Assembly (NCBI GenBank): GCA_016793095.1
Contig: JAEUJQ010000047.1
Span: forward strand, 1 to 64,000
Origin: Myxococcaceae bacterium
GTDB taxonomy: Bacteria; Myxococcota; Myxococcia; Myxococcales; Myxococcaceae
Direction of reading: 5' to 3'
Length of the DNA: 64,000 nucleotides
The position numbers and the translations under genes were made by a program. The stretch's first letter is position 1. Each line of letters opens with the position of its first letter. A model generated the notes under the pieces. The model worked only from the letters and a program-made list of their open reading frames with translations, was not told the origin of the DNA and made no database searches. This document shows, piece after piece, positions 1 to 64,000 of this stretch.

Positions 1-803
1 GCCCCGCCACCCGCTGAACCACCACCCGGTCCTCCCGCCTCGCCACCCGCCGCGCCACCCGCGACGCCACCAGCCGCGCCGCCCGCGACCCCACCAGCCG
101 TTCCTCCGGCCGCGCCACCCGCGGCACCACCCGCGCCGCCAGCCGCACCACCCGCAGCCCCGCCAGCGACCCCACCACCCGCTCCGGCGTCAACTCCACC
201 GGCACAGGGGTGGCGCTCGCGCAGCACCGTCTCGACCCACGTGGGCCCGTGGGCCGACGCACCACTCATGACGCTCAAGCGAAAGGCGTCAGCCGTCTGC
301 ACTGTCCGCGGCGTTGCGCCGTTCGAGCACCAGAGGAAGAGGTAACGCCTCCCTTTCCTGACCTGTCCGCTCCCCGTCGGGTTCGCCTGGCTGGCGCCGC
401 CACGGTACCGGCATTCCACCGAGAGCGACCCGACGCCGTACCGCAGACTCAGTTGCCCGTTTCCAGCGTTCCCCCGCGTCACCTCGATGCGGCGGGGCAG
501 CCGGAACCGCATCGCGGGCGCCACCGTCGCCGAGCCATCCACTTGTCCAGGGGGGACGTACGTCTTCGACGCTTCGAGCGACACCCGCCGACAGCGACGC
601 TCGCGCTGGCACCCGCGCTCTTCCTCCTCTTCGTCCCGCCGGTCTGCCTCATCGTCCTCGTCGTCCGAGTCGCCGTCGTTCCAGTGCACGGCGTCGCGTC
701 GCGCGACGGCATCGGCCCCTCCGGCCTGCGGCTCCTTCCCACAGAAGGACAGGAGCACCAGCCCCAGGAGGAGGCCGACCAACTGGCGCAACGAAGCCCT
801 CAC
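1..803 (-). CDS. Secreted acidic protein with Gly/Ala tetrapeptide-repeat tail, partial
   Basis: This reading frame is open from a GTG at 803-801 to the left edge, giving 267 residues so far with no stop. The GTG overlaps the stop of the upstream parvulin gene (GTGA, 803-800), so it is the fourth gene of the giant-protein operon. It begins with a signal peptide (a Leu/Val-rich core ending LLSFC). The Cys could be a lipidation site, but Phe at -1 is atypical for a lipobox. A very acidic stretch of Asp/Glu follows at about residues 39-55. Then comes a Cys-containing globular part (to about residue 205) and a tail of AGG-based tetrads such as AAGG, VAGG, EAGG and TAGG. I recognise no family. Gly/Ala tetrads of this sort occur in secreted myxobacterial proteins as low-complexity linkers. 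The position suggests a surface partner of the giant protein, which is inference. Confidence 0.75.
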   Translation of the reverse strand, partial: MRASLRQLVGLLLGLVLLSFCGKEPQAGGADAVARRDAVHWNDGDSDDEDDEADRRDEEEEERGCQRERRCRRVSLEASKTYVPPGQVDGSATVAPAMRFRLPRRIEVTRGNAGNGQLSLRYGVGSLSVECRYRGGASQANPTGSGQVRKGRRYLFLWCSNGATPRTVQTADAFRLSVMSGASAHGPTWVETVLRERHPCAGGVDAGAGGGVAGGAAGGAAGGAGGAAGGAAGGTAGGVAGGAAGGVAGGAAGGEAGGPGGGSAGGG

Positions 804-1624
804 GGAGTGCCTCCCGCCAGCGCACTCATCGCCTTCTCGTAGCGCTCGACCTTCACCTCGACCTCGAGCCGCTTCGAGAGCGCCGCCCGCGCTTCCTCAC
901 GGAGCTGTACCGCGAGCGCGCCACGCACCTCGTCGAATGGGCGCTTCACCGGGTGCACCTTCTTGAGTGCCTTCAGCACGTGGAACCCGAACGGCGTCTG
1001 AATCGGCTTCGAGACGGCATTCTCGTCGAGTTCGGCGGCCGCCGCGAAGACTTCCGGCGCGATGGCGCCCTCGCGAACGACACCCACGACACCACCCTTC
1101 TCCGCCGTCGCCCCGTCCTCCGACAGCTCGCGCGCGACCGACTCGAACGCCTCTCCTCCGAGCAGACGTGCCCAGGCGGTGGTGGCCTTGTTCTGCGCGC
1201 GCCGCACCACCGCGACATCTCCCCCGGCCGGAGCGGCGACGAAGACGTGCGCGAGTTCCAGCTGCCGCACCGTGGCGGCGTCCGTCGATTCGTACCGGTG
1301 GAGGAGGGCCTTCTCGTCGGGAATGGGCACTTCGGCGTCGAGCAGGGCCTGCGCCAGAATCTCGCGCTCGGCGGCCTTGATGCGCGCCTGCACCGTCTCA
1401 TTCTTTCCGAGGCCACGGCTCACCGCGGCTGCCGCGAGCCGCTCCTTGTCGACCAGCAGCTCGACGGCCGCCTGCACGTCGCCGGTGCGCTCCGTTCGCC
1501 GCGCCTCGCGCACGTCGCCGACGGTGAGGCGGCGGCCGCCCACCTCGGCCACCACGTCAGGGGGCCGGCACCCTGCGACGAGCAGCACCAGCAGCACGGA
1601 CGAAAGCGTTCTCTCGAGGCTCAT
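800..1624 (-). CDS. Parvulin-type peptidyl-prolyl isomerase lipoprotein
   Basis: This is a 274-residue periplasmic foldase of the SurA/PrsA/PpiC type. It starts with a lipoprotein signal (lipobox VAGC, Cys19), followed by an N-terminal helical chaperone part (about 25-115). The parvulin domain (about 121-223) has the typical pieces: LELAHVFV with His126, FESVARELS at 160-168, the GGVVG turn, and FGFHVLK at 212-218. Of the three parvulin-like proteins here it is the only one that keeps the family's active-site landmarks. The ATG at 1624-1622 overlaps the TGA of the giant gene (ATGA), so translation is probably coupled to the end of that 32.7-kb frame. The stop overlaps the next gene as GTGA. 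The likely role is to assist folding or release of the giant protein in the periplasm, which is inferred from context. Confidence 0.88.
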   Translation of the reverse strand: MSLERTLSSVLLVLLVAGCRPPDVVAEVGGRRLTVGDVREARRTERTGDVQAAVELLVDKERLAAAAVSRGLGKNETVQARIKAAEREILAQALLDAEVPIPDEKALLHRYESTDAATVRQLELAHVFVAAPAGGDVAVVRRAQNKATTAWARLLGGEAFESVARELSEDGATAEKGGVVGVVREGAIAPEVFAAAAELDENAVSKPIQTPFGFHVLKALKKVHPVKRPFDEVRGALAVQLREEARAALSKRLEVEVKVERYEKAMSALAGGTP

Positions 1625-4600
1625 GGCAGCGTGAGGTTTGGCGAGGTGAAGGTGGAGTTGACGTCGGCGAAGGCCGAGGCGGCGTTCACGAGGTTGTCCG
1701 TGGTGACGTCGACACCGCCCTGAATGACGAGCGAGCCGAGGTCCAGCTGCCCCGCCGGCACCAACGGAATCGAGGTGGCCCGCAGCGGCACCGTCGTCGG
1801 GCGACTCCTCGCGTCGACCGTCAGGCTCGCGAACGACGGCCAGAGGTCCCAGGCCTCGACGAACACCGTGCCCGCCCCGCCTCCGCCGTCGCGGCGCGAG
1901 GCGTCGAGCACCCAGGCCGGCGTGCTGTTGGCCGTCACCTTGATGCGCCCGGCGCCGCCGCCCGGCAGGCCACCCAGCACCTCGATGGTGCCGGCCCCCT
2001 GGCCTGAGGCACACGAGACGCGCACCGTGCCGCCCGCGCCACCGCGGAAGCCGCCCGCCCCGTTGGCGCGCAGCACACCGTCGAGCTGCAGCGTGTCCGC
2101 GATGAGCGTCAACACGCCGCCGCCCGCTCCGCCCACCGTCGGCCCCGCCACCTCACCCGAGCCACCACTGCCCGCCTCGCGGGGGTCGCTCACGTCGTCG
2201 TACTCGAGTGACGTCGCCGCCCAACCGCCCGGCCCACCGTAGCTGCCGGCCGCTCCGGCGGCACCACCCGGCCCTTCGCCGCGCTCGGTTCCAGGAGAAA
2301 GGACGAGGCCGCCGAGGTAGCCTGTGCCACTCACGTCGATGCTGCTCGTCGCGTCGACCTCGAAGAGGAAGCCGGCGACGGTGGTGTCAATCTCCAGCGC
2401 GCCAGTGTCGGGAACGGGCGTCAGTCGCACCTGCTGCAGCACCGAGCCGTTCGTCAGCGACACGAGGTCAGGCGTCCACCGGTACACGGGCAGGAAGTCG
2501 ATGGCGCGGGTGATGGTGGAGTTCGACGCGCTCAGCCCCTGCATCGGCAGCGCGCCCGCGCGGAACAGAAGGTCGACGTTGGCGAAGTCCGTCGGGAAGC
2601 CGCTCAGCACCGCGACATCGTCGAAGGACGCCGCCGTACGCGCGGCCACCCCGTCGGCGATGAGCAGGTGCTCCGTCGTCAGCGCGCCGATGAAGTCCAC
2701 GCGGGCGTTGGTCGCCACCGCGACGAGCACGAGAGGCGCCGCGAGGCTGGAGGGTACACCTTCGATTCGCGTCGCGGACACGAGCGGTGCGGCCAGACCG
2801 TTGTTGGAGATGACGAGGGTGCGCACGAGGTGTCCGGCGACGGCGTCATCACGCTCGAGGTACACCGTGCCCGCACCACCGCCCTCCGGCCCGCCGATGG
2901 CCTCGAGCGTGTACGGAACGCTGCTGCTTCCCACGTGCACCACCGCGACACGTCCACCGCCGGAGCCGCTCGCGCCGTTGGCCTGAACCCACCCCGCCGT
3001 GCCCCCGAAGCCTGCGAGATCCGCCACCTCGAGCAGCACACTGCCGCCGGAGCCCGAGAACGTGGGGCCAACGCCCGAGTTCGCCCAACCAGCGAGCGCC
3101 GATGCGCTGATGATGCCGGCCAGCTCGAGCCGGGTCGCCTTCAGGTGAATGCGACCTCCCGCGGCGCCAGGACTCCCGTCGAGCCAGTCGTGGGTCGCCC
3201 ACCCACCGGCCTGGAGGGGCCTGGTGATGTCTGTTGAGGAGATGGCCGGCCCCCCAACACCCTGCCCGCCGTACGTGCCGTTCGCCGGAGCACCCGTCAC
3301 GGCGGTGTAGTCGTAGGCCGTCACGCTGCTCGACCCGTCGACCTGCACGAGACCCGCGACATCGAGGTCGAGCAACGGACCGAAGAGCTGACTCCCGCTC
3401 AGCACCGACAGTGACGCGAGCGCCATCGGAGCTGCCACGCTGACGTTGCACGACGAGAGTCGGAGCCCGGCCGGCGCCGACAGGACGTTGAACTGGGCGC
3501 TGCAGGAGGTGAAGTCCAGCGGGGCCCCTCCGGTGTACGTGAAGGGCGAGTAGGAATAGAGGCCTCCACACGTCGCGAAGGCGGCCGCCGCCGTCGACAC
3601 CGGGCCGCCGAACGTCACGTAGGCCCGGCCGGTCACTGTCACTCCTGTGTAGGTGCCGCCTTCCACATCAGTGTAGAAGGACGGCCAGACGCCCTCGTTG
3701 TCGACGGCGACTTCGCCGTGCGCGTCGAGGGCATTGCGGAAGAACTGTGTACCCGAGCCGCCACCCTCGGTGGCCTTCGTGAAGACGTTGCCTCGCGGGA
3801 AGCTCATCGAGCCGAAGACGACGGCGACACGGCCGGCACCCGCGCTGCGGAGCGTCGCCGGGGCCGCGCCACCACTGGCTTCGACGCTTCCAGTGCCAGA
3901 GAACGCCCCCGACACGGACAGGGAGACGGTCCCGCCCGCGCCAGCCCAGGCCTGCGCGCTCGCATCACCGCCATTCGCCGCCAGCACGCCGTCGAGCTGC
4001 AGCGACGCGGCCGAGATGCGAATGACGCCGCCGCCATTGCCGCCCGGATCCAGGCCGTCGGCCGAGCCGCCGCCACCTGGCAGCACCGGGGCCTTCGACG
4101 AGTCGTACGGCGCGTTCCACGGCCACATCGAGTACGCCCCCGGCGCGCCGTGACTCCCGGCCGCGTTCGGCTCGCCCGAGCCGCCCGGCCCGCGGCCTGC
4201 GCTGGCAAAGTTGTCGCCCGACCGCCCTCCGAGGAAGCCCTTGCGCGAGACGTCGACGCGGCTCGTCCCGTCGATGCGGACGTTCCCGGACGCCAGGAAG
4301 GCCACCTCACCCGTCGTCGCAACCGTGGCCTCGGGCGTCGTCCACGTCGAGCCCGTCAGCTGGACCTCGCCGAGCGCCGCTGTCGGAGGCGTGTTCGCGA
4401 CCCACGTCGAGTTCAGTAGCGCCAGCGACAGCCCAGTCGGCACCCACGGCTTCGCAAGCCGCACGGTGGATGACGTCACCGTCAACGCCGTCAGCCCGGG
4501 CGTCGACAGCGGCTCGTCGAACTCGACAACGGCGTTGTCCAGCACGAGGTCGGCCGCAGAAGTGGCAAGGCTGAACCTCGCGCGAGCCCCACTGCGCACC

Positions 4601-7600
4601 TCGAGGCGCGCGTAGCTGCCGCCTGGCACCGTCGTGAAGGCGGAAGGCTGCCCGCCGTTCTCGAGGCGCAGCAGGCCCAGTGGGCCGACACCAGCGTCGG
4701 CGGCGCTCGTCTGCTGCAAGAGGACGGTCCCGACTCCGCCGGCACCGTCACCGCGTGCCTGGACATTCGCGAGGTCAAAGCCAGCGAGCGAGGCATAGCG
4801 CACCACGACGCGTCCGCCGCTGCCGCCTCCACTGCCGTTCGCGCGGACGGCGCCAGCGCCGCCCAACGAGCCGACCTCGAGACGGACTCCGCCACCGGCC
4901 CCGCCGCGCTGACCGACGCGCGTGGGACGATCGCCATTGGCCTCGATGGCGCCGTCCAGCAGCAGAGATTGGGCGCGCAGGCGAATGAGGCCACCGCCCG
5001 ACGCGCCGGGCTCGAGCGGCTGTCCGACGGTACCCGAGCCGCCCCCACCCACGAAGGCAGCGTCATCGACGACACCGACGACGGGCTGCGAGGCGCCCAC
5101 AGCCTCGCCCGGGCCAGCATGGCTTCCGCTCGCCCCTTCCGGCCCAGCGACGTTCTGCGACGTGCGACCGGCCGAGTCGCTGTTGGGGGCCACGAAGCCT
5201 CCCAGCCCGCCGCGGCCCGTGGCGTCGATGCGAGCGCCCACCGCCACCAGCACCTCGCCCGTCACCTCGAGGTCGAACGACTTCGTGCCGCTGAGGCCCT
5301 GCGACGAATGCGTCAGGACACCACCGTCGACGATGGTGATGCTGCGGAAGCGGTGCACGCCATCGACGCGCAGCTCGGTGCCCGAGATGAGCAGGTCGGT
5401 GTCGTCGAACGAGAAGTCCGTCTCGGAGATGTGGCCAAGCTGCGAGGCCGGGACGACCTGCACGTCGGCCGTCGCGACGCCGCGCAGGCCTCCCACGTCT
5501 TCCGCCTCCGCCGTGACGGTGAGCGTCCCAAGGGAGGGCGTCGGAACCTGGACGACGTACTGCTGCCCGACGACCGGCGAAGTGAAGCGCTGAAGCACCT
5601 GCGCGCCCACCCTGAACTCCAGCCACGCGAGGCCACGCTCATCCATCACCGAGGCGCGAACTGACACCTGCCCACCTTCCGGCCCCTGGGCCGGCGCCTC
5701 GATGGCCACGGCGGGCGGCTGGTTGACGGCGAAGCCGAGCGAGTCCTGCGCCGAGGTGGACTTGCCCAGCACATCGGTTGCGGTTGCCGCCATCACGAAG
5801 GACTGGGGCGCAACAGCAGTCCTCGTCGTGCAGAACTCGCGACAGTGTTGTCCGCACGACGTCGCGCCGAGCTGGGCGACGCCGTCGATGGCGACTGACA
5901 GCGCGAAGCCGCTCCGGAGCCGTCCGTCGGAGTCCTCTCCCCGCACGCACCACGTCACCGTCTCGCCGACGAGCGGTGCCGGCACCGAGCGGGTGAAGGT
6001 GATGGTTGGGGGCGGATTCGGCGCCAGCGGCACGACGCCGCTCAGCGACGTCTGCTGCCCGAGCGCGTTCGTCACCACAGCGTTGAAGGTGGCCGTGGCC
6101 GTCTGCGCGAGCAACGGCAGCGAGGCATCAAGAGTCAACGTCACGTCGCGGCCGGTGGGCTCGGTGACCGCGGGGCCGGCCACGCCGATGGACACGCCCT
6201 CGAGGAAGACCTCGAGCCGATGAACGCGATTCGACGAATCAAAGGCGCGCACGAAGGCGTTGTTGGTGAGCGCGAGGTTGTCGCCCTCCAGCACGGAACC
6301 AGAGGGCATCTGCTCGAACGTGAGCACGGGCGCTGCCCCCGGCACGACGGCGATGGCGCGCGCGACCCTGCTCTCTCGCCCCCGCACGTCCCGAGCCACC
6401 GCCTCCAGGCTGATGCTGGCAGCTGTCGACAGAGCCGGCGCCGAGATGACGACTGGCGGGACCTGCGAAAGGAATGACGCGCCCGGGCTCGTCACGCTGG
6501 ACACCAGCACCCCGTCGACGAAGAGCTCGAGCGACGTCGCGTCGCCGTCGATGTCGAACGCATCGCATGGCTGGAAGAAGCGAGCGCCCTCGGCTACCGA
6601 GAGCGGCACGTTCAGCGACACCACCGGCGCTACGCCGTCAGGTTGTACGACGTAGCTCTGCGACACCTCGGTCGTCAGGCCTGTTCCGTCCGTCGCCACG
6701 GCGCGCAGCGTGACGGACTGGCCGACGCGAGCTGCCGGGAAGCGCAGCGTCGTCGGCAACTGCACACTCCCCTGCGGGCTGCTGGCGGCGTTCGCGAGGA
6801 CTCCATCCACGAAGAGCTCGACTGTGAGGGCGCTCGAGTCGGCGCTCGAGAGGGTGAAGCTGTTGACGGCCGGCTCTCCCTTGAGCGCCGCGGGCAGCCC
6901 GCTCAGCGTCGGCGCGACGGCGTCGGCAGAGAGCGTCCAGGCGGTGCTCACCGAGGACACCCTTCCCAGTCCGTCGACGAGCGTCGCAGTGAGCGTTCGC
7001 ACGCCACTCGAGGCCACCGCCGGCACGACGACGGGGATGTTGAAGCGGAACGAGCCGTCGAGCGGCGAGGCCGTGGAGGCGAGGAAGACGTCATCGAGCG
7101 TGAGCGTCACGAGGCTGGGCATCGGGACGGCGGTGGACGCTCCGACGGCTACGACGCCACGAGCACCCGCAGCGCCAGAGGGAACCGATGCGAACGAGAG
7201 GGTCGCCTGGGCGTTGTTCGCCGGCACGGCCCGCACGTGCTTCGTCGCCGACGTGCCCACCCGCCCACCCGCCGCGCGAGCTTCAACCGAGACTGCGACG
7301 AGGCTCCCGCCAACCGCCCGCGGAGGCATCGCGACCAGCGCGCTTCCCGACGCCGGCAGCCGGCCGACCAGTTGGCCATCGACCCGGACCCACGCTTCGT
7401 CGACCGCCACGCCACGGGCCTCGGCGCCAATGGCGAAGAGCGAGCCGATGGGCGCGGAGTCGGGCGGCGCAGCAGTCCATGACACCGAGGGCGTCGACGC
7501 TGAGAGGGCGGGAAAGACGCGCACGCCTGTCGAAGCGTCAGCCACCACGAGGTGCCCGTCCGCGACGACAGCGTCTTCGGCACGCTGGACGGCGTACTGT

Positions 7601-10600
7601 GCGCGCAACGCCGGCGCCGTTGGGTTCGTCACGTCCCACGTCTCGACGCCAGAGGGGCCCTCGCTTGCGACGAGGGTGCGACCGGACAGCCGCAGGCGTC
7701 GGATTGTCCCTCGGGCAGTGAGCGTGCTCCGCAGCGCAGGCGAGTTTGGGGTTGCGACCGAGTACAGCGACACACTCGTTCCCGAGGCGATCGCGAGCAG
7801 GTCGCCATCCAGTGCCGCCTTCATCGCGCCTCCCGGGACAGTCGCGATGACGGCTGGCACGCCCGAGGGGCTCAGGCCCACGACGCCGAACGAGGTGCCC
7901 TGGGCGATGACTGCGAGGTCCTCATCCGCCGCGAGGTCCATCGTGGCCCCAGCCAGCGTCGTCGATTCGAGGCCCGTCACCGAGAAGGGGTACTGGTAGG
8001 CCCACGGCGCCGTCCTCAGGCTTGCACCTGACACCGCCCAGAGACGGCCCGCTGTGACAGCGACCTGGTTCACCGTCTCGAAGCCCTGCACCGGCACCGC
8101 GCTGCCAAGCCCGCCGGGCCAGGTCCCCTGGTCGAGCCATGCAACCAGCGCCGAGCCATCCTGCGCGAAGATGACGTCGCCCTGCCGGTCGACCCAGGAG
8201 ATAGCGCCGGGGCGGGTCGCCACATCAGTGAGCTGGGGTGCGTCGAAGCTCGCGCGCAGCAGGCCCTGCTGGGACGCCGCGACGACGATGGTTCCGCGCC
8301 CGGCCGAGAGCGCGACCGCAGAGTCGATGGTGGGCAGGGTGAATTGAACACCAGTGGCGTCCACGTGGGGACGGGTCAGCGTCGCCAGGCGCAGGGCGTT
8401 CTCGGTGACGCCCACCACCACCCCGCCGCTCACAGCGAGCCGTCGCGCCCCAAAGGGCGTCGATGAGAGCAGCGCGGGCCGCGACACGTCACGGACGTCG
8501 ACGACATTCAACGAGCCGTCGTTCGTCGCGATGAGGGCCTGGCCGCCACCCACCACCGCATCGAGGGCGGTGCTGGGGAGCGACACATCGACGAACTCGG
8601 TGGCGCCGAAGAACCCCGTCGACCGGTGAACCCGGGCCGTCCCGCCACCCACGCTCAGGGCGCCAACGGGCAACTCGAGAACGGCGATGCCCAGCGCCTG
8701 ACTCACGACGCTGCTCGTCGCCCAGGCGCCGGCCGCCGAAGGCACGGCAATCCCCTGGCGAGCGTCGTCGATGCGGTGCAGACACCGTCCGAGCGTCCCT
8801 GACACCACCGGCAGCGGTCCGCTGAACGGCAGCGCGATCGTCCGCGCGCGCGCGCCGGGCTGCACGTCGAGGATGACGGCGTCAAAGGCATCACTCCGTC
8901 CGAACTGTGGCCGCGAAGCGCAGAAGACGTCGCCCGCAGACGCGAGCCGCGCCCAGCGACCAGCTATCGACTCGACGGGGCTCAACACGCCGCCGCTGCC
9001 GACGGCGAGCACCTCGAGGCCCGAGCTGGCTCGCGCCACGAGGAGGAAGCCATTCCCCATCGCGATGGAGGCCGGCGGCTCACCCAGAGACCACGTGGAG
9101 ACGGGCGTGAGGACAGGCGCTGGGCTTCGGGCGAGGTGGTAGAGCGCGACGCCCGTGGGCGTTCCGACAGCGACGAGGTCGCCCCAGACACTCACCCCCC
9201 CCCCCGGCACGAAGGCCCCGGTCGCTCCCGGCGCAGAGAGTGCGGCCACCGGCTGAGCCACCACTCGACGGGTCGCAGTCGCCGTCACCGCGTTGGACGC
9301 GACGTCGACGGCCGAGGCGCGGACCTCGATGACTGCGCCGACAGGTGTGGTCGCCGGCACTGCGAAGCTCAGCTCAGCCCCGTCAGTCGCCACTTCGAGT
9401 CCGTCGATGCGAAGGCTCGTCGTCACCGTCGTGGCGGTCTGGTCGCTGACGGTGGCTTGCGCGAGAAGGACGCTGCCCTGCGCCACCACGGCGCCCGCCG
9501 GCTGCACCACGAGCGTGAGGGCCGGCACTGACAAGTCGTCGACGACGACGACGGACACGGCGGTCGCCGGCCCCACCCGTCCGGCTTCGTCGATGGGCTC
9601 GGCGGTGAGCGTGACGGTGCGGCTCGCCGTGACGAGGGGCAAGGCGACCTCGACGTCGAAGTCGGGGGCCGATGCGAGCGCCGCCTCGACGCCATCCGCC
9701 AACACCCGCACGGTGTCTGTGGCCGCGAGAGAGGGAGTGCCCGTGACACGAACGCGACGGCGGGTCCCTTCGACGTAGGGAGCACCGCCCACCACCTCGA
9801 GCGAGAGCAGCGGCGGCAGCGGCGGCGCCGCCGCTACCAGCACCGGCCGCGTCGATGTGGGGCCGCGTCGCCCGAGCGCGTCAAGCCCGGTGGCCGCCAG
9901 CAGAACCGGGGTGTCGACGGACACGACCGGGAGAGGCAACGACGCCGCGAAACCGGGCTGGGCGACAAGCACTGGTGCCGCACCACTAACCACGTACTCC
10001 ACCTGGGCGAGCCGCCCCGGCTCGTCCGACTCGACCCGCACCGCCAGTTGTCCTCCGGAGACACTCTCGATGGGTGAGATGAGACTCACCGCCGGGCCTG
10101 ACGCAGCGAGCGTCGTCGTGACGATCGCCTGGGTGGTGGCGACCTGCCCTGAGAGGTCCTTCACCCGCAGCGACAGCGTCACTGCCCGCGGCGTCGAGGG
10201 CAACGCGACGTGTGTCGGCGTCTGACCATCGAAGGTGTCTACGACGACGCCATCGACGAGCAACTCCGCACGCCAGGCGTTGAGCGGATCGGCTCCGTCC
10301 GTCACTGTGGCCACCAGGGGGATGTCGGCGCCCGCCGTTGCCGTCCCCTGGGCCGTCAGCGAGACGGTCGGAGCGGCGCTCCCGCGAATGAGAGGCCACG
10401 ACACGAGCCCCTGCGCACCCATCGCCATCAAAGCGCCGGGCTCGAGCCGCGCGCGCCCGATGGTCTCGAACAGACCATGAACCGTCGGCACGCCCGTAAC
10501 GTCGAACACCCGCGTGTCGCGCGCACCCGCCACCGCCACCCAGGGCCCCGTCGCCGTGAGCGAGACGGCCGGGCCGGCCAACGCGGTGCCTCCGCGACTC

Positions 10601-13600
10601 ACCAGCGCCGCATCGAAGCACTCGAGCACCTCGCCTGCGGCACACACGCCTTCCGGAGCCGAAGTCACTGCAACCTGCGTCACGCCCGTCCGCGCGACGG
10701 CGTGCAACTGCACCAGGAATCCGAAGGAACGCACCTCGTAGAGCAGCACCCGGCTGCGGGTGGCGACGGCCAGTCTGTCGCGCGCCGACGCCAGCGCCCG
10801 CACGCCATCCAGCGGCATCCTGACGACCAGTGAGAGGGTGCCGTCGCGCACCTCGAGGCCCTCCTCGGTACCGACGTAGAGCGCCCCGCCCCGCGCCTCG
10901 AGCGCCGACACGGAAGTGCGGACGACGCTGGAGCCTGCCTCAGCGAGCGTCGGCATTGTGAAGCGCCGGAGCGCCACGCCACCACTACCCCTCGTCGCGA
11001 CGATGAGGGCACCGTTCAGCCACGCTGCCGCGGTCGGAGTTCCATCGAGCCGCCGGCTCGCCGAGACAGCCCCGCCATCGAGGAGAATGACGTCCGCGAA
11101 ACCGCCCGGGACGGAGCGCACCAGCGCGGTGCGGGAGCCTTCGCTCACAAGACTCACCAGCGAGCCGCGACCTGGCACCGCGACAGTCGTCGGCGGCCCG
11201 GCGAAGACGCGAAGCGTCGACTGCTCGCTCAACTGGAACTCAGACAACCCGGCGCCCACGAAAGGAAGAACGCTGGCCGTCACACCCACCTCAACGGTGC
11301 TGCCCTCCGGCCCTGATGGCAGAGGGAAGCGCCCCGAAGCCGACTGCACGACAACCGCGGAGCCGACCCGCACGCCCGGCCGCGACGTCACCATGGCCGT
11401 CGGGGAGCCCGCGTCGACCGCGAGCGAGACGTCCACCGCCCCGCCGCCCAGCATGACGGGAGGCGTGGGCACCGAGACGACAGCCACGGCGGCTGGTGCC
11501 GTCACGTCACGCACCACGATGGACTGACGCGCCGTGCCCAGCCCCAGATTGTCCGTCGTCCAGGAGACCGTCAGCACCACGGACTCCTCGTACCGGGGGC
11601 CGCTGTAGCCGGCCGGGGGCTTCACCTCGGGCGCAGGCAGGGTGAAGCTGACAAGTTCCCCCACCCGCACGAAGGAGCGCACGACGCCACCGAGCGACAC
11701 CGTCAGGCCGGTGACGCGCTCCGCGCCGTTGACGCCCAGACGAACCGGTACGTGCGTGAACTCGTCCCACGAGAAGTTGCCAGGCTCGAGGATGGTGACG
11801 GTTGGCGCCCGCTCGACGTTCGAAACGCTGACGAGCCGGGAGGCCGCGCCCACGTTGCCACGCGCATCGGTGGCCTCCACCGTCAGCGCCACGACCTGCG
11901 TCGAAGCCGGCACCGGCGCACGCCACTCGGCCGACCACGGCGCACTCGTCCGGCGGGCCACCACCGCCCCATCCGCCTTGAAGATGACTTCATTCAGCGC
12001 GCTGTCCTCGACGACGCTGACGACGAGCGGCACCGGCGAGCCGCCCGGCACCTGCTGTCCTGCCGTGGGCGAGAGGAAGGACACCTGGGGCGCCGTGCCA
12101 TCTGGAACGAGCGTCAGCAGCACGGGGCTGCTCACGCCCCTCGTTCCCCGACTGTCCACCGCCTCAGCGAGCAACTCCATCGTCCGCGGCGTCGAGACTG
12201 CGGGGACACGAAGCGTCTCGGTCAGCGTCGCGCTCACCCCGGACGCCACCGAGAGCGTCTTCCAGGGCCGGCCGTCGACGTACAGCCGCACCTGCGCCAC
12301 GCCGTTGTTGTCCGTCGCGGTGAGCGAGACGGGAATCGCGCCCCCTTCCTCGAACGTGGCGCCTGCGAGCGGCTGGGCGAAGACGACGGAGGGCGGGGTG
12401 TCATCCGCCACCACCACGGAGAACGTCACCGTCGTGGTGTTCTGCGAGGCGTCCCTGGCGGTGAGGATGAGCGTCGAGTTCGTGCCGACCGCCGACTGAG
12501 GCCAGGTGAAGCTCCACCGCCCACTCCCGACGCGCTGCGCTGGGACGCCATCGACGGTGAAGGTGGCGCTGTCGCCCGACAGAGGTCCGCTGTCGTCGGT
12601 GATGATCGCCTGGAACGCCCACGGCACGTTCGCCGCCAACTGCAGGCCATTCGTCACTGTCCGTCCGTCCGTCGCCAGCACGAGCGAGGCCTGCGGCGGA
12701 ACGATGTCTCTCGTGCGGAAGATGCGGACGGCCGCCGTCCCTGCGGCATTGCCGCTGACGTCCCGCACCAGCGAGGCATCAAACCGGTACCTCGTCGTCG
12801 ACGAGAGCGCGGCGGACGGCGTCAACACGACCGACTGCGCATCACCACCAGTGGCGACTGCAGCGGCAACGGTGGCGCCCGTGCCGTCCAGCACCAGCCG
12901 CACTGTCGAGAGCGAGGCCGAGGAGATGGGCTCCGAGAACCGTGCGAGGAACGTCGGCTGGAGCCTGACGTCCTGGCTGCCGTCCTCATCCACCGGGCTG
13001 AGCGAGACGAGAGTCGGGGCCGTGCCGTCGATGCGCGCCAGCAGGCTGGAGTCGAGGACGGGCGCAGCGCCGGCCTGAGTCAACTCGATGGTCACCGGTC
13101 CGACCGGACCAGCGGGCACCGCTACGGACAGGGCCGTCGGACTGAAGCTCGCCGGGGTGACGACGACGCCACCCATTCTCACGACGAGCCCGCGGGTGAA
13201 GCCTACGCCGTGCAGTACCACGGGACCGCCCTGCTCGTTCACCGCACCCGGCACGACGGCGTTCAGCGACAGCGGGGCGATGTAGGCGAAGCCCGAGGCC
13301 ACCTCCGCCGACTCCTGCGCGGCGTTGCTGAGCGTGACGGTTGCCGGCCCGGGTTGGCTCGCGCCGGGCGTCAACACCTCGAGACGAGTGGCCGTCCCGC
13401 CAGGCTGCTGCACCGTGAGCACGCCGCCGATGCGCACCTCGGTCGTGGCGTCGAAGCCGCTGCCGTCGATGGTCACGAGCGTGCCGCCCGTCGTCGGCCC
13501 GAACGTGGGGGTCGCGGAGGTGGCCACCAGGCCAGCGGGCGATGCCGCCACGAAGACGGGGAAGCTCAACACACCTGTCCATCCACTCCCGACCACGGGG

Positions 13601-16600
13601 AACGGGGGCGCGGACACTGTCGCCGTCACCGTCTCTCCCGCCACCAGTGCCTGGGCGGGAGTGAATGAGAGGCGGGTGCCGCTGCGCGCCGTGGCTCCCC
13701 CAACAGCCGTCGCCCCACGCGAGAGCGCCAGGCTCGTGCCCGCCAACACCGCGGCGGGTGTCGTCGAGGCCCAGTCCACGAAGACGGGGCCAGCGGGAGC
13801 CACCGCGACGCTCGAGTTGCGCAGCGACGGGTATGGCAACGCGTACGAGGCAAGGCCGGTGCTCGTCGTGACCAGCACCTCGCCGTCGACGAGGTCCACG
13901 CCGCCGGGCGCGCCCGTCACGATTCCCCATGTCCTTGCCGCCAGCGTCGCCGCCGTCGCATCCAGCAGCCACAGCCTTGCGCTGTCGGCAGCCAACACGA
14001 ACGGCCCGGCCAGCGCGACTTTCGTCGGCGCATTGCTGGACGTCGTCCAGGACGAAATCACACTCGGCGCCGACCGCGACACGACGCTCACAAGCGCCAC
14101 GCCCGTCTCCATCGCGATCGCAACGCGGCGCCCCTCGACAGCCAATGACGACGCCGCACGAGCCAGCGCCAGACTGCCCAGCATGGGAAGCGTTGGAGTG
14201 GCAAAGTCCCGCACCTCGAGCGATGCCGCCGGCCCCGACTGCACGAGGACCAGCAGCGCGTCGTCGGTGAGCGCGACGTCGCGCACCGTCCCCGTTCCGA
14301 CGAAGGCCGACGCGACCACCTGCCAGTTGTTGCCAACCCGCCCCAGCAACACCACCTCGTTCGAGCCGCTCACCACCACCCAGGCAGCGTTGCTGCGAGC
14401 CGCGATGGCGGTGAACTGGACGGCCGGAGTCACGGGAATGCGCTGCAGCTCCTGCGGCAGACAGAGCGCGCCAGGCGCAGCGCCGCACGTATCGACGTCG
14501 TAGCGGGCGACGACACCGTTGCCCGCAACGAAGAGCTCGCGCCCTACCAGCGTCATGGCCCCCGCCGAATTCACGCCCGACACGGCAGGCCGGCGAACCG
14601 GTTGCGAGGGCACCGACACGTCGAAGGGCACCAGGTCCGGCCCTTCGCTGACGAGCAGCGCCGAACCAACCCGTGCGGACGGACCGAACTGCCCCTGCGT
14701 CAGCCGGTCGCGCCGCAGCGTGAAGGTGAAGCCATTCAGGAGGGTGGACGAGGCGACCCCGCCAGGCGATGGGGTGCCCGCCACCACGTCCACCACGCCC
14801 GTCACGCCATCAGGCACCCTGACGGACACCGAGTCATCTGCCGCGAGCGTGACGTTCGTCGCAGGGACGCTTCCGAAGGTGATGATGCTGTTGGCGTGCA
14901 GGCCGGCGCCGCGGAGCGTCACGGTCGCCCCCGATTCGAACTCGGCGAACGACGGCGTCACGGAGTCGAGGCGCGGAGGCTCGAGGTATCGGAAGGCCCC
15001 CAGCGCCTTCGTCGACAGGCCGTTGGGGTTGATGACTTCCACAGCGGCGAGCCCACGCGGGCCCGACGGGACGCGCACGGTCAGCCGCCGGCCGTCAGCC
15101 GAGACGCTGAGCACCTGGGCCGCAGCCCCACCCAGCTTCACCGCGGCGAGGCTCATGAACTCCTCGCCGACGATGTCCATCACCCCCCCTCCACCCTCCA
15201 GCGCCCACGACGGCTCCAGCGTGCGCACGACGGGCATCTCGGTAGCGCTCGTCGTGGCGGTGTCGAAGCTGCTCTCAAGCGTCACTCCAAGCGACGACCG
15301 GGAGAGCCCCGTCAGGCCAGGCAGGACCTTCACCTGGTAGCCCTGGGCAGGCACCAGCGGCGTCCCAGGAGTGAGACGCACTCGCGCACCACCGGGCTCA
15401 GCCACCACCGTCCGCGTCACGCTGACAGGCGCACCACTGGACGACTCCAGGACGAGCTGCGTCAACGTCGAGGTGTCGGGCAACTCACCGAGCACCACCT
15501 CAGGCGTCGCGGTGAGGGCGATGCGGCCCCCGACGGGTGGCATCACGTCGCGGACGGGCAGGAAGTCGAGGGCCACGGTCGAGAGGCTGCCGGTGACGGT
15601 GCCCGTGGCGTCAGCGGACGACGCCAACGGCAGTTCGACGGCGGCCCCGCCCACATCAAGGAACAGGGTACCCACGAAGGCGTTCCGCTTCTCGAAGCCG
15701 ACAGCCCGCACGTCACCGAAAACGGACGCCGCATCGACGAACTGAGGAGCCGCACCGCGCGGCGCGACAAAGCGCTGGAGGTCCCCGCCTCCGGCCGCGA
15801 CCAGCACGACGTCGCCCACCACGGCGGTCTGTTCGGCCGAGACCCACCCCGCCCCCAGCGCGTCGACGAGCTGAATCGTCCCGGCGGGTGCAGGGCCCGA
15901 GGGCGTTGCGACGTCGATGATGGCCACCTGACGCGCCGAGCCGAGAGACGCAAAGGCCCGTGTGCCGGACACCGCGAGGTGCTTCGCCACCGCGGGGAGC
16001 GACATGGAGCCGAGCGGAGCCCACGCCGCGTTGTGCACGTCGAAGAGACGAAGTTGGGGCGCGACGGTCGAGCCCGTCCCGACGAAGAGAGTGCCGCGGG
16101 CCTGCGCGAGAGAGGTTGCTCCGCCGGTGATGGGGATGCGCCCCGCGAGGACAAAGCGGTCGACATCCACGACTGCCACGCCGAGGTTGTCTGCGACGAA
16201 GGCGAGGTGGTCTTTCACTACGACGTCGACTGCCGCTCCGCCGGTCGCCAACGACCTCGAGACGGATGCCTGAGCGGGAACGGAGACGTCCACCTCGATG
16301 AGTCCGCCGCTGCCGGCAGCGGCATAGAGGCGGGTTCCCACCTTCTCGAGCCTCGTGACGGCCGCCCCCTGAGGCAACGACACGATGGTGCGAAGCGTGT
16401 TGGGCTCTGAGAGGTCGATGAGGGCGAGGCCCCTCGTCCCCGACTCCGCGGCCGCAGCGTAGACGGTGCCATCGCGGCCGACGATGGGCGTCGTCCCACC
16501 GAAACTGGCGTAGGCGATGCCTTCCTCCACGATGAGGTCGCTGACGGCGCCCGTCCGGTACTCGGACACCGCGCCGCTCCCGTAAAGGAACGCTGCGGGC

Positions 16601-19600
16601 AGTGTGGCGCTCTCACTCCCCATGCGGACGACGACGTCGACCCTGCCGGCAGCGTGCGCGGGCGCCGCCACCGACGCCCTCGTCGTCCCCTGCACGCTGA
16701 CGAGGAAAGACGTTGTCCCACCGAACTCGACGGCCAGGCCAGGCCTGAAGCCGCGCCCAGTCACGGCCACCGTCACCCCGCCGCGCTGCGGTGCATTGTC
16801 TGGACTGATCGAGATGAGGCGCAGCCGCTCGACGTAGAGGAAGCCACCGGCGCGCACCGCGTTCGGGCCGTCAGGGTCGGACACCTCGACATGCGCCGGG
16901 CCGGCAATGAAGCCCGGCGCTGGCGGCACCAGCGCCGTCAGGGTCGTAGATGTCGACGATGTCACCTGCGCCTCGACCCCGCCGACCCGCACCGTGGTGC
17001 CAGCGCGGAAGCCGCTGCCATGCACCGTCACGGTCGTCGAGGCATCGACGAAGCCCGTAGCTGGAGTGAGGGCCGTGATGACGGGCTGCAGCGCGCCTGT
17101 CGCCGCCACGGTGAAGACCGTCTCTGCGGGCCGCGCAAGCAGCCGCCCTTCGAAGTCGGTAATGCCATCGACCCGGGCCCGCACGACGACACCGGGCGTG
17201 AGCGGAGTCGTCGGCGTGAAGACGAGCACCGCGCCGGTCGTGGTGAATTCAATCCGCCGCGTGCCGGAAATCGGCACTCCGCCCACCGATACCGCGAACG
17301 TCGAGGCGGTGAGGGAATCGGGGGCCACGGGCAACGTCGCGTCGGCGGTGATGAGGACCTCGCCCGGCACCGTGCTGCCAGTGCGGGGCGACATCGCGGT
17401 GATGGCCAACGTCAGCGGCGGCAGGCTCTGTACGGTCTCGACGCCTTCCGTCCCCACCCACGCCGTGCAGCCCACCAGCGCGACGCCTCGCGCGGCCTCG
17501 CCCATGTCGGACGAGCGCTGGAGAACGGGGGTCGCCCCCGTGACGTCGAAGATGAAGACGCGCGTCCCGACGGTGACCCAGGCCACACCGCCGCGGACGG
17601 TGAGGCGACTGGCCACCCGCGCCTCGTAATCCGCCAGGCCTGCCTCCACCACGACACGCGACAGGCGCGCGCCACTCGCCGCGTCGTACTCGCGCAACTC
17701 GAGCGCCCCGCCCTCGAGCGAACCACGCACCGTGGTGACGTCTGTGGTGAGGGCGAAGAGGCGCCCGTCCATGACATCGATGGACAGCGGGTCCGCGTCG
17801 AGGAGCAGCAGGCCCCGCGGGGTGAAGCCAGGCTCGTTGGCCGACAGCACCCGGATCGACCCCGGGAGCGCCGAGGTGTCGACAAGCGACACCAGCAGCG
17901 TGTCCCCTGCCACCTGGACGTCCGTCGCGAGGCCGCTCGAGACGATGCGTGAGACTTCGAAGGGCTGAGTACGGTCGGCCACCGACACCACGGCCACGCC
18001 AAACGCGTCTTCGGCGAGGAAGGCGACGTCTCCTTCGATGTCGAGGCCACGCACCGGCCCCGACGCACCAAGGCCACCCAACCGAATCGGACGCTCGGGA
18101 ATGGAGACGTCGAACACCTCGAGTCCGGAGGGTGTCGCGCTGCTTCCCACGAACCAGCTGGTGCCAACGAGCTCGAGCTCGGAGATGACGCGGGGCGGGA
18201 AGCCCGGCAGGTCCACCTTCGTTCCCGCTGGCCCTTCGTAGCTGAAGGTCGCCACCACAGTTGCCGCTTCACCTGGCCGCTCGACGGCGATTGGCGCGAT
18301 CCCCGCCCCCGCGCCTTCCGGCACCGTGAAGGACACCACCGACGGCGAGTCGACGTCCGTCTCGTCGGCGAGGCGCCCACCCACGAAGACGCGGCTGCCG
18401 GCGACGAGGGGCGCCCGTCCCTCGAGAGACAGTCTGACTCGCGTCCCTCCCGCGACCGGCCCGTGGTCCGGCTGGACGTGCACGCGACCCGTCAGGGCAT
18501 CGACGACCTGCAGACCGGCTGGCAGCACCGACGACAGCCCGCTCGTGTCCACAACCGTCACGTCAGCGAAGCCTGCGTTGCGTCCCGGCACCGTCACCGT
18601 GAGAGCCGTCGCCGAGCGCGAGGTGGGCACCAGGGACTGTGCGCCCACCCGCACCGTCGTCACCTCAGCCAACCCCACGCCACTCAGCGTCACCACACCG
18701 CCGTCAACACCGAGCCAGGGCGGAACCACCTCATCCAGTCGCGGCTGCGTCGCTCCCGCTACTGCGGTGGTGAAGGAGGACTCGAAGGGCACCAGCAGCC
18801 GGCCTCCTCGCTGGTCCGCGACGGCGGTCGAGAGGGCCAGGCGGTACGACTGCTGAGGCTCGAGCGCCTGCGCAGGCGTGACAAGCACCTCGAACGCCTG
18901 GCGCCCGAAGTCATTGTTGACGGAGAGCGAGGTCTGCACCGGCCCGTTCGGCCCGACGAGTTGGACGCTCGAGTTGGTGACGGATTGGGGCGAAATGGGG
19001 CGTGACAGGCGCACCACCATCGGGCTCGCGGCCGGCGGCACGGTGGCGCCACGCGCCGGCATGACATCACGGACGAAGCTGAACGGCATGGCGAGTTCGG
19101 CGAGGCCCTTGCCAGTCGCGACGTACAGCCGGTCCTGGACAGGGACAACGTCGAGCGCCACCTCGGTGTTGCCAGCACTCAGCACGCGAGGTTGGGCGGG
19201 CGAGGTGACATCGATGAGCGCCACGCCACCCGCTCCCGCAGCCACGAAGAGCACGTTGCCAAAGAGCTTGAGCCGACGCGGTGTGCCGGGGACGTTCGAG
19301 AGCGAGTCGTCAAACGCAACCCGTGCCACCTCGACGGGCGGCGCCTGCGTCACGTCGATGAAGACGACACCGATGTTGGGTGCGGCGACCACAGCCACAT
19401 CGCCCACCATCACCATGTCTGCGATGTTGTATGGTACCTCGAGCCGGCGAAGCACGGCAGCGCCCGGAACCTGCGAGTCCGTGATGAGCAGTTCTCCGCT
19501 CGCAGTCGAGGGCAACGGGGGCGCGGTCGGGGCTCTCGGCAAGACCGGCCCGAACGAGAGGCGGGGGCCAGTGAAGGAGTAGTCGGGGGGTGGGGGGAAC

Positions 19601-22600
19601 GGGGTGTTGCAGCGAACGAAGCTCTTCCCCATCGAGTGGCCCGTCGCGACGACGAGCCCCTGCTTCCACGGAACCAGCGCAACCGGCGCATTGGCCGCGC
19701 CCGAGGCGAGGGTGCCCACCACCACGGGGTCCGTCGGCACGCGTGCATCGACGTAGCGCGCCGCCCCAGTCGCCGAGAGCGCAGGCACGGTGGGCTGGCA
19801 GCCCTGCGAGTCGGCCGCGAGCGGGACGAGGGTCGTCTCGAGCGCCCAGAGTCCCTGCTGCGTGGGCATCACCCGCGAGACGAGGCTGGCCGGCTCGGGC
19901 CGAGCCCTGCCCTCCGTCTCGACGAAGAGGCCCGTCACCCCTCCGTCGCCGCGTCCTCGCAGCAGCGTCACACCCGACAGCCCGTTGGCCAGGAAGAGCC
20001 GGCCCTGCCGGGAATGGAGATCGAGCGAATCCGGCGAGAACTCGAGGCCCTCCCGCAACTGCTGGTTGCGTGCGAGCCGGTACACGGCCTCGTCCGCCAG
20101 CGCGTTGGGTGTCGAGACAGGAAGCGCTGCCTGCAACCGCGGTCGCCCGGCCATGCCGACGTCGAACGAGGCAAGGCGATAGGACTGAGTGACGGTGCCG
20201 GCACCAGTCAGCGGGCCGAAGTACGGCTGCAGGTAGGAGTTCTCCCCGGTCGACCCTGCCGCGGCGTGAAGGAGGCCGGGGGTGGTGTCGTCCTCGACGA
20301 GAGTGCGCGGGGCCAGGCCGGGCGTCAGCTCCTCGGTGACAAAGGGCAACCCGTACGTGAGGCGGTTGGGGAGGGTGAACTGCTCAGTCCCGTCCCCGGT
20401 GGTGACTTGTACGGCCACGCTGCCGAACGAGTTGGGAGGCGCAAGCGCCGTGACGACTGACGAGGACTCGACGGACACGGAGGTGGCCTCCAGCCCGCCG
20501 ATGCGCACGCGCAACGCCCCTGCAGGGTCGAGCCACGCCGGCAGCAGGCCTGCGCCCGTGAGGCGAACAGAACTGCCCCCGCGGGGGTTGAGGAAGGCCG
20601 GGGCGGCGGTGCTGAGGGACAGTGGCTGACGATACAGATAGCCGCCAGCGCGCACGGCGAAGAGGCCGCTCGCGGCATTCTGCACGACGACGTCAGCGAG
20701 GCCGGCCGTGCCCGGCGGCGTCGTCACCTGGAGGCGCGAGCTGGAGCGCGCCAGAACAGGCGCTGGCGCGCCACCGATGAAGACGAGCGCGTCGTTGTCG
20801 AAGCCTGCGCCCAGCACGTCGGCCTGCACCCCACCAGCCACCGGGCCGACGCGCGGTGAGATGAGCGCAATCGAGGGCACCGCCCCGACGGCGCGGGCGC
20901 TCCTGAAATCCACGACCAAGGGCCGCTCGAGCGCCAGCCCCGACTGGGAGCGAAGCGCGGTCGACACCGACAGCCGCATCGCTGCATCCGCGGGCAGTTG
21001 GCCTGCGGGGCGGAACAACAGCGTGCTGCTGGCCGCGCCCGCGCCCGCCTCGAGTACACCCGGTACGACAGCACCGTCGGCCGTGAGCGAGAAGGCAACG
21101 GCGGCCGTCGATGCATCAACGGCGGTGCTGAAGACGACCGAGAAGCTGGGGGTCGCGAGCGGCACCACCTGGCCTGCGGCGACGGTTGCAGAGAGCGGGA
21201 CGAAGGAACTGAACGGCGCAAACGAGAACGCGAGCCCTTCCGTCATCTGGCGAACCGACCCGATTCGACCGTTGCCGTACGCGACGGCAACCGCACTGCC
21301 ACCCGCCACCGTGAAGAGTCGCTGGGGCGCCTCGGGGTTGGAGACGTCCACGGCGACGAGTCCGACGCCCTCCACCGCCACCCAGGCCGTCCGACCCTGC
21401 ACACGAACGTCACGAGCAAAGCCACCCACGGCTGTCGTCGAACGGACGACGAATGGCGTCGCCAGCAGGTCGACGAGCACGAGCCCCTGCGAGCCCGCGG
21501 CCACCACGCCGAGCGCGCCTTCGACGCGAACGCGTTGCGCGGGCACACTCAGTGTCCCGCTCACCCCGAGCGCCCCACGGGTCGACACCCTCGTCAGCCC
21601 CGCGCCATCGACGCGCCAGGTCTGAGGGTTTCGCGTGCCTGTTGCGACGAGCGCCACGCCGTCACCCACGGCGATGGACTGGCCTCCGCTCGCAACTGCA
21701 AGCGAGTCGACGGGAAACAGCCCTGCGCCACTCACGTCGAGCCGCGAAACTGCCTGACTCGCGCTGCCCTGAGCGAGGAGGGCCTCGTCACCCTGGCGCG
21801 CGATGCCGAAGGCGCCCAGTGGAGCGGGGCGACTCGTCGCCACGGCCACTGAGACGTCGTCGCGTGTCCCACGATGGACGAAGGTGACGTCGACGGCCGC
21901 CGCCCGCCCTTCCCACGACTGTGATCCGCCCGGCGACACCACTTGTCCGGCCTGCGTCATCCACAACCGGCTTCCACCCTCACGGGGCTGAGCAATGCTG
22001 GTGACGTCCGTCGTGGTGGCCAGAGTGGCCAGCAACCGGTCGTCGGCTCCGTTCTCGTCGCGGTCCACCAGCCCGTCGCGCTCCGAGGGCGGAATCGGCT
22101 GGCCTGCGTTCGGCCCGAATCGCTCGAGCCCAGAGAGGTCAACCGCCACCAGCCCGGCGGACGTTCCGAGGTAGGCCGTGTCTCCGAGCACCAGCGCGTC
22201 GTGCACGCGCGAAACCCCGAGGCGCACGATGGACTGTGTTGGCTGCTCGTATTCGAAGCCCGCCGCGAGGGTCGAGCTTGAGCCGGTGGAGGTGTTCGTC
22301 ACCCTCACGTCGACAGGGCCAACCACGCCGTTTGGCGTCACTACCTCGATGCGCCCGATTCCCACGACGCGTACAGCTGCCGCGGGCTGGGAGCCGAAGG
22401 CCACGGCGACCCCGCCACTCGTCGCGAAGCCCCGGCCCGTCAACGTGACACGAGTGCCCCCCGAGGTAGGTCCGGACGCGGGCGACACGGAGAGCAGACG
22501 AAGAGGCTCGACATAGAGGAACGCGCCCATCCGCACGAGCTGCGGCCCCTGCGGCGACCTCACCGTCACCGCTGCGAGCCCCGCAGCCCCTGGGGGCGTC

Positions 22601-25600
22601 GTGAAGGACACCGACGAGCCGTCAGGGGCAACAGACTGGACGACCGCCAGCTCCCCGCCGACCCGCACCTCGCTTCCGTTGACGAAGCCCGTTCCAGTCA
22701 GCGTCACGAGCGTGCCGCCGGTGTTCGGGCCCTCCCGTGGCGACACTGAGGCAAGCGTCATCTCCCGTGCCGTCGTCCCCGAGGCCGTCGTGAAGGCGGA
22801 TCGGAACGGCGCGGGCATCGAGGCCGCCGTCACCACGTCACTCAAACCGGACAGCTCGAGCCGGTATCGCGCGTTCACGTCGAGGGCGGCCGTTGGCGAC
22901 ACCTCGATGACGCGTCCCGTCGGCGTCACGGTCACGGGAACGGCGACCCCCAGCGCACTCCCGTCGTCCCGCACCAGGCGCACCGTCGTGGAGGTGGCAT
23001 TGGAGACGACGGTGTTGAGTTCCACGCGAATCAACCGCGTGACAAGCACCGCATCCGCGTCCACTTGAGGATCGACGGCCACCACCATGGGGAACGGCAT
23101 CTTCGCGGTAACGAGGGCATCGAGCGGAGGGAAGTCGGACCGGATGACGCTCGCCGCCGCCGCGACCACGGTGTCGCCCATCCATCCCAGGCCTCGCGTA
23201 TCCACCACTGGGAAGAGGTCGAGCACGTTGATGGAGTTGGGCAGCTCCGGCTGGCCGAGCGCCTGGAGCTGGATGACGCCGATGGACCCATCGACGGCTC
23301 CGGCCCCCAACCCGAGGTGCACGCCAGCCGCCGCCTCCTTGAACACAAGGCGCTGCAACAGCGGTTGCACTGGCGCCACCAATCGGGCACGCGTCACTGG
23401 ACTCGCGGCCACTGCCGACAGGACTCCAGAGCCAAGCCCCAGGCCGTCCCCGCCTCGCAATCGAAGTCGAGCTGCGGGCACTTCTGCCACCGTCACCGGA
23501 CTGGCACGAGAGAGGTCGAGAACCAGCGTTCGCTGCGAGACTCCAGTCGTTGCGAAGACGTGCCCCCGCAGGGCGGCGATGTCCACGACCGGCTCGTCGA
23601 TGGCGAGTCCATTCGAGCCAATCGGCTTCACGGCGCCGATGAGGACAGGGCGGGCAGGCTCGGCCACCGAAAAGACAGTCAGCCCCTCGGCGCCCGACGC
23701 GACGACGAGCATGTCACCCATCAGCAGCAGCGGGCCGGCCGCACCAGCGAAGGGCATCACCTGCCCCACCGTGGGCGCCGTCGGGTTGGTGACGTCGACG
23801 ACCGCGAGAGACGCCGTATTCTCGCCCTCCACCTCGATGCCTCCCACGTTGCGGCCCTCGAGCGTCACCCAGGCCGTGCCGCCCTTCGTGACGACTCCGA
23901 CCGGCGCGTAGGGCGGGACGAAGGACACGCCCCCCATCACCAGCGGCACGCCCGCATCGACGTTGACAACGGAGAGGCTGCCCAGCTGGCTGCGAAGCAG
24001 CAGCTCGCTGACCGAACTCGCCGATTGGGCAATGGCGGCGCCCTGCACCACCACGACACGGTCTCCCTCGATGGAGAGGTCGGTGATGAAGGACTGGTTC
24101 AGCTTTCCAATCGGCCGCACCGGCCCATCGGCCTGCGGGTCGTACCGCGCGAGCCGACCGGTGACGGACACGTCGGTGTACATGAAGCCCGCCTCGAGCC
24201 TCGAGAGGCGCCCGTCCGGGTTCTCCACCTCGATGGCAGCGGGCCCGAAGACACCGGGAGGGGTGGTCGCTGCCAGCCGGCCGCTCGACTGGACGACGAC
24301 GTTCGTCGCCGCAGCTCCGTCGAAGCGCACAATGGCGCCCCGCTGGAAGCCGGTGCCCACGACCTCGACGCGCCGCCCGCCTGCAAGCGGCCCCGAGGCT
24401 GGCTGGACGTACCGGACGTCGAGGACAGGCACGTAGACGAACCCTCCGACGACACCCGCCTCCAGGCCGTCGACGTTCACCACGCGAACGAAGGCGGGCC
24501 CCTCGACGTTCGGCGGCGACACCGCCGTGAACTCCGTCGAGGAGAGGACGGCCACCGGCTGCGCCTCGAAGTCCCCGAAGAAGACGCGAACGCCCGGAGT
24601 GAAGCCCGTGCCGCGCACCGTCACCGTCGTGCCTCCCTCAACGGGGCCCTGCGCGGGGCTGACGGATGAGACAACCGGCGCACCCGCGCTGGAGGGCGCG
24701 ACACGGAAGGACGACTCGAATCGACGGACGAGCGCAACACCGGTCGTCGAGCGCAGCGAAGACTCAACGACCACGAAGACCCGCCCCGACAGCGGGAGCG
24801 GCGCACCGGGCGTCAGCACCAACGTAGCGCCGCTCACCGATGCCGTCGCGGCCACGGCCGGCCCCAACACCGGGTCTCCCAGGCGGAGCGACACGGCGTT
24901 GCCGACGGAGAGTGGGTCGGGGGCAAGGTTGAAGGAGAGCGCGACGGACGTCGACGGGGTGGCTGCGTCGGAGGCCGGCGCGGGCGACACGGCGACGACA
25001 GCGAACTGCGGCAGCGCGAAGTCGCCCAACTCCGATGCGCTCACCAGCGCGATCGGCTGTCCCGCCACCAGCGACACCGAGTGCCGTCTGGGCTCCGAGA
25101 AGCGACGGGACTGGTCGAGGAAGAGGTTCGCCCGGACGAACGGCTGCAGCCCGCCGCCCCAGACGGCGCTCGCGGTGAGCAACCCCTTCACGGCGACGTC
25201 GTCCTGGTCGCGCAGCACCCCTGACGTCACCGCGACCTGTCCCGAGAACGCGACCTCCACCGCCTCCCGCATCGCCGTGTCGCGGCGGGCCGACCGCTGC
25301 GACGTCACCGAGAGGAGGCCCGGAGCCGAAGTGTCCGAGAGGTTGACGAGGGCCACTGGCGAATCGGGCGCCTCACAGCCCACCAGGGCGAGCTCGCCAT
25401 CAATCGCCACCGACATCGCCCGCCCAGGCAACGCCGCAAAGCCGCGCTCGACGAGGCCAGGCGTCCGGGCGTCGAGCACGCGCAGCCCTCCCGAGTCGGA
25501 GGCGACGAGGAGGAGGTCGCCGAACATCGCCAGCCCGCGGGCGGCGCCAACGACTGGCCGCGTCGCCACCCGCTGCGGCGAAGTGGGTGCCGTGACGTCA

Positions 25601-28600
25601 ACCACCGTCACGCCGAGCGTTCCCATGGCGACGAACGCCAGTCGGCCCCGCAGCGCGATGGCCGAGGGCACGCCGTTGGGAAGGTCGATTTGGCCGACGA
25701 TGGACGGAAGCGCAGCCGTCGCGGCATCGACGAGGATGAGCTCGGGCGCTCGCTCGGCGGCCGGAGCCATCGCCACAGCCACAAGGTTGGCCAGGGGCGC
25801 GGGTGTCCCGCTCGGGGCCTCCGCGAGCGCTACCGCCACCGGCTCCCCCTGCGGCAACGGCACGCCACCCTGCCACGCAAGTGCGCCAGTCTGCCGCCTC
25901 GCCAGCCTCAGCCCCGAACTCGTCGCGACCGCAACCAGGCCGTCCGCGCGAGCGGCCATCACGTGCACCAGCGACGACTCGAGCGTCGACGAGGTGCGCA
26001 TGCCGACTTCGACGTCCACCGGCTCGCTCGTTGCGCTGTTGCTGGCGCTGTCCCGCGCCCGCATCGTCAACCGACGCGTCTGGCCCGCGCCGTTCGGAAC
26101 GAGCCACGGCACGGAGTAGACGGGCCGGTTCGCCACCGACGTCGAGGGCGTGGCTGTCGTGCCGATGCTGACGCCGTTCACGAACGCCTCGACGGCCGCG
26201 ACGCTCGCGTTGTCCTGGGCGAACGCACGCACGGCGACGGTGTCGCCCTCGGTCACGACATCGGCGCCGGGAGGGTCGAGGAGCTGCACGTCCGGCGGCA
26301 CCGTGTCGGTGACGCTGCCGACCGTCACAGGCGCAGAGGCCGTCTCCTGGCCTGCGCTGTCCACCGCGAGGGCGCGGATTGCGAACGTGCGATTGCCGCT
26401 GCCGACAGGCGGCACCCAGCGTCCCCGGAAACGGCCAGGGAAGCCGGGAACGCCAGCGGGCTGAGTCGCCGCGTCGACGCGCGCGCCGTTGACGAGGAAG
26501 ACGACCTGAGCGACCGGGCCTTCGGCATCGCTCGCGTCAGCTTCGAGCACGAGGCTTCGGCCCTCGAAGACGAACGAACCTTGCGCCGGCCTCACCATCG
26601 CAACCAGCGGCGGCGTGTCTGCCGTCACCTGGAACGTGACGACATTCGAATCGGCGGACTGGCCCGTGACGTCGTACGCCCGCGCGAGGGCGAACAACTG
26701 CTGCCCGACCGCGTTGGTGGGTACGTCCCAGGGCTGCTGGAAGGGCAGAACGTAGCGACTGGCCACGGGTGCCAGCGTTCCGGGCGAGGTGCCGACGTGG
26801 AACTCCACCCGTGCGATGCCGACGTCATCGCCGGCAGTCGCCGCGAAAGTCACCGGTCGTCCGCCAACCACCTGCGCGGGCGCCACGAGTGACACCGTCG
26901 GCCGCTGGTCCGCCACGATGTCGACGGAGACCTGGGAAGTCGTGGAGTTCGCGGAGGTGTCCACCGCCGTCACCGACACCACCCACGTGGCTCCGGCCGC
27001 ATTCGTCGGAACGGGGGCACTGAAGCGGAAGGGAGGTGTTGCAAGCGCTCCGACGGCGATGCCGTTGACACTCACGGAGACGGACGCGACGTCGATGTTG
27101 TCCTCGGCCTGGATGTCGACGGGCATCATCTGCCCCGCCACGACTTCACTTCCCGCAGCTGGAGCACGGATGGAGACGGTTGGGCCAACCGTGTCAGCGA
27201 CGACTGAGAACGACACTGGCGCGGCGCTCGCGCTGTGCCCTCCCGTATCCACGGCGGTAGCCGACACCGTCAATTGGCGCCCCGCAGACCCGAAGGGCAG
27301 CGGCACCTCGAAGGCAAAGGGCGCACTCGACGACGTCACTGACAAAGGCCCGGTCGCGAGGCCCGCCACCACCGCATCGATGCGCGACACCGCGACGTCG
27401 TCGGCGGCCGCGATGATGACGGACGTGAAGCGCCCTTCCGTGACGCTGCTGCCATTCGTTGGGCGCGTGATGGAGATGGTGGGCGCGCCGTCTACCCGGG
27501 CCGGCAGGCGAAGGAGCGCGCTGTTCACGAGGTGCCCGAAGGAGTCGACGCCCCGCGCCTGGACCCGAAGTTCGGTCGCGGCGCCGGGGACGGGGACTCG
27601 GAACGTGAAGGGCGACAGCGCCCTCACCACCGGGAAGACGACGCCGTCCACCACCAGCGACACCGACGAGACGGCGACGTCATCGACTGCGAGGACGGCA
27701 ACCTCGACGAAGTGGCCCTGCACGACGGGACTGCCGTCAACCGGCGACGCGATGGAGACGGTCGGCGGCACATCAGGCACGAGGTCGACGGCCTGCAGCG
27801 TCAGTGCACTCCAGCGCCCGCTGCTGTCCCTCGCGCGGACCGCAACGAAGTACGGCGTTGGCCCGCTTGCGCCCAGCTGCGCGAGCCGTGGGAGAGCAAC
27901 CTCGATGGACTGCGGAGGGGCGTACACGTCGAAGGCCGAGCCCGCGACACCATTCACGGGCGGGAAGCCGGAGGCTGTGTGGACGACCTGGAGTCCCTGA
28001 AGCGAGGGACCCATGGATATCTCGACAGTGTCCACGAAGACGTTGTCACGGGCCTCAGCCTCGATGCGCAGCACCGTGCCTTCGATGACGTCCTGCGAAG
28101 CCGTGGGCCGCGAGATGGTGGCCTGCGGGGCGGTCGTGTCTTCGACGATGGCGTACGTCCGCTCGGCGAAGGCCTGCAGTCGCTCGGCGTCCGTCGCCAC
28201 GGCGCGGAGGGTCAACACGTTGGCGCCGGCACCCCTCGTGATGAGGCCCGTCGGGACCTGGACGACTCCGCGGTAGCGACGCAGTCGCGTCAAGTCGTTG
28301 AACGGAGGCGGGAACGACGCCACGACGGCGCGAATGTCGGGGTCCTGAGCCACGGGGAGCCCTTCAGCATCGATGGCAGTCGCCTGGATGAGTTGCGCGG
28401 CCGACGCCGAAACCTGAAGCGCTGGCTGCCCATTCAAGAAGAAGTCCACGCTGGACATGTCGAGGTCGTCACCGGCGAGCGCCTCAAACACGAGCTGGAT
28501 GGTGCCCTCGGGAACCTGAGCATTCACTGGAGGAAGGACGAGCCCCACGACAGGCGCCTGGGGCGGCCTCGTCTCTACGATGAGCCGGCGAGACGCCTCC

Positions 28601-31600
28601 CGCCCTGCTCCGTCGGTCGCGCGCACGACGAGGACGCGGGCGGTGCCAATGGCGCCCGGAGGCGGAACGAGGTTGAGCCCGGCAGAAACGACGCGCGCTC
28701 CGTAGTTCTGGTCAAGCACCGTCGCCCCGTCGAACTCCGCGCGAACCCGCGCGACCCCCACATCGTCCTCGACGAGAACTGCAAGGTGGGCGGTCTGCCC
28801 CTGCAGGAGCCTCACGAAGCCACTCGAGAGTTCGAGCTGGCTCACCTGCTCGACGGGACTCGAGAGCGAAGTGAAGGTGATGCTGGGCCCCACGTCTTCG
28901 ACGACGTTGACGTATGTGGGCGCAGACTCGGTGGCGTTCCCCGCGGCGTCTGTCGCGCGCGCGACGAGGGCGACCGGCATGAGGCCGGGCGTCGCCGGCG
29001 CAAGCCAGGTGAAGGAAGGCGTCGAGAGCCCGAACCCCTCGACGCGCGAAACGAGGACGCCATCGACGAGCAACTCAGCCCGCACCACCTCGACGTCATC
29101 GCTGACCGCCGTCGCCACCTGAACCACCTGCCCAACCACCACATCCACGCCGCTGGGCGGAGCCGTCAGCACGGCGCGCGGCGAGGCCACGTCAGGCAAC
29201 ACCCGCTGGCTTCGACTCGAGGTGCGGCAGTGGGCTGCGGTGTCGCAGACGACGGCGGACAGCTGACTCGTCCCCCTCCAGAGCGGCGCTCTCAGCGAGA
29301 ACGAAGCCGTCGAGTGGCGATTGGGCTGCACCGCCTGGCGCGTCAGTACCGTCGACAGCCGCGAGCTGCCCTCTTCGAGCGTCACCTGGGGCTGTTGTCC
29401 GGGCTCGATGGTGATCGACGCCCCACCCGTCGAGAACTCGAAGCGGACGTGCCTGACGGAGACCGACGTCGGCCAACTGAAGGCCAGTGGCACCCCGGCG
29501 CTCGTCTGGCTCTGTCGGCCCGAGAATGTCACTCCGGCGTCAGGCGTCGGCGGACTCGCTGCGATGTACGCGTACTCGGCGGTGACGGTGGTTCCCGCGG
29601 GGACGCCGACCTGCACGACGCGACCAGCCCCCGCGACAGTGGTCGCGGCCGTCACCTCCGCACGCGTCGTCGAGAGAGCGACTCGCACCTCAGACACACC
29701 CTCGACGTTGAAGGTGGCCGACAGCGGCGTGAACGAGCCCCCCATTGCCACTCCGCCATCGACCCCGTCCACGGCCGCAGACGAGAGCGCCACGGCCGCA
29801 AGACTCAGTCCGACGTCATCGGAGACAGTCGCCGCAACCGACTCTCGACGCCCTTCAGTGAAGGTCGCGCCGGAGGTGGGCTGGGTGAGCGTCACGACTG
29901 GCGCCTCATCGGGGAGAAGCTTGCAGCTCACCACGGCATTGGTTGTCCGCCCGACTGCGTCACTCGCGCTGACGACAAACGTCGTGAAGCCCCCGGCCGC
30001 AAACGACGGAATGACGACTGGCAACCTGTGCGTCAGCAGACTGCCCGTCGGGACGGGCAGCGGAGAAAGTGGGCTTCCGTCCTGAGTGGCCGCCGCGGTG
30101 GTGAGCTGCCCATCATCGCTGATGGTGATATCGAGAGAGACCGCACTCCCCTGGACGCACGTGGTTGACGAGGGGGTATCGCGAAGCGCAAGCGCGATTC
30201 TGGGCGCCTCGACATCGACGGCTGGGCGGACCTCGAGGACGAAGCGCGGCGATGTGGCGAGATTGCCCGCCAGGTCTGACACGTCGACGACGACCGGGTA
30301 GCTGCCGGGCTGCAGGCCAGCGGTCTGGAGAGTGCCGGTGAACGTCGCCCGGTAACGCTCCTCCGTGATGATGGTACCGGGGAGCGCAGGGTTGGCGACC
30401 TGCGTCGTCTCGAGCCGCCCATCCGTCGACGTGAGCACCACCACGCCAGCGTCCGCGACTCCTGCGTCGATCGTGGCGGTAGCTGAGGCAACGAAGACAT
30501 CGTCGGCCGTCTCGACCCGCAGGCCGATGGACTCACCCGAGCGCACGGAGACGACACGCGCCGGCGTTCCCGGGAGGGGAAGGGTCAGCGTTGCGGTCGG
30601 CGCCTCGGTGTCAGCCGTCACGTTCAGGACAACCTCGGCCTCGCCCGTCTGGCCCGAGGTGTCGCGCGCGATGAGCCCCACTGTCGCGGACTGCCCTCTG
30701 GAGATGATGGGCGCCCGGACCGTCACCCGCTGGCGCTGAGAGGTGTCGAGTACAGCAGTGCCCGTCCCGAGAGGGCCAACGAGTGCCCCGCCCGACATTC
30801 CGACCACGGCAACCACACCCTCGTCGTCCAGCACGCTCGCCGAGACGGCAACCTCGCGTCCCTCGCGGTAGGTGGCCCCGGCGGCAGGAGTCACCAACTG
30901 GACGCGAGGCGGCTCATCGGTGGTGACGAAGAGGGACATCGTCTTCGTCGTCGACAGGCCCGCTGCGTCGCTCACCACCGCCGTCAGCGCGAGGGTGCTC
31001 CCTGCGGCGGTCGACGGAATTGCCACCTCGAAGCGGAACACCCGGTAAAGCCCATCGATGGTGGGGGCCGTGTTTGTCGTCGGGGGATGCCCAGCCGGCG
31101 TCAGCACGACGCGGGTTGGCCCCACGTTGTCGGTGGCGATGACCTCCACGGGAATGGTCCGCCCCGCAAAGACGCGCGACCCTGCGAGCGGCGTTCGGAA
31201 GGCCCCAAGCGGCGGCTCGCTGTCATCGACGACCTGAAGCGACCGTGTTGCGACCGCGGTCTGACCCGCCGTGTCCGTCACGCGAGCCTCCAACGTGACC
31301 GCGCGCGGGCTGCCGGAAACGGACAGCGCGAACTGGAAGGGCGGAACGCTCCGCCGCCCACGCTCGACGCCATCCATCAGCAGCACCACGTCCTGGACGG
31401 CGACATCGTCCTGGGCCGCGAGCGTGACGGTGACTGCCGTCCCGCTGGTGACGGAGGCGCCAACGGAGGGTGTGACGAAGGACACCGTCGGCGCCCCGTC
31501 GGCCGTGATGCCAACCTGCACCTCGGGCGCGACGCCGATGTTGCCTGCCCCATCCACTGCTCGCGCGCCCAGCCGACGCGTCGACGCGCCGGCGAGGCGT

Positions 31601-34365
31601 GCCGCCGGCACCACCAGGTGCGCCGCAAACGAGCCGGCCTGCCCGGGCACTGGCGAGGGCGATGTCTCGGTACCGATGACCTGCCCGTCGAGGGTGAAGT
31701 CGATGCGCGCGAGCCCGGTGTCGTCTAACGCCCCGACGCTCAGGGTGAGGCCCTGGGTCTGAGCAACGCTCGTCCCGGCCACGGGAGAGACGACCGCCAC
31801 AGTCGGCCGCTGAGTGTCGCCCACGATGGAGACACTGACAGTCGCGCTGCCGCTCTGGCCCGACCCGTCTCGAGCTTCGGCCCGAACGACCGCAGCCGTC
31901 CCCGCGCGCTGGCTCGGCACCCTCCATGCGACTGTGAACGGGGCCGCGGTTGCGCGCCCGACCGGCAGTCCGTCTACGGTGTAGATAACTTCACGAACCG
32001 GCCCGCCGTCATCGAGAACCGCTGCCGTCAGGTTGACGACGGCTCCGGCGGTCACCGTCGCCTGAGCGACGGGCGTGAGGATGGTGACCTGGGGCGGAGT
32101 GTCAGCAACGAGGGCGACGTCGAGTTCGACCCGTGCCGTCTGCCCCTGCGAGTCGGTCGCGACGACCTCCAGCCGGGCCTGGGTGCCAACCCGGCTCGGC
32201 GGTGGCGTCCATGTGAGAGTGAATGAGCGCCCTCCCCCGCTCGCTCCATTCGCGCCGAGAATCGTGGTGCGGTCGACCGCCGCGCCGTCGGCGAGCAGCA
32301 CGACCTCGAGCCCCAGCGCCGCAGCGTCATCGCCCGCAAAGCCCGACACCGCGAGTGGAAGCCCAGCGGTCGCGGTCGCCGTCGGCGGCGGTGGGGACGA
32401 GAGAGAGACGAAGGGCGGCGCGTCGGGCGCCAGCATGACCGCGAGCGGCACGGCGGCAGTCGTCAGCCCCTGGCGGTCCACCGCCTCCGCCCGGATGACA
32501 ACGGCGGAGCCGACCCGGTTCGCGGGCGGCGTCCAGCTCACTTCCCAGAGAGGGACGACGACCGGAAACGTCGCGCCAGCAGGAGCGTTCGGTTCACAGC
32601 TCGGGTGCTGCCGCACCTCGAGGCGAGCCACAGACGCGGTGCCCGCAGGCGCATCGTCCAGACTGAAACGAACCGCCTGGAAGTCGAGATTGGACAGTGC
32701 GAAGGGACAGGCCGTCCAGTTGCCGCTCGTCACGCGCAACGTCAGCGGCGCAGACACCGGGAGCGTCACGCCGGCTGTCGGGTTCTCCCAGACCGGAGAA
32801 AGCCCGCTCACCTGCGTGCCCGCAAGGACGGTGATGGTCGCATCGGGCGACACCGTGCGGTGCCCTGCTGAGTCGACGACCGCCGCAGCAACCCGCAGGA
32901 CCGCCCCCTGCGTGGGAGGGGCGCGCATGGTGAAGCGGTACGGCGTCGCGGTGCTCGCCCCGGCAGGAACACCGTTCACCAGCCACTCGACCCGCGCCAC
33001 CGCCACGTCGTCCTGGGCGTGAGCGCTCAACTCGAATGACGCGCCAGCTGCCACGGTCGGCGGAGCCTGCAACTGGATGGTAGGCGCCGCGTCCTGCACG
33101 GTGACGACAGTCGAAGCAACCTGCCCTCCACTCGCAACACGCACCCGCGCACCCCCGGGCCGCAGGCCTGTCACCGCGCCGTCAACCGACACCGCGACGA
33201 CGGAGACATCATCGCTCGTCCACACCGTCCCGAGGACGGGAGGCGAGACATCGACAGACGCCCCCGAAGACAGCGTCGCGATGGCGCGCAGGCGCGTGCT
33301 TCCCCCAACGCTGGGCACGACGGGCGAGGCGGGCTGCAACTCCAGCGACGAGACGCCGGAAGTCGAGTCGACGATGACGGGCACCTGACGGGCCATGCCC
33401 GCGTAGACGACGTCGAGAACCGTCTGACCGTTGCCGCGTGCAACCACGTCGCCGCTGTCAGTGACGGCGCAGACGTTCTCGTCGCGGCACCTCAGTGACA
33501 AGCCGGCGGCGGGGGCGCTCAACTCCACCTCGCCCGCGAGGGCAAACGAAGCCGTCAGGCCGATGCGAAGCCTGCTGCCGAATCCATCCCTGAGGAGAGC
33601 GGGCGAGGGACGAGGAGCAATGTCGAGCAGCGTGTCGAGCGCGTTGCCGATGAACTCCGTCAGGCTGCGGTGCGTTCGCCGCCCGTACACGTCCTGGAAC
33701 GTGAGGTCAGCGATGACGACGCCATCGATGGGCAGACTGCCCGCCACCGGCACCGTCCAGGAGGCCCCTGTGGCGGAGAGGCTCCCAGCCAGGCGCCGCG
33801 TGTTCGCGAAGGACGTGGCCTGAACGTCTTTGAGGTTGCCGTTCGCAGCCCGGAGGATGGCCCCGCTCACCCCCACGACGGTTGCTTCGGCCACCGCGAC
33901 CGCGCCAACGGTCTTCACCTCGAGCACCACCGCCCCATTCGACGTGGAGAGCTTCGGTTTCTCACTCACCTTTACGAGCGCCGTCGCCTGGCTCCACGAG
34001 ACTGTCCTCGCAACACCGGCGCTTCCGTCGCCAGCAAGCGGCTCGGCAGTGATGGTGAGAACACCGTCCTCAGGCAGTCCGGCAGACAGCGGCGCGAGGA
34101 AGCGGAAAGGAGCGACGCCCGTCGGGTCGGGACGCAGCGAGGTGGTTGGCACCTGCGCAAACGGGCCGGCGGCCGATGTTCCCTGGATGGTGACACGCAG
34201 CGCAGCGACGTCCCCCTTGGTGAAAAAGGCGAGGTCGAGCGCGGTGTCTCCAACGCGAAGCGGACGGTGAGGAACGATGGCCTGAACGCTGCCGGGGCCC
34301 GCCCACGCCGCGACCGCCCCCAGCAGGGCCCACACCACAAATGCCCTGGCGTGGAGTCGCCTCAT
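1621..34365 (-). CDS. Giant exported modular protein (10,914 aa): Ig-like, LVIVD propeller, Big_5, TIG and Gly-rich modules
   Basis: A single frame of 10,914 codons, roughly 1.1 MDa by average residue mass, with no internal stop. Residues 1-28 are a Sec signal peptide (Arg-rich start, hydrophobic core, cleavage near VQA). In order: an N-terminal beta-rich part and Big_2-like segments (about 30-420); about 20 Ig-like repeats with the recurrent DDV.V..VE motif (about 420-2790); seven units of LVIVD-type propeller, Big_5-like and two TIG/IPT domains (about 2790-7110); Ig-like and propeller blocks (about 7220-9640); and four Gly-rich repeat-passenger-like blocks to the C terminus. It has no transmembrane helix after the signal, no LPXTG and no MYXO-CTERM tail. 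The ATG at 34365 overlaps the TGA of the upstream parvulin-like gene. The module types are those of adhesins and extracellular structural proteins. A surface or matrix role is inferred; the export route is not visible here. Confidence 0.95.
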   Translation of the reverse strand: MRRLHARAFVVWALLGAVAAWAGPGSVQAIVPHRPLRVGDTALDLAFFTKGDVAALRVTIQGTSAAGPFAQVPTTSLRPDPTGVAPFRFLAPLSAGLPEDGVLTITAEPLAGDGSAGVARTVSWSQATALVKVSEKPKLSTSNGAVVLEVKTVGAVAVAEATVVGVSGAILRAANGNLKDVQATSFANTRRLAGSLSATGASWTVPVAGSLPIDGVVIADLTFQDVYGRRTHRSLTEFIGNALDTLLDIAPRPSPALLRDGFGSRLRIGLTASFALAGEVELSAPAAGLSLRCRDENVCAVTDSGDVVARGNGQTVLDVVYAGMARQVPVIVDSTSGVSSLELQPASPVVPSVGGSTRLRAIATLSSGASVDVSPPVLGTVWTSDDVSVVAVSVDGAVTGLRPGGARVRVASGGQVASTVVTVQDAAPTIQLQAPPTVAAGASFELSAHAQDDVAVARVEWLVNGVPAGASTATPYRFTMRAPPTQGAVLRVAAAVVDSAGHRTVSPDATITVLAGTQVSGLSPVWENPTAGVTLPVSAPLTLRVTSGNWTACPFALSNLDFQAVRFSLDDAPAGTASVARLEVRQHPSCEPNAPAGATFPVVVPLWEVSWTPPANRVGSAVVIRAEAVDRQGLTTAAVPLAVMLAPDAPPFVSLSSPPPPTATATAGLPLAVSGFAGDDAAALGLEVVLLADGAAVDRTTILGANGASGGGRSFTLTWTPPPSRVGTQARLEVVATDSQGQTARVELDVALVADTPPQVTILTPVAQATVTAGAVVNLTAAVLDDGGPVREVIYTVDGLPVGRATAAPFTVAWRVPSQRAGTAAVVRAEARDGSGQSGSATVSVSIVGDTQRPTVAVVSPVAGTSVAQTQGLTLSVGALDDTGLARIDFTLDGQVIGTETSPSPVPGQAGSFAAHLVVPAARLAGASTRRLGARAVDGAGNIGVAPEVQVGITADGAPTVSFVTPSVGASVTSGTAVTVTLAAQDDVAVQDVVLLMDGVERGRRSVPPFQFALSVSGSPRAVTLEARVTDTAGQTAVATRSLQVVDDSEPPLGAFRTPLAGSRVFAGRTIPVEVIATDNVGPTRVVLTPAGHPPTTNTAPTIDGLYRVFRFEVAIPSTAAGSTLALTAVVSDAAGLSTTKTMSLFVTTDEPPRVQLVTPAAGATYREGREVAVSASVLDDEGVVAVVGMSGGALVGPLGTGTAVLDTSQRQRVTVRAPIISRGQSATVGLIARDTSGQTGEAEVVLNVTADTEAPTATLTLPLPGTPARVVSVRSGESIGLRVETADDVFVASATATIDAGVADAGVVVLTSTDGRLETTQVANPALPGTIITEERYRATFTGTLQTAGLQPGSYPVVVDVSDLAGNLATSPRFVLEVRPAVDVEAPRIALALRDTPSSTTCVQGSAVSLDITISDDGQLTTAAATQDGSPLSPLPVPTGSLLTHRLPVVIPSFAAGGFTTFVVSASDAVGRTTNAVVSCKLLPDEAPVVTLTQPTSGATFTEGRRESVAATVSDDVGLSLAAVALSSAAVDGVDGGVAMGGSFTPLSATFNVEGVSEVRVALSTTRAEVTAATTVAGAGRVVQVGVPAGTTVTAEYAYIAASPPTPDAGVTFSGRQSQTSAGVPLAFSWPTSVSVRHVRFEFSTGGASITIEPGQQPQVTLEEGSSRLSTVLTRQAVQPNRHSTASFSLRAPLWRGTSQLSAVVCDTAAHCRTSSRSQRVLPDVASPRAVLTAPPSGVDVVVGQVVQVATAVSDDVEVVRAELLVDGVLVSRVEGFGLSTPSFTWLAPATPGLMPVALVARATDAAGNATESAPTYVNVVEDVGPSITFTSLSSPVEQVSQLELSSGFVRLLQGQTAHLAVLVEDDVGVARVRAEFDGATVLDQNYGARVVSAGLNLVPPPGAIGTARVLVVRATDGAGREASRRLIVETRPPQAPVVGLVLPPVNAQVPEGTIQLVFEALAGDDLDMSSVDFFLNGQPALQVSASAAQLIQATAIDAEGLPVAQDPDIRAVVASFPPPFNDLTRLRRYRGVVQVPTGLITRGAGANVLTLRAVATDAERLQAFAERTYAIVEDTTAPQATISRPTASQDVIEGTVLRIEAEARDNVFVDTVEISMGPSLQGLQVVHTASGFPPVNGVAGSAFDVYAPPQSIEVALPRLAQLGASGPTPYFVAVRARDSSGRWSALTLQAVDLVPDVPPTVSIASPVDGSPVVQGHFVEVAVLAVDDVAVSSVSLVVDGVVFPVVRALSPFTFRVPVPGAATELRVQARGVDSFGHLVNSALLRLPARVDGAPTISITRPTNGSSVTEGRFTSVIIAAADDVAVSRIDAVVAGLATGPLSVTSSSAPFAFEVPLPFGSAGRQLTVSATAVDTGGHSASAAPVSFSVVADTVGPTVSIRAPAAGSEVVAGQMMPVDIQAEDNIDVASVSVSVNGIAVGALATPPFRFSAPVPTNAAGATWVVSVTAVDTSANSTTSQVSVDIVADQRPTVSLVAPAQVVGGRPVTFAATAGDDVGIARVEFHVGTSPGTLAPVASRYVLPFQQPWDVPTNAVGQQLFALARAYDVTGQSADSNVVTFQVTADTPPLVAMVRPAQGSFVFEGRSLVLEADASDAEGPVAQVVFLVNGARVDAATQPAGVPGFPGRFRGRWVPPVGSGNRTFAIRALAVDSAGQETASAPVTVGSVTDTVPPDVQLLDPPGADVVTEGDTVAVRAFAQDNASVAAVEAFVNGVSIGTTATPSTSVANRPVYSVPWLVPNGAGQTRRLTMRARDSASNSATSEPVDVEVGMRTSSTLESSLVHVMAARADGLVAVATSSGLRLARRQTGALAWQGGVPLPQGEPVAVALAEAPSGTPAPLANLVAVAMAPAAERAPELILVDAATAALPSIVGQIDLPNGVPSAIALRGRLAFVAMGTLGVTVVDVTAPTSPQRVATRPVVGAARGLAMFGDLLLVASDSGGLRVLDARTPGLVERGFAALPGRAMSVAIDGELALVGCEAPDSPVALVNLSDTSAPGLLSVTSQRSARRDTAMREAVEVAFSGQVAVTSGVLRDQDDVAVKGLLTASAVWGGGLQPFVRANLFLDQSRRFSEPRRHSVSLVAGQPIALVSASELGDFALPQFAVVAVSPAPASDAATPSTSVALSFNLAPDPLSVGNAVSLRLGDPVLGPAVAATASVSGATLVLTPGAPLPLSGRVFVVVESSLRSTTGVALVRRFESSFRVAPSSAGAPVVSSVSPAQGPVEGGTTVTVRGTGFTPGVRVFFGDFEAQPVAVLSSTEFTAVSPPNVEGPAFVRVVNVDGLEAGVVGGFVYVPVLDVRYVQPASGPLAGGRRVEVVGTGFQRGAIVRFDGAAATNVVVQSSGRLAATTPPGVFGPAAIEVENPDGRLSRLEAGFMYTDVSVTGRLARYDPQADGPVRPIGKLNQSFITDLSIEGDRVVVVQGAAIAQSASSVSELLLRSQLGSLSVVNVDAGVPLVMGGVSFVPPYAPVGVVTKGGTAWVTLEGRNVGGIEVEGENTASLAVVDVTNPTAPTVGQVMPFAGAAGPLLLMGDMLVVASGAEGLTVFSVAEPARPVLIGAVKPIGSNGLAIDEPVVDIAALRGHVFATTGVSQRTLVLDLSRASPVTVAEVPAARLRLRGGDGLGLGSGVLSAVAASPVTRARLVAPVQPLLQRLVFKEAAAGVHLGLGAGAVDGSIGVIQLQALGQPELPNSINVLDLFPVVDTRGLGWMGDTVVAAAASVIRSDFPPLDALVTAKMPFPMVVAVDPQVDADAVLVTRLIRVELNTVVSNATSTTVRLVRDDGSALGVAVPVTVTPTGRVIEVSPTAALDVNARYRLELSGLSDVVTAASMPAPFRSAFTTASGTTAREMTLASVSPREGPNTGGTLVTLTGTGFVNGSEVRVGGELAVVQSVAPDGSSVSFTTPPGAAGLAAVTVRSPQGPQLVRMGAFLYVEPLRLLSVSPASGPTSGGTRVTLTGRGFATSGGVAVAFGSQPAAAVRVVGIGRIEVVTPNGVVGPVDVRVTNTSTGSSSTLAAGFEYEQPTQSIVRLGVSRVHDALVLGDTAYLGTSAGLVAVDLSGLERFGPNAGQPIPPSERDGLVDRDENGADDRLLATLATTTDVTSIAQPREGGSRLWMTQAGQVVSPGGSQSWEGRAAAVDVTFVHRGTRDDVSVAVATSRPAPLGAFGIARQGDEALLAQGSASQAVSRLDVSGAGLFPVDSLAVASGGQSIAVGDGVALVATGTRNPQTWRVDGAGLTRVSTRGALGVSGTLSVPAQRVRVEGALGVVAAGSQGLVLVDLLATPFVVRSTTAVGGFARDVRVQGRTAWVAVEGVGLVAVDVSNPEAPQRLFTVAGGSAVAVAYGNGRIGSVRQMTEGLAFSFAPFSSFVPLSATVAAGQVVPLATPSFSVVFSTAVDASTAAVAFSLTADGAVVPGVLEAGAGAASSTLLFRPAGQLPADAAMRLSVSTALRSQSGLALERPLVVDFRSARAVGAVPSIALISPRVGPVAGGVQADVLGAGFDNDALVFIGGAPAPVLARSSSRLQVTTPPGTAGLADVVVQNAASGLFAVRAGGYLYRQPLSLSTAAPAFLNPRGGSSVRLTGAGLLPAWLDPAGALRVRIGGLEATSVSVESSSVVTALAPPNSFGSVAVQVTTGDGTEQFTLPNRLTYGLPFVTEELTPGLAPRTLVEDDTTPGLLHAAAGSTGENSYLQPYFGPLTGAGTVTQSYRLASFDVGMAGRPRLQAALPVSTPNALADEAVYRLARNQQLREGLEFSPDSLDLHSRQGRLFLANGLSGVTLLRGRGDGGVTGLFVETEGRARPEPASLVSRVMPTQQGLWALETTLVPLAADSQGCQPTVPALSATGAARYVDARVPTDPVVVGTLASGAANAPVALVPWKQGLVVATGHSMGKSFVRCNTPFPPPPDYSFTGPRLSFGPVLPRAPTAPPLPSTASGELLITDSQVPGAAVLRRLEVPYNIADMVMVGDVAVVAAPNIGVVFIDVTQAPPVEVARVAFDDSLSNVPGTPRRLKLFGNVLFVAAGAGGVALIDVTSPAQPRVLSAGNTEVALDVVPVQDRLYVATGKGLAELAMPFSFVRDVMPARGATVPPAASPMVVRLSRPISPQSVTNSSVQLVGPNGPVQTSLSVNNDFGRQAFEVLVTPAQALEPQQSYRLALSTAVADQRGGRLLVPFESSFTTAVAGATQPRLDEVVPPWLGVDGGVVTLSGVGLAEVTTVRVGAQSLVPTSRSATALTVTVPGRNAGFADVTVVDTSGLSSVLPAGLQVVDALTGRVHVQPDHGPVAGGTRVRLSLEGRAPLVAGSRVFVGGRLADETDVDSPSVVSFTVPEGAGAGIAPIAVERPGEAATVVATFSYEGPAGTKVDLPGFPPRVISELELVGTSWFVGSSATPSGLEVFDVSIPERPIRLGGLGASGPVRGLDIEGDVAFLAEDAFGVAVVSVADRTQPFEVSRIVSSGLATDVQVAGDTLLVSLVDTSALPGSIRVLSANEPGFTPRGLLLLDADPLSIDVMDGRLFALTTDVTTVRGSLEGGALELREYDAASGARLSRVVVEAGLADYEARVASRLTVRGGVAWVTVGTRVFIFDVTGATPVLQRSSDMGEAARGVALVGCTAWVGTEGVETVQSLPPLTLAITAMSPRTGSTVPGEVLITADATLPVAPDSLTASTFAVSVGGVPISGTRRIEFTTTGAVLVFTPTTPLTPGVVVRARVDGITDFEGRLLARPAETVFTVAATGALQPVITALTPATGFVDASTTVTVHGSGFRAGTTVRVGGVEAQVTSSTSTTLTALVPPAPGFIAGPAHVEVSDPDGPNAVRAGGFLYVERLRLISISPDNAPQRGGVTVAVTGRGFRPGLAVEFGGTTSFLVSVQGTTRASVAAPAHAAGRVDVVVRMGSESATLPAAFLYGSGAVSEYRTGAVSDLIVEEGIAYASFGGTTPIVGRDGTVYAAAAESGTRGLALIDLSEPNTLRTIVSLPQGAAVTRLEKVGTRLYAAAGSGGLIEVDVSVPAQASVSRSLATGGAAVDVVVKDHLAFVADNLGVAVVDVDRFVLAGRIPITGGATSLAQARGTLFVGTGSTVAPQLRLFDVHNAAWAPLGSMSLPAVAKHLAVSGTRAFASLGSARQVAIIDVATPSGPAPAGTIQLVDALGAGWVSAEQTAVVGDVVLVAAGGGDLQRFVAPRGAAPQFVDAASVFGDVRAVGFEKRNAFVGTLFLDVGGAAVELPLASSADATGTVTGSLSTVALDFLPVRDVMPPVGGRIALTATPEVVLGELPDTSTLTQLVLESSSGAPVSVTRTVVAEPGGARVRLTPGTPLVPAQGYQVKVLPGLTGLSRSSLGVTLESSFDTATTSATEMPVVRTLEPSWALEGGGGVMDIVGEEFMSLAAVKLGGAAAQVLSVSADGRRLTVRVPSGPRGLAAVEVINPNGLSTKALGAFRYLEPPRLDSVTPSFAEFESGATVTLRGAGLHANSIITFGSVPATNVTLAADDSVSVRVPDGVTGVVDVVAGTPSPGGVASSTLLNGFTFTLRRDRLTQGQFGPSARVGSALLVSEGPDLVPFDVSVPSQPVRRPAVSGVNSAGAMTLVGRELFVAGNGVVARYDVDTCGAAPGALCLPQELQRIPVTPAVQFTAIAARSNAAWVVVSGSNEVVLLGRVGNNWQVVASAFVGTGTVRDVALTDDALLVLVQSGPAASLEVRDFATPTLPMLGSLALARAASSLAVEGRRVAIAMETGVALVSVVSRSAPSVISSWTTSSNAPTKVALAGPFVLAADSARLWLLDATAATLAARTWGIVTGAPGGVDLVDGEVLVTTSTGLASYALPYPSLRNSSVAVAPAGPVFVDWASTTPAAVLAGTSLALSRGATAVGGATARSGTRLSFTPAQALVAGETVTATVSAPPFPVVGSGWTGVLSFPVFVAASPAGLVATSATPTFGPTTGGTLVTIDGSGFDATTEVRIGGVLTVQQPGGTATRLEVLTPGASQPGPATVTLSNAAQESAEVASGFAYIAPLSLNAVVPGAVNEQGGPVVLHGVGFTRGLVVRMGGVVVTPASFSPTALSVAVPAGPVGPVTIELTQAGAAPVLDSSLLARIDGTAPTLVSLSPVDEDGSQDVRLQPTFLARFSEPISSASLSTVRLVLDGTGATVAAAVATGGDAQSVVLTPSAALSSTTRYRFDASLVRDVSGNAAGTAAVRIFRTRDIVPPQASLVLATDGRTVTNGLQLAANVPWAFQAIITDDSGPLSGDSATFTVDGVPAQRVGSGRWSFTWPQSAVGTNSTLILTARDASQNTTTVTFSVVVADDTPPSVVFAQPLAGATFEEGGAIPVSLTATDNNGVAQVRLYVDGRPWKTLSVASGVSATLTETLRVPAVSTPRTMELLAEAVDSRGTRGVSSPVLLTLVPDGTAPQVSFLSPTAGQQVPGGSPVPLVVSVVEDSALNEVIFKADGAVVARRTSAPWSAEWRAPVPASTQVVALTVEATDARGNVGAASRLVSVSNVERAPTVTILEPGNFSWDEFTHVPVRLGVNGAERVTGLTVSLGGVVRSFVRVGELVSFTLPAPEVKPPAGYSGPRYEESVVLTVSWTTDNLGLGTARQSIVVRDVTAPAAVAVVSVPTPPVMLGGGAVDVSLAVDAGSPTAMVTSRPGVRVGSAVVVQSASGRFPLPSGPEGSTVEVGVTASVLPFVGAGLSEFQLSEQSTLRVFAGPPTTVAVPGRGSLVSLVSEGSRTALVRSVPGGFADVILLDGGAVSASRRLDGTPTAAAWLNGALIVATRGSGGVALRRFTMPTLAEAGSSVVRTSVSALEARGGALYVGTEEGLEVRDGTLSLVVRMPLDGVRALASARDRLAVATRSRVLLYEVRSFGFLVQLHAVARTGVTQVAVTSAPEGVCAAGEVLECFDAALVSRGGTALAGPAVSLTATGPWVAVAGARDTRVFDVTGVPTVHGLFETIGRARLEPGALMAMGAQGLVSWPLIRGSAAPTVSLTAQGTATAGADIPLVATVTDGADPLNAWRAELLVDGVVVDTFDGQTPTHVALPSTPRAVTLSLRVKDLSGQVATTQAIVTTTLAASGPAVSLISPIESVSGGQLAVRVESDEPGRLAQVEYVVSGAAPVLVAQPGFAASLPLPVVSVDTPVLLAATGLDALGRRGPTSTRPVLVAAAPPLPPLLSLEVVGGAPYVEGTRRRVRVTGTPSLAATDTVRVLADGVEAALASAPDFDVEVALPLVTASRTVTLTAEPIDEAGRVGPATAVSVVVVDDLSVPALTLVVQPAGAVVAQGSVLLAQATVSDQTATTVTTSLRIDGLEVATDGAELSFAVPATTPVGAVIEVRASAVDVASNAVTATATRRVVAQPVAALSAPGATGAFVPGGGVSVWGDLVAVGTPTGVALYHLARSPAPVLTPVSTWSLGEPPASIAMGNGFLLVARASSGLEVLAVGSGGVLSPVESIAGRWARLASAGDVFCASRPQFGRSDAFDAVILDVQPGARARTIALPFSGPLPVVSGTLGRCLHRIDDARQGIAVPSAAGAWATSSVVSQALGIAVLELPVGALSVGGGTARVHRSTGFFGATEFVDVSLPSTALDAVVGGGQALIATNDGSLNVVDVRDVSRPALLSSTPFGARRLAVSGGVVVGVTENALRLATLTRPHVDATGVQFTLPTIDSAVALSAGRGTIVVAASQQGLLRASFDAPQLTDVATRPGAISWVDRQGDVIFAQDGSALVAWLDQGTWPGGLGSAVPVQGFETVNQVAVTAGRLWAVSGASLRTAPWAYQYPFSVTGLESTTLAGATMDLAADEDLAVIAQGTSFGVVGLSPSGVPAVIATVPGGAMKAALDGDLLAIASGTSVSLYSVATPNSPALRSTLTARGTIRRLRLSGRTLVASEGPSGVETWDVTNPTAPALRAQYAVQRAEDAVVADGHLVVADASTGVRVFPALSASTPSVSWTAAPPDSAPIGSLFAIGAEARGVAVDEAWVRVDGQLVGRLPASGSALVAMPPRAVGGSLVAVSVEARAAGGRVGTSATKHVRAVPANNAQATLSFASVPSGAAGARGVVAVGASTAVPMPSLVTLTLDDVFLASTASPLDGSFRFNIPVVVPAVASSGVRTLTATLVDGLGRVSSVSTAWTLSADAVAPTLSGLPAALKGEPAVNSFTLSSADSSALTVELFVDGVLANAASSPQGSVQLPTTLRFPAARVGQSVTLRAVATDGTGLTTEVSQSYVVQPDGVAPVVSLNVPLSVAEGARFFQPCDAFDIDGDATSLELFVDGVLVSSVTSPGASFLSQVPPVVISAPALSTAASISLEAVARDVRGRESRVARAIAVVPGAAPVLTFEQMPSGSVLEGDNLALTNNAFVRAFDSSNRVHRLEVFLEGVSIGVAGPAVTEPTGRDVTLTLDASLPLLAQTATATFNAVVTNALGQQTSLSGVVPLAPNPPPTITFTRSVPAPLVGETVTWCVRGEDSDGRLRSGFALSVAIDGVAQLGATSCGQHCREFCTTRTAVAPQSFVMAATATDVLGKSTSAQDSLGFAVNQPPAVAIEAPAQGPEGGQVSVRASVMDERGLAWLEFRVGAQVLQRFTSPVVGQQYVVQVPTPSLGTLTVTAEAEDVGGLRGVATADVQVVPASQLGHISETDFSFDDTDLLISGTELRVDGVHRFRSITIVDGGVLTHSSQGLSGTKSFDLEVTGEVLVAVGARIDATGRGGLGGFVAPNSDSAGRTSQNVAGPEGASGSHAGPGEAVGASQPVVGVVDDAAFVGGGGSGTVGQPLEPGASGGGLIRLRAQSLLLDGAIEANGDRPTRVGQRGGAGGGVRLEVGSLGGAGAVRANGSGGGSGGRVVVRYASLAGFDLANVQARGDGAGGVGTVLLQQTSAADAGVGPLGLLRLENGGQPSAFTTVPGGSYARLEVRSGARARFSLATSAADLVLDNAVVEFDEPLSTPGLTALTVTSSTVRLAKPWVPTGLSLALLNSTWVANTPPTAALGEVQLTGSTWTTPEATVATTGEVAFLASGNVRIDGTSRVDVSRKGFLGGRSGDNFASAGRGPGGSGEPNAAGSHGAPGAYSMWPWNAPYDSSKAPVLPGGGGSADGLDPGGNGGGVIRISAASLQLDGVLAANGGDASAQAWAGAGGTVSLSVSGAFSGTGSVEASGGAAPATLRSAGAGRVAVVFGSMSFPRGNVFTKATEGGGSGTQFFRNALDAHGEVAVDNEGVWPSFYTDVEGGTYTGVTVTGRAYVTFGGPVSTAAAAFATCGGLYSYSPFTYTGGAPLDFTSCSAQFNVLSAPAGLRLSSCNVSVAAPMALASLSVLSGSQLFGPLLDLDVAGLVQVDGSSSVTAYDYTAVTGAPANGTYGGQGVGGPAISSTDITRPLQAGGWATHDWLDGSPGAAGGRIHLKATRLELAGIISASALAGWANSGVGPTFSGSGGSVLLEVADLAGFGGTAGWVQANGASGSGGGRVAVVHVGSSSVPYTLEAIGGPEGGGAGTVYLERDDAVAGHLVRTLVISNNGLAAPLVSATRIEGVPSSLAAPLVLVAVATNARVDFIGALTTEHLLIADGVAARTAASFDDVAVLSGFPTDFANVDLLFRAGALPMQGLSASNSTITRAIDFLPVYRWTPDLVSLTNGSVLQQVRLTPVPDTGALEIDTTVAGFLFEVDATSSIDVSGTGYLGGLVLSPGTERGEGPGGAAGAAGSYGGPGGWAATSLEYDDVSDPREAGSGGSGEVAGPTVGGAGGGVLTLIADTLQLDGVLRANGAGGFRGGAGGTVRVSCASGQGAGTIEVLGGLPGGGAGRIKVTANSTPAWVLDASRRDGGGGAGTVFVEAWDLWPSFASLTVDARSRPTTVPLRATSIPLVPAGQLDLGSLVIQGGVDVTTDNLVNAASAFADVNSTFTSPNLTLP
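1800..5450 (-). repeat. Four Gly-rich beta-solenoid-like blocks at the C terminus of the giant protein
   Basis: Residues about 9640-10850 hold four related blocks of about 200-290 residues (about 5.45-4.64, 4.33-3.66, 3.40-2.80 and 2.40-1.81 kb). Each runs through a strand with V.VDG(A/T)..(I/V)D.(T/S)G.G.LGG, a Gly/Ala/Ser-rich loop with GGGGSG-type runs, a G.I.L.A..L.LDG.(I/L).A(N/S)G strand, and an AG.V.L...  GTV(F/Y)(L/V)E ending. This layout resembles the Gly-rich parallel beta-helix regions of secreted myxobacterial proteins. There is no autotransporter barrel after it; the protein ends at TLP. Confidence 0.7.
5450..13030 (-). repeat. Mixed Big_5 / Ig-like / propeller blocks in the giant protein
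   Basis: After the seventh TIG pair the order changes. There is one Big_5-like domain (about 13.03-12.70 kb), about five Ig-like repeats (12.70-11.21 kb), a propeller (11.20-10.40 kb), about four Ig-like repeats (10.39-9.24 kb), a longer propeller (9.23-7.49 kb) and about six to eight Ig-like repeats (7.49-5.48 kb). TIG domains are absent here. The boundaries are read from the protein motifs and are approximate to about 50 residues. Confidence 0.65.
9195..9205 (-). repeat. Homopolymeric G11 tract inside the giant gene
   Basis: Eleven consecutive G on the coding strand encode Pro-Gly-Gly-Gly-Val around residue 8388, at the start of a propeller block. It is the longest mononucleotide run I noticed in the window. 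A gain or loss of one G would shift the frame. One of the two shifted frames is open only to 8982, so about 2,500 C-terminal residues would be lost. This is a candidate slippage (phase-variation) site, or alternatively a sequencing-error hotspot. Confidence 0.85.
13030..25990 (-). repeat. Seven propeller / Big_5 / TIG / TIG supramodules
   Basis: Residues about 2790-7110 repeat a composite unit of about 550-710 residues seven times. Each unit is a beta-propeller with LVIVD-type strands (patterns like VDVSNP..P), then a Big_5 (SbsA-like) Ig fold ending in a long R..F.S.F-type strand, then two TIG/IPT domains with the SGP..GGT.V...G.GF signature. TIG pairs lie at about 24.69-24.17, 22.76-22.25, 20.88-20.31, 18.75-18.24, 17.09-16.58, 15.24-14.72 and 13.53-13.04 kb. 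The order is constant in every unit, so the whole composite was multiplied as a block and then diverged. Confidence 0.8.
26000..33100 (-). repeat. Array of about 20 Ig-like repeats in the giant protein
   Basis: Residues about 420-2790 consist of tandem units of about 105-120 residues. Each has a PTVSI..P..G..V..G strand, a (S/A/T)DDV.VA.VE..VDG centre and an A.A.D..G core near the end. I count about 20 copies of the DD/DN centre. The copies have diverged at the DNA level, so this is an old protein-repeat array and not a recent DNA amplification. The fold is Ig/cadherin-like (Big_9/PKD-like), and the conserved acidic pairs could bind Ca2+. The binding is inferred from the fold family. Confidence 0.85.
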
Positions 34366-35219
34366 GGAAACGCGGCTGGGTTCACCTGCACCTGCGCCTG
34401 GGTCTTCAGTCTCTGGACGAGTTCGTCGAACACCTTTCTCTGCTGCACAGGGCCGTAGCGGTTGAGGATGGCCTGCCGCGTCTCGTCGTAGGTGGCCTCA
34501 CGGGCCTCTTCCCGTTGGGTGGCGACCAGGACAGCGAGGCCCGAAGGCGTTCGCACCACTGGCGAGGCTTCTCCCGTCTTCAGCGCGAGTGCGGCAGTTG
34601 TCTCCTCGTCGGACGCCTCCGTCACCCAGCCGACGTCTCCACCGGTTGCGGCCTCAGGTCCCTCGCCCAGCGCTGCCAGCTTCGACATCGGCTCCTTCTT
34701 TGCGACGACTCGGGCACGGAGCGCCTCGGCGCGCTGCTTCAGCGCCTTGTCTTCGGGCCTCCCGCGCACCAGGAGTCTCGCCACGCGCACGCGCACCGGA
34801 GTCCGGAACTCGGAACGATGCGCCTCGAAGTACGCCTTCAGTTCATCCTCACGGGGCGGCCCCTTCGCCTTCGTCGCATCCTCGAGGAGCGCCTGAATCG
34901 CGAGCCGTTCTTCGAGTTCCCTCAGCTGCTCCTTGACCTCCGCTGTCTGCGTGAAGCCGCGGCGGCGCGCCTCGTCGTGCAGCAGCCTCTTCGCCAACAG
35001 CGCCTGGACGAATTCACGCTGGCCGTTGTCGGTCTGGAACTGCTCTCGGAGCGCGGTGGGAAGTCGCTGGGCCGCAAGGCGAACCTCGTCGGTGGTGATA
35101 ACACCGCCATCCCACCGCGCGGCAACGGAGGGCGATATGGGTGCACTGGCGGCGGACGGCGACGAGCCCTGGGCACAAGAGCAATGCGCGACCGCGAACA
35201 GTACGCACAACAACTTCAT
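34362..35219 (-). CDS. Parvulin-like (SurA/PrsA-type) exported foldase, degenerate active site
   Basis: This 285-residue protein heads the giant-protein operon. I chose the ATG at 35219, although the frame extends 20 codons upstream, because it gives a clean signal peptide (MKLLCVLFAVAHCSC) and has a GAGGGG Shine-Dalgarno at 35230-35225, five bases upstream. Cys13 or Cys15 may be lipidated, but the lipobox is imperfect. A SurA-N-like helical region (about 30-135) with ALREQF.TD...R.EFV.ALL is followed by a parvulin-like domain (about 140-245) in which the usual His positions are replaced (VARLLV, SGLAVLV). It may therefore be a chaperone without isomerase activity. Its TGA overlaps the ATG of the giant gene. 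A dedicated chaperone role for the giant protein is inferred from this coupling. Confidence 0.82.
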   Translation of the reverse strand: MKLLCVLFAVAHCSCAQGSSPSAASAPISPSVAARWDGGVITTDEVRLAAQRLPTALREQFQTDNGQREFVQALLAKRLLHDEARRRGFTQTAEVKEQLRELEERLAIQALLEDATKAKGPPREDELKAYFEAHRSEFRTPVRVRVARLLVRGRPEDKALKQRAEALRARVVAKKEPMSKLAALGEGPEAATGGDVGWVTEASDEETTAALALKTGEASPVVRTPSGLAVLVATQREEAREATYDETRQAILNRYGPVQQRKVFDELVQRLKTQAQVQVNPAAFP

Positions 35220-35314
35220 CGAAACCCCTCGAAGAGCGGGAGCATCCACACACGAAGCTCCTTCGATCAATGTGGGCAAATGGCCCCATTGAGAGTCGTG
35301 GTATCCCGACGCAC
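35220..35314. promoter_or_regulatory. Divergent intergenic region controlling the giant operon and the third parvulin-like gene
   Basis: These 95 bases separate the minus-strand operon (start 35219) from the plus-strand lipoprotein gene (start 35315), so both promoters must lie here or in the flanking coding ends. On the minus strand the GAGGGG ribosome-binding site is at 35230-35225. A short inverted repeat GGAGC/GCTCC lies just upstream of it. I see no convincing -35/-10 pair on either strand. Confidence 0.5.
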
Positions 35315-36217
35315 ATGAGACTCAGGGTTGGGGCCACTGGCTTGATGGCGGTCGTGCTCGGGTGTTCGCGAAACACACCGGCACCTACCGCGTCCGACCA
35401 GGAAGACGTCGTGGCGAGGGTGGGCGAGCGGGTGTTTCGCGTGGCAGATGTCGAGTCGCGGCTCAACGCACAGCCTGGTTTCGTGCGCGCGCGGTTTTCG
35501 TCACCAGAGACAAGGCGGGAGTTCGTCGACCAGTTGGTGCGCAACGAGCTCCTGGTTCAGGAGGCCAGGCGACGCGGCCTGGACCGGGCGCCGGAGGCCG
35601 AGGCGTTGTTCGAGAAGCTGCTCGTGCAGCAACTCGTCGCCGACGTAGCACGTGCGTCGCAGCCGACGGAGGCCGATGCGCGCGCGTACTTCGATGGACA
35701 CCCGGAGGAGTTCACGCGGCCCGAGCGCGTTCGCCTCGCCGTCGTCGAGTTCGGCGGAACTGCGACTGCCCCAGCGCCAGAGAAGGCCGCTGTCGAGCGT
35801 GAGGTCGCCAGGTTGCGTGCTGCCGTGGAGCCCGAGCGGACCCGGTTGTTCACGGCGCTCATCCAGGCAAGGTCGACCGACCCGTCGCGAAGCCAGGACG
35901 GCGACATCGGACCACGAACCCGTCAGGAGCTGACGCAGCAGTTCTCGGCGGAGGTGGCTGAGGCTGCGTTCGCGCTCAGGGCACTGGGAGAGATCGGGCT
36001 CGCCCCAACCGCCCGAGGGTTTGTCGGCCTTCGCCTGACCGGCCGCCAGCCTGAGGAGCGGCGTTCGTTCGAAACGGAGAAGAGCACCCTCCTTGCGCGG
36101 CTCGCTGCTGAGAGGCGCCTGAGCGTCGTCGACGAGTTGGTGAAGAGCCTGTCGAAGACCACAGTCGTCGAGGTGCGGGGTGATGCGCTCCAACGGGTCG
36201 ATGCTGGCGTCCGCTGA
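35315..36217 (+). CDS. Parvulin-like lipoprotein chaperone, divergent from the giant operon
   Basis: A 300-residue lipoprotein. The frame runs 58 codons further upstream, but the ATG at 35315 gives a proper signal with lipobox VLGC (Cys17), so that start is preferred. There is no clear Shine-Dalgarno. The N-terminal SurA/PrsA-like region reads VARVGERVFRVADVESRLN and REFVDQLVRNELLVQEARRRG (to about residue 110). The C-terminal half aligns with a parvulin domain in layout (DGDIGPRTR..L...F, A.F.L..LGEIGLAPTARGFVGLRL), but the catalytic His and Phe-His landmarks are missing. It faces the operon that holds two related proteins, so it probably serves the same client. It could equally act as a general periplasmic chaperone. 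Confidence 0.8.
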   Translation: MRLRVGATGLMAVVLGCSRNTPAPTASDQEDVVARVGERVFRVADVESRLNAQPGFVRARFSSPETRREFVDQLVRNELLVQEARRRGLDRAPEAEALFEKLLVQQLVADVARASQPTEADARAYFDGHPEEFTRPERVRLAVVEFGGTATAPAPEKAAVEREVARLRAAVEPERTRLFTALIQARSTDPSRSQDGDIGPRTRQELTQQFSAEVAEAAFALRALGEIGLAPTARGFVGLRLTGRQPEERRSFETEKSTLLARLAAERRLSVVDELVKSLSKTTVVEVRGDALQRVDAGVR

Positions 36218-36515
36218 ACAGAATCAACCCAAGTCGCTCATCGACTCTCGACGACGGGTGGGTCGAAGATGTTCGCCCGGTGCCAGGCCAGGGCCGCGGG
36301 GTGACCGCGCTCGAGGCGCCGCAGTCGGAGGTCGGGCTTCATTTGCCCCTCCGGCGAACCCTTGAAAGGCGGCCTCGAATGTCCCCAAACAAGGGGTAGG
36401 CGGCCCTGACCCGCTACCCGAGCTTCGTCGCCAATCCCCAAAGGTCTCGAACGAAGACTCTAGCGGGGCCGGTCTGGTCAAGGGCCTTGCCGGCGTCGTG
36501 CTGTACTTCGACGTG
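36218..36515. other. Gap without a convincing gene
   Basis: Between the parvulin-like gene and the small ORF I see no start-plus-Shine-Dalgarno combination and no tRNA. The frame of the following small ORF stays open back to a TGA near 36364, so some of this DNA may once have been coding (it reads SPKVSNEDSSG...). An antisense 67-codon frame at 36238-36441 has no supporting features. Confidence 0.4.
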
Positions 36516-36647
36516 ATGCCAAGACAGGCACGCCAAGACATGCGCGCGGCTCTTCGTCTCGGGCGCGTGGCGGGTCGCACCTTCCGCTTCCGCGTCGACG
36601 TGAAGGCCGGCCCCTCCTGGGGCGAACTGACAGGGGTGTCACGATGA
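36516..36647 (+). CDS. Small ORF upstream of the excisionase-like gene, 43 aa, unknown
   Basis: A 43-codon frame from ATG 36516 (or 49 codons from GTG 36498) ends in a TGA that overlaps the next start as ATGA (36644-36647). The product is Arg-rich and basic (MPRQARQDMRAALRLGRVAG...), ending WGELTGVSR. I recognise no family. The overlap with the next gene and its place beside an integrase suggest a small element-borne protein. The open frame continues upstream without a good start, so it may also be the tail of a broken gene. Confidence 0.35.
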   Translation: MPRQARQDMRAALRLGRVAGRTFRFRVDVKAGPSWGELTGVSR

Positions 36648-37116
36648 GGCTCGACTCGGAGTTCCACGTCGGCGGCCCCGTTCGCGACCCCACGCCCGAG
36701 TTCGAGGCGTGGTGGGCCAGCGAGAAGGCCTGGTACGACGCCCGGCCCACGACGTCCCAGCGCACCGCGCCCGACGCGCCGCAGCTCCACCACTCGCCGA
36801 GGCCTCGGGCTACGCGTCGCCGCGCGACGGGCACCACCGCAGCTGGGGACGATGACGACCCCGAAGCTTCCGGGGCGCGGCCACCGCAGCAGACGCGGTT
36901 CGCGAGGCCGACACGAACGACACGCCTGACGGACGCCGTCACAGCGCATGAGGTCCTGACCGTCGACGAGGCTGCGGCCTTGCTGCGCGTGAACCCCAAG
37001 ACCCTTCGGTCTGCCATCGCGACAGTCAGGTTCCCGGCGTGCGTCGGCTCGGCCGCGTCATTCGACTTTCCCGCCCCGCCCTGTTGGAGTGGCTGAGCGG
37101 GAAGCAGGCGACCTGA
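36644..37116 (+). pseudogene. Excisionase/MerR-like HTH protein, frameshifted near the 3' end
   Basis: The frame from ATG 36644 encodes about 126 residues. It has a Pro/Arg-rich linker and then a helix-turn-helix of the excisionase type (VLTVDEAAALLRVNPKTLRSAIA). In that frame it ends at 37096 with an unnatural Cys/Pro tail. One base out of frame, from about 37027, the expected end of the domain appears: QVPGVRRLGRVIRLSR followed by PALLEWLSGKQAT, with stop 37116. A single-base deletion near 37020-37027 therefore separates the two halves. The restored stop lies 12 bases before the integrase ATG, and the natural xis-int spacing supports this reading. The intact protein would direct excision or act as a regulator. 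Confidence 0.65.
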
Positions 37117-37128
37117 ACGGAGAAACGC

Positions 37129-38366
37129 ATGTCCGTCAGGCAACGTCGGTGGACGAACGAGGAAGGCCAGATGCAAGAGGCCTGGTACATCGATGTGAAG
37201 CAACGCGTGCCCGGTCGCGGTGTGGTCCGGGTGCGTCAGGCGAGCCCATCAACACCCGTCGCGGCGCAGAGAACTACGAGCGCAGTGTTCGCCTGTCCCT
37301 CCTCGACGGCTCGTGGTTCAGAAGGGAAGAGGTCGCTGTTCCGACCGTCTCGGAGTTCGTCGAGCGGTTCCTCACGTACAGCGAGAACAACAACAAGTTC
37401 AGCACGCTCGAGGCGAAACGAGCGCTGCTGCGACTCCACATCGTGCCGTTCTTCGGCTCCATGCGCCTCCACGCCATCGGCGCAGCTGAGCTGGAGAACT
37501 TCAAAGCAGCGATGCGCAAGAAGCCGTCTCGCGCTCGGGAGCTGAAGACCGATGCCTCGCGGTCGGCGGTGCTTCGACGGTACGGCCCCGAAGAGCCCAG
37601 GGCCATCAGTCCGAAGACCATCAACAATGCGCTTGCCTGCCTGCGGAAGCTGCTCTCGCTCGCCGAAGAGCACCGCTTCATCCGTCACCTGCCGCGCGTG
37701 CGGCTGCTCAAGACGGCTGAGACGCCGTTCGACTTTCTGGACTTCGACGAGGCGGAGCGGCTCGTCGAGGCGTTCGCGAAGTTCGAGCCTACCTTCCTCC
37801 CCGCAGTACTCCTCGCGATGAAGGCTGGGCTGCGACTCGGCGAACTGCAGGGTCTTCAGTGGACTGACCTCGACCTCGTCGCCGCTCGAGTTCATGTGCG
37901 GCGCAACGTGTATCGAGGGCGAGTCAACGAGACCCCGAAGGGCGGAAAGAGCCGAGCCATCGACCTGCCGCCCTCGGTCGTGGCTGCGCTCAAGTCGACA
38001 CGGCACCTGAAACGGTGGGTCTTCGCCGATGAGTCAGGCGGGTTCCTCACCGAAAAGCAGTTCAACGCTGCGCTCAACCGCGCTGTGCGTCGATCAGGCA
38101 TCGCGCGCGAAGAGGGCCGGGTTGGTTGGCACGACCTGCGCCATACCTACGGAAGTCACCTGGCGATGCGTGGGGTTCCGATGCGCACGATTCAGGAGTT
38201 GCTCGGTCACGCGAGTATCGTCACCACCATGCGCTACGCCCACTTGTCACCGTCGGTGACGAAGGCCGCGGTGCACGTGCTCGACGAACACCCGTGCGCA
38301 GTTGGGGCACATGCGGGGCACAAACCGGCTGACTCCGCCGAAACCCAAGCGGAATCAGCCGGTTGA
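37129..38366 (+). pseudogene. Tyrosine recombinase (phage-type integrase), frameshifted near the 5' end
   Basis: The catalytic body is complete. It has a SAM-like core-binding domain (VPTVSEFVERFLTY..., N...LRKLLSLAEEH), then the catalytic domain with Arg in AGLRLGELQGLQW, Lys in PKGGKSRAIDL, HDLRHTYGSHLA, LLGHASIVTTMRYAHLS and the Tyr in MRYAH. The natural start with its Shine-Dalgarno (GGAGA) is ATG 37129, giving MSVRQRRWTNEEGQMQEAWY..., an arm-type N terminus. That frame leaves the body frame at about 37244 (after RQASP, where INTRRGAENYER follows one base out of frame). A missing C in the CCC run there would explain it. A later start in the body frame could still give a truncated recombinase. 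The gene ends 3 bases from the tmRNA 3' end, which is the likely attachment site. Confidence 0.75.
38323..38364 (-). terminator. Hairpin terminator of ssrA, embedded in the integrase 3' end
   Basis: On the minus strand, just past the tmRNA 3' end, AACCGGCTGA (38364-38355) pairs perfectly with TCAGCCGGTT (38332-38323). The stem is extended by six more mostly paired bases around a 10-base loop and is followed by TTG. It fits an intrinsic terminator with a weak T tract. The same bases encode the last residues of the integrase, so the element carries this terminator. Confidence 0.5.
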
Positions 38367-38369
38367 TTG

Positions 38370-38733
38370 TGGAGGCGGTGGGAATCGAACCCACGTCCGA
38401 AAGCCTTCAGCTCTAAGCCACTACGTGCGTAGTCCGCGAATCGATGACGCCACCTCGTCGTCCACGGACGGACTCCGCGATGGCCTGACTGGGAAGCTCT
38501 CGCCCCTCCTCATCCAGTCCTGGTGAGAGGCCAGCTCGCATTGGTTCGGTCGACCCTCAGCTCACGAGCCGAAGCTCAGGCGACCGTGCGTGAACCGTTT
38601 TTCAGGCGGCCAGCGCAAGCTCAACGTTGTCGTTGGCTTTTTTGGGTTTGCCCATTTGGATTTACGAGTGTGATGAGCCCACTCGGCACGCGTCTCAGGG
38701 CCTCCATGCCCCCGTCGAAGCCAGGTCGCCCCC
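38370..38733 (-). ncRNA. ssrA: tmRNA (transfer-messenger RNA)
   Basis: This is the complete tmRNA that rescues stalled ribosomes. The 5' end GGGGGCGACCTGGCTTCGAC starts at 38733. Its first seven bases pair with CGCCTCC at 38377-38371 (one G-U), forming the acceptor stem. The T arm GTGGG-TTCGATT-CCCAC directly precedes the 3' strand. The tag frame at 38637-38605 encodes ANDNVELALAA followed by TGA 38604-38602. The discriminator A is at 38370. The next encoded bases are CAA and not CCA, so the CCA must be added or restored after transcription. The 3' end abuts a tyrosine-recombinase gene. Confidence 0.95.
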
Positions 38734-38754
38734 GGTTCGGTTGGTTGTGGCGTC

Positions 38755-38782
38755 AGCATCGTCACCTGACGCCGAATGTCAA
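38755..38782 (-). promoter_or_regulatory. Probable sigma-70-type promoter of ssrA
   Basis: A perfect TTGACA -35 lies at 38782-38777 and is followed after 16 bases by GATGCT (38760-38755) as a weak -10. Transcription would start about 15 bases before the mature tmRNA 5' end, leaving a short leader for RNase P to remove, as is usual for tmRNA. Confidence 0.5.
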
Positions 38783-38869
38783 CGGAGACGGCCCCACCCG
38801 CTCGATCTGACTCGCTTTTTTCAGTGCGCACAGATCGAATGCGCCCCGCTCGCCGTTCAAGGGGGTCTC

Positions 38870-41800
38870 ATGCACCTGCTCCGCTTCACTGCTCTCGCAG
38901 TCCTCGTCGTGGTGTCGCTGGCGGGCGCTCCGCCCCCCGTCAAAGACCCCGCCACCACCCAGCGCGTCGGCGGCCCGACCCGCTTCCTGTCGAGCGTCTC
39001 GACCGACAAGTCCATCTACAAGGTCAACGAGACCGTCTTCGTCCGCGGCGTCGTCCTCGACGCCAACACCCACGTGCCCGCCCCCAACGGCACCCCCGCG
39101 CAGATCGTCATCAAGGGCTCGAAGGGCGAGGTCCTCACGCAGGGCCAGTCAGTCGTCCAGGACGGCGCGTTCGGCTTCTCATACCCCCTCGGCCCCGACG
39201 CACCCGGCGGCGAGTACCGCGTCGAGGCCAGAGGCGCGTGGGGCCACGCCACCGCCGTGCGCAGGTTCGAGGTGCGCGCCTACCGCCCGCCCCGCCTCAC
39301 CTCGCAGATCACCTTCCTGCGCGAGGGCTACGGCCCCGGAGACTCCGTCTCGGCCACCCTCGAGACGAAGCGCGCCGAGGGCGGCATCCCCGTCGGCGCG
39401 AAGATCACCGTCGTCGCCCGCGTGGACGAGAAGGAGATCTCCCGCTCCACCACCACCGTCGACGCCTCGGGCAAGGCCAGCGTCACCTTCCCCCTGCCCA
39501 GGGCCATCGAGCGCGGCGAAGGCACCCTCGCCTTCACCATCGAAGACGGCGGCGTGCTCGAGACCGCCACGAAGACCATCCCCATCCTCGTCAGCACCGT
39601 CGACGTCGCCATGTACCCCGAGGGCGGAGACCTCGTCGCCGGCCTGCCCAGCCGCCTCTACCTCGAGGCCCGCACCCCGGCGCAGAAGCCCGCCGACCTC
39701 GCCGGCGTCGTCATCGACGAGAGCGGCGCCGAGATCGCCACCTTCCGCACCGAGCACGAGGGCCGCGGCCGCGTGAAGCTCACCCCGACGAAGGGCGCGA
39801 AGTACTCGCTCAAGATCACCGAGCCCGCCGGCATCGCGAAGCGCTTCCCCCTGCCGCCCGTCGTCACCGACGGCGCCGTCATCACCAGCCTCACCGACAC
39901 CTCGCCCGCGAAGGAGCCCGTCAAGGCCACCATCGCGTGGACCGGCGATCGGCTCGTCACCGTGACGCTGCGCCAGCGCGACCGTGAGCTCGACACGGTG
40001 ACGCTCGACGCCGGCAAGCAGAAGGGCGCCGACGTGTCCCTCAAGGCCGGCCAGGCCTCGGGCGTGCTCGTCGTCACCGTCACCTCGAAGGACGGCGTGC
40101 CGCTCGCCGAGCGCCTCGTCTTCCGCGAACCCGAGCAGCAGCTCGGCATCGAGCTCAAGGCCGATCGCGAGCGCTACGTGCCCGGCGCGCCCGTGAAGCT
40201 CACCATCAAGACGACCCTCGACGGCAAGCCCGCCAGCGCCGTCGTCGGCGTCACCGTCAGCGACGAGAGCGTCTTCGAGATCCTCGAGCGTCGCGAGCAG
40301 CCGCCCTCGCTGCCCGTCATGGTGCTCCTCGAGGCCGACGTGCAGGAGCTCGCCGACGCCCACGTCTACCTCGACCCGAAGAACCCGAAGGCGAAGCTCG
40401 CGGTCGATCTCCTGCTCGCCACCCAGGGCTGGCGCCGCTTCGCGCTCTTGAGCGTGCAGGACTTCCTCACCCGCTACGGTGACAAGGCCGAGCGCGCGCT
40501 CGCCTTCGCGCAGCCGCGGCCCCGCTACGAGGAGTTCGAAGACGCGCTGGCCGGGGCCGGGCCGCTCGCTGACGAAGGTGGCGGTCCCCGCGGTCGGCCC
40601 ATGGCCATCGTGAAGCCCCGGCCCATGCCCGCGAACGCCGCGCCGCCGCCGATGCCCGCCGCCCCCGTCATGCCCGCACCACCCCAGCCCCGCCAGCCCG
40701 CGCCCGTGGTCGTCGCTGCCCGTCCCCCGCCTCCGCCCCCGCCCGCCGAGAAGCCGATCGCTGATCGACAGCGACGCGCCGATGATCCCGCTCCTGAGGC
40801 GAAGAAGGTCGCCCGGCTCGAGGCCGGCGCTGGCCTCTTCGACAAGAACATCGCCACCGGCGAGAGCATCGCGTTCCGCTCCTTCGTCTCGGTGCGCGAG
40901 TTCGCCCACCAAGTGCGGCCCGATCGCAAGCCGAACGACCGCCTCGACTTCGCCGAGACGCTCTACTGGAGCGCCGCGGTCCGCACGAACGCCCAGGGCG
41001 AGGCCACCGTCTCGTTCGGCACCTCCGACGCCGTCACCTCGTTCCGCGCGTCGGTCGGCGGCTACACCGACACCGGCGTGCTCGGCAGCGCCACCTCGAC
41101 GCTCAAGTCCGTGCAGCCCTTCTTCGTCGAGCCCAAGCTGCCGCTCGAGGTCACCAGCGGCGACGTCGTGCGCCTGCCCGTCGCCTTCGTCAACGGCACG
41201 AAGGAGCCCCTCGCCAACGTCACGCTCGCGCTCGCCGCGAAGGGCGATCTCAAGTTCCAGGCGCCGGCCGCGTTCTCCCTCAAGGCCGACGCCCGCGAGC
41301 GCCGCGTCGTCGAGCTCGGCATCGGCGCCGGCACGAAGACGGCCAACCTCACCCTCACCTCGAACGCCGGCGGCTACCAGGACGTCGTCACCCGCGAGCT
41401 GAAGGTGAAGCCGAAGGGCTTCCCGGTGGAGCAGTCCACCGGCGGCCTGCTGACGGCCAACGGCAGGGCCTCGTGGAAGGTGACGCTCGCGCCCGACACC
41501 GTGCCCGGCAGCCAGGCGACGTCGATCGCCGTCTTCCCCTCGCCGGCCGCGAACCTGACCCAGGCCCTGAAGCGCCTCGTGATGGAGCCGGGCGGCTGCT
41601 TCGAGCAGACGAGCTCCACCACGTACCCGATGACGATGGCGCTGCAGTACTTCCAGTCGCACTCGGGCGTGGACGCGGCGCTCGTGCGCGACGCGCAGGA
41701 CAAGCTCGACCGCGGCTACAAGCGCCTCGCCGGCTTCGAGTGCAAGCAGAAGGGCTACGAGTGGTTCGGTGAAGATCCCGGCCACGAGGCGCTCACCGCG

Positions 41801-43009
41801 TACGGCGTGCTGCAGTTCACCGACATGAAGAAGGTGCGCCCGGTGGACGACGCGATGCTGGCGCGCACCCGCGAGTGGCTGCTCAAGCAGCGCGACGGCA
41901 AGGGCGGCTTCGAGCGCAGGCGCCGCGCGCTGCACGTCTGGGTCGAGGACAAGGACGCGTCCGATGCGTACATCACCTGGGCGCTGCTCGAGGGCGGCGA
42001 GAAGAGCCTCACCGCCGAGGTGGCGCGCGTGAAGGACTCGGTGAAGACGACGAAGAACGCGTACGTGGTGGCGCTCGCCGCCAACGTGCTCGCGCTCGCC
42101 GGAGACGCCTCGGGCGCGAAGGACGCGATGACGAAGCTCGCCGCCCTGCAGAAGGACAGCGGCCTCGTGGGCGGCGGCACCCAGAGCATCGTCGGCAGCA
42201 CCGGCGAGTCGCTCGAGCTCGAGACGACCTCCCTCGCCGCCCTCGCGTGGATGCGCCAGCCCGCCTTCGCCCTCAACGTCGAGAAGTCCATGAAGGCGCT
42301 CGCCGACTCCTGCAAGGACGGCCGCTACGGCGCCACCCAGTCCACCGTGCTCGCCCTGCGCGCCATCGTCGAGTTCGACAAGAAGAAGGCCGCCGAGCGC
42401 AAGCCCGGCAGCGTGAAGCTCTTCGTCGACGGCAAGCCGGTGGGCGGCGCGCAGAAGTACGACGGCAGCACCCAGGGCGCGATCACCTTCGCCGACGTGG
42501 GCGAGCTGATGGCGCCGGGCGAGCACACGCTCGAGCTGGTGCAGGAGGGCGGCTCGCCGGTCCCGTTCTCGATCGCCGTGCGCTCCAACCGCGTGAAGCC
42601 CGACTCGTCGCCCGACACCCGCGTGGCGCTCGACGTCAAGCTCGGCCAGGGCGCGCTCAAGGAAGGCGACGTCATCGAGGCCACCGCGCGGCTCACGAAC
42701 CTGTCCGACGCGCCGCTGTCCACCGTCGTCGCCATCGTCGGCGTGCCGGGCGGCCTCGAGCCGCGCATCGATCAGCTCAAGGAGCTGGTGAAGGCGAAGA
42801 CGATCGACGCCTACGAGGTGATGGGCCGCGACGTGGTGCTGTACTGGCGCGGCATGACGCCGAAGCAGCAGGTGCGCGTGCCCGTGTCGCTGCTCGCCGC
42901 GATCCCCGGGAAGTACACCGGGCCGGCCAGCCGCGCGTACCTGTACTACGGCGACGAGCACAAGGCGTGGGTCGACGGACTGGCCGCCGACATCGCCGCG
43001 AAGAACTGA
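38870..43009 (+). CDS. Alpha-2-macroglobulin family protein with intact thioester
   Basis: A 1,379-residue exported protein. The frame extends upstream, but ATG 38870 gives a good signal peptide (MHLLRFTALAVLVVVSLAGA) and has AAGGGGG just upstream. MG-type Ig domains (KSIYKVNETVFVRGVVLD..., VRAYRPPRLTSQI) fill the first half. A long Pro-rich linker with runs of Pro lies at about residues 580-640. The central A2M domain follows (AETLYWSAAVRTNAQGEATVSF). The thioester motif GGCFEQTSS has Cys910 and Gln913, so the trap chemistry seems intact. A complement-like thioester domain and a receptor-binding-like end complete it. Bacterial members trap foreign proteases or act in envelope defence. No penicillin-binding-protein partner is adjacent. 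It follows ssrA divergently. Confidence 0.9.
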   Translation: MHLLRFTALAVLVVVSLAGAPPPVKDPATTQRVGGPTRFLSSVSTDKSIYKVNETVFVRGVVLDANTHVPAPNGTPAQIVIKGSKGEVLTQGQSVVQDGAFGFSYPLGPDAPGGEYRVEARGAWGHATAVRRFEVRAYRPPRLTSQITFLREGYGPGDSVSATLETKRAEGGIPVGAKITVVARVDEKEISRSTTTVDASGKASVTFPLPRAIERGEGTLAFTIEDGGVLETATKTIPILVSTVDVAMYPEGGDLVAGLPSRLYLEARTPAQKPADLAGVVIDESGAEIATFRTEHEGRGRVKLTPTKGAKYSLKITEPAGIAKRFPLPPVVTDGAVITSLTDTSPAKEPVKATIAWTGDRLVTVTLRQRDRELDTVTLDAGKQKGADVSLKAGQASGVLVVTVTSKDGVPLAERLVFREPEQQLGIELKADRERYVPGAPVKLTIKTTLDGKPASAVVGVTVSDESVFEILERREQPPSLPVMVLLEADVQELADAHVYLDPKNPKAKLAVDLLLATQGWRRFALLSVQDFLTRYGDKAERALAFAQPRPRYEEFEDALAGAGPLADEGGGPRGRPMAIVKPRPMPANAAPPPMPAAPVMPAPPQPRQPAPVVVAARPPPPPPPAEKPIADRQRRADDPAPEAKKVARLEAGAGLFDKNIATGESIAFRSFVSVREFAHQVRPDRKPNDRLDFAETLYWSAAVRTNAQGEATVSFGTSDAVTSFRASVGGYTDTGVLGSATSTLKSVQPFFVEPKLPLEVTSGDVVRLPVAFVNGTKEPLANVTLALAAKGDLKFQAPAAFSLKADARERRVVELGIGAGTKTANLTLTSNAGGYQDVVTRELKVKPKGFPVEQSTGGLLTANGRASWKVTLAPDTVPGSQATSIAVFPSPAANLTQALKRLVMEPGGCFEQTSSTTYPMTMALQYFQSHSGVDAALVRDAQDKLDRGYKRLAGFECKQKGYEWFGEDPGHEALTAYGVLQFTDMKKVRPVDDAMLARTREWLLKQRDGKGGFERRRRALHVWVEDKDASDAYITWALLEGGEKSLTAEVARVKDSVKTTKNAYVVALAANVLALAGDASGAKDAMTKLAALQKDSGLVGGGTQSIVGSTGESLELETTSLAALAWMRQPAFALNVEKSMKALADSCKDGRYGATQSTVLALRAIVEFDKKKAAERKPGSVKLFVDGKPVGGAQKYDGSTQGAITFADVGELMAPGEHTLELVQEGGSPVPFSIAVRSNRVKPDSSPDTRVALDVKLGQGALKEGDVIEATARLTNLSDAPLSTVVAIVGVPGGLEPRIDQLKELVKAKTIDAYEVMGRDVVLYWRGMTPKQQVRVPVSLLAAIPGKYTGPASRAYLYYGDEHKAWVDGLAADIAAKN

Positions 43010-43019
43010 CGCTCGTTCA

Positions 43020-43874
43020 TCAGGGCCACCGCACCATCACCACCTGCGTGCGCTCCTGCACGTTGCGCGTGGCGTCGCGGGCGAGCCCCGTCACCATGAA
43101 GCCGTACGTCTCACCCGAGACCGGCACGAAGGTGTCGAGCGGCGCGCGCTTGATGTGGCTGCCGTGCACCGACGAGCGGTTCTTGCAGGTCTGTCCGAAG
43201 CGCATCCACTCCCAGGTGGCCGCATGCCACCTGCCGTTCCGATAGACGAAGATCCACGGGTTCGCGTTGACGAAGGCGCCGACGTGGTTGAGGCCGGGCC
43301 ACGCGCTGGCCTTGTCGTACTCGAGGCACACCTGCGAGGCGCCGACCTGCACCGTCGAGAGGTTCGCGGTCCGGGCCCAGCCAGACGCGTTGGTGTGCAG
43401 CCAGACGACGCCGGCGAAGTCAGCAGGCACCTGGGTGGGCGCCAGCGTGCAGCCGCTCGCCGGGTTCCCTGTGTAGCCGCCGAGGCAGGCACACGCGGCG
43501 GCGGTGCACCGCGCGTTCGCCCCGCAGCTCACGCCCGCGCAGGGATCGACGGACGGATCCGCGACGCAGGCCGCGCCCTCCCGGTGGTACCCGCGATCAC
43601 AGACACACTCGGGGGAAGGCGCGGCGACGCAGCGCGAGCTCGGGCCGCAGGCGAGGGCCGCACAGGGATCGGTCGCCCCAGCGTCTCCCGGCAACGACCC
43701 CGCGTCCGGCGTGGTCGTGGGCGCGCCCGCATCGAGTGGGGAGACGGAAGCAGGCTCCCCACCAGCGTCGGCTGACTCGCTCGCCACCAGGTCGTCGTCG
43801 CGCGCGACCTCGACGAGGCCCTCGCCGCACGCGAGGAGGAGCACCAGACAGCTTCCCAGAACCTGAAGACGCAC
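43020..43874 (-). CDS. Lipoprotein with two EGF-like modules, unknown function
   Basis: A 284-residue lipoprotein (signal MRLQVLGSCLVLLLAC, lipidated Cys16). A low-complexity Asp/Ala/Gly/Pro linker (about 20-68) leads to two EGF-like Cys-rich modules (CAALACGPSSRC...CVCDRGY and CAGVSCGANARC...CACLGGYTGN). A C-terminal domain of about 140 residues follows, rich in Trp and Tyr (VVWLHTNASGWARTANLS, WIFVYRNGRWHAATWEWMRFG). I do not recognise the C-terminal domain. Its 3' end is 10 bases from the end of the convergent alpha-2-macroglobulin gene. EGF modules on a lipoprotein point to a surface-exposed binding protein. Confidence 0.85.
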   Translation of the reverse strand: MRLQVLGSCLVLLLACGEGLVEVARDDDLVASESADAGGEPASVSPLDAGAPTTTPDAGSLPGDAGATDPCAALACGPSSRCVAAPSPECVCDRGYHREGAACVADPSVDPCAGVSCGANARCTAAACACLGGYTGNPASGCTLAPTQVPADFAGVVWLHTNASGWARTANLSTVQVGASQVCLEYDKASAWPGLNHVGAFVNANPWIFVYRNGRWHAATWEWMRFGQTCKNRSSVHGSHIKRAPLDTFVPVSGETYGFMVTGLARDATRNVQERTQVVMVRWP

Positions 43875-44111
43875 CGTGACCTCCAGCGGGCGTCCATCGC
43901 AAGCGCTGTACCCACGAGCGGCGTGCCGCTGAGGCTGACCGATGGCTCCGATTCCAGGCGCTTAGGGGCGCTCCGCCTGTGAAATGCAGTGATCGGTGGA
44001 GCACCGCCTCGCGCTCCGGGTGGCCAGACACCAACCCGTGCCGGCGACCATCGACGACGAGCGCACCCGGGCGCAGCTGCCCGAGATCGACGCGATCGCG
44101 AGCTGAGCGAG

Positions 44112-44726
44112 CTACTCCCGGGTGTCGTCGACGTGGTTGTGCGGCGCGCCGGGAGCGACCGGGACGCCGTTGATCGTGCGCGCCTTCGTGGACACCGACC
44201 AGACGTCGATGGTGTCGTCGTTGTCGATGTTGCCCGCGGCGACGATGGTGATCGCGCAGTCGTCGGGGCACTTGCCGGTGACGCCCACCTCGTTCATCAG
44301 CTCGGCGGGGATCCCGCGCTCGAGGGCGTCGTTGTCGAGGTTCGGGTAGCGCGCAGCGTCGGCCTTCACGCCGGTCGCCTCCTTCGAGAGCTTGCCCGAC
44401 TCGGCGAGCTCGCCGTCGGCGCTGAAGGCGATGAGGTAGCGGTTGCCGCGCTCGGGCGAGAAGCCCACGGCCTGGGGCGAGGTCGAGTACGCCTGGTTGT
44501 CGGCGAAGTACATCTGCTCGGCGGAGAAGGCCGACTTGAGCTGCATCTTCGCCTCCGACTGCTTCGCCCTCGACTGGAACTTGATGAAGTTGGGGATCGC
44601 GATGGCCGCGACGATGCCGATACACGGGCACAGGAGCGCCACCGCGACGATCGCGATCACCACGGCAGAGACACCGCTCTTCTTCGGCTGCTGAGGCGGC
44701 GGGGCTGGCATCGGGTTCGGGGTCAT
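44112..44726 (-). CDS. Pilin-like (type IV pseudopilin-related) membrane protein
   Basis: A 204-residue protein. I take ATG 44726 as the start; the upstream 16 codons of open frame are Arg/Cys-rich and unlikely. A short Pro-rich cytoplasmic tail (to about residue 17) precedes one long hydrophobic segment that ends in GIVAAIAIPNFIKFQSRAKQSEAK. This is the typical end of the N-terminal helix of myxobacterial pilins and pseudopilins. The prepilin-peptidase site (GFTLIE type) is missing. The C-terminal globular part has AEQMYFADNQAYS, found in minor pilins, and a pair of Cys (CPDDC). It is probably an anchored, uncleaved relative of pilins. No pilus assembly genes are nearby. Confidence 0.8.
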   Translation of the reverse strand: MTPNPMPAPPPQQPKKSGVSAVVIAIVAVALLCPCIGIVAAIAIPNFIKFQSRAKQSEAKMQLKSAFSAEQMYFADNQAYSTSPQAVGFSPERGNRYLIAFSADGELAESGKLSKEATGVKADAARYPNLDNDALERGIPAELMNEVGVTGKCPDDCAITIVAAGNIDNDDTIDVWSVSTKARTINGVPVAPGAPHNHVDDTRE

Positions 44727-44800
44727 GGCGGCGCACCGTAGGCAAGGAAGCGCACGCCGTCGCGCTTGAAGCACCCTGCCGCTGCCGCTACGCGTCGAAC

Positions 44801-46134
<1,334 letters not shown>

Positions 46135-46135
<1 letters not shown>

Positions 46136-47697
46136 TGCGCTGGTCACCTGCCCTCGTCCTGCTCGCCGCCTGCGCCACCACCCAGCCCGCGGCCCGGCTG
46201 GAGCCGACGCCCGTGAAGCCCGTGGAGGCTGCTCCCGCGACGCCGCCGCTCCCGAAGCCGCTCGCCTCGTTGCCGCCGCTGAAGCTGGTGGTGCTGCCGA
46301 CGCCGGGCACGCCGATCGTCAGCCTGCGCCTCGTCTTCCGCGCCGGCGCCGTCGACGACCCGAAGGGCAAGGAGGGCCTCACCGCGCTCACCACCCGCCT
46401 GCTCGTCGAGGGCGGCACGAAGACCCTGTCGGCCGCCGAGCTGAACGACGCGCTCTTCCCGATGGCCGCCGAGCTCGAGAGCGACACCGACAAGGAGCTC
46501 ACCGTCGTCGCCGGCCGCGTGCACCGCGAGCGCCTCGAGCGGTTCCTGCCGATCTTCGCGGAGACCGTCGCCGCGCCGCGCCTCGACGCGAAGGAGCTCG
46601 AGCGCCTCAAGACCGAGCAGCTCAACGTCGTGCGCAACCGGCTGCGCAGCGAGAACGACGAAGAGCTCGGCAAGGTGACGCTCGACGCGCTGCTCTACGA
46701 CGGGCACCCGTACCGGCACGCGAACGTGGGCACCGAGTCAGGGCTGCTGGCGATCACCCTCGACGACGTACGGCATCAGTGGCGGCGCTGCTTCACGAAG
46801 GCGCGGCTCATCGTCGGCGTCGCGGGCGCGGTGGACGACGCGCTGGGGACCCGGGTGGTGAGCGCGCTGGGCGGCCTCGCGGCTGAGGGCGACCTGCCGC
46901 TCGTGATCCCCGCGCCGCCCGAGGTGAAGAACCAGACCGTCATCGTGCGGCGCGACACGAAGTCGACCGCGGGCTCCTTCGGCTTCTCGTGGCGCACGCG
47001 TCGCGACGATCCCGACTTCCCGCTCGTCTTCCTCGGGCTCTCGTACCTCGGCGAGCACCGCCAGGAGCACGGCGTCCTCTTCCGCGAGCTGCGCGATCGC
47101 CGCGGCCTCAACTACGGCACCTACGCCTATGCGGAGCACTACCGCCAGGACGGGTGGAGCTCGATTCCCCGGCCCAACATCGCCCGCACCGTGCAGGATC
47201 TGACCCTGTGGCTGCGGCCCGTCGAGGCAAAGGACGGGGTGTTCGCGACGCGCGGCGTCCTCTACTTCCTCGACGAGACGCTGAACCGCCCCCTGCCCGC
47301 CGAGCGCTTCGAGACGGCGAAGGGCTTCCTCACCGGCGCCACCCGCATCTGGACGCTCACCGATCAACGGCGCCTCGGCTGGGCCATCGACGAGCTGGTC
47401 TACGGCACGCCCGGTCACCTCGACCGCGTGCGCGCCGCCATCGCGACCGCGACCGCCGAGGACGTGCAGCGCGCCCTGAAGAGGGTGCTGGACCCCGCGG
47501 CGCTGAACTTCGTCTTCGTGACGAAGGACGCGGAGGGCCTGCGTGACGCGCTGACGAGCGGCGCGCCGAGCCCCATCAGCTACGCGACGCCCCGGCCGGC
47601 CGAGGTGCTCGAGCAGGACAAGGCCGTCGAACGACAGCCGCTCCCGATGACGAAGGACCGGCTGCGCCTCATCGAGGCGAAGGACGTCATGCGCTGA
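46135..47697 (+). CDS. M16 family lipoprotein, non-catalytic partner subunit
   Basis: A 520-residue protein starting at the ATG that shares its A with the upstream stop. It has a lipoprotein signal with lipobox LAAC (MRWSPALVLLAAC), a Pro/Ala linker, and then two M16 folds. The zinc motif is absent: the equivalent region reads EGLTALTTRLLVEGG. The substrate-binding element RELRDRRGLNYGTYAY, typical of non-catalytic beta subunits, is present at about residue 320. It anchors the protease in the membrane and completes its chamber. Division of labour with the upstream gene is standard for M16B pairs. Confidence 0.92.
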
Positions 47698-47721
47698 ACC
47701 GGCCTGTAGCGGCCTGTGTTT

Positions 47722-47750
47722 TTGGGTGCACCCGTCAGGGCAGGTATAAG
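47722..47750 (+). promoter_or_regulatory. Candidate promoter of the OmpA-family gene, possibly leaderless
   Basis: TTGGGT (47722-47727) and TATAAG (47745-47750) are spaced by 17 bases. The expected start point falls at or within a base or two of the ATG at 47758, so the transcript may have almost no leader. A weak GGTCGAG precedes the ATG too closely to be a normal Shine-Dalgarno. Confidence 0.4.
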
Positions 47751-47757
47751 GGTCGAG

Positions 47758-49530
47758 ATGCCGCGCCTTGCCGGAGCCCTGCTCGCGATGTGTCTGCTGG
47801 CGCTGCCCGCGCGCGCCGATGATCCGTTCGCGCGCGGCTTCGACGCGGTGCCGCTCAAGCTGACGCCGACCGCCAACTCCGGCCTCCAGCTCGACGGGGC
47901 CGAGCTGCGCCCGAAGCGCTCCTGGCAGCTCCAGGCCCTGCTCGATCTCAACTTCGGGATCCTGGGCCTCAAGCTGGGCGATCAGCGCCTCGGCGATCTC
48001 ATTCCGTTCCGCACCGATCTGCGCATCGGCGGCAGCTACCAGCTCCTCGATCGCCTCGAGGTCGGCGGTGAGCTGCCCATCGTGCTCCAGGCCAACGCGT
48101 TCAAGCTGCTCACCGACCAGGGCTTCCCGCAGGTGGCGCCACGGGCGCTGGGCCTGGGCGCTCCGCGGGCGATCGCGCGGTTCCAGCTCCTCCGCCAGTC
48201 CGAGATCCCCATCCTCAGCCTCGCCGCCGTCCTCGAGGCGCGCATTCCGATCGGCGACGGCTTCAGCTTCATGGCCGATCGCGGGTTCGTGATCTCACCC
48301 CGCCTCGCTGCCGAGCGCCGCTTCGGCCCGGTGCGCGTGCTCGCGAACGGCGGCTATCGATTCCGCACGGCGCCAGGGCAGTTCCTCAACCTCTACGTCG
48401 GTCACGAGTTCCTGCTCGGCGGCGGCGCCATCGTCGAGCTGCCCGACTTCGGCCGCTTCGCGCAGAACCAGCTCCTCGCAGAGGTGAACCTCGCGACCCC
48501 GACCGAGGCGCCCTTCACCTTCCGTGACGCCGAAGCGCTCAAGACGCCGCTCGAGCTGATGCTCGGCGCCCGCACCACCTTCGCGAAGCACTGGAGCGCC
48601 CAGCTCGCCCTCGGCCGCGGCCTCGGTCAGGCCGGCTACGGGCGCGAGGCCTTCCGGGTCGTGCTGGGCCTCCGCTACGAGCACGTCGCCGAACCCGATC
48701 AGGACGGCGACGGCATTCCCGACGTGAACGACGCGTGCCCCGAGGTGCCCGAAGACAAGGACGGCAAGGAGGACGCCGACGGCTGCCCGGAGGACGATCC
48801 CATCGTCGACAGCGACAAGGACGGCATCCCCGACTCGGTCGACGGCTGCCCCGAGGCCCCCGGCCCAGGCCCGCTCGATGGCTGCCCCGACAAGGACGGC
48901 GATCAGATCCCCGACAACGTGGACAAGTGCCCCGAGGTCATGGGCACGCCCGAGCTGCAGGGTTGCCCGCCGCCCGAAGAGGAAGAGCCCGTGGTGCTCG
49001 AGTCCGAGCGCCTGCGCATCAAGAACCAGATCCTCTTCGAGTTCGGCTCCAACAGGATCGACCCACGCTCGTTCCCGATCCTCGACGAGGTGGCGAAGGT
49101 GCTGGCTGCGAACCCGACCGTCGGCCCGGTCTTGATCGAGGGCCACACGGACAACATCGGCCCGCGCGCCTTCAACATCGATCTCTCGCGGCGCCGCGCA
49201 AAGGCCGTCGAGGACTACCTCGTCGGGAAGGGCATCGAGCAGAAGCGGCTGCGCTCGGACGGCTTCGGCTTCGATCGGCCCATCGTGCCCAACGACACGC
49301 CGCTCAACCGCGCGAAGAACCGGCGCACCGAGTTCCGCCTCGTCGACGAGATCGAGACCGACAAGACCGCCAAGCCCGCGCCGAAGCCCGAGGCCGCGAA
49401 CGCGCCGAAGCCGGCTCCCGCGCCCGCGCCGGCTCCCGCACCTGCGCCGGCCCCGAAGCCTGCACCCGCGCCGGCTCCCGCACCCGCGACACCCCCGAAG
49501 CCTGCACCCGCACCCGCGCCGAAGCCGTAG
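47758..49530 (+). CDS. OmpA-family outer-membrane protein with TSP3 repeats
   Basis: A 590-residue protein starting at ATG 47758, which gives the signal MPRLAGALLAMCLLALPARA. Residues about 25-310 form an outer-membrane barrel-like domain with alternating strands. Residues about 320-410 hold thrombospondin type-3-like Ca2+ repeats (DQDGDGIPDVNDACPEVPEDKDG, DSDKDGIPDSVDGCP, DKDGDQIPDNVDKCP). The OmpA C-terminal peptidoglycan-binding domain follows (ILFEFGSNRI...LIEGHTDNIG, LSRRRAKAVEDYLV). A tail of about 60 residues is almost only Pro, Ala and Lys. It tethers the outer membrane to the cell wall. Cell-surface roles of the TSP3 linker are inferred. Confidence 0.92.
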   Translation: MPRLAGALLAMCLLALPARADDPFARGFDAVPLKLTPTANSGLQLDGAELRPKRSWQLQALLDLNFGILGLKLGDQRLGDLIPFRTDLRIGGSYQLLDRLEVGGELPIVLQANAFKLLTDQGFPQVAPRALGLGAPRAIARFQLLRQSEIPILSLAAVLEARIPIGDGFSFMADRGFVISPRLAAERRFGPVRVLANGGYRFRTAPGQFLNLYVGHEFLLGGGAIVELPDFGRFAQNQLLAEVNLATPTEAPFTFRDAEALKTPLELMLGARTTFAKHWSAQLALGRGLGQAGYGREAFRVVLGLRYEHVAEPDQDGDGIPDVNDACPEVPEDKDGKEDADGCPEDDPIVDSDKDGIPDSVDGCPEAPGPGPLDGCPDKDGDQIPDNVDKCPEVMGTPELQGCPPPEEEEPVVLESERLRIKNQILFEFGSNRIDPRSFPILDEVAKVLAANPTVGPVLIEGHTDNIGPRAFNIDLSRRRAKAVEDYLVGKGIEQKRLRSDGFGFDRPIVPNDTPLNRAKNRRTEFRLVDEIETDKTAKPAPKPEAANAPKPAPAPAPAPAPAPAPKPAPAPAPAPATPPKPAPAPAPKP

Positions 49531-49574
49531 CGGTCAGCCGGTGCGGAGGGCCGCTTCGAGGGTCGTCTTCGCCT

Positions 49575-50123
49575 TCACCTGCCGCTCACGGCATCGTCCA
49601 GCCACTTCTTGACCTGCCACTCGAGGACCCGACCGCGGGCGACGTTCAGCACCTTGCCCTCGCGATCGAGCACGTAGGTCGTTGGCAGCGCCTGCACGTC
49701 GAACGCGAGGCGAGCCTGGTCATCACCGAGCACGACGAAGGGCTGGACGGCGGGGTACCGCTGGAGCCAGCCCGGAACGGACTCGACGGCGTCGCCCGGG
49801 TCCTCGAGGTTGGCCGCCACGAAGACGACGCCGCGCGACTCGTACGCCTTCGCGAGGGCGACCAGCTCGGGCATCTCCTCGACGCACGGCGGGCACCAGG
49901 TCGCCCAGAAGTTCAACAGCACCACCTTGCCGCGGTGGCTGGCGAGCGACACCGGCTGGCCCTCGAGGCGCGTGAAGCTGACGTCGGGCGCGACCTGACC
50001 GGGCTCCAGCCCTCCCCCAGCGAAGAACTCGTGCACCGCGAGCGCGGCCGCCACCGCGAACAGCCCGCCCACGATGACGGTGTTGCTCAACTGCATGCGC
50101 GACGGCGGGCGTTGGTCGCTCAT
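49575..50123 (-). CDS. TlpA/ResA-like membrane-anchored thioredoxin
   Basis: A 182-residue thiol-disulfide oxidoreductase with an N-terminal membrane anchor (VIVGGLFAVAAALAVHEFF, about 17-34). The thioredoxin fold follows with WATWCPPC (Cys77 and Cys80), the AlkC/TlpA-type VAPDVSFTRLEGQPVSL strand, and the cis-Pro region LPTTYVLDREG. It faces the periplasm and probably reduces disulfides, for example in cytochrome maturation or envelope proteins. Its ATG overlaps the stop of the upstream CFI-box gene (ATGA, 50123-50120), so the two are translated together. Confidence 0.92.
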   Translation of the reverse strand: MSDQRPPSRMQLSNTVIVGGLFAVAAALAVHEFFAGGGLEPGQVAPDVSFTRLEGQPVSLASHRGKVVLLNFWATWCPPCVEEMPELVALAKAYESRGVVFVAANLEDPGDAVESVPGWLQRYPAVQPFVVLGDDQARLAFDVQALPTTYVLDREGKVLNVARGRVLEWQVKKWLDDAVSGR

Positions 50124-51145
50124 CGGCCCTCCCCCAGCACCTGCACCACCGCCGAAAGCCCACGACGGGTCAGCAGGCGCAGCCACGGGCGCCGCTGCAC
50201 CACGCTCGCGAGGGCGGGCCCGTGGCGGTAGTAGGCCTCGACCAGGCGGCGACCTGCGGGGCGCGTGAGCAGCGCCTCGTCGCGGAAGCGCCGGAGCACG
50301 TCGAGCTCGGGCGAGCCCTCTCCGAAGGCCACCGTCGCCACGAAGCACGGCCCGGTGGACGAGAGCCACAGCACGCGCGACGAGCTCAGGTTCAGCACGC
50401 CGCGGAGCACCGAGCGCGGCAGGTACAGGAAGGCGATCAGGTCGTTCCGGGCCACCTGCAGCTCGCCGGCGTTCGAGTCCTCGACCTCGAGGCGGGTCTG
50501 CGGTCCGGCGAGCTCGGTGAGGCGGAACGAGTAGGTGCGCCGCTGGTTGCGCCTCGTGATCTCCACCGAGCGCACCTCGGCGAAGTACCCCGTCCACTGC
50601 GCCGCGCAGTGTGTGCAGCCGAACTGGTGCGTCGCCACCCGCGGCGAGAACGTCACCTCGCTCACCTTCCTGCACGACGGGCACGGCAGCTTCACCGTCA
50701 GGGTGCGCTCCGGGCGCGGATCGAAGCGGCTCTGCCGGGTCTGCGGGTCGAACACCTTCGGGCGCGCCTCGTCCGAGAGGGCGTAGAGCCGCCGCCGCCC
50801 CGACGCGAGCTGCTCGAGCCGCTGCGCCTCCACCCAGCTCACCTCCGCCAGCTCGACCCGCCCGCCGGCGATGTGGTGCAGCGTGCTCAGCCACGCTTCG
50901 AGCGCGCTGCTCCAGGCCATGTCGCCCGACTGGTACGCCCGCGCCAGCAGCCCCTCGCCATCGGCGATCAACGCCTGCGCCTGAGCGCGCGCCGGGTCGT
51001 CGCGGCGGCGGTACACCGGCGGGTCGGGCAACTTGGCGCAGAAGGCCACCGCGTCGGCGCGCAGCAGCTCCGAGACGTCTCCGGGCACGTGAGGCAGCTT
51101 CGCCGCCGCCTCCTTCGCCCGCGCTCTCGACGCCTCGATCGTCAT
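50120..51145 (-). CDS. Zinc-ribbon protein with CFI-box C-terminal domain
   Basis: A 341-residue protein without a signal peptide. An N-terminal helical region is followed by a zinc ribbon (CPSC at 155-158, CTHC at 177-180). At the C terminus is the CFI-box region: CFVATVAFGEGSPELDVLRRFRDE... from Cys267, then LVEAYYRHGPALASVVQRRPWLR. The CFI-box domain is a recurrent C-terminal module in bacteria whose biochemical role I do not know. It is co-translated with a TlpA-like thioredoxin, which suggests a link to Cys or metal handling. That link is inference. Confidence 0.85.
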   Translation of the reverse strand: MTIEASRARAKEAAAKLPHVPGDVSELLRADAVAFCAKLPDPPVYRRRDDPARAQAQALIADGEGLLARAYQSGDMAWSSALEAWLSTLHHIAGGRVELAEVSWVEAQRLEQLASGRRRLYALSDEARPKVFDPQTRQSRFDPRPERTLTVKLPCPSCRKVSEVTFSPRVATHQFGCTHCAAQWTGYFAEVRSVEITRRNQRRTYSFRLTELAGPQTRLEVEDSNAGELQVARNDLIAFLYLPRSVLRGVLNLSSSRVLWLSSTGPCFVATVAFGEGSPELDVLRRFRDEALLTRPAGRRLVEAYYRHGPALASVVQRRPWLRLLTRRGLSAVVQVLGEGR

Positions 51146-51249
51146 GCGTCGCTTCTACGTAACAACGCGCCCGACCGGCACCGATCCCTCACCGCCAGAA
51201 CGGCCTGCCGCAAACTCGACGCGCATGTGGGACCATGTAGGCTCGCGGC

Positions 51250-51549
51250 ATGAGAACCCTCATCATGCTGGTGTGGACCGTGAGCTGCGTTGGCGTAGGC
51301 ATCGCGGCGGCGACGGTGGACGTGGGAGGACGCACGCCGTGGGAGCACGCGCGCAAGGCGTGGCACAGCGAGGGTGAGAAGCGCGTCGGCGAAGCGAAGG
51401 AGCACGCGAGCGAATTCGTCGATGACGTGAAGAAGAAGGTGACGACCACGGTGAAGGACGCCCAGGAGCGCCCGCTCGATCGTCACTCGGCGTCCGAGCG
51501 CGACGCCCTCGACAAGCTCATCGCGAACCGTCAGCGCGACCCGAAGTGA
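51250..51549 (+). CDS. Small membrane-anchored or exported protein, unknown
   Basis: A 99-residue protein with one N-terminal hydrophobic segment (MRTLIMLVWTVSCVGVGIAAA) and a charged, probably helical remainder (EGEKRVGEAKEHASEFVDDVKKKVTTTVKDAQ) that resembles late-embryogenesis or apolipoprotein-like amphipathic repeats. The last 32 bases overlap the 3' end of the convergent methyltransferase gene. I recognise no family. The helix composition suggests a stress or envelope protein. Confidence 0.7.
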   Translation: MRTLIMLVWTVSCVGVGIAAATVDVGGRTPWEHARKAWHSEGEKRVGEAKEHASEFVDDVKKKVTTTVKDAQERPLDRHSASERDALDKLIANRQRDPK

Positions 51550-52270
51550 CCCGTCGTACGTGCTCGAACGCCGACAGCCACAGCTCGGCTTCACGCTGTG
51601 ACAGGTGGTGCTTGACGAGCGACCGGCTGAGCTCTCCCAGCACGTGCTGAGGCGCCTGCGGGTTGAGGAAGTCGCAGGCCAGCAGGGCGGCCTCCAGCTT
51701 CGCCTCGAGCGCCTTCACGGTGCCCAGGGCCGCGCCGGGCTCCCGCGGCTCGTCCTCGTGCACGGCGTGTCGGGAGCAGAGGTACAACAGCACGCCCGCC
51801 GCCTGCGCGACGTTCATCGACGGCTGCGGCCCGGGCGTGGGGATGACGATCACGTCCTGGCAGCGCGCGAGCTCGTCGTCCGACAGGCCGCGCTTCTCCC
51901 CGCCCAGCACCAGCGCCACCGGCCCGCGACCCGCGTGCTCGGCGAGGCGCGCGACGCCCTGCTCCGGCGTCAGCGCCGTGCGCCGCTTGAGCCCCGTGCG
52001 AGACGTGGTGCCCACCGCGTAGACGACCTTCGCCAACGCCTCGTCGAGGGTCTGCGCGACGGCGAAGGTGTCGAGCACCGACTCGCCCTTCACGCCCAGC
52101 TTGTCCGCGCCCCGGAAGTCGTGCGTGACGGGCTCGGAGAGGATCAACTGCGACATGCCGAAGTTCGCCATCACGCGCGCGATCGACCCCAGGTTCTCGG
52201 GCGAGCGGAGCTGGTGGCAGATCACCACCGGCCGAAGGGGCAGGACCGGGCTTTCACTGGCTGGCGCCAT
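51518..52270 (-). CDS. SPOUT RNA 2'-O-methyltransferase, TrmJ/TrmH type
   Basis: A 250-residue SAM-dependent RNA ribose methyltransferase. The open frame continues upstream, but ATG 52270 starts just before the fold (VVICHQLRSPENLGSIARVMANFG, motif 1 with the conserved Asn-x-Gly and Arg). Motif 2 is ALVLGGEKRGLSDDELARC and motif 3, the trefoil knot, is TPGPQPSMNVAQAAGVLLYL. A C-terminal helical extension (about 180-250) is typical of TrmJ, which methylates position 32 of tRNAs. TrmH or RlmB-like rRNA activity is possible, because the substrate cannot be read from the sequence. The gene is divergent from the lipoprotein at 52296. Confidence 0.9.
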   Translation of the reverse strand: MAPASESPVLPLRPVVICHQLRSPENLGSIARVMANFGMSQLILSEPVTHDFRGADKLGVKGESVLDTFAVAQTLDEALAKVVYAVGTTSRTGLKRRTALTPEQGVARLAEHAGRGPVALVLGGEKRGLSDDELARCQDVIVIPTPGPQPSMNVAQAAGVLLYLCSRHAVHEDEPREPGAALGTVKALEAKLEAALLACDFLNPQAPQHVLGELSRSLVKHHLSQREAELWLSAFEHVRRVTSGRADGSR

Positions 52271-52295
52271 GGGAGATCGGTATAGTGCAGGAGCC

Positions 52296-52847
52296 GTGAA
52301 GCGCCTGCTCCTGATCAGCCTCCTCGCCCTCTCCGCCTGCGGTGTGGGCAACCTGCCTGCCCGCGCCGTCACCTCCAGCCAGGCCCTCGCCGGCACCGCC
52401 GAGTGGCTCGAGTTCGAGTCGCCCGCGATGCGGCAGGAGCTGTTCCGCGACGTGGTCCGCTCCTCCGCGACGCAGCAGGGCCAGGCCGGCACCGTCCTCT
52501 TCCCCTTCATGCAGGACGGAGAGCTCAAAGGCGCTCCCGCCCTCGACCTGCGCGCCGACCTCCTGCAGGCCCCTGACGCCGGCGTGCTGCAGCTCACCTT
52601 CGACACCCGTGGCGATCGGTTCACCGAGGACCGCCGCGAGGCCTTCCAGGGCCTCTCCGAGCGCGAAGCCACCGAGCTCGTCGCCCGCTCGCTGCTGCAC
52701 CGCTGGAGCGTGAAGACCGCTGCCCCGGTGCTGGTGATTCGAGCGCCCGGCGCGCCCTACGCCGCCGCGTGGATCGACGGCGCCCTGCGCATCAACCCGG
52801 CCTTCGTGTACATGGCCGCCGCACCCGCCGCCGCGCCGACGAACTGA
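52296..52847 (+). CDS. Lipoprotein of unknown function
   Basis: A 183-residue lipoprotein. GTG 52296 gives a clean signal (VKRLLLISLLALSAC, lipobox LSAC). An in-frame ATG at 52269 also exists, but it would overlap the divergent methyltransferase start and place nine extra residues before the signal. A TATAGT -10-like box is at 52281-52286 and AGGAG is close to the GTG. The mature part has no motif I recognise (WLEFESPAMRQELFRDVVRSS, ELVARSLLHRW). It ends 39 bases before purC in the same direction and may be cotranscribed with it. Confidence 0.8.
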   Translation: MKRLLLISLLALSACGVGNLPARAVTSSQALAGTAEWLEFESPAMRQELFRDVVRSSATQQGQAGTVLFPFMQDGELKGAPALDLRADLLQAPDAGVLQLTFDTRGDRFTEDRREAFQGLSEREATELVARSLLHRWSVKTAAPVLVIRAPGAPYAAAWIDGALRINPAFVYMAAAPAAAPTN

Positions 52848-52886
52848 TCGCCGCGCCCGTGCGGCCGTTGCGCTAGAAGCCGGCCC

Positions 52887-53846
52887 ATGCCGGTCTCCGA
52901 TCAGACGCTCCACCAGCAGCTCGCCCACACCCTCTCAACGACGGACTTCCCCGCCCTCGGCGAGAAGTACCAGGGCAAGGTGCGCGACACGTACCGGCAG
53001 GGCGATCGCCTGGTGCTGATCACCACCGACCGGCTCTCCGCCTTCGATCACGTGCTCACCACCCTGCCCTTCAAGGGCGACCTGCTGAACACGCTGGCGT
53101 CCTTCTGGTTCAAGAAGACGGCGCACGTGGTGAAGAACCACGTCCTCGACGTCCCCGATCCGTGCGTCACCGTCGCGCGCCGGGCCGAGCCGTTCGCGAT
53201 CGAGTTCGTCGTGCGCGGCTACCTCACCGGCAGCCTGTGGCGCGACTACGAGGCGGCGCGTGATCCCTATGGCCTCGCCCTGCCCCCCGGCCTGAAGAAG
53301 GACTCGAAGTTCCCCACGCCGATCCTCACCCCCTCGACCAAGGCCCCCATCGGCACCCACGACGAGCCCCTGTCCGAGGCGCAGGTGCTCGAGCGGAAGC
53401 TGGTCTCGCCGCGCGACTGGCAGCGGGCGAAGGAGGCGGCGCTGGGGCTGTTCGCCGAGGGGACGAAGCAGGCGGCGGCGCAGGGGCTGATCTTCGTCGA
53501 CACCAAGTACGAGTTCGGCCGCATCGGGGACGAGCTGGTGGTGATCGACGAGATGCACACGCCCGACTCGTCGCGCTTCTGGCGCGCGCAGGGCTACGAA
53601 GAGCGGCTCTCGAAGGGCGAGGGCCAGGTGATGCTCGACAAGGAGAACCTGCGCCAGTGGCTCATTCAGGAGCGCGGCTTCTCGGGCCACGGCACCCCGC
53701 CGGCGATCCCCGACGACGTGCGCGTCAGCCTCTCGCAGAAGTACGTGACCGCGTTCGAGACGATTACCGGGGCCGCGTTCAACCCGGCGGTCGGCAGCGT
53801 GGCCGCGCGCCTCGAGAAGAACCTCAGGGCTGCCCGGCTGCTCTGA
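52887..53846 (+). CDS. purC: Phosphoribosylaminoimidazole-succinocarboxamide synthase (SAICAR synthase)
   Basis: A 319-residue enzyme of purine synthesis that joins CAIR and aspartate using ATP. It shows the nucleotide-binding GKVRDTY, TTDRLSAFDHVL, the signature RGYLTGSLWRDYE, PILTPSTKAPIGTHDEP, and FVDTKYEFG...VVIDEMHTPDSSRFW. The length and insertions match the long (about 300-residue) form of the family and not the 237-residue E. coli type. purB of the same pathway lies 300 bases away on the other strand. Confidence 0.96.
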   Translation: MPVSDQTLHQQLAHTLSTTDFPALGEKYQGKVRDTYRQGDRLVLITTDRLSAFDHVLTTLPFKGDLLNTLASFWFKKTAHVVKNHVLDVPDPCVTVARRAEPFAIEFVVRGYLTGSLWRDYEAARDPYGLALPPGLKKDSKFPTPILTPSTKAPIGTHDEPLSEAQVLERKLVSPRDWQRAKEAALGLFAEGTKQAAAQGLIFVDTKYEFGRIGDELVVIDEMHTPDSSRFWRAQGYEERLSKGEGQVMLDKENLRQWLIQERGFSGHGTPPAIPDDVRVSLSQKYVTAFETITGAAFNPAVGSVAARLEKNLRAARLL

Positions 53847-54050
53847 TCAGGGCGCCCAGCCGATGCCCGAGTTCCCGCTGTGGAACAGGTCGGGATCGAG
53901 CTCGGAGCCGATCAGCCCGTCATCGTTGGCCGGTTGACGCGCCCAGGGCAGCGGCGACCACTCGGAGGGATCGACGAGCACGAGCTCTTCGTGCTCCCTG
54001 GCAGTCACTTCATCACCAGCGGCATGGAGGATGGCGGCGGTCAGGCTCAT
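53847..54050 (-). CDS. Small hypothetical protein, 67 aa
   Basis: This frame ends directly against the purC stop, convergent with it. The product is acidic and soluble (EVTAREHEELVLVDPSEWSPLPWARQPAND...). Its third codon positions are strongly G/C, as in real genes here, and its composition is less Arg-rich than most false frames. There is no clear Shine-Dalgarno and no known motif. It could be a real small gene or an accidental frame. Confidence 0.4.
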   Translation of the reverse strand: MSLTAAILHAAGDEVTAREHEELVLVDPSEWSPLPWARQPANDDGLIGSELDPDLFHSGNSGIGWAP

Positions 54051-54145
54051 GGCGAACGTCCCATTGCAAGGCGCCGTCCAGCGCGGGCCATGCGGAACGT
54101 CACGCCTGCGCGAGGGTCGGGGCCACCGCCAGGGTCAACGCCGAC

Positions 54146-55453
<1,308 letters not shown>

Positions 55454-55508
55454 GGCCGCGCACGTACACCCGCGGCGGGCGTCTTCCAACGCTCAGTTGA
55501 GCGCGGGC

Positions 55509-56435
55509 CTACTCCACCGCCTTGACCGACAGGTTCTGCCGCGCGCCGAAGAGCAGCACGTCGTGCGAGAAGGTGTCGGGCAGGCCCAGGCGTCTGGCCG
55601 CCTGCAGGTTGACGTGCAGCTCCACGCCCTCGGGCGTCGCGACCGCCAGCGCGCCGGGATCGACCTTCTCGACGACGATGCGGTTCGCCACCCGGCCTGC
55701 CTGCAGCCCGACGGAGAGCGGCGCCGGCGAGAGCGCGAAGAGAGCTCCCTGCTTCACCTGCGCGGGGGCGAGGCCGACGACCGGCAGCGACTCCTCGCGT
55801 GAGAATGACAGCATGCGCTCGACGACCGCCGCGTTCCCGACGGTCTTGTCGGACATGACGACGAGCGCGTCGATGCGACCCTTCGCTCCGGCGAGCGCCT
55901 TGTCGAGCTTGGTCGGGTTGTCGATCTCGATGCCCACCAGGGACAGGCTGCGCGACTGGGCGAGCTGGGTCGCCTCGTCGATGAAGGCCTTCGAGAAGCG
56001 CGGGTCGTAGACGATCCCGACGCGCTTGACCTTCGGCAGCAGCGTTCGCAGGGCGGTGAGCTCGAGGGTGAGATCGCTCGTGAGCGCGATGCCCGTCGTG
56101 TTGGAGCTCTCGAGATCGTACTTCTGGAAGTACGGCACCATCACGAAGACGATCGGCACGTCGGAGAACTGCCGGCGCGCGTTGACGGCGGCCGCGGGCC
56201 CGATGGCCAGCACCAGCGCTGGCGGATCCTGCGCGAGCTTCTTCATCGCCTTCTGGGCTGCGTCGGCGCCCTCTTCGAGCAGCAGATCGGTGACGTCAGC
56301 CTTCACCTCGGCCGAGAAGCCAGCGGTCACCTGCGAGTAGGGGCCGAGGTCCGCCGACTTCACCACCGTCACGCGCGGACGAGCCTCGCTCGACAGGGCC
56401 GCAACGAGGACGACGGCGGGCAGCAGACGCATCAT
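55509..56435 (-). CDS. ABC-type substrate-binding protein (PF04392-like)
   Basis: A 308-residue exported protein with signal peptide [18 protein letters not shown]. The two-lobed periplasmic binding fold of the ABC_sub_bind/TrpX type is visible: [51 protein letters not shown], and [21 protein letters not shown]. No permease or ATPase is adjacent. The ATG overlaps the stop of the upstream kinase gene (ATGATG, 4-nt overlap). Solo binding proteins of this kind may act as ligand sensors for a coupled signalling protein. That role is inferred. Confidence 0.85.
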
Positions 56436-58945
56436 CGCTGATCGGCGCAGCAGCGGAAGCCCACCTCGGACGACTTGTTGAACGAGCTGCCGTTCTTCCG
56501 CGCCGAGCAGCGCACGGCGTAGTCGCCGCTCGCGAACGAGCCGCCCTTGATGATGCGCTCGTTGGTCCACTCCGCGACGTTGCCTGACATGTCCGCCAGG
56601 CCGTACCCGCTGCGGCACTTCGCGAAGCGGCCAGCGGGCGCGAGCGTGCGGCCTTCGCCCGAGTCGTCTTCGGTGTTGCAGGCGTTGGCGTCGAAGGCGT
56701 TGCCGAAGGGCCAGCGCGCGCCGCCGGGGCCCTTGCACCCCTTCTCCCACTCCGCCTCGGTGCAGAGCCGCTTGTTCTGCGACTCACACAGGCGACGCGC
56801 GTCCGCGAACGCCACCGCGACGGTCGGCGCGACGCCGCGCTTGTTCGGGTACTCGTGAACGTCCATGCAGTACGCCGGCACCTCGACCGCCGAGAGCACC
56901 TTCTCGTCGAAGCCCATCATCGGATCGTCTCGCGGCGTGCCCATGCGGAAGACCCCCGCAGCGATGGCGCGCATGCCCTCGGGACACGGCCCGTCGCCGC
57001 CCTTCGGCGGAGCCGCCGCTGCCAGCGCGGCCTTCTCGGCCTTCTCTTTGGCGGCCTTCTCCCTCGCGGCCTTGTCGGCGGCTGCCTTCTCGGCGGCTGC
57101 TTCAGCGGCGGCGGCCTTGTCAGCAGCGGCAGCGGCCTTGTCAGCAGCGGCCTTGTCAGCAGCGGCCTTGTCAGCAGCAGCCTTGTCAGCAGCGGCCTTG
57201 TCAGCAGCGGCCTTGTCAGCAGCGGCCTTGTCAGCGGCGGCCTTGTCGGTGGCGGTCTTGTCAGCGGCGGCCTTGTCGGCGGCGGCCTTCTCCGAGGCGG
57301 CTTTCTCAGCAGCAGCCTTCTCGGCGGCGGCTTTCTCAGCAGCAGCCTTCTCGGCGGCTGTCGCATCGATGGGCACCACCGTGGGTGGCGGATCGACGGG
57401 CGTGGTGGGCGTGGTGGCCGCGGCGAGCAGGGCAGCCTGTCGCTCCGCCTCGAGCCTGGCTGCTTCGTCCTTCTGCCGTTGCTCCTCTTCAGCGCGCTTG
57501 CGGGCCTCTTCGGCGGCGGCCGCCTTCTGACGCTGGAACAGATAGAAGCCGCCGCCCGCTCCGACTCCCAGTCCGGCGACGACGAGCAAGACGATGAGTG
57601 CCCAGGTCATCCACGAGCTGCCGGCCTCTTCCGCCGCTTCGGGTGGCGGGGCGACGGTCTCGACCTGGGCCCGCGTCTCGGCGTGATCGTCGGCGTCTCC
57701 GAGCGAGGCGATGATCTGGTCGGAGTCGATCACCGCGGTCTCTTCACGGTTCTCCGGCGGCTCAGGCGTGGGCCCTGCGCCCTTGAGCGCTGCCTCCAGT
57801 CGGCTCGGATCGACCGGCTGGGTCGCGTCGGGCAGCGGGTTCTCCTCGCTGACGGGAGGTGGCGGCGGCGGGGGCGCCATGGACGGCACTGGCGGAGGCG
57901 GCTTCTCGCGACGGGGCTGCAACTGCAGCATGCCCGTGGTGGTGCGCCGCAGCGGCGGCGGAGCGCCCGCGGCCGGCTCGGGCTTGTTGGGGAGCGGGGG
58001 CGGAGGCGCGTTGGCCTTCGAGATCGCCGCCAGCTCGGAGAACAGCTCACCCGCCGTCTTGAAACGCGCGATGGGGTTCGAGTTCACCGCCTTGCGGTAC
58101 AGCCCCTCGAGCTGCTGCGGCACGTTCGGGTTGCGCCGGTGCAGCTCGGGCACCGAGCCGTCGGGGGTCAGGCCCGAGAGCATCTCGCCCAGGATGACGC
58201 CGACCGCATACACGTCGCAGCGCCCGTCCACCTCGCTGCCGTCGACGAGCTCTGGCGCGAGGTACCGATCGGCCTTGCGCGACTTCATCGCCTGAACGAA
58301 CGGCAGGCGCGGCAGCGCGAGCCCCAGACCGAAGTCCGTCACCTTCAGCAGGTCGGGCAGCACCAGCACGTTGTCGGGCTTGATGTCCGTGTGAGGGCCG
58401 ACCTTGTGGGCCCCGTCGAGGGCCGAGCACACCTGGCTCAGGATCGGCTCGATCTCGTGCAGCGCGAAGAACTGCCCCTTCTGCAGCCGCAGGTCGATGA
58501 TCTTCCGCAGCGTGAGGCCGTCGAGGAACTGCGAGGTGAAGTAGGGGCGATCCTGGTCCTCGCCCTCCTCGTAGACGCGGGCGAGGTTCTGGTGCGAGAG
58601 CTTGCGCGCGAGCCTCAGTTGCTTCGCGAAGGCGCGGCGCTCGTCAGCCGTCTGGCAGAGGCGGGCGTTGATCACCTTCAGCGCGACCTCGACGTCCACT
58701 TCCTTGTCGTGCGCGCGGAAGACGAAGCCGAGCGGCCCCGAGCCGATGATGTCCTTGATGAGGTAGCGGTTGGCAACGAGGTCCTGCGGCTTGTACGGAG
58801 CGCCCTCGATCACCTGGGAGGTGGCGCGGCGCCGCGAGAACGTGCCGGTCGCCTGCCGAAGCCCGCCGCCGGCAAGCTTCTGCCCGCACGTGGGACACGT
58901 GTCGACGGTGTCGGCGACGTGGCTGCCACAGCGGTAGCAAAGCAC
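56432..58945 (-). CDS. Transmembrane Ser/Thr protein kinase with zinc ribbon and C-terminal FGE-sulfatase-like domain
   Basis: An 837-residue protein starting at GTG 58945, with AGGAG eight bases upstream. A zinc ribbon (Cys3, Cys6, Cys17, Cys20) precedes a Hanks-type kinase domain (about 60-310): glycine loop GSGPLG at 68-73, Lys90 in VALK, HTD at 185-187 in place of HRD, DFG at 204-206, and APE at 230-232. The catalytic Asp is kept but the preceding Arg is Thr, so activity may be reduced or RD-independent. A Pro-rich linker and one transmembrane helix (about 450-475) follow. Next is a long Ala/Asp/Lys coiled-coil-like repeat and an extracytoplasmic FGE-sulfatase/SUMF1-like domain (about 655-837; [35 protein letters not shown]). 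It probably links an envelope signal to cytoplasmic phosphorylation. Confidence 0.93.
57050..57365 (-). repeat. 15-bp tandem repeats encoding [10 protein letters not shown] pentapeptides
   Basis: Within the kinase gene about 20 near-identical 15-base units (complement of ccttgtcagcagcgg and variants) encode a run of A-A-(A/D/E)-(D/E)-K pentapeptides. The central units are almost identical in DNA, so the array is recent and likely variable in copy number. The peptide should form a charged helix that holds the FGE-like domain away from the membrane. Confidence 0.85.
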
Positions 58946-59006
58946 TCGTGAGGCTCCTGGAACCCGGTGGCGTCACTGCCCCCGTAACACACGAATCAGA
59001 CTGGCA

Positions 59007-59035
59007 TTTTTACGCGAGAAGTGACGCTTCAGCAA
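59007..59035 (-). promoter_or_regulatory. Candidate promoter of the kinase gene
   Basis: TTGCTG (59035-59030) and TAAAAA (59012-59007) are separated by 17 bases and lie across the end of dut and the 83-base gap before the kinase GTG. The match is moderate, and readthrough from dut is equally possible. Confidence 0.3.
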
Positions 59036-59502
59036 CGGTCTGGGTTCCCCGCGACGCCGGTTGACCCAAACCCTGCGGATCCTCTCGTTGTCTCGGAGAG
59101 GTTGGCGGTCTCGATGAGGGTGGCGTGGGCGACCGGCGCGACCACGAGCTGGGCGATGCGGTCGCCGCGGCTCAGGGTGACGGGGGCCGACGAGAGGTTG
59201 ATGAGCAGCACCTTCACTTCCCCGCGGTAGTCCGCGTCGATGGTGCCCGGGGCGTTCAGCACGGTGACGCCCTGCTTCGCCGCCAGCCCGCTCCTCGGCC
59301 GGACCTGCCCCTCGAAGCCCGCCGGCAAGGCGATGGAGAGGCCCGTGGGCACCAGCGCGCGCTCGAGCGGCGCGAGCGTCAGGGGCTGCTCGAGGTCCGC
59401 GAGCAGGTCGAGCCCGGCGGCGAGGTCGGACTGGTACTTCGGCAGCGGCAGATCGGCGTTCTCGCGCACGCGGCGCACCTGCACGGTGACGGCGTTGGAC
59501 AT
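59029..59502 (-). CDS. dut: dUTP pyrophosphatase (dUTPase)
   Basis: A 157-residue trimeric dUTPase that hydrolyses dUTP to dUMP, keeping uracil out of DNA. All five family motifs are visible in order: [30 protein letters not shown] with the catalytic Asp and the uracil-binding loop, [11 protein letters not shown], and the C-terminal [10 protein letters not shown] loop. Downstream on the same strand is the kinase gene; upstream is a tract of broken genes. Confidence 0.96.
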
Positions 59503-59519
59503 GCGGGGCGCATAGCATG

Positions 59520-59850
59520 GCCGACGCTCCGGGCGGCACCCCGGTCGACCCGGCCCGCCGGACGGTCGCCGTCCGCGCGGTCCGGTGGCACGCCGAGCCC
59601 AGCACCTCGCCCTCGCGCCAAAGCGGCGCCCACTCGTCGGACAGGTTCAGCAGCACGACGACGCGCCGGCCGTCGCGCGCCGCGCTCGAACGACCGCAAC
59701 CCCTCGTGCGCCGAGAGCTGCACCTCGCCCTCGCGCTCGAGCGGCGCCGGCTCGTCGGACAGGTTCAGCAGCACGACGACGCGCCGGCCGTCGCGCGCCG
59801 CGCTCGAACGACCGCAACCCCTCGTGCGCCCGAGAGCTGCACCTCGTCGT
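59520..59850 (-). pseudogene. Broken glycoside-hydrolase C-terminal fragment, partly duplicated
   Basis: On the minus strand, pieces such as [24 protein letters not shown] and PAPLEREGEVQLSAHEG occur in alternating frames. They resemble the C-terminal beta-sandwich of GH13 alpha-glucosidases/amylases (the L.F.R...  VVLNLSDEP...L strand pattern). Both copies change frame at the same place (between FERGAR and DGRR). There is no catalytic domain in the neighbourhood. This is a decayed remnant, and the GH13 assignment rests on a short pattern. Confidence 0.5.
59603..59838. repeat. Tandem duplication, about 118 bp, two copies
   Basis: Copy one (about 59603-59720) and copy two (about 59721-59838) are nearly identical. 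For example ctcgtcggacaggttcagc occurs at 59633 and again at 59751. Differences are a few substitutions and one extra C in the second copy, and a short part of a third copy follows. The shared frameshift shows that the duplication happened after the gene was already broken. Confidence 0.85.
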
Positions 59851-59894
59851 CCACCTGTCGCTTCAGCAGGGCGTCGGGGCCCGGACGGCGGCCC

Positions 59895-61011
59895 TCACGG
59901 TGGCACCCCGATCGACTCGGGCGCCGTGGAGTTGGCAGGAGGCAGGTCGGAGGCTCGGGGCGGTGCGGCCTCCGGCGCGGCCGGCGGAGGCGGAGGCGGC
60001 GGGCTCGCCTCGAGCCGTTCGCGCGCCTCGGCGATGAGGGCCGCGTTGGAGCGGTCGAGCACCTCACTCTCCGCCGCGGCGGCGGCAGTGGCGAAGGCCT
60101 GCGCGACGAGCGACAGCACCAGCCCACCGACGGCGCCACCGAGTACGACGGCCAGCCCTCCGAGCGGCGGGAGCTCGACGGCGCCGATGACGGCCAGCGG
60201 CGCCGCGAACACCACGAGCGCCCCGATGCCGAACCCGATCGCCGCCGACAGGTCTGCGCGGGCCTGGGCGTACTGCGCAGCCAGCGGCGGCGTTCGCGCC
60301 ACCCTGGCCTCGAGCGCCGCGTCGCTGAGGGGCGCGCTGCCTTCGACTTACGTCGCGGCCCCCTCGTGTACGCCGACGCTCAAGACCGAGTCCGTCACCC
60401 CACGCACCACCGGGTCCCAATCGGACGTGCTCCGCGCGGCCTCGAGGAGCCGCTGGGTGCGTCGCCCGAGCACGCCGACCGCCTCGGTGGCCGGGCCTCG
60501 CGCGAGGAACAGCGCCGCCACCAGCGCTCCCGCCACCACCGTCGAGCTCAGCGCCCCGACCCACGTCGACGTCGGGCGGCTCAGCTGCGCTGCCAGGATG
60601 TCGCCGGTGCCCAGCAGCACCCCGAGCGCCACTCCGATGACGATGCCCCGCGTGGTGGACCGGCCGTACGCGGCCGCGAGCGCGTCAGCGTCCTCCCGGT
60701 GCCAGCCCTCCCCCGGCGCGCCTGCGCTCGCGCTCGGCGAGAACCGAGACCATGCCTCGAGTCACCCAACGACCCGCGCCCGCGGCTGGATCGACGACCG
60801 CTCAGAAGCGGCCCGGCACCGCGCCCGCGGCTGGATCGACGACCGCTCCGAAGCGGCCCGGCACCGCGCTCGCGTCGAAGATGCGCACGAGCCGCGGGGA
60901 CGGCGCCAGGTTGCGCTCGAGCGCGTCGAGCGCGAAGTGGGCTGGCCTGCGCACACACGAGCGACGCGACGAGGAGGACGCACCACGGCCCGAACGTACT
61001 GACCGGTCCAT
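59895..61011 (-). pseudogene. Membrane protein of unknown function, multiply disrupted
   Basis: A once-continuous coding region of about 370 residues can be reassembled. It starts with DALERNLAPSPRLVRIFDAS..., continues as WVTRGMVSVLAERERRR, then WHREDADALAAAYGRSTTRG, with several transmembrane helices (IVIGVALGVLLGTG, STVVAGALVAALFLA, GFGIGALVVFAAPLAVIGA). It ends in a Pro-rich tail SPPPPPPPAAPEA and a stop at 59895. Lesions are a TGA at 60804-60802 inside a 45-bp duplication, a frame change near a C5 run at 60710-60714, and an in-frame TAA at 60350-60348 where the sense frame otherwise continues (GAAT*VEGSAPLSDAALEARV). A signal-peptide-like stretch (CVLLVASLVCAQA) lies in yet another frame near the start. 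I recognise no family. Confidence 0.7.
60784..60873. repeat. 45-bp tandem duplication, two copies
   Basis: The unit ctggatcgacgaccgctc... starts at 60786 and again at 60831. It is in frame (15 codons, AVPGRF.AVVDPAAG) on the minus strand. One copy carries G-to-T on the coding strand, turning GGA into TGA. Confidence 0.85.
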
Positions 61012-61040
61012 GCGACGGGGCAGGGAACGCCCGCTGGGCC

Positions 61041-62210
61041 TCAGGGCGGTACCTCGGTGGCCTCGGGCGGCGCGGTGCCCGCCGAGTCGAACGCGGCCTT
61101 GAGGGCCTTCGACATGCCCGGTGCCGGCGGCGACGGCGACGGCGGCGTGGGCGACGCGTCCGTCTTCGCGGGCGTAGGCGCGGCGGGGGTCGGCACGGTG
61201 GGCAGCGCGCTGACGGCCGCGCGCCCTCGGAAGACGAACGGGTCGACCGGCCGCCGGCCGAGCTCGAGCTGGTAGTGCAGGTGCGGCCCTGTGCTGCGCC
61301 CCGTGTTGCCCGACTCCGAGATCACCTGCCCCGCCTTCACCACCTCGCCGGTCGACACGAGCAGCCGCGAGTTGTGACAGTACGCCGTCGTCACCCCGCG
61401 GCCGTGATCGACGATGATCACCTTCCCGTTCACCGCATCTTCGCTGGCCCGCTTCACCACGCCGTCGGCCACCACCTTCACCGCCGTGCCCTCGGGCACC
61501 GAGAGATCGACGCCGGTGTGCAGCTGCTGGGTGTGCAGCGTCGGGTGCGTGCGGTAGCCGAAGGGCGAGCTCACGCGCGTGCCGGGCACGACCGGCCACG
61601 AGAGGCCGTACGCGGCGCCGAACATGAGCGTCTGCGACGCGGCCTCGAAGAACGCGGTGTTCCCCGGAGGCAGCTGCTGGGCGAGCACCTCGAGCGTCGC
61701 AGGGCGTCCCTCGGCGTGCGCGCGGCTCACCGCGTAGCGCGCGAGCTCGGGGCCGGCGAACAGCGCCAACACTGCGCCTTCGTCCGTGTCGAAGTCGGCC
61801 TTCGCGCGGGCCACGACGGTCGCCACGTCGTCGGGCGTCTGGAGCGTGGCCAACTGGTAGCGCTGGGCGAACCGCTCGGCGCCCTGACGAACGCGCTCGG
61901 GCTGGCGCTGCAGCACTGCGTACGCGCCCCGGCCCAGCGCCGTGCCCGGCGGCACCACCGCCAGCGCGTCGGGCTCGAGCCCGTCGGGCAACACCGGCGC
62001 CACCGGCACCTCGACCTCCCGCGCGTCGTACACGCCGCCCGAGAAGTACGCGAGCAGCGGCCGCCCGTCGCTCTTCCGGCCCGACACCTTCGCGACGGCC
62101 CCCCGCACCAGCGCGCCGGCCGGGGTGTGCCAGGCCGCCGCCCACAGGCACAGCGCCGCCGCGAGGAAGTCGAACAGCCCCCGTGAGTTCGAGCGGAACA
62201 CGGGCGTCAC
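61041..62210 (-). CDS. M23 (LytM-type) peptidoglycan endopeptidase
   Basis: A 389-residue protein starting at GTG 62210, which overlaps the upstream stop (GTGA, 62210-62207). An N-terminal hydrophobic segment (LFDFLAAALCLWAAAW) anchors or exports it. A domain of about 140 residues follows, then the M23 lysostaphin-like domain (about 205-330) with zinc ligands His231 and Asp235 (HTGVDLS) and HLH at 310-312 (STGPHLHYQ), plus the active-site His279 (TAYCHNS). All catalytic residues are present, unlike in EnvC-type activators. A Pro/Thr/Ala-rich tail ends the protein. It is coupled to a membrane protein gene and probably acts on the cell wall. Confidence 0.92.
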   Translation of the reverse strand: MTPVFRSNSRGLFDFLAAALCLWAAAWHTPAGALVRGAVAKVSGRKSDGRPLLAYFSGGVYDAREVEVPVAPVLPDGLEPDALAVVPPGTALGRGAYAVLQRQPERVRQGAERFAQRYQLATLQTPDDVATVVARAKADFDTDEGAVLALFAGPELARYAVSRAHAEGRPATLEVLAQQLPPGNTAFFEAASQTLMFGAAYGLSWPVVPGTRVSSPFGYRTHPTLHTQQLHTGVDLSVPEGTAVKVVADGVVKRASEDAVNGKVIIVDHGRGVTTAYCHNSRLLVSTGEVVKAGQVISESGNTGRSTGPHLHYQLELGRRPVDPFVFRGRAAVSALPTVPTPAAPTPAKTDASPTPPSPSPPAPGMSKALKAAFDSAGTAPPEATEVPP

Positions 62211-62965
62211 CGGAAGAGGGCCAGCAGGTTGTGCGCCTCGAGCAGCAACGCCACCGCCAGCGGGAAGGACAACACCGACCCCCACAGGCCCGTCACCCAG
62301 GGAGACTTCGCCAGCTTCACCCGCGCCTCGCAGGCGGCGTCTGCGTGCTCGAGCGCGCGCAGCACCGCCCGCCAGCCGTGGCTCGCCAGCACCAGCACGA
62401 TCGCCGCCGCGCCGAAGACGCGCGCCAGCACCTCGGCCACCTCGGGCGTCGCGACGCCGCCCTGCAGCGCCACGAAGAGCGTCGATTCCACGAGCCGCGC
62501 CACCGCGTACGCCGCGCCGCCCGCGAACACGAACGTCACCAGCGGGCGGACCAGGCGCATCGGCGTCGGCTGACGGTTGACCCGCGAGAACAAGGTGCGC
62601 CACGTCTCGCGGCGGAAGCTGAACTTCGCCTCGTGCTCGTCCGCCTCGGAGTAGCCGAGCTGCGGGACGGCGACGAAGACGTCCACCGCCAGCTCCCACG
62701 CGAGCGCCACCAGCCGGGCGATGAGGGTGCGTTGCAGCGGACCCACGCGATCGACCCACCCGGCGGTCAGCTCCCAGCGGGCGAGCCACGCGTCGGCCCA
62801 GGCGTCGAGCGCGTCCACCAGCGCGAGCACCTTGTCGTCGGCGAGATCCGCGGCGGCGTGCACCCCGACCGCCACCAGCGCGAACAGGCCCAGCGGCATG
62901 AACGCTCCGCGGAACAGCCCGAAGAAGCCGCTCACCCGCCCCAGCCGTGTCTCCGTCGTCGCCAC
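62207..62965 (-). CDS. Multi-pass membrane protein, partner of the M23 peptidase
   Basis: A 252-residue protein starting at GTG 62965, with AAGGAGG three bases upstream (a short spacing). Four to five hydrophobic segments are visible (FMPLGLFALVAVGVHAAADL, LIARLVALAWELAVDVFVAV, LVTFVFAGGAAYAVARLV, VFGAAAIVLVLASHGW, VLSFPLAVALLLEAHNLLALF). I recognise no family. The stop overlaps the GTG of the M23 gene, so the two proteins are made together and may act as a membrane platform and its peptidase. Confidence 0.82.
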   Translation of the reverse strand: MATTETRLGRVSGFFGLFRGAFMPLGLFALVAVGVHAAADLADDKVLALVDALDAWADAWLARWELTAGWVDRVGPLQRTLIARLVALAWELAVDVFVAVPQLGYSEADEHEAKFSFRRETWRTLFSRVNRQPTPMRLVRPLVTFVFAGGAAYAVARLVESTLFVALQGGVATPEVAEVLARVFGAAAIVLVLASHGWRAVLRALEHADAACEARVKLAKSPWVTGLWGSVLSFPLAVALLLEAHNLLALFR

Positions 62966-63188
62966 GTGCCTCCTTCAACGCGCTGCGCCCTCCCGCGATC
63001 TCTCCGTGGGGGGGAATGGGAGTGGAACGATTTCACCATGGGAGCAAGGGCCCGACTGACATGGGAGCCCCCGCCTCCTCAACCCGAGCACGTCATGGGA
63101 CCGCATGGGGCTCGTGTGCGCTTCTGCCCTACCTTCTGCTGACGGCCGTTCAGTGTGAAACTCTTCAACGGCTCGGCAGGGGGTAGCG

Positions 63189-63833
63189 ATGCGACTGTTG
63201 GTGGTGGACGACGATGCCCAGGTTCGCCGCGGCCTCTCCGAGGTGCTCGGGCCGACGAAGCAGGTGTCCATCGTCGGGTCGTGCGGGAGCGCCGCCGAGG
63301 CGCTGGAGGCGGTCGCGCGGGGCCTCGAGTTCGAGGTGGCGCTGATCGATCTGCACCTCCCTGACCGCCCCGGCAACGAGGTGCTGCGATCGCTGGCGCG
63401 GTCGAGACCTCAGGCGGTGCTGCTGGCCTTCACGCAGTTCGACGACGCCGAGTCGATCTTCGCGGCGCTCGAGAGCGGCGCGAGCGGGTACCTGCTCAAG
63501 ACGACGAGTCCTCCGCGACTCCTTCGCGCGCTCGGCGAGGCGCGAGACGGCGGGGCGCCGATGACGCCGTCGGTCGCGCGCAAGGTGGTCGAGAGCTTCC
63601 GCCAGCGCAAGCGCCGCCCCGTTCCCTTCGCCTTGAGCGAGCGCGAGTCCGACGTGCTCCGGGAGCTCGCGATGGGGCGCAGCTACGCGGACACCGGAGC
63701 GAAGCTGGGCATCGGGCTGGGCACCGTGCAGACGCACGTGAAGAACATCTACCGCAAGCTCGAGGTCAACTCGCGAGAGGAAGCCGCCGACTGGGCGGCC
63801 ACGCACGGACTGCTGGACACGACGGGCCGGTGA
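63189..63833 (+). CDS. NarL/FixJ-type response regulator
   Basis: A 214-residue two-component regulator. The receiver domain (1-120) has the acidic pocket VVDDD, the phosphoacceptor Asp54 in ALIDLHLPD, Thr in LLAFTQ and Lys in GYLLKTT. The LuxR-type DNA-binding helix-turn-helix (about 145-205) reads LSERESDVLRELAMGRSYADTGAKLGIGLGTVQTHVKNIYRKLEV. AGGGGG lies just before the start. The following frame, which overlaps its stop or starts 20 bases later, is probably the cognate sensor. Confidence 0.94.
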   Translation: MRLLVVDDDAQVRRGLSEVLGPTKQVSIVGSCGSAAEALEAVARGLEFEVALIDLHLPDRPGNEVLRSLARSRPQAVLLAFTQFDDAESIFAALESGASGYLLKTTSPPRLLRALGEARDGGAPMTPSVARKVVESFRQRKRRPVPFALSERESDVLRELAMGRSYADTGAKLGIGLGTVQTHVKNIYRKLEVNSREEAADWAATHGLLDTTGR

Positions 63834-63853
63834 GCGCAGGAGGCCAGGGGCAG

Positions 63854-64000
63854 ATGGATTCGCAGGCGGCGCTGCACCGACAGATCCGGGGGCCGGCGGC
63901 GACGGCCGCGCTGGTGGCGATCATCTTCGGCTTCGCGGTGGCGCCCCTCTTCCCGGTCGATCAGCGCGTGCTCGGCTACGACGCATGGCTCAGCCTGCCG
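63854..64000 (+). CDS. Probable membrane sensor (histidine kinase), N-terminal part only
   Basis: The frame from ATG 63854 (with AGGAGG and AGGGG upstream) is open to the right edge, 49 residues. The in-frame GTG at 63830 overlaps the regulator stop as GTGA and is an alternative start. It begins MDSQAALHRQIRGPAAT and continues with a hydrophobic segment (AALVAIIFGFAVAPLFPVD). Its place directly after a NarL-type regulator suggests the partner histidine kinase with membrane helices. No kinase motif is within the window. Confidence 0.6.
   Translation, partial: MDSQAALHRQIRGPAATAALVAIIFGFAVAPLFPVDQRVLGYDAWLSLP

What the first reader, a model, noticed from the sequence alone, without database searches (positions are those of the whole stretch)
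1..35219. A translationally coupled four-gene operon built around a 10,914-codon gene with paired foldases
A single 32.7-kb frame is flanked on both sides by parvulin-like exported proteins, and all three junctions are 4-nt ATGA/GTGA overlaps. A third related lipoprotein diverges from the operon head. Parvulins are periplasmic foldases and chaperones (SurA/PrsA family). Their tight coupling to one giant client suggests a dedicated folding and export system for a megadalton surface protein, for which I know no described counterpart.
Basis: partly seen in the sequence, partly recalled or inferred. Interest (0 to 1): 0.9.

Follow-up and report, generated by a model that had tools for sequence, protein, structure and literature searches.

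The report
Foldase–giant–foldase–Rhs toxin cassette
In one third of Myxococcaceae genomes, a conserved mobile gene cassette joins a roughly 10,000-residue secreted protein, two or three dedicated protein-folding lipoproteins and a variable-tipped Rhs toxin, which suggests that the giant and its foldases are part of a contact-dependent weapon whose delivery is still unexplained.

Summary
A 10,914-codon frame (1.10 MDa) lies between two parvulin-type lipoproteins with three 4-nt overlaps, and a third parvulin diverges. It is cut by the contig end, continues on another contig of the same genome, and is a ~4,300-residue Rhs/YD-repeat lipoprotein with a DPxG self-cleavage motif, a 350-residue tail and a small overlapping downstream gene. 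Across 96 Myxococcaceae genomes, P1, the giant and this Rhs class occur in exactly the same 32. Ten other large Rhs genes have no such foldase nearby. The giants are colinear end to end (9.7–11.5 kaa). A full cassette with a 12,684-aa giant sits in another family. Rhs cores are ~43% identical on average and their tails ~5%: a polymorphic toxin. One clade has moved the giant behind the Rhs gene. P1 has lost both parvulin histidines in all 35 copies; P2 mostly keeps the second. Here the cassette lies beside an integrase at ssrA, probably on an integrative element.

Best reading: a Rhs antagonism (kin-discrimination-type) system with obligate foldases and a megadalton companion, probably a surface fibre. 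Surface location, folding clients and delivery are inferred. I found no description of this combination. New variant of a known kind.

The parts
34362..35219 (-). P1: 285-aa exported parvulin-family protein (Rotamase_2; CBF2/PEB4-like); both parvulin histidines replaced
1621..34365 (-). Giant: 10,914 aa, 1.10 MDa; signal peptide, Ig arrays (Big_7), about 7 units of Big_5-TIG-TIG-propeller, Gly-rich C-terminal module
800..1624 (-). P2: 274-aa PrsA/SurA-type parvulin lipoprotein (LVAGC lipobox); both histidines kept in this copy
1..803 (-). N-terminal 267 codons of the Rhs/YD-repeat lipoprotein, cut by the contig end; rest on contig C72 of the same genome
35315..36217 (+). P3: divergent 300-aa lipoprotein with SurA_N-like and Rotamase_2 regions
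36644..37096 (+). Small HTH_17 protein next to the integrase (excisionase-like by position; weak match)
37089..38366 (+). Tyrosine integrase abutting the 3' end of tmRNA
38369..38733 (-). tmRNA (ssrA); its 3' end 38370-38390 is the candidate attL

Best explanation
The locus is a horizontally moving antagonism cassette. SHOWN by sequence: (i) P1, the giant and a ~4,000-6,000-aa Rhs lipoprotein form one conserved gene set, with P2 and P3 nearly always present; (ii) the Rhs protein has a YD-repeat cocoon, the PxxxxDPxG autocleavage motif, a hypervariable 310-404-aa tail and usually a small gene immediately downstream; (iii) the giant is a full-length conserved secreted stack of Ig, TIG and propeller domains. 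INFERRED: the giant and the Rhs protein pass the inner membrane by Sec. P1 and P3 (chaperone-like) and P2 (probably an active prolyl isomerase) are membrane-tethered periplasmic helpers that keep these enormous proline-rich beta-proteins export-competent. The Rhs lipoprotein ends up on the cell surface as a toxin cocoon. The giant forms a long fibre of the same apparatus that makes contact with, or positions the toxin against, neighbouring cells. The downstream gene gives immunity. The outer-membrane exporter is not encoded here and is unknown.
For: P1, giant and Rhs-class genomes are the same 32 of 96 (P1 against Rhs Fisher p 3e-26, not corrected for relatedness). P2 is found in 31 of the 32. 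Giants align colinearly over roughly 7,500-10,900 residues at 32-55% identity. The full cassette is in G131 of another family, and giants are in five families in all. Rhs cores average 43% identity and tails 5%; one close pair has 72% core and 6% tail identity. A small ORF starts within about 30 nt of the Rhs stop in 14 of 17 relatives, and by a 4-nt overlap in the window's genome. The Rhs core model matches solved Rhs cocoons. Ten other large Rhs genes lack such foldases nearby. Cassette phylogeny rejects genus monophyly. The giant-unit model has pLDDT 88.
Against: No expression, localisation or toxicity data. The tails' toxic activity and the immunity role of the downstream ORFs were not tested. 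No physical link between giant and Rhs is shown. One clade carries the giant downstream of the Rhs gene, so P1-giant adjacency is not obligatory. G071 has P1-giant-Rhs units without P2 between them. G157 has a giant but no match to this Rhs class. No outer-membrane exporter is encoded.
Confidence: 0.6

Rival explanations
1. One reading: a dedicated folding and export system for a giant surface adhesin or matrix protein; the Rhs gene is a neighbour with its own role.
For: P1 and giant always co-occur; 4-nt overlaps flank P2; the giant is built of adhesin-type domains.
Against: The Rhs class has exactly the same distribution, P2 is usually coupled to the Rhs gene as tightly as to the giant, and in one clade the foldases sit next to Rhs, not next to the giant.
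Confidence: 0.2
2. The foldases serve the Rhs lipoprotein only; the giant is an independent, co-transferred adhesin.
For: In arrangement B the order is P1-P2-Rhs with the giant behind.
Against: The giant is never missing from a family genome that has P1 and Rhs, although one clade rearranged the locus.
Confidence: 0.12
3. Pure hitchhiking: unrelated cargo kept together because the cassette moves as one block.
For: Patchy distribution, genus monophyly rejected, integrase and att-like repeats at ssrA in this genome.
Against: The same set with the same internal 4-nt coupling persists across families at ~30-40% protein identity and at different chromosomal sites; unlinked cargo would be expected to separate.
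Confidence: 0.08

Closest known systems
Large surface Rhs kin-discrimination toxins of Myxococcus xanthus (Rhs4/Rhs5; review PMC10433427)
   Same: About 4,000-aa or larger Rhs proteins with signal sequences and variable C-terminal tips, in myxobacteria, carried on mobile elements, not delivered by T6SS according to the review.
   Different: The review mentions no foldases or giant partner. Whether Rhs4/5 belong to the cassette class was not tested; ten other large Rhs genes checked here have no such foldase nearby.
Bacterial teneurin-like proteins (PMC13018210)
   Same: Lipoprotein in Gram-negatives, Ig and TTR-like N-terminal domains, YD shell, DPxG cleavage, polymorphic C-terminus with a small gene directly downstream; frequent in Myxococcaceae.
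   Different: No NHL or teneurin FN-plug family found in the Rhs protein. Best folds are T6SS Rhs cores (Z 25) ahead of the TLP (Z 19). A term search of the paper found no isomerase, foldase or gene cluster mention.
CdiA/CdiB contact-dependent inhibition
   Same: A very long secreted protein plus a variable toxin tip plus a small immunity gene (from own knowledge).
   Different: Here the long protein and the toxin protein are separate genes, no CdiB-type transporter is encoded, and foldases are part of the operon.
PrsA, SurA and CBF2/PEB4 periplasmic foldases
   Same: P2 is closest to PrsA and SurA parvulin domains; P1 aligns with CBF2 over most of its length.
   Different: Those are mostly general housekeeping factors (own knowledge). 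P1, P2 and P3 are cassette-specific groups and P1 has lost the catalytic histidines.

Membership tests
Polymorphic Rhs toxin system | YD/RHS repeats with Rhs-associated core | tested here: met
   RHS_repeat, DUF6531, YD_repeat_2x and Rhs_assc_core; Rhs cocoon fold Z 25
Polymorphic Rhs toxin system | PxxxxDPxG autocleavage motif before the tail | tested here: met
   Present in the window genome's copy and in 15 of 17 complete relatives
Polymorphic Rhs toxin system | Hypervariable C-terminal tip after a conserved core | tested here: met
   Mean identity 43% core, 5% tail
Polymorphic Rhs toxin system | Toxic activity of the tip and cognate immunity | not testable with these tools
   Only small downstream ORFs seen
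Bacterial teneurin-like protein | NHL propeller between FN-plug and YD shell | tested here: inconclusive
   No NHL or TEN_NHL Pfam hit in four Rhs proteins; model matches Rhs cores better than TLP. Not filed as a TLP
Parvulin-type prolyl isomerase (P2) | Parvulin domain | tested here: met
   Rotamase 62.6 bits against cut-off 21.7
Parvulin-type prolyl isomerase (P2) | Active-site histidine pair | tested here: inconclusive
   H/H in the window; second His 30 of 32, first position H 17 and Q 14 of 32
Parvulin-type prolyl isomerase (P1) | Parvulin domain | tested here: met
   Rotamase_2 51.4 bits against cut-off 27
Parvulin-type prolyl isomerase (P1) | Active-site histidine pair | tested here: not met
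   R and A/S/G/V/L in 35 of 35; called a pseudo-parvulin
Integrative element at ssrA | Integrase at the tmRNA 3' end and a distal copy of the att core | tested here: met
   Integrase 37089-38366; 20 of 21 nt repeated at C9:182385-182405 outside any tRNA or tmRNA
Integrative element at ssrA | The cassette lies between the two att copies | tested here: inconclusive
   The cassette adjoins the integrase, but contigs C23, C72 and C9 are not joined

The most novel reading that the evidence does not exclude
The giant plus its dedicated (pseudo-)parvulins are the missing assembly and delivery apparatus of T6SS-independent surface Rhs toxins in myxobacteria: a megadalton contact fibre made and carried together with its toxin on mobile elements, that is, a new class of contact-dependent weapon.
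Probability: 0.35. Interest if true: 0.88.

Novelty: new variant of a known kind. Interest (0 to 1): 0.78.

Why it matters
How signal-peptide-bearing Rhs proteins of several thousand residues leave a Gram-negative cell and reach a neighbour without T6SS is open; the 2023 review of myxobacterial killing systems says delivery is not T6SS dependent and only presumes a CDI-like mode. This cassette names a defined gene set that is always inherited with one class of such toxins, so the question becomes a deletion experiment. It also gives a rare case in which proteins of about a megadalton have a conserved partner gene set, hence a testable job, and a simple system for studying how a cell folds and exports a 10,000-residue protein.

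Tried and rejected
1) From I first read a set of loci as P1-P2-Rhs without the giant and inferred that the giant had been lost once. A family-wide search with a giant segment and the locus sequences show the giant behind the Rhs gene; the loss claim is withdrawn and the single-clade result reinterpreted as a rearrangement. 2) I first called the fourth gene teneurin-like because of a weak TTR_TEN1-4 hit (below its cut-off); no NHL or FN-plug family was found and Rhs cores fit better, so it is filed as Rhs. 3) The cassette as a general companion of all large Rhs genes: rejected by ten controls. 4) Phage records with P1 and plasmid records with a giant segment: no match. 5) PADLOC anti-phage models: no match. 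6) The giant as an assembly artefact or a run of near-identical repeats: rejected; no Ns, internal repeats only 25-40% identical, and colinear homologues.

Full report
OBSERVATION. The window is the start of contig C23 of an 8.8-Mb genome. The minus strand carries an open frame of 10,914 codons at 1621-34365 (1.10 MDa, pI 4.9). It cannot be chance: the longest open run in 50 shuffles was 598 codons. Upstream P1 (34362-35219) and downstream P2 (800-1624) overlap it by ATGA, P2 overlaps the next frame by GTGA, and P3 (35315-36217) diverges. All three flanking proteins match parvulin families above or near their Pfam cut-offs. P2 is nearest PrsA and SurA parvulin domains; P1 aligns with Cell-binding factor 2 over residues 59-278.

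THE FOURTH GENE. The frame running off the window at base 1 is the N-terminus of a lipoprotein that breaks in a Gly-rich repeat. In the same-genus relative G095 the matching gene is a 4,341-aa protein, 57% identical to the window fragment over residues 74-200, with Ig domains, DUF6531 and RHS repeats. The remainder of the window's copy is on contig C72: 4,072 further codons, a DPVG...DPSG motif, a 350-aa tail and a 139-aa gene overlapping by 4 nt. The core model (pLDDT 79) is a Rhs cocoon: best hits are T6SS Rhs cores (Foldseek E 1.8e-37; Z 25).

POLYMORPHIC TIP. In 15 complete relatives the 1,200 aa before the cleavage motif average 43% pairwise identity and the 310-404 aa after it 5%; for example 72% core and 6% tail for G056 copy 1 against G065. 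A small ORF begins within about 30 nt of the Rhs stop in 14 of 17 relatives. This is the pattern of toxin and immunity pairs; activity is untested.

CO-OCCURRENCE. Searches of 96 family genomes with P1, P2, a Rhs segment and a giant segment find strong P1, this Rhs class and the giant in exactly the same 32 genomes. P2 is in 31 of them, plus G055, which keeps only P3 and P2. Named carriers include Myxococcus xanthus AM003, M. vastator, M. eversor, Pyxidicoccus caerfyrddinensis, Citreicoccus inhibens and several Corallococcus. Ten other large Rhs genes (3,100-4,000 aa) of the family have no such foldase in their fetched surroundings. Across 195 genomes of the phylum, giants also occur in G121, G131, G133, G155, G156 and G157, and this Rhs class in G121, G131, G155 and G156. 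In G131 the whole order P3<>P1-giant(12,684 aa)-P2-Rhs(6,109 aa) is intact. G157 has a giant without a match to this Rhs class.

ORDER AND COUPLING. Arrangement A is P3<>P1-giant-P2-Rhs-small gene. In one clade (SH-aLRT 100) the order is P1-P2-Rhs-small gene-giant. G071 has two tandem P1-giant-Rhs units without P2 between them; one giant overlaps its Rhs gene by 4 nt. The giant/P2 overlap is kept in frame in 19 of 20 arrangement-A loci and the ATGA/GTGA stop context of P2 in 24 of 27, but the P1/giant overlap only in a few. In G060, G064, G076 and G079 a second, 1,384-1,411-aa gene lies between P2 and the large Rhs gene; the one scanned has RHS repeats.

THE GIANT. Relatives align along nearly the whole length at 32-55% identity, with fairly even conservation up to about residue 9,400 and a replaceable C-terminal module. 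Internal repeats are old (25-40% identity) and include about seven units of 600-650 aa. A model of one unit (pLDDT 88) has Ig-like, two IPT/TIG and a propeller domain; Foldseek finds plexin IPT regions and propeller proteins. A signal peptide is present by inspection; no membrane anchor or transporter domain was found by Pfam.

THE FOLDASES. On one tree P1 and P2 are each one group; P3 is nearly so, with one distant outgroup parvulin joining it on a long branch. The two parvulin histidines are replaced in all 35 P1 sequences; P2 keeps the second in 30 of 32 and has H or Q at the first; P3 varies. So P1 is probably a binding chaperone and P2 the isomerase; this is inference from residues.

MOBILITY. 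An integrase abuts the tmRNA 3' end. Twenty of 21 nt of that end recur at C9:182385-182405, outside any tRNA or tmRNA and followed by a tmRNA-type terminator; same-genus G090 shows the same pair. The cassette adjoins the integrase, so it is probably carried by this element, but the contigs are not joined. In G095 the cassette sits elsewhere without an integrase in view. Genus monophyly of the cassette is rejected for both large genera.

LITERATURE. The myxobacterial review (PMC10433427) describes large signal-bearing Rhs toxins in kin discrimination whose delivery does not depend on T6SS; PMC10047993 places them on mobile elements; PMC13018210 describes teneurin-like toxins. No paper in the library holds both 'parvulin' and 'polymorphic toxin', and the 2012 polymorphic-toxin survey has no isomerase or foldase term in the text held. 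Subscription papers are mostly not held, so novelty is judged on this library only.

VERDICT. The better description is a Rhs polymorphic-toxin cassette with obligate foldases and a megadalton companion. The cassette as a unit is well supported; the mechanism (surface fibre, clients, delivery) is inference at about 0.5-0.6.

Noticed in passing
window 36644-38733: HTH_17 gene and tyrosine integrase abutting ssrA; a 20-of-21-nt copy of the tmRNA 3' end lies at G000:C9:182385-182405, and the same pair occurs in G090.
   Followed up: partly
L230-L233 (G131:C1:2632001-2712000): A 12,684-codon giant and a 6,109-codon Rhs gene in one intact cassette in a different family of the same order.
   Followed up: yes
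L134, L135, L165 (G071:C5): Two tandem P1-giant-Rhs units without P2 between them; a P3-P2 remnant sits on contig C7 of the same genome.
   Followed up: partly
L161, L162, L163: A lone P3 beside cysN-type genes in G070, G073 and G061, at the same chromosomal site as several arrangement-B cassettes: a possible remnant or pre-insertion state.
   Followed up: no
G157:C80:18009-19994: A 9,923-aa giant frame in a genome with no match to this Rhs class.
   Followed up: no
L128:15381-19535: A second, 1,384-aa RHS-repeat gene between P2 and the large Rhs gene; genes of similar size and place in G060, G064 and G079.
   Followed up: partly
window 38870-43009: Bacterial alpha-2-macroglobulin-like gene (MG2, A2M, TED domains) next to tmRNA on the chromosomal side of the integrase.
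   Followed up: no
L248:5005-17028: A different 4,007-aa Rhs class with a transglutaminase-like domain and no foldase nearby.
   Followed up: no
G000:C72, Rhs tail before the stop at C72:8364: The 350-aa tail holds an HEVRH stretch that resembles a metalloprotease HExxH motif.
   Followed up: no
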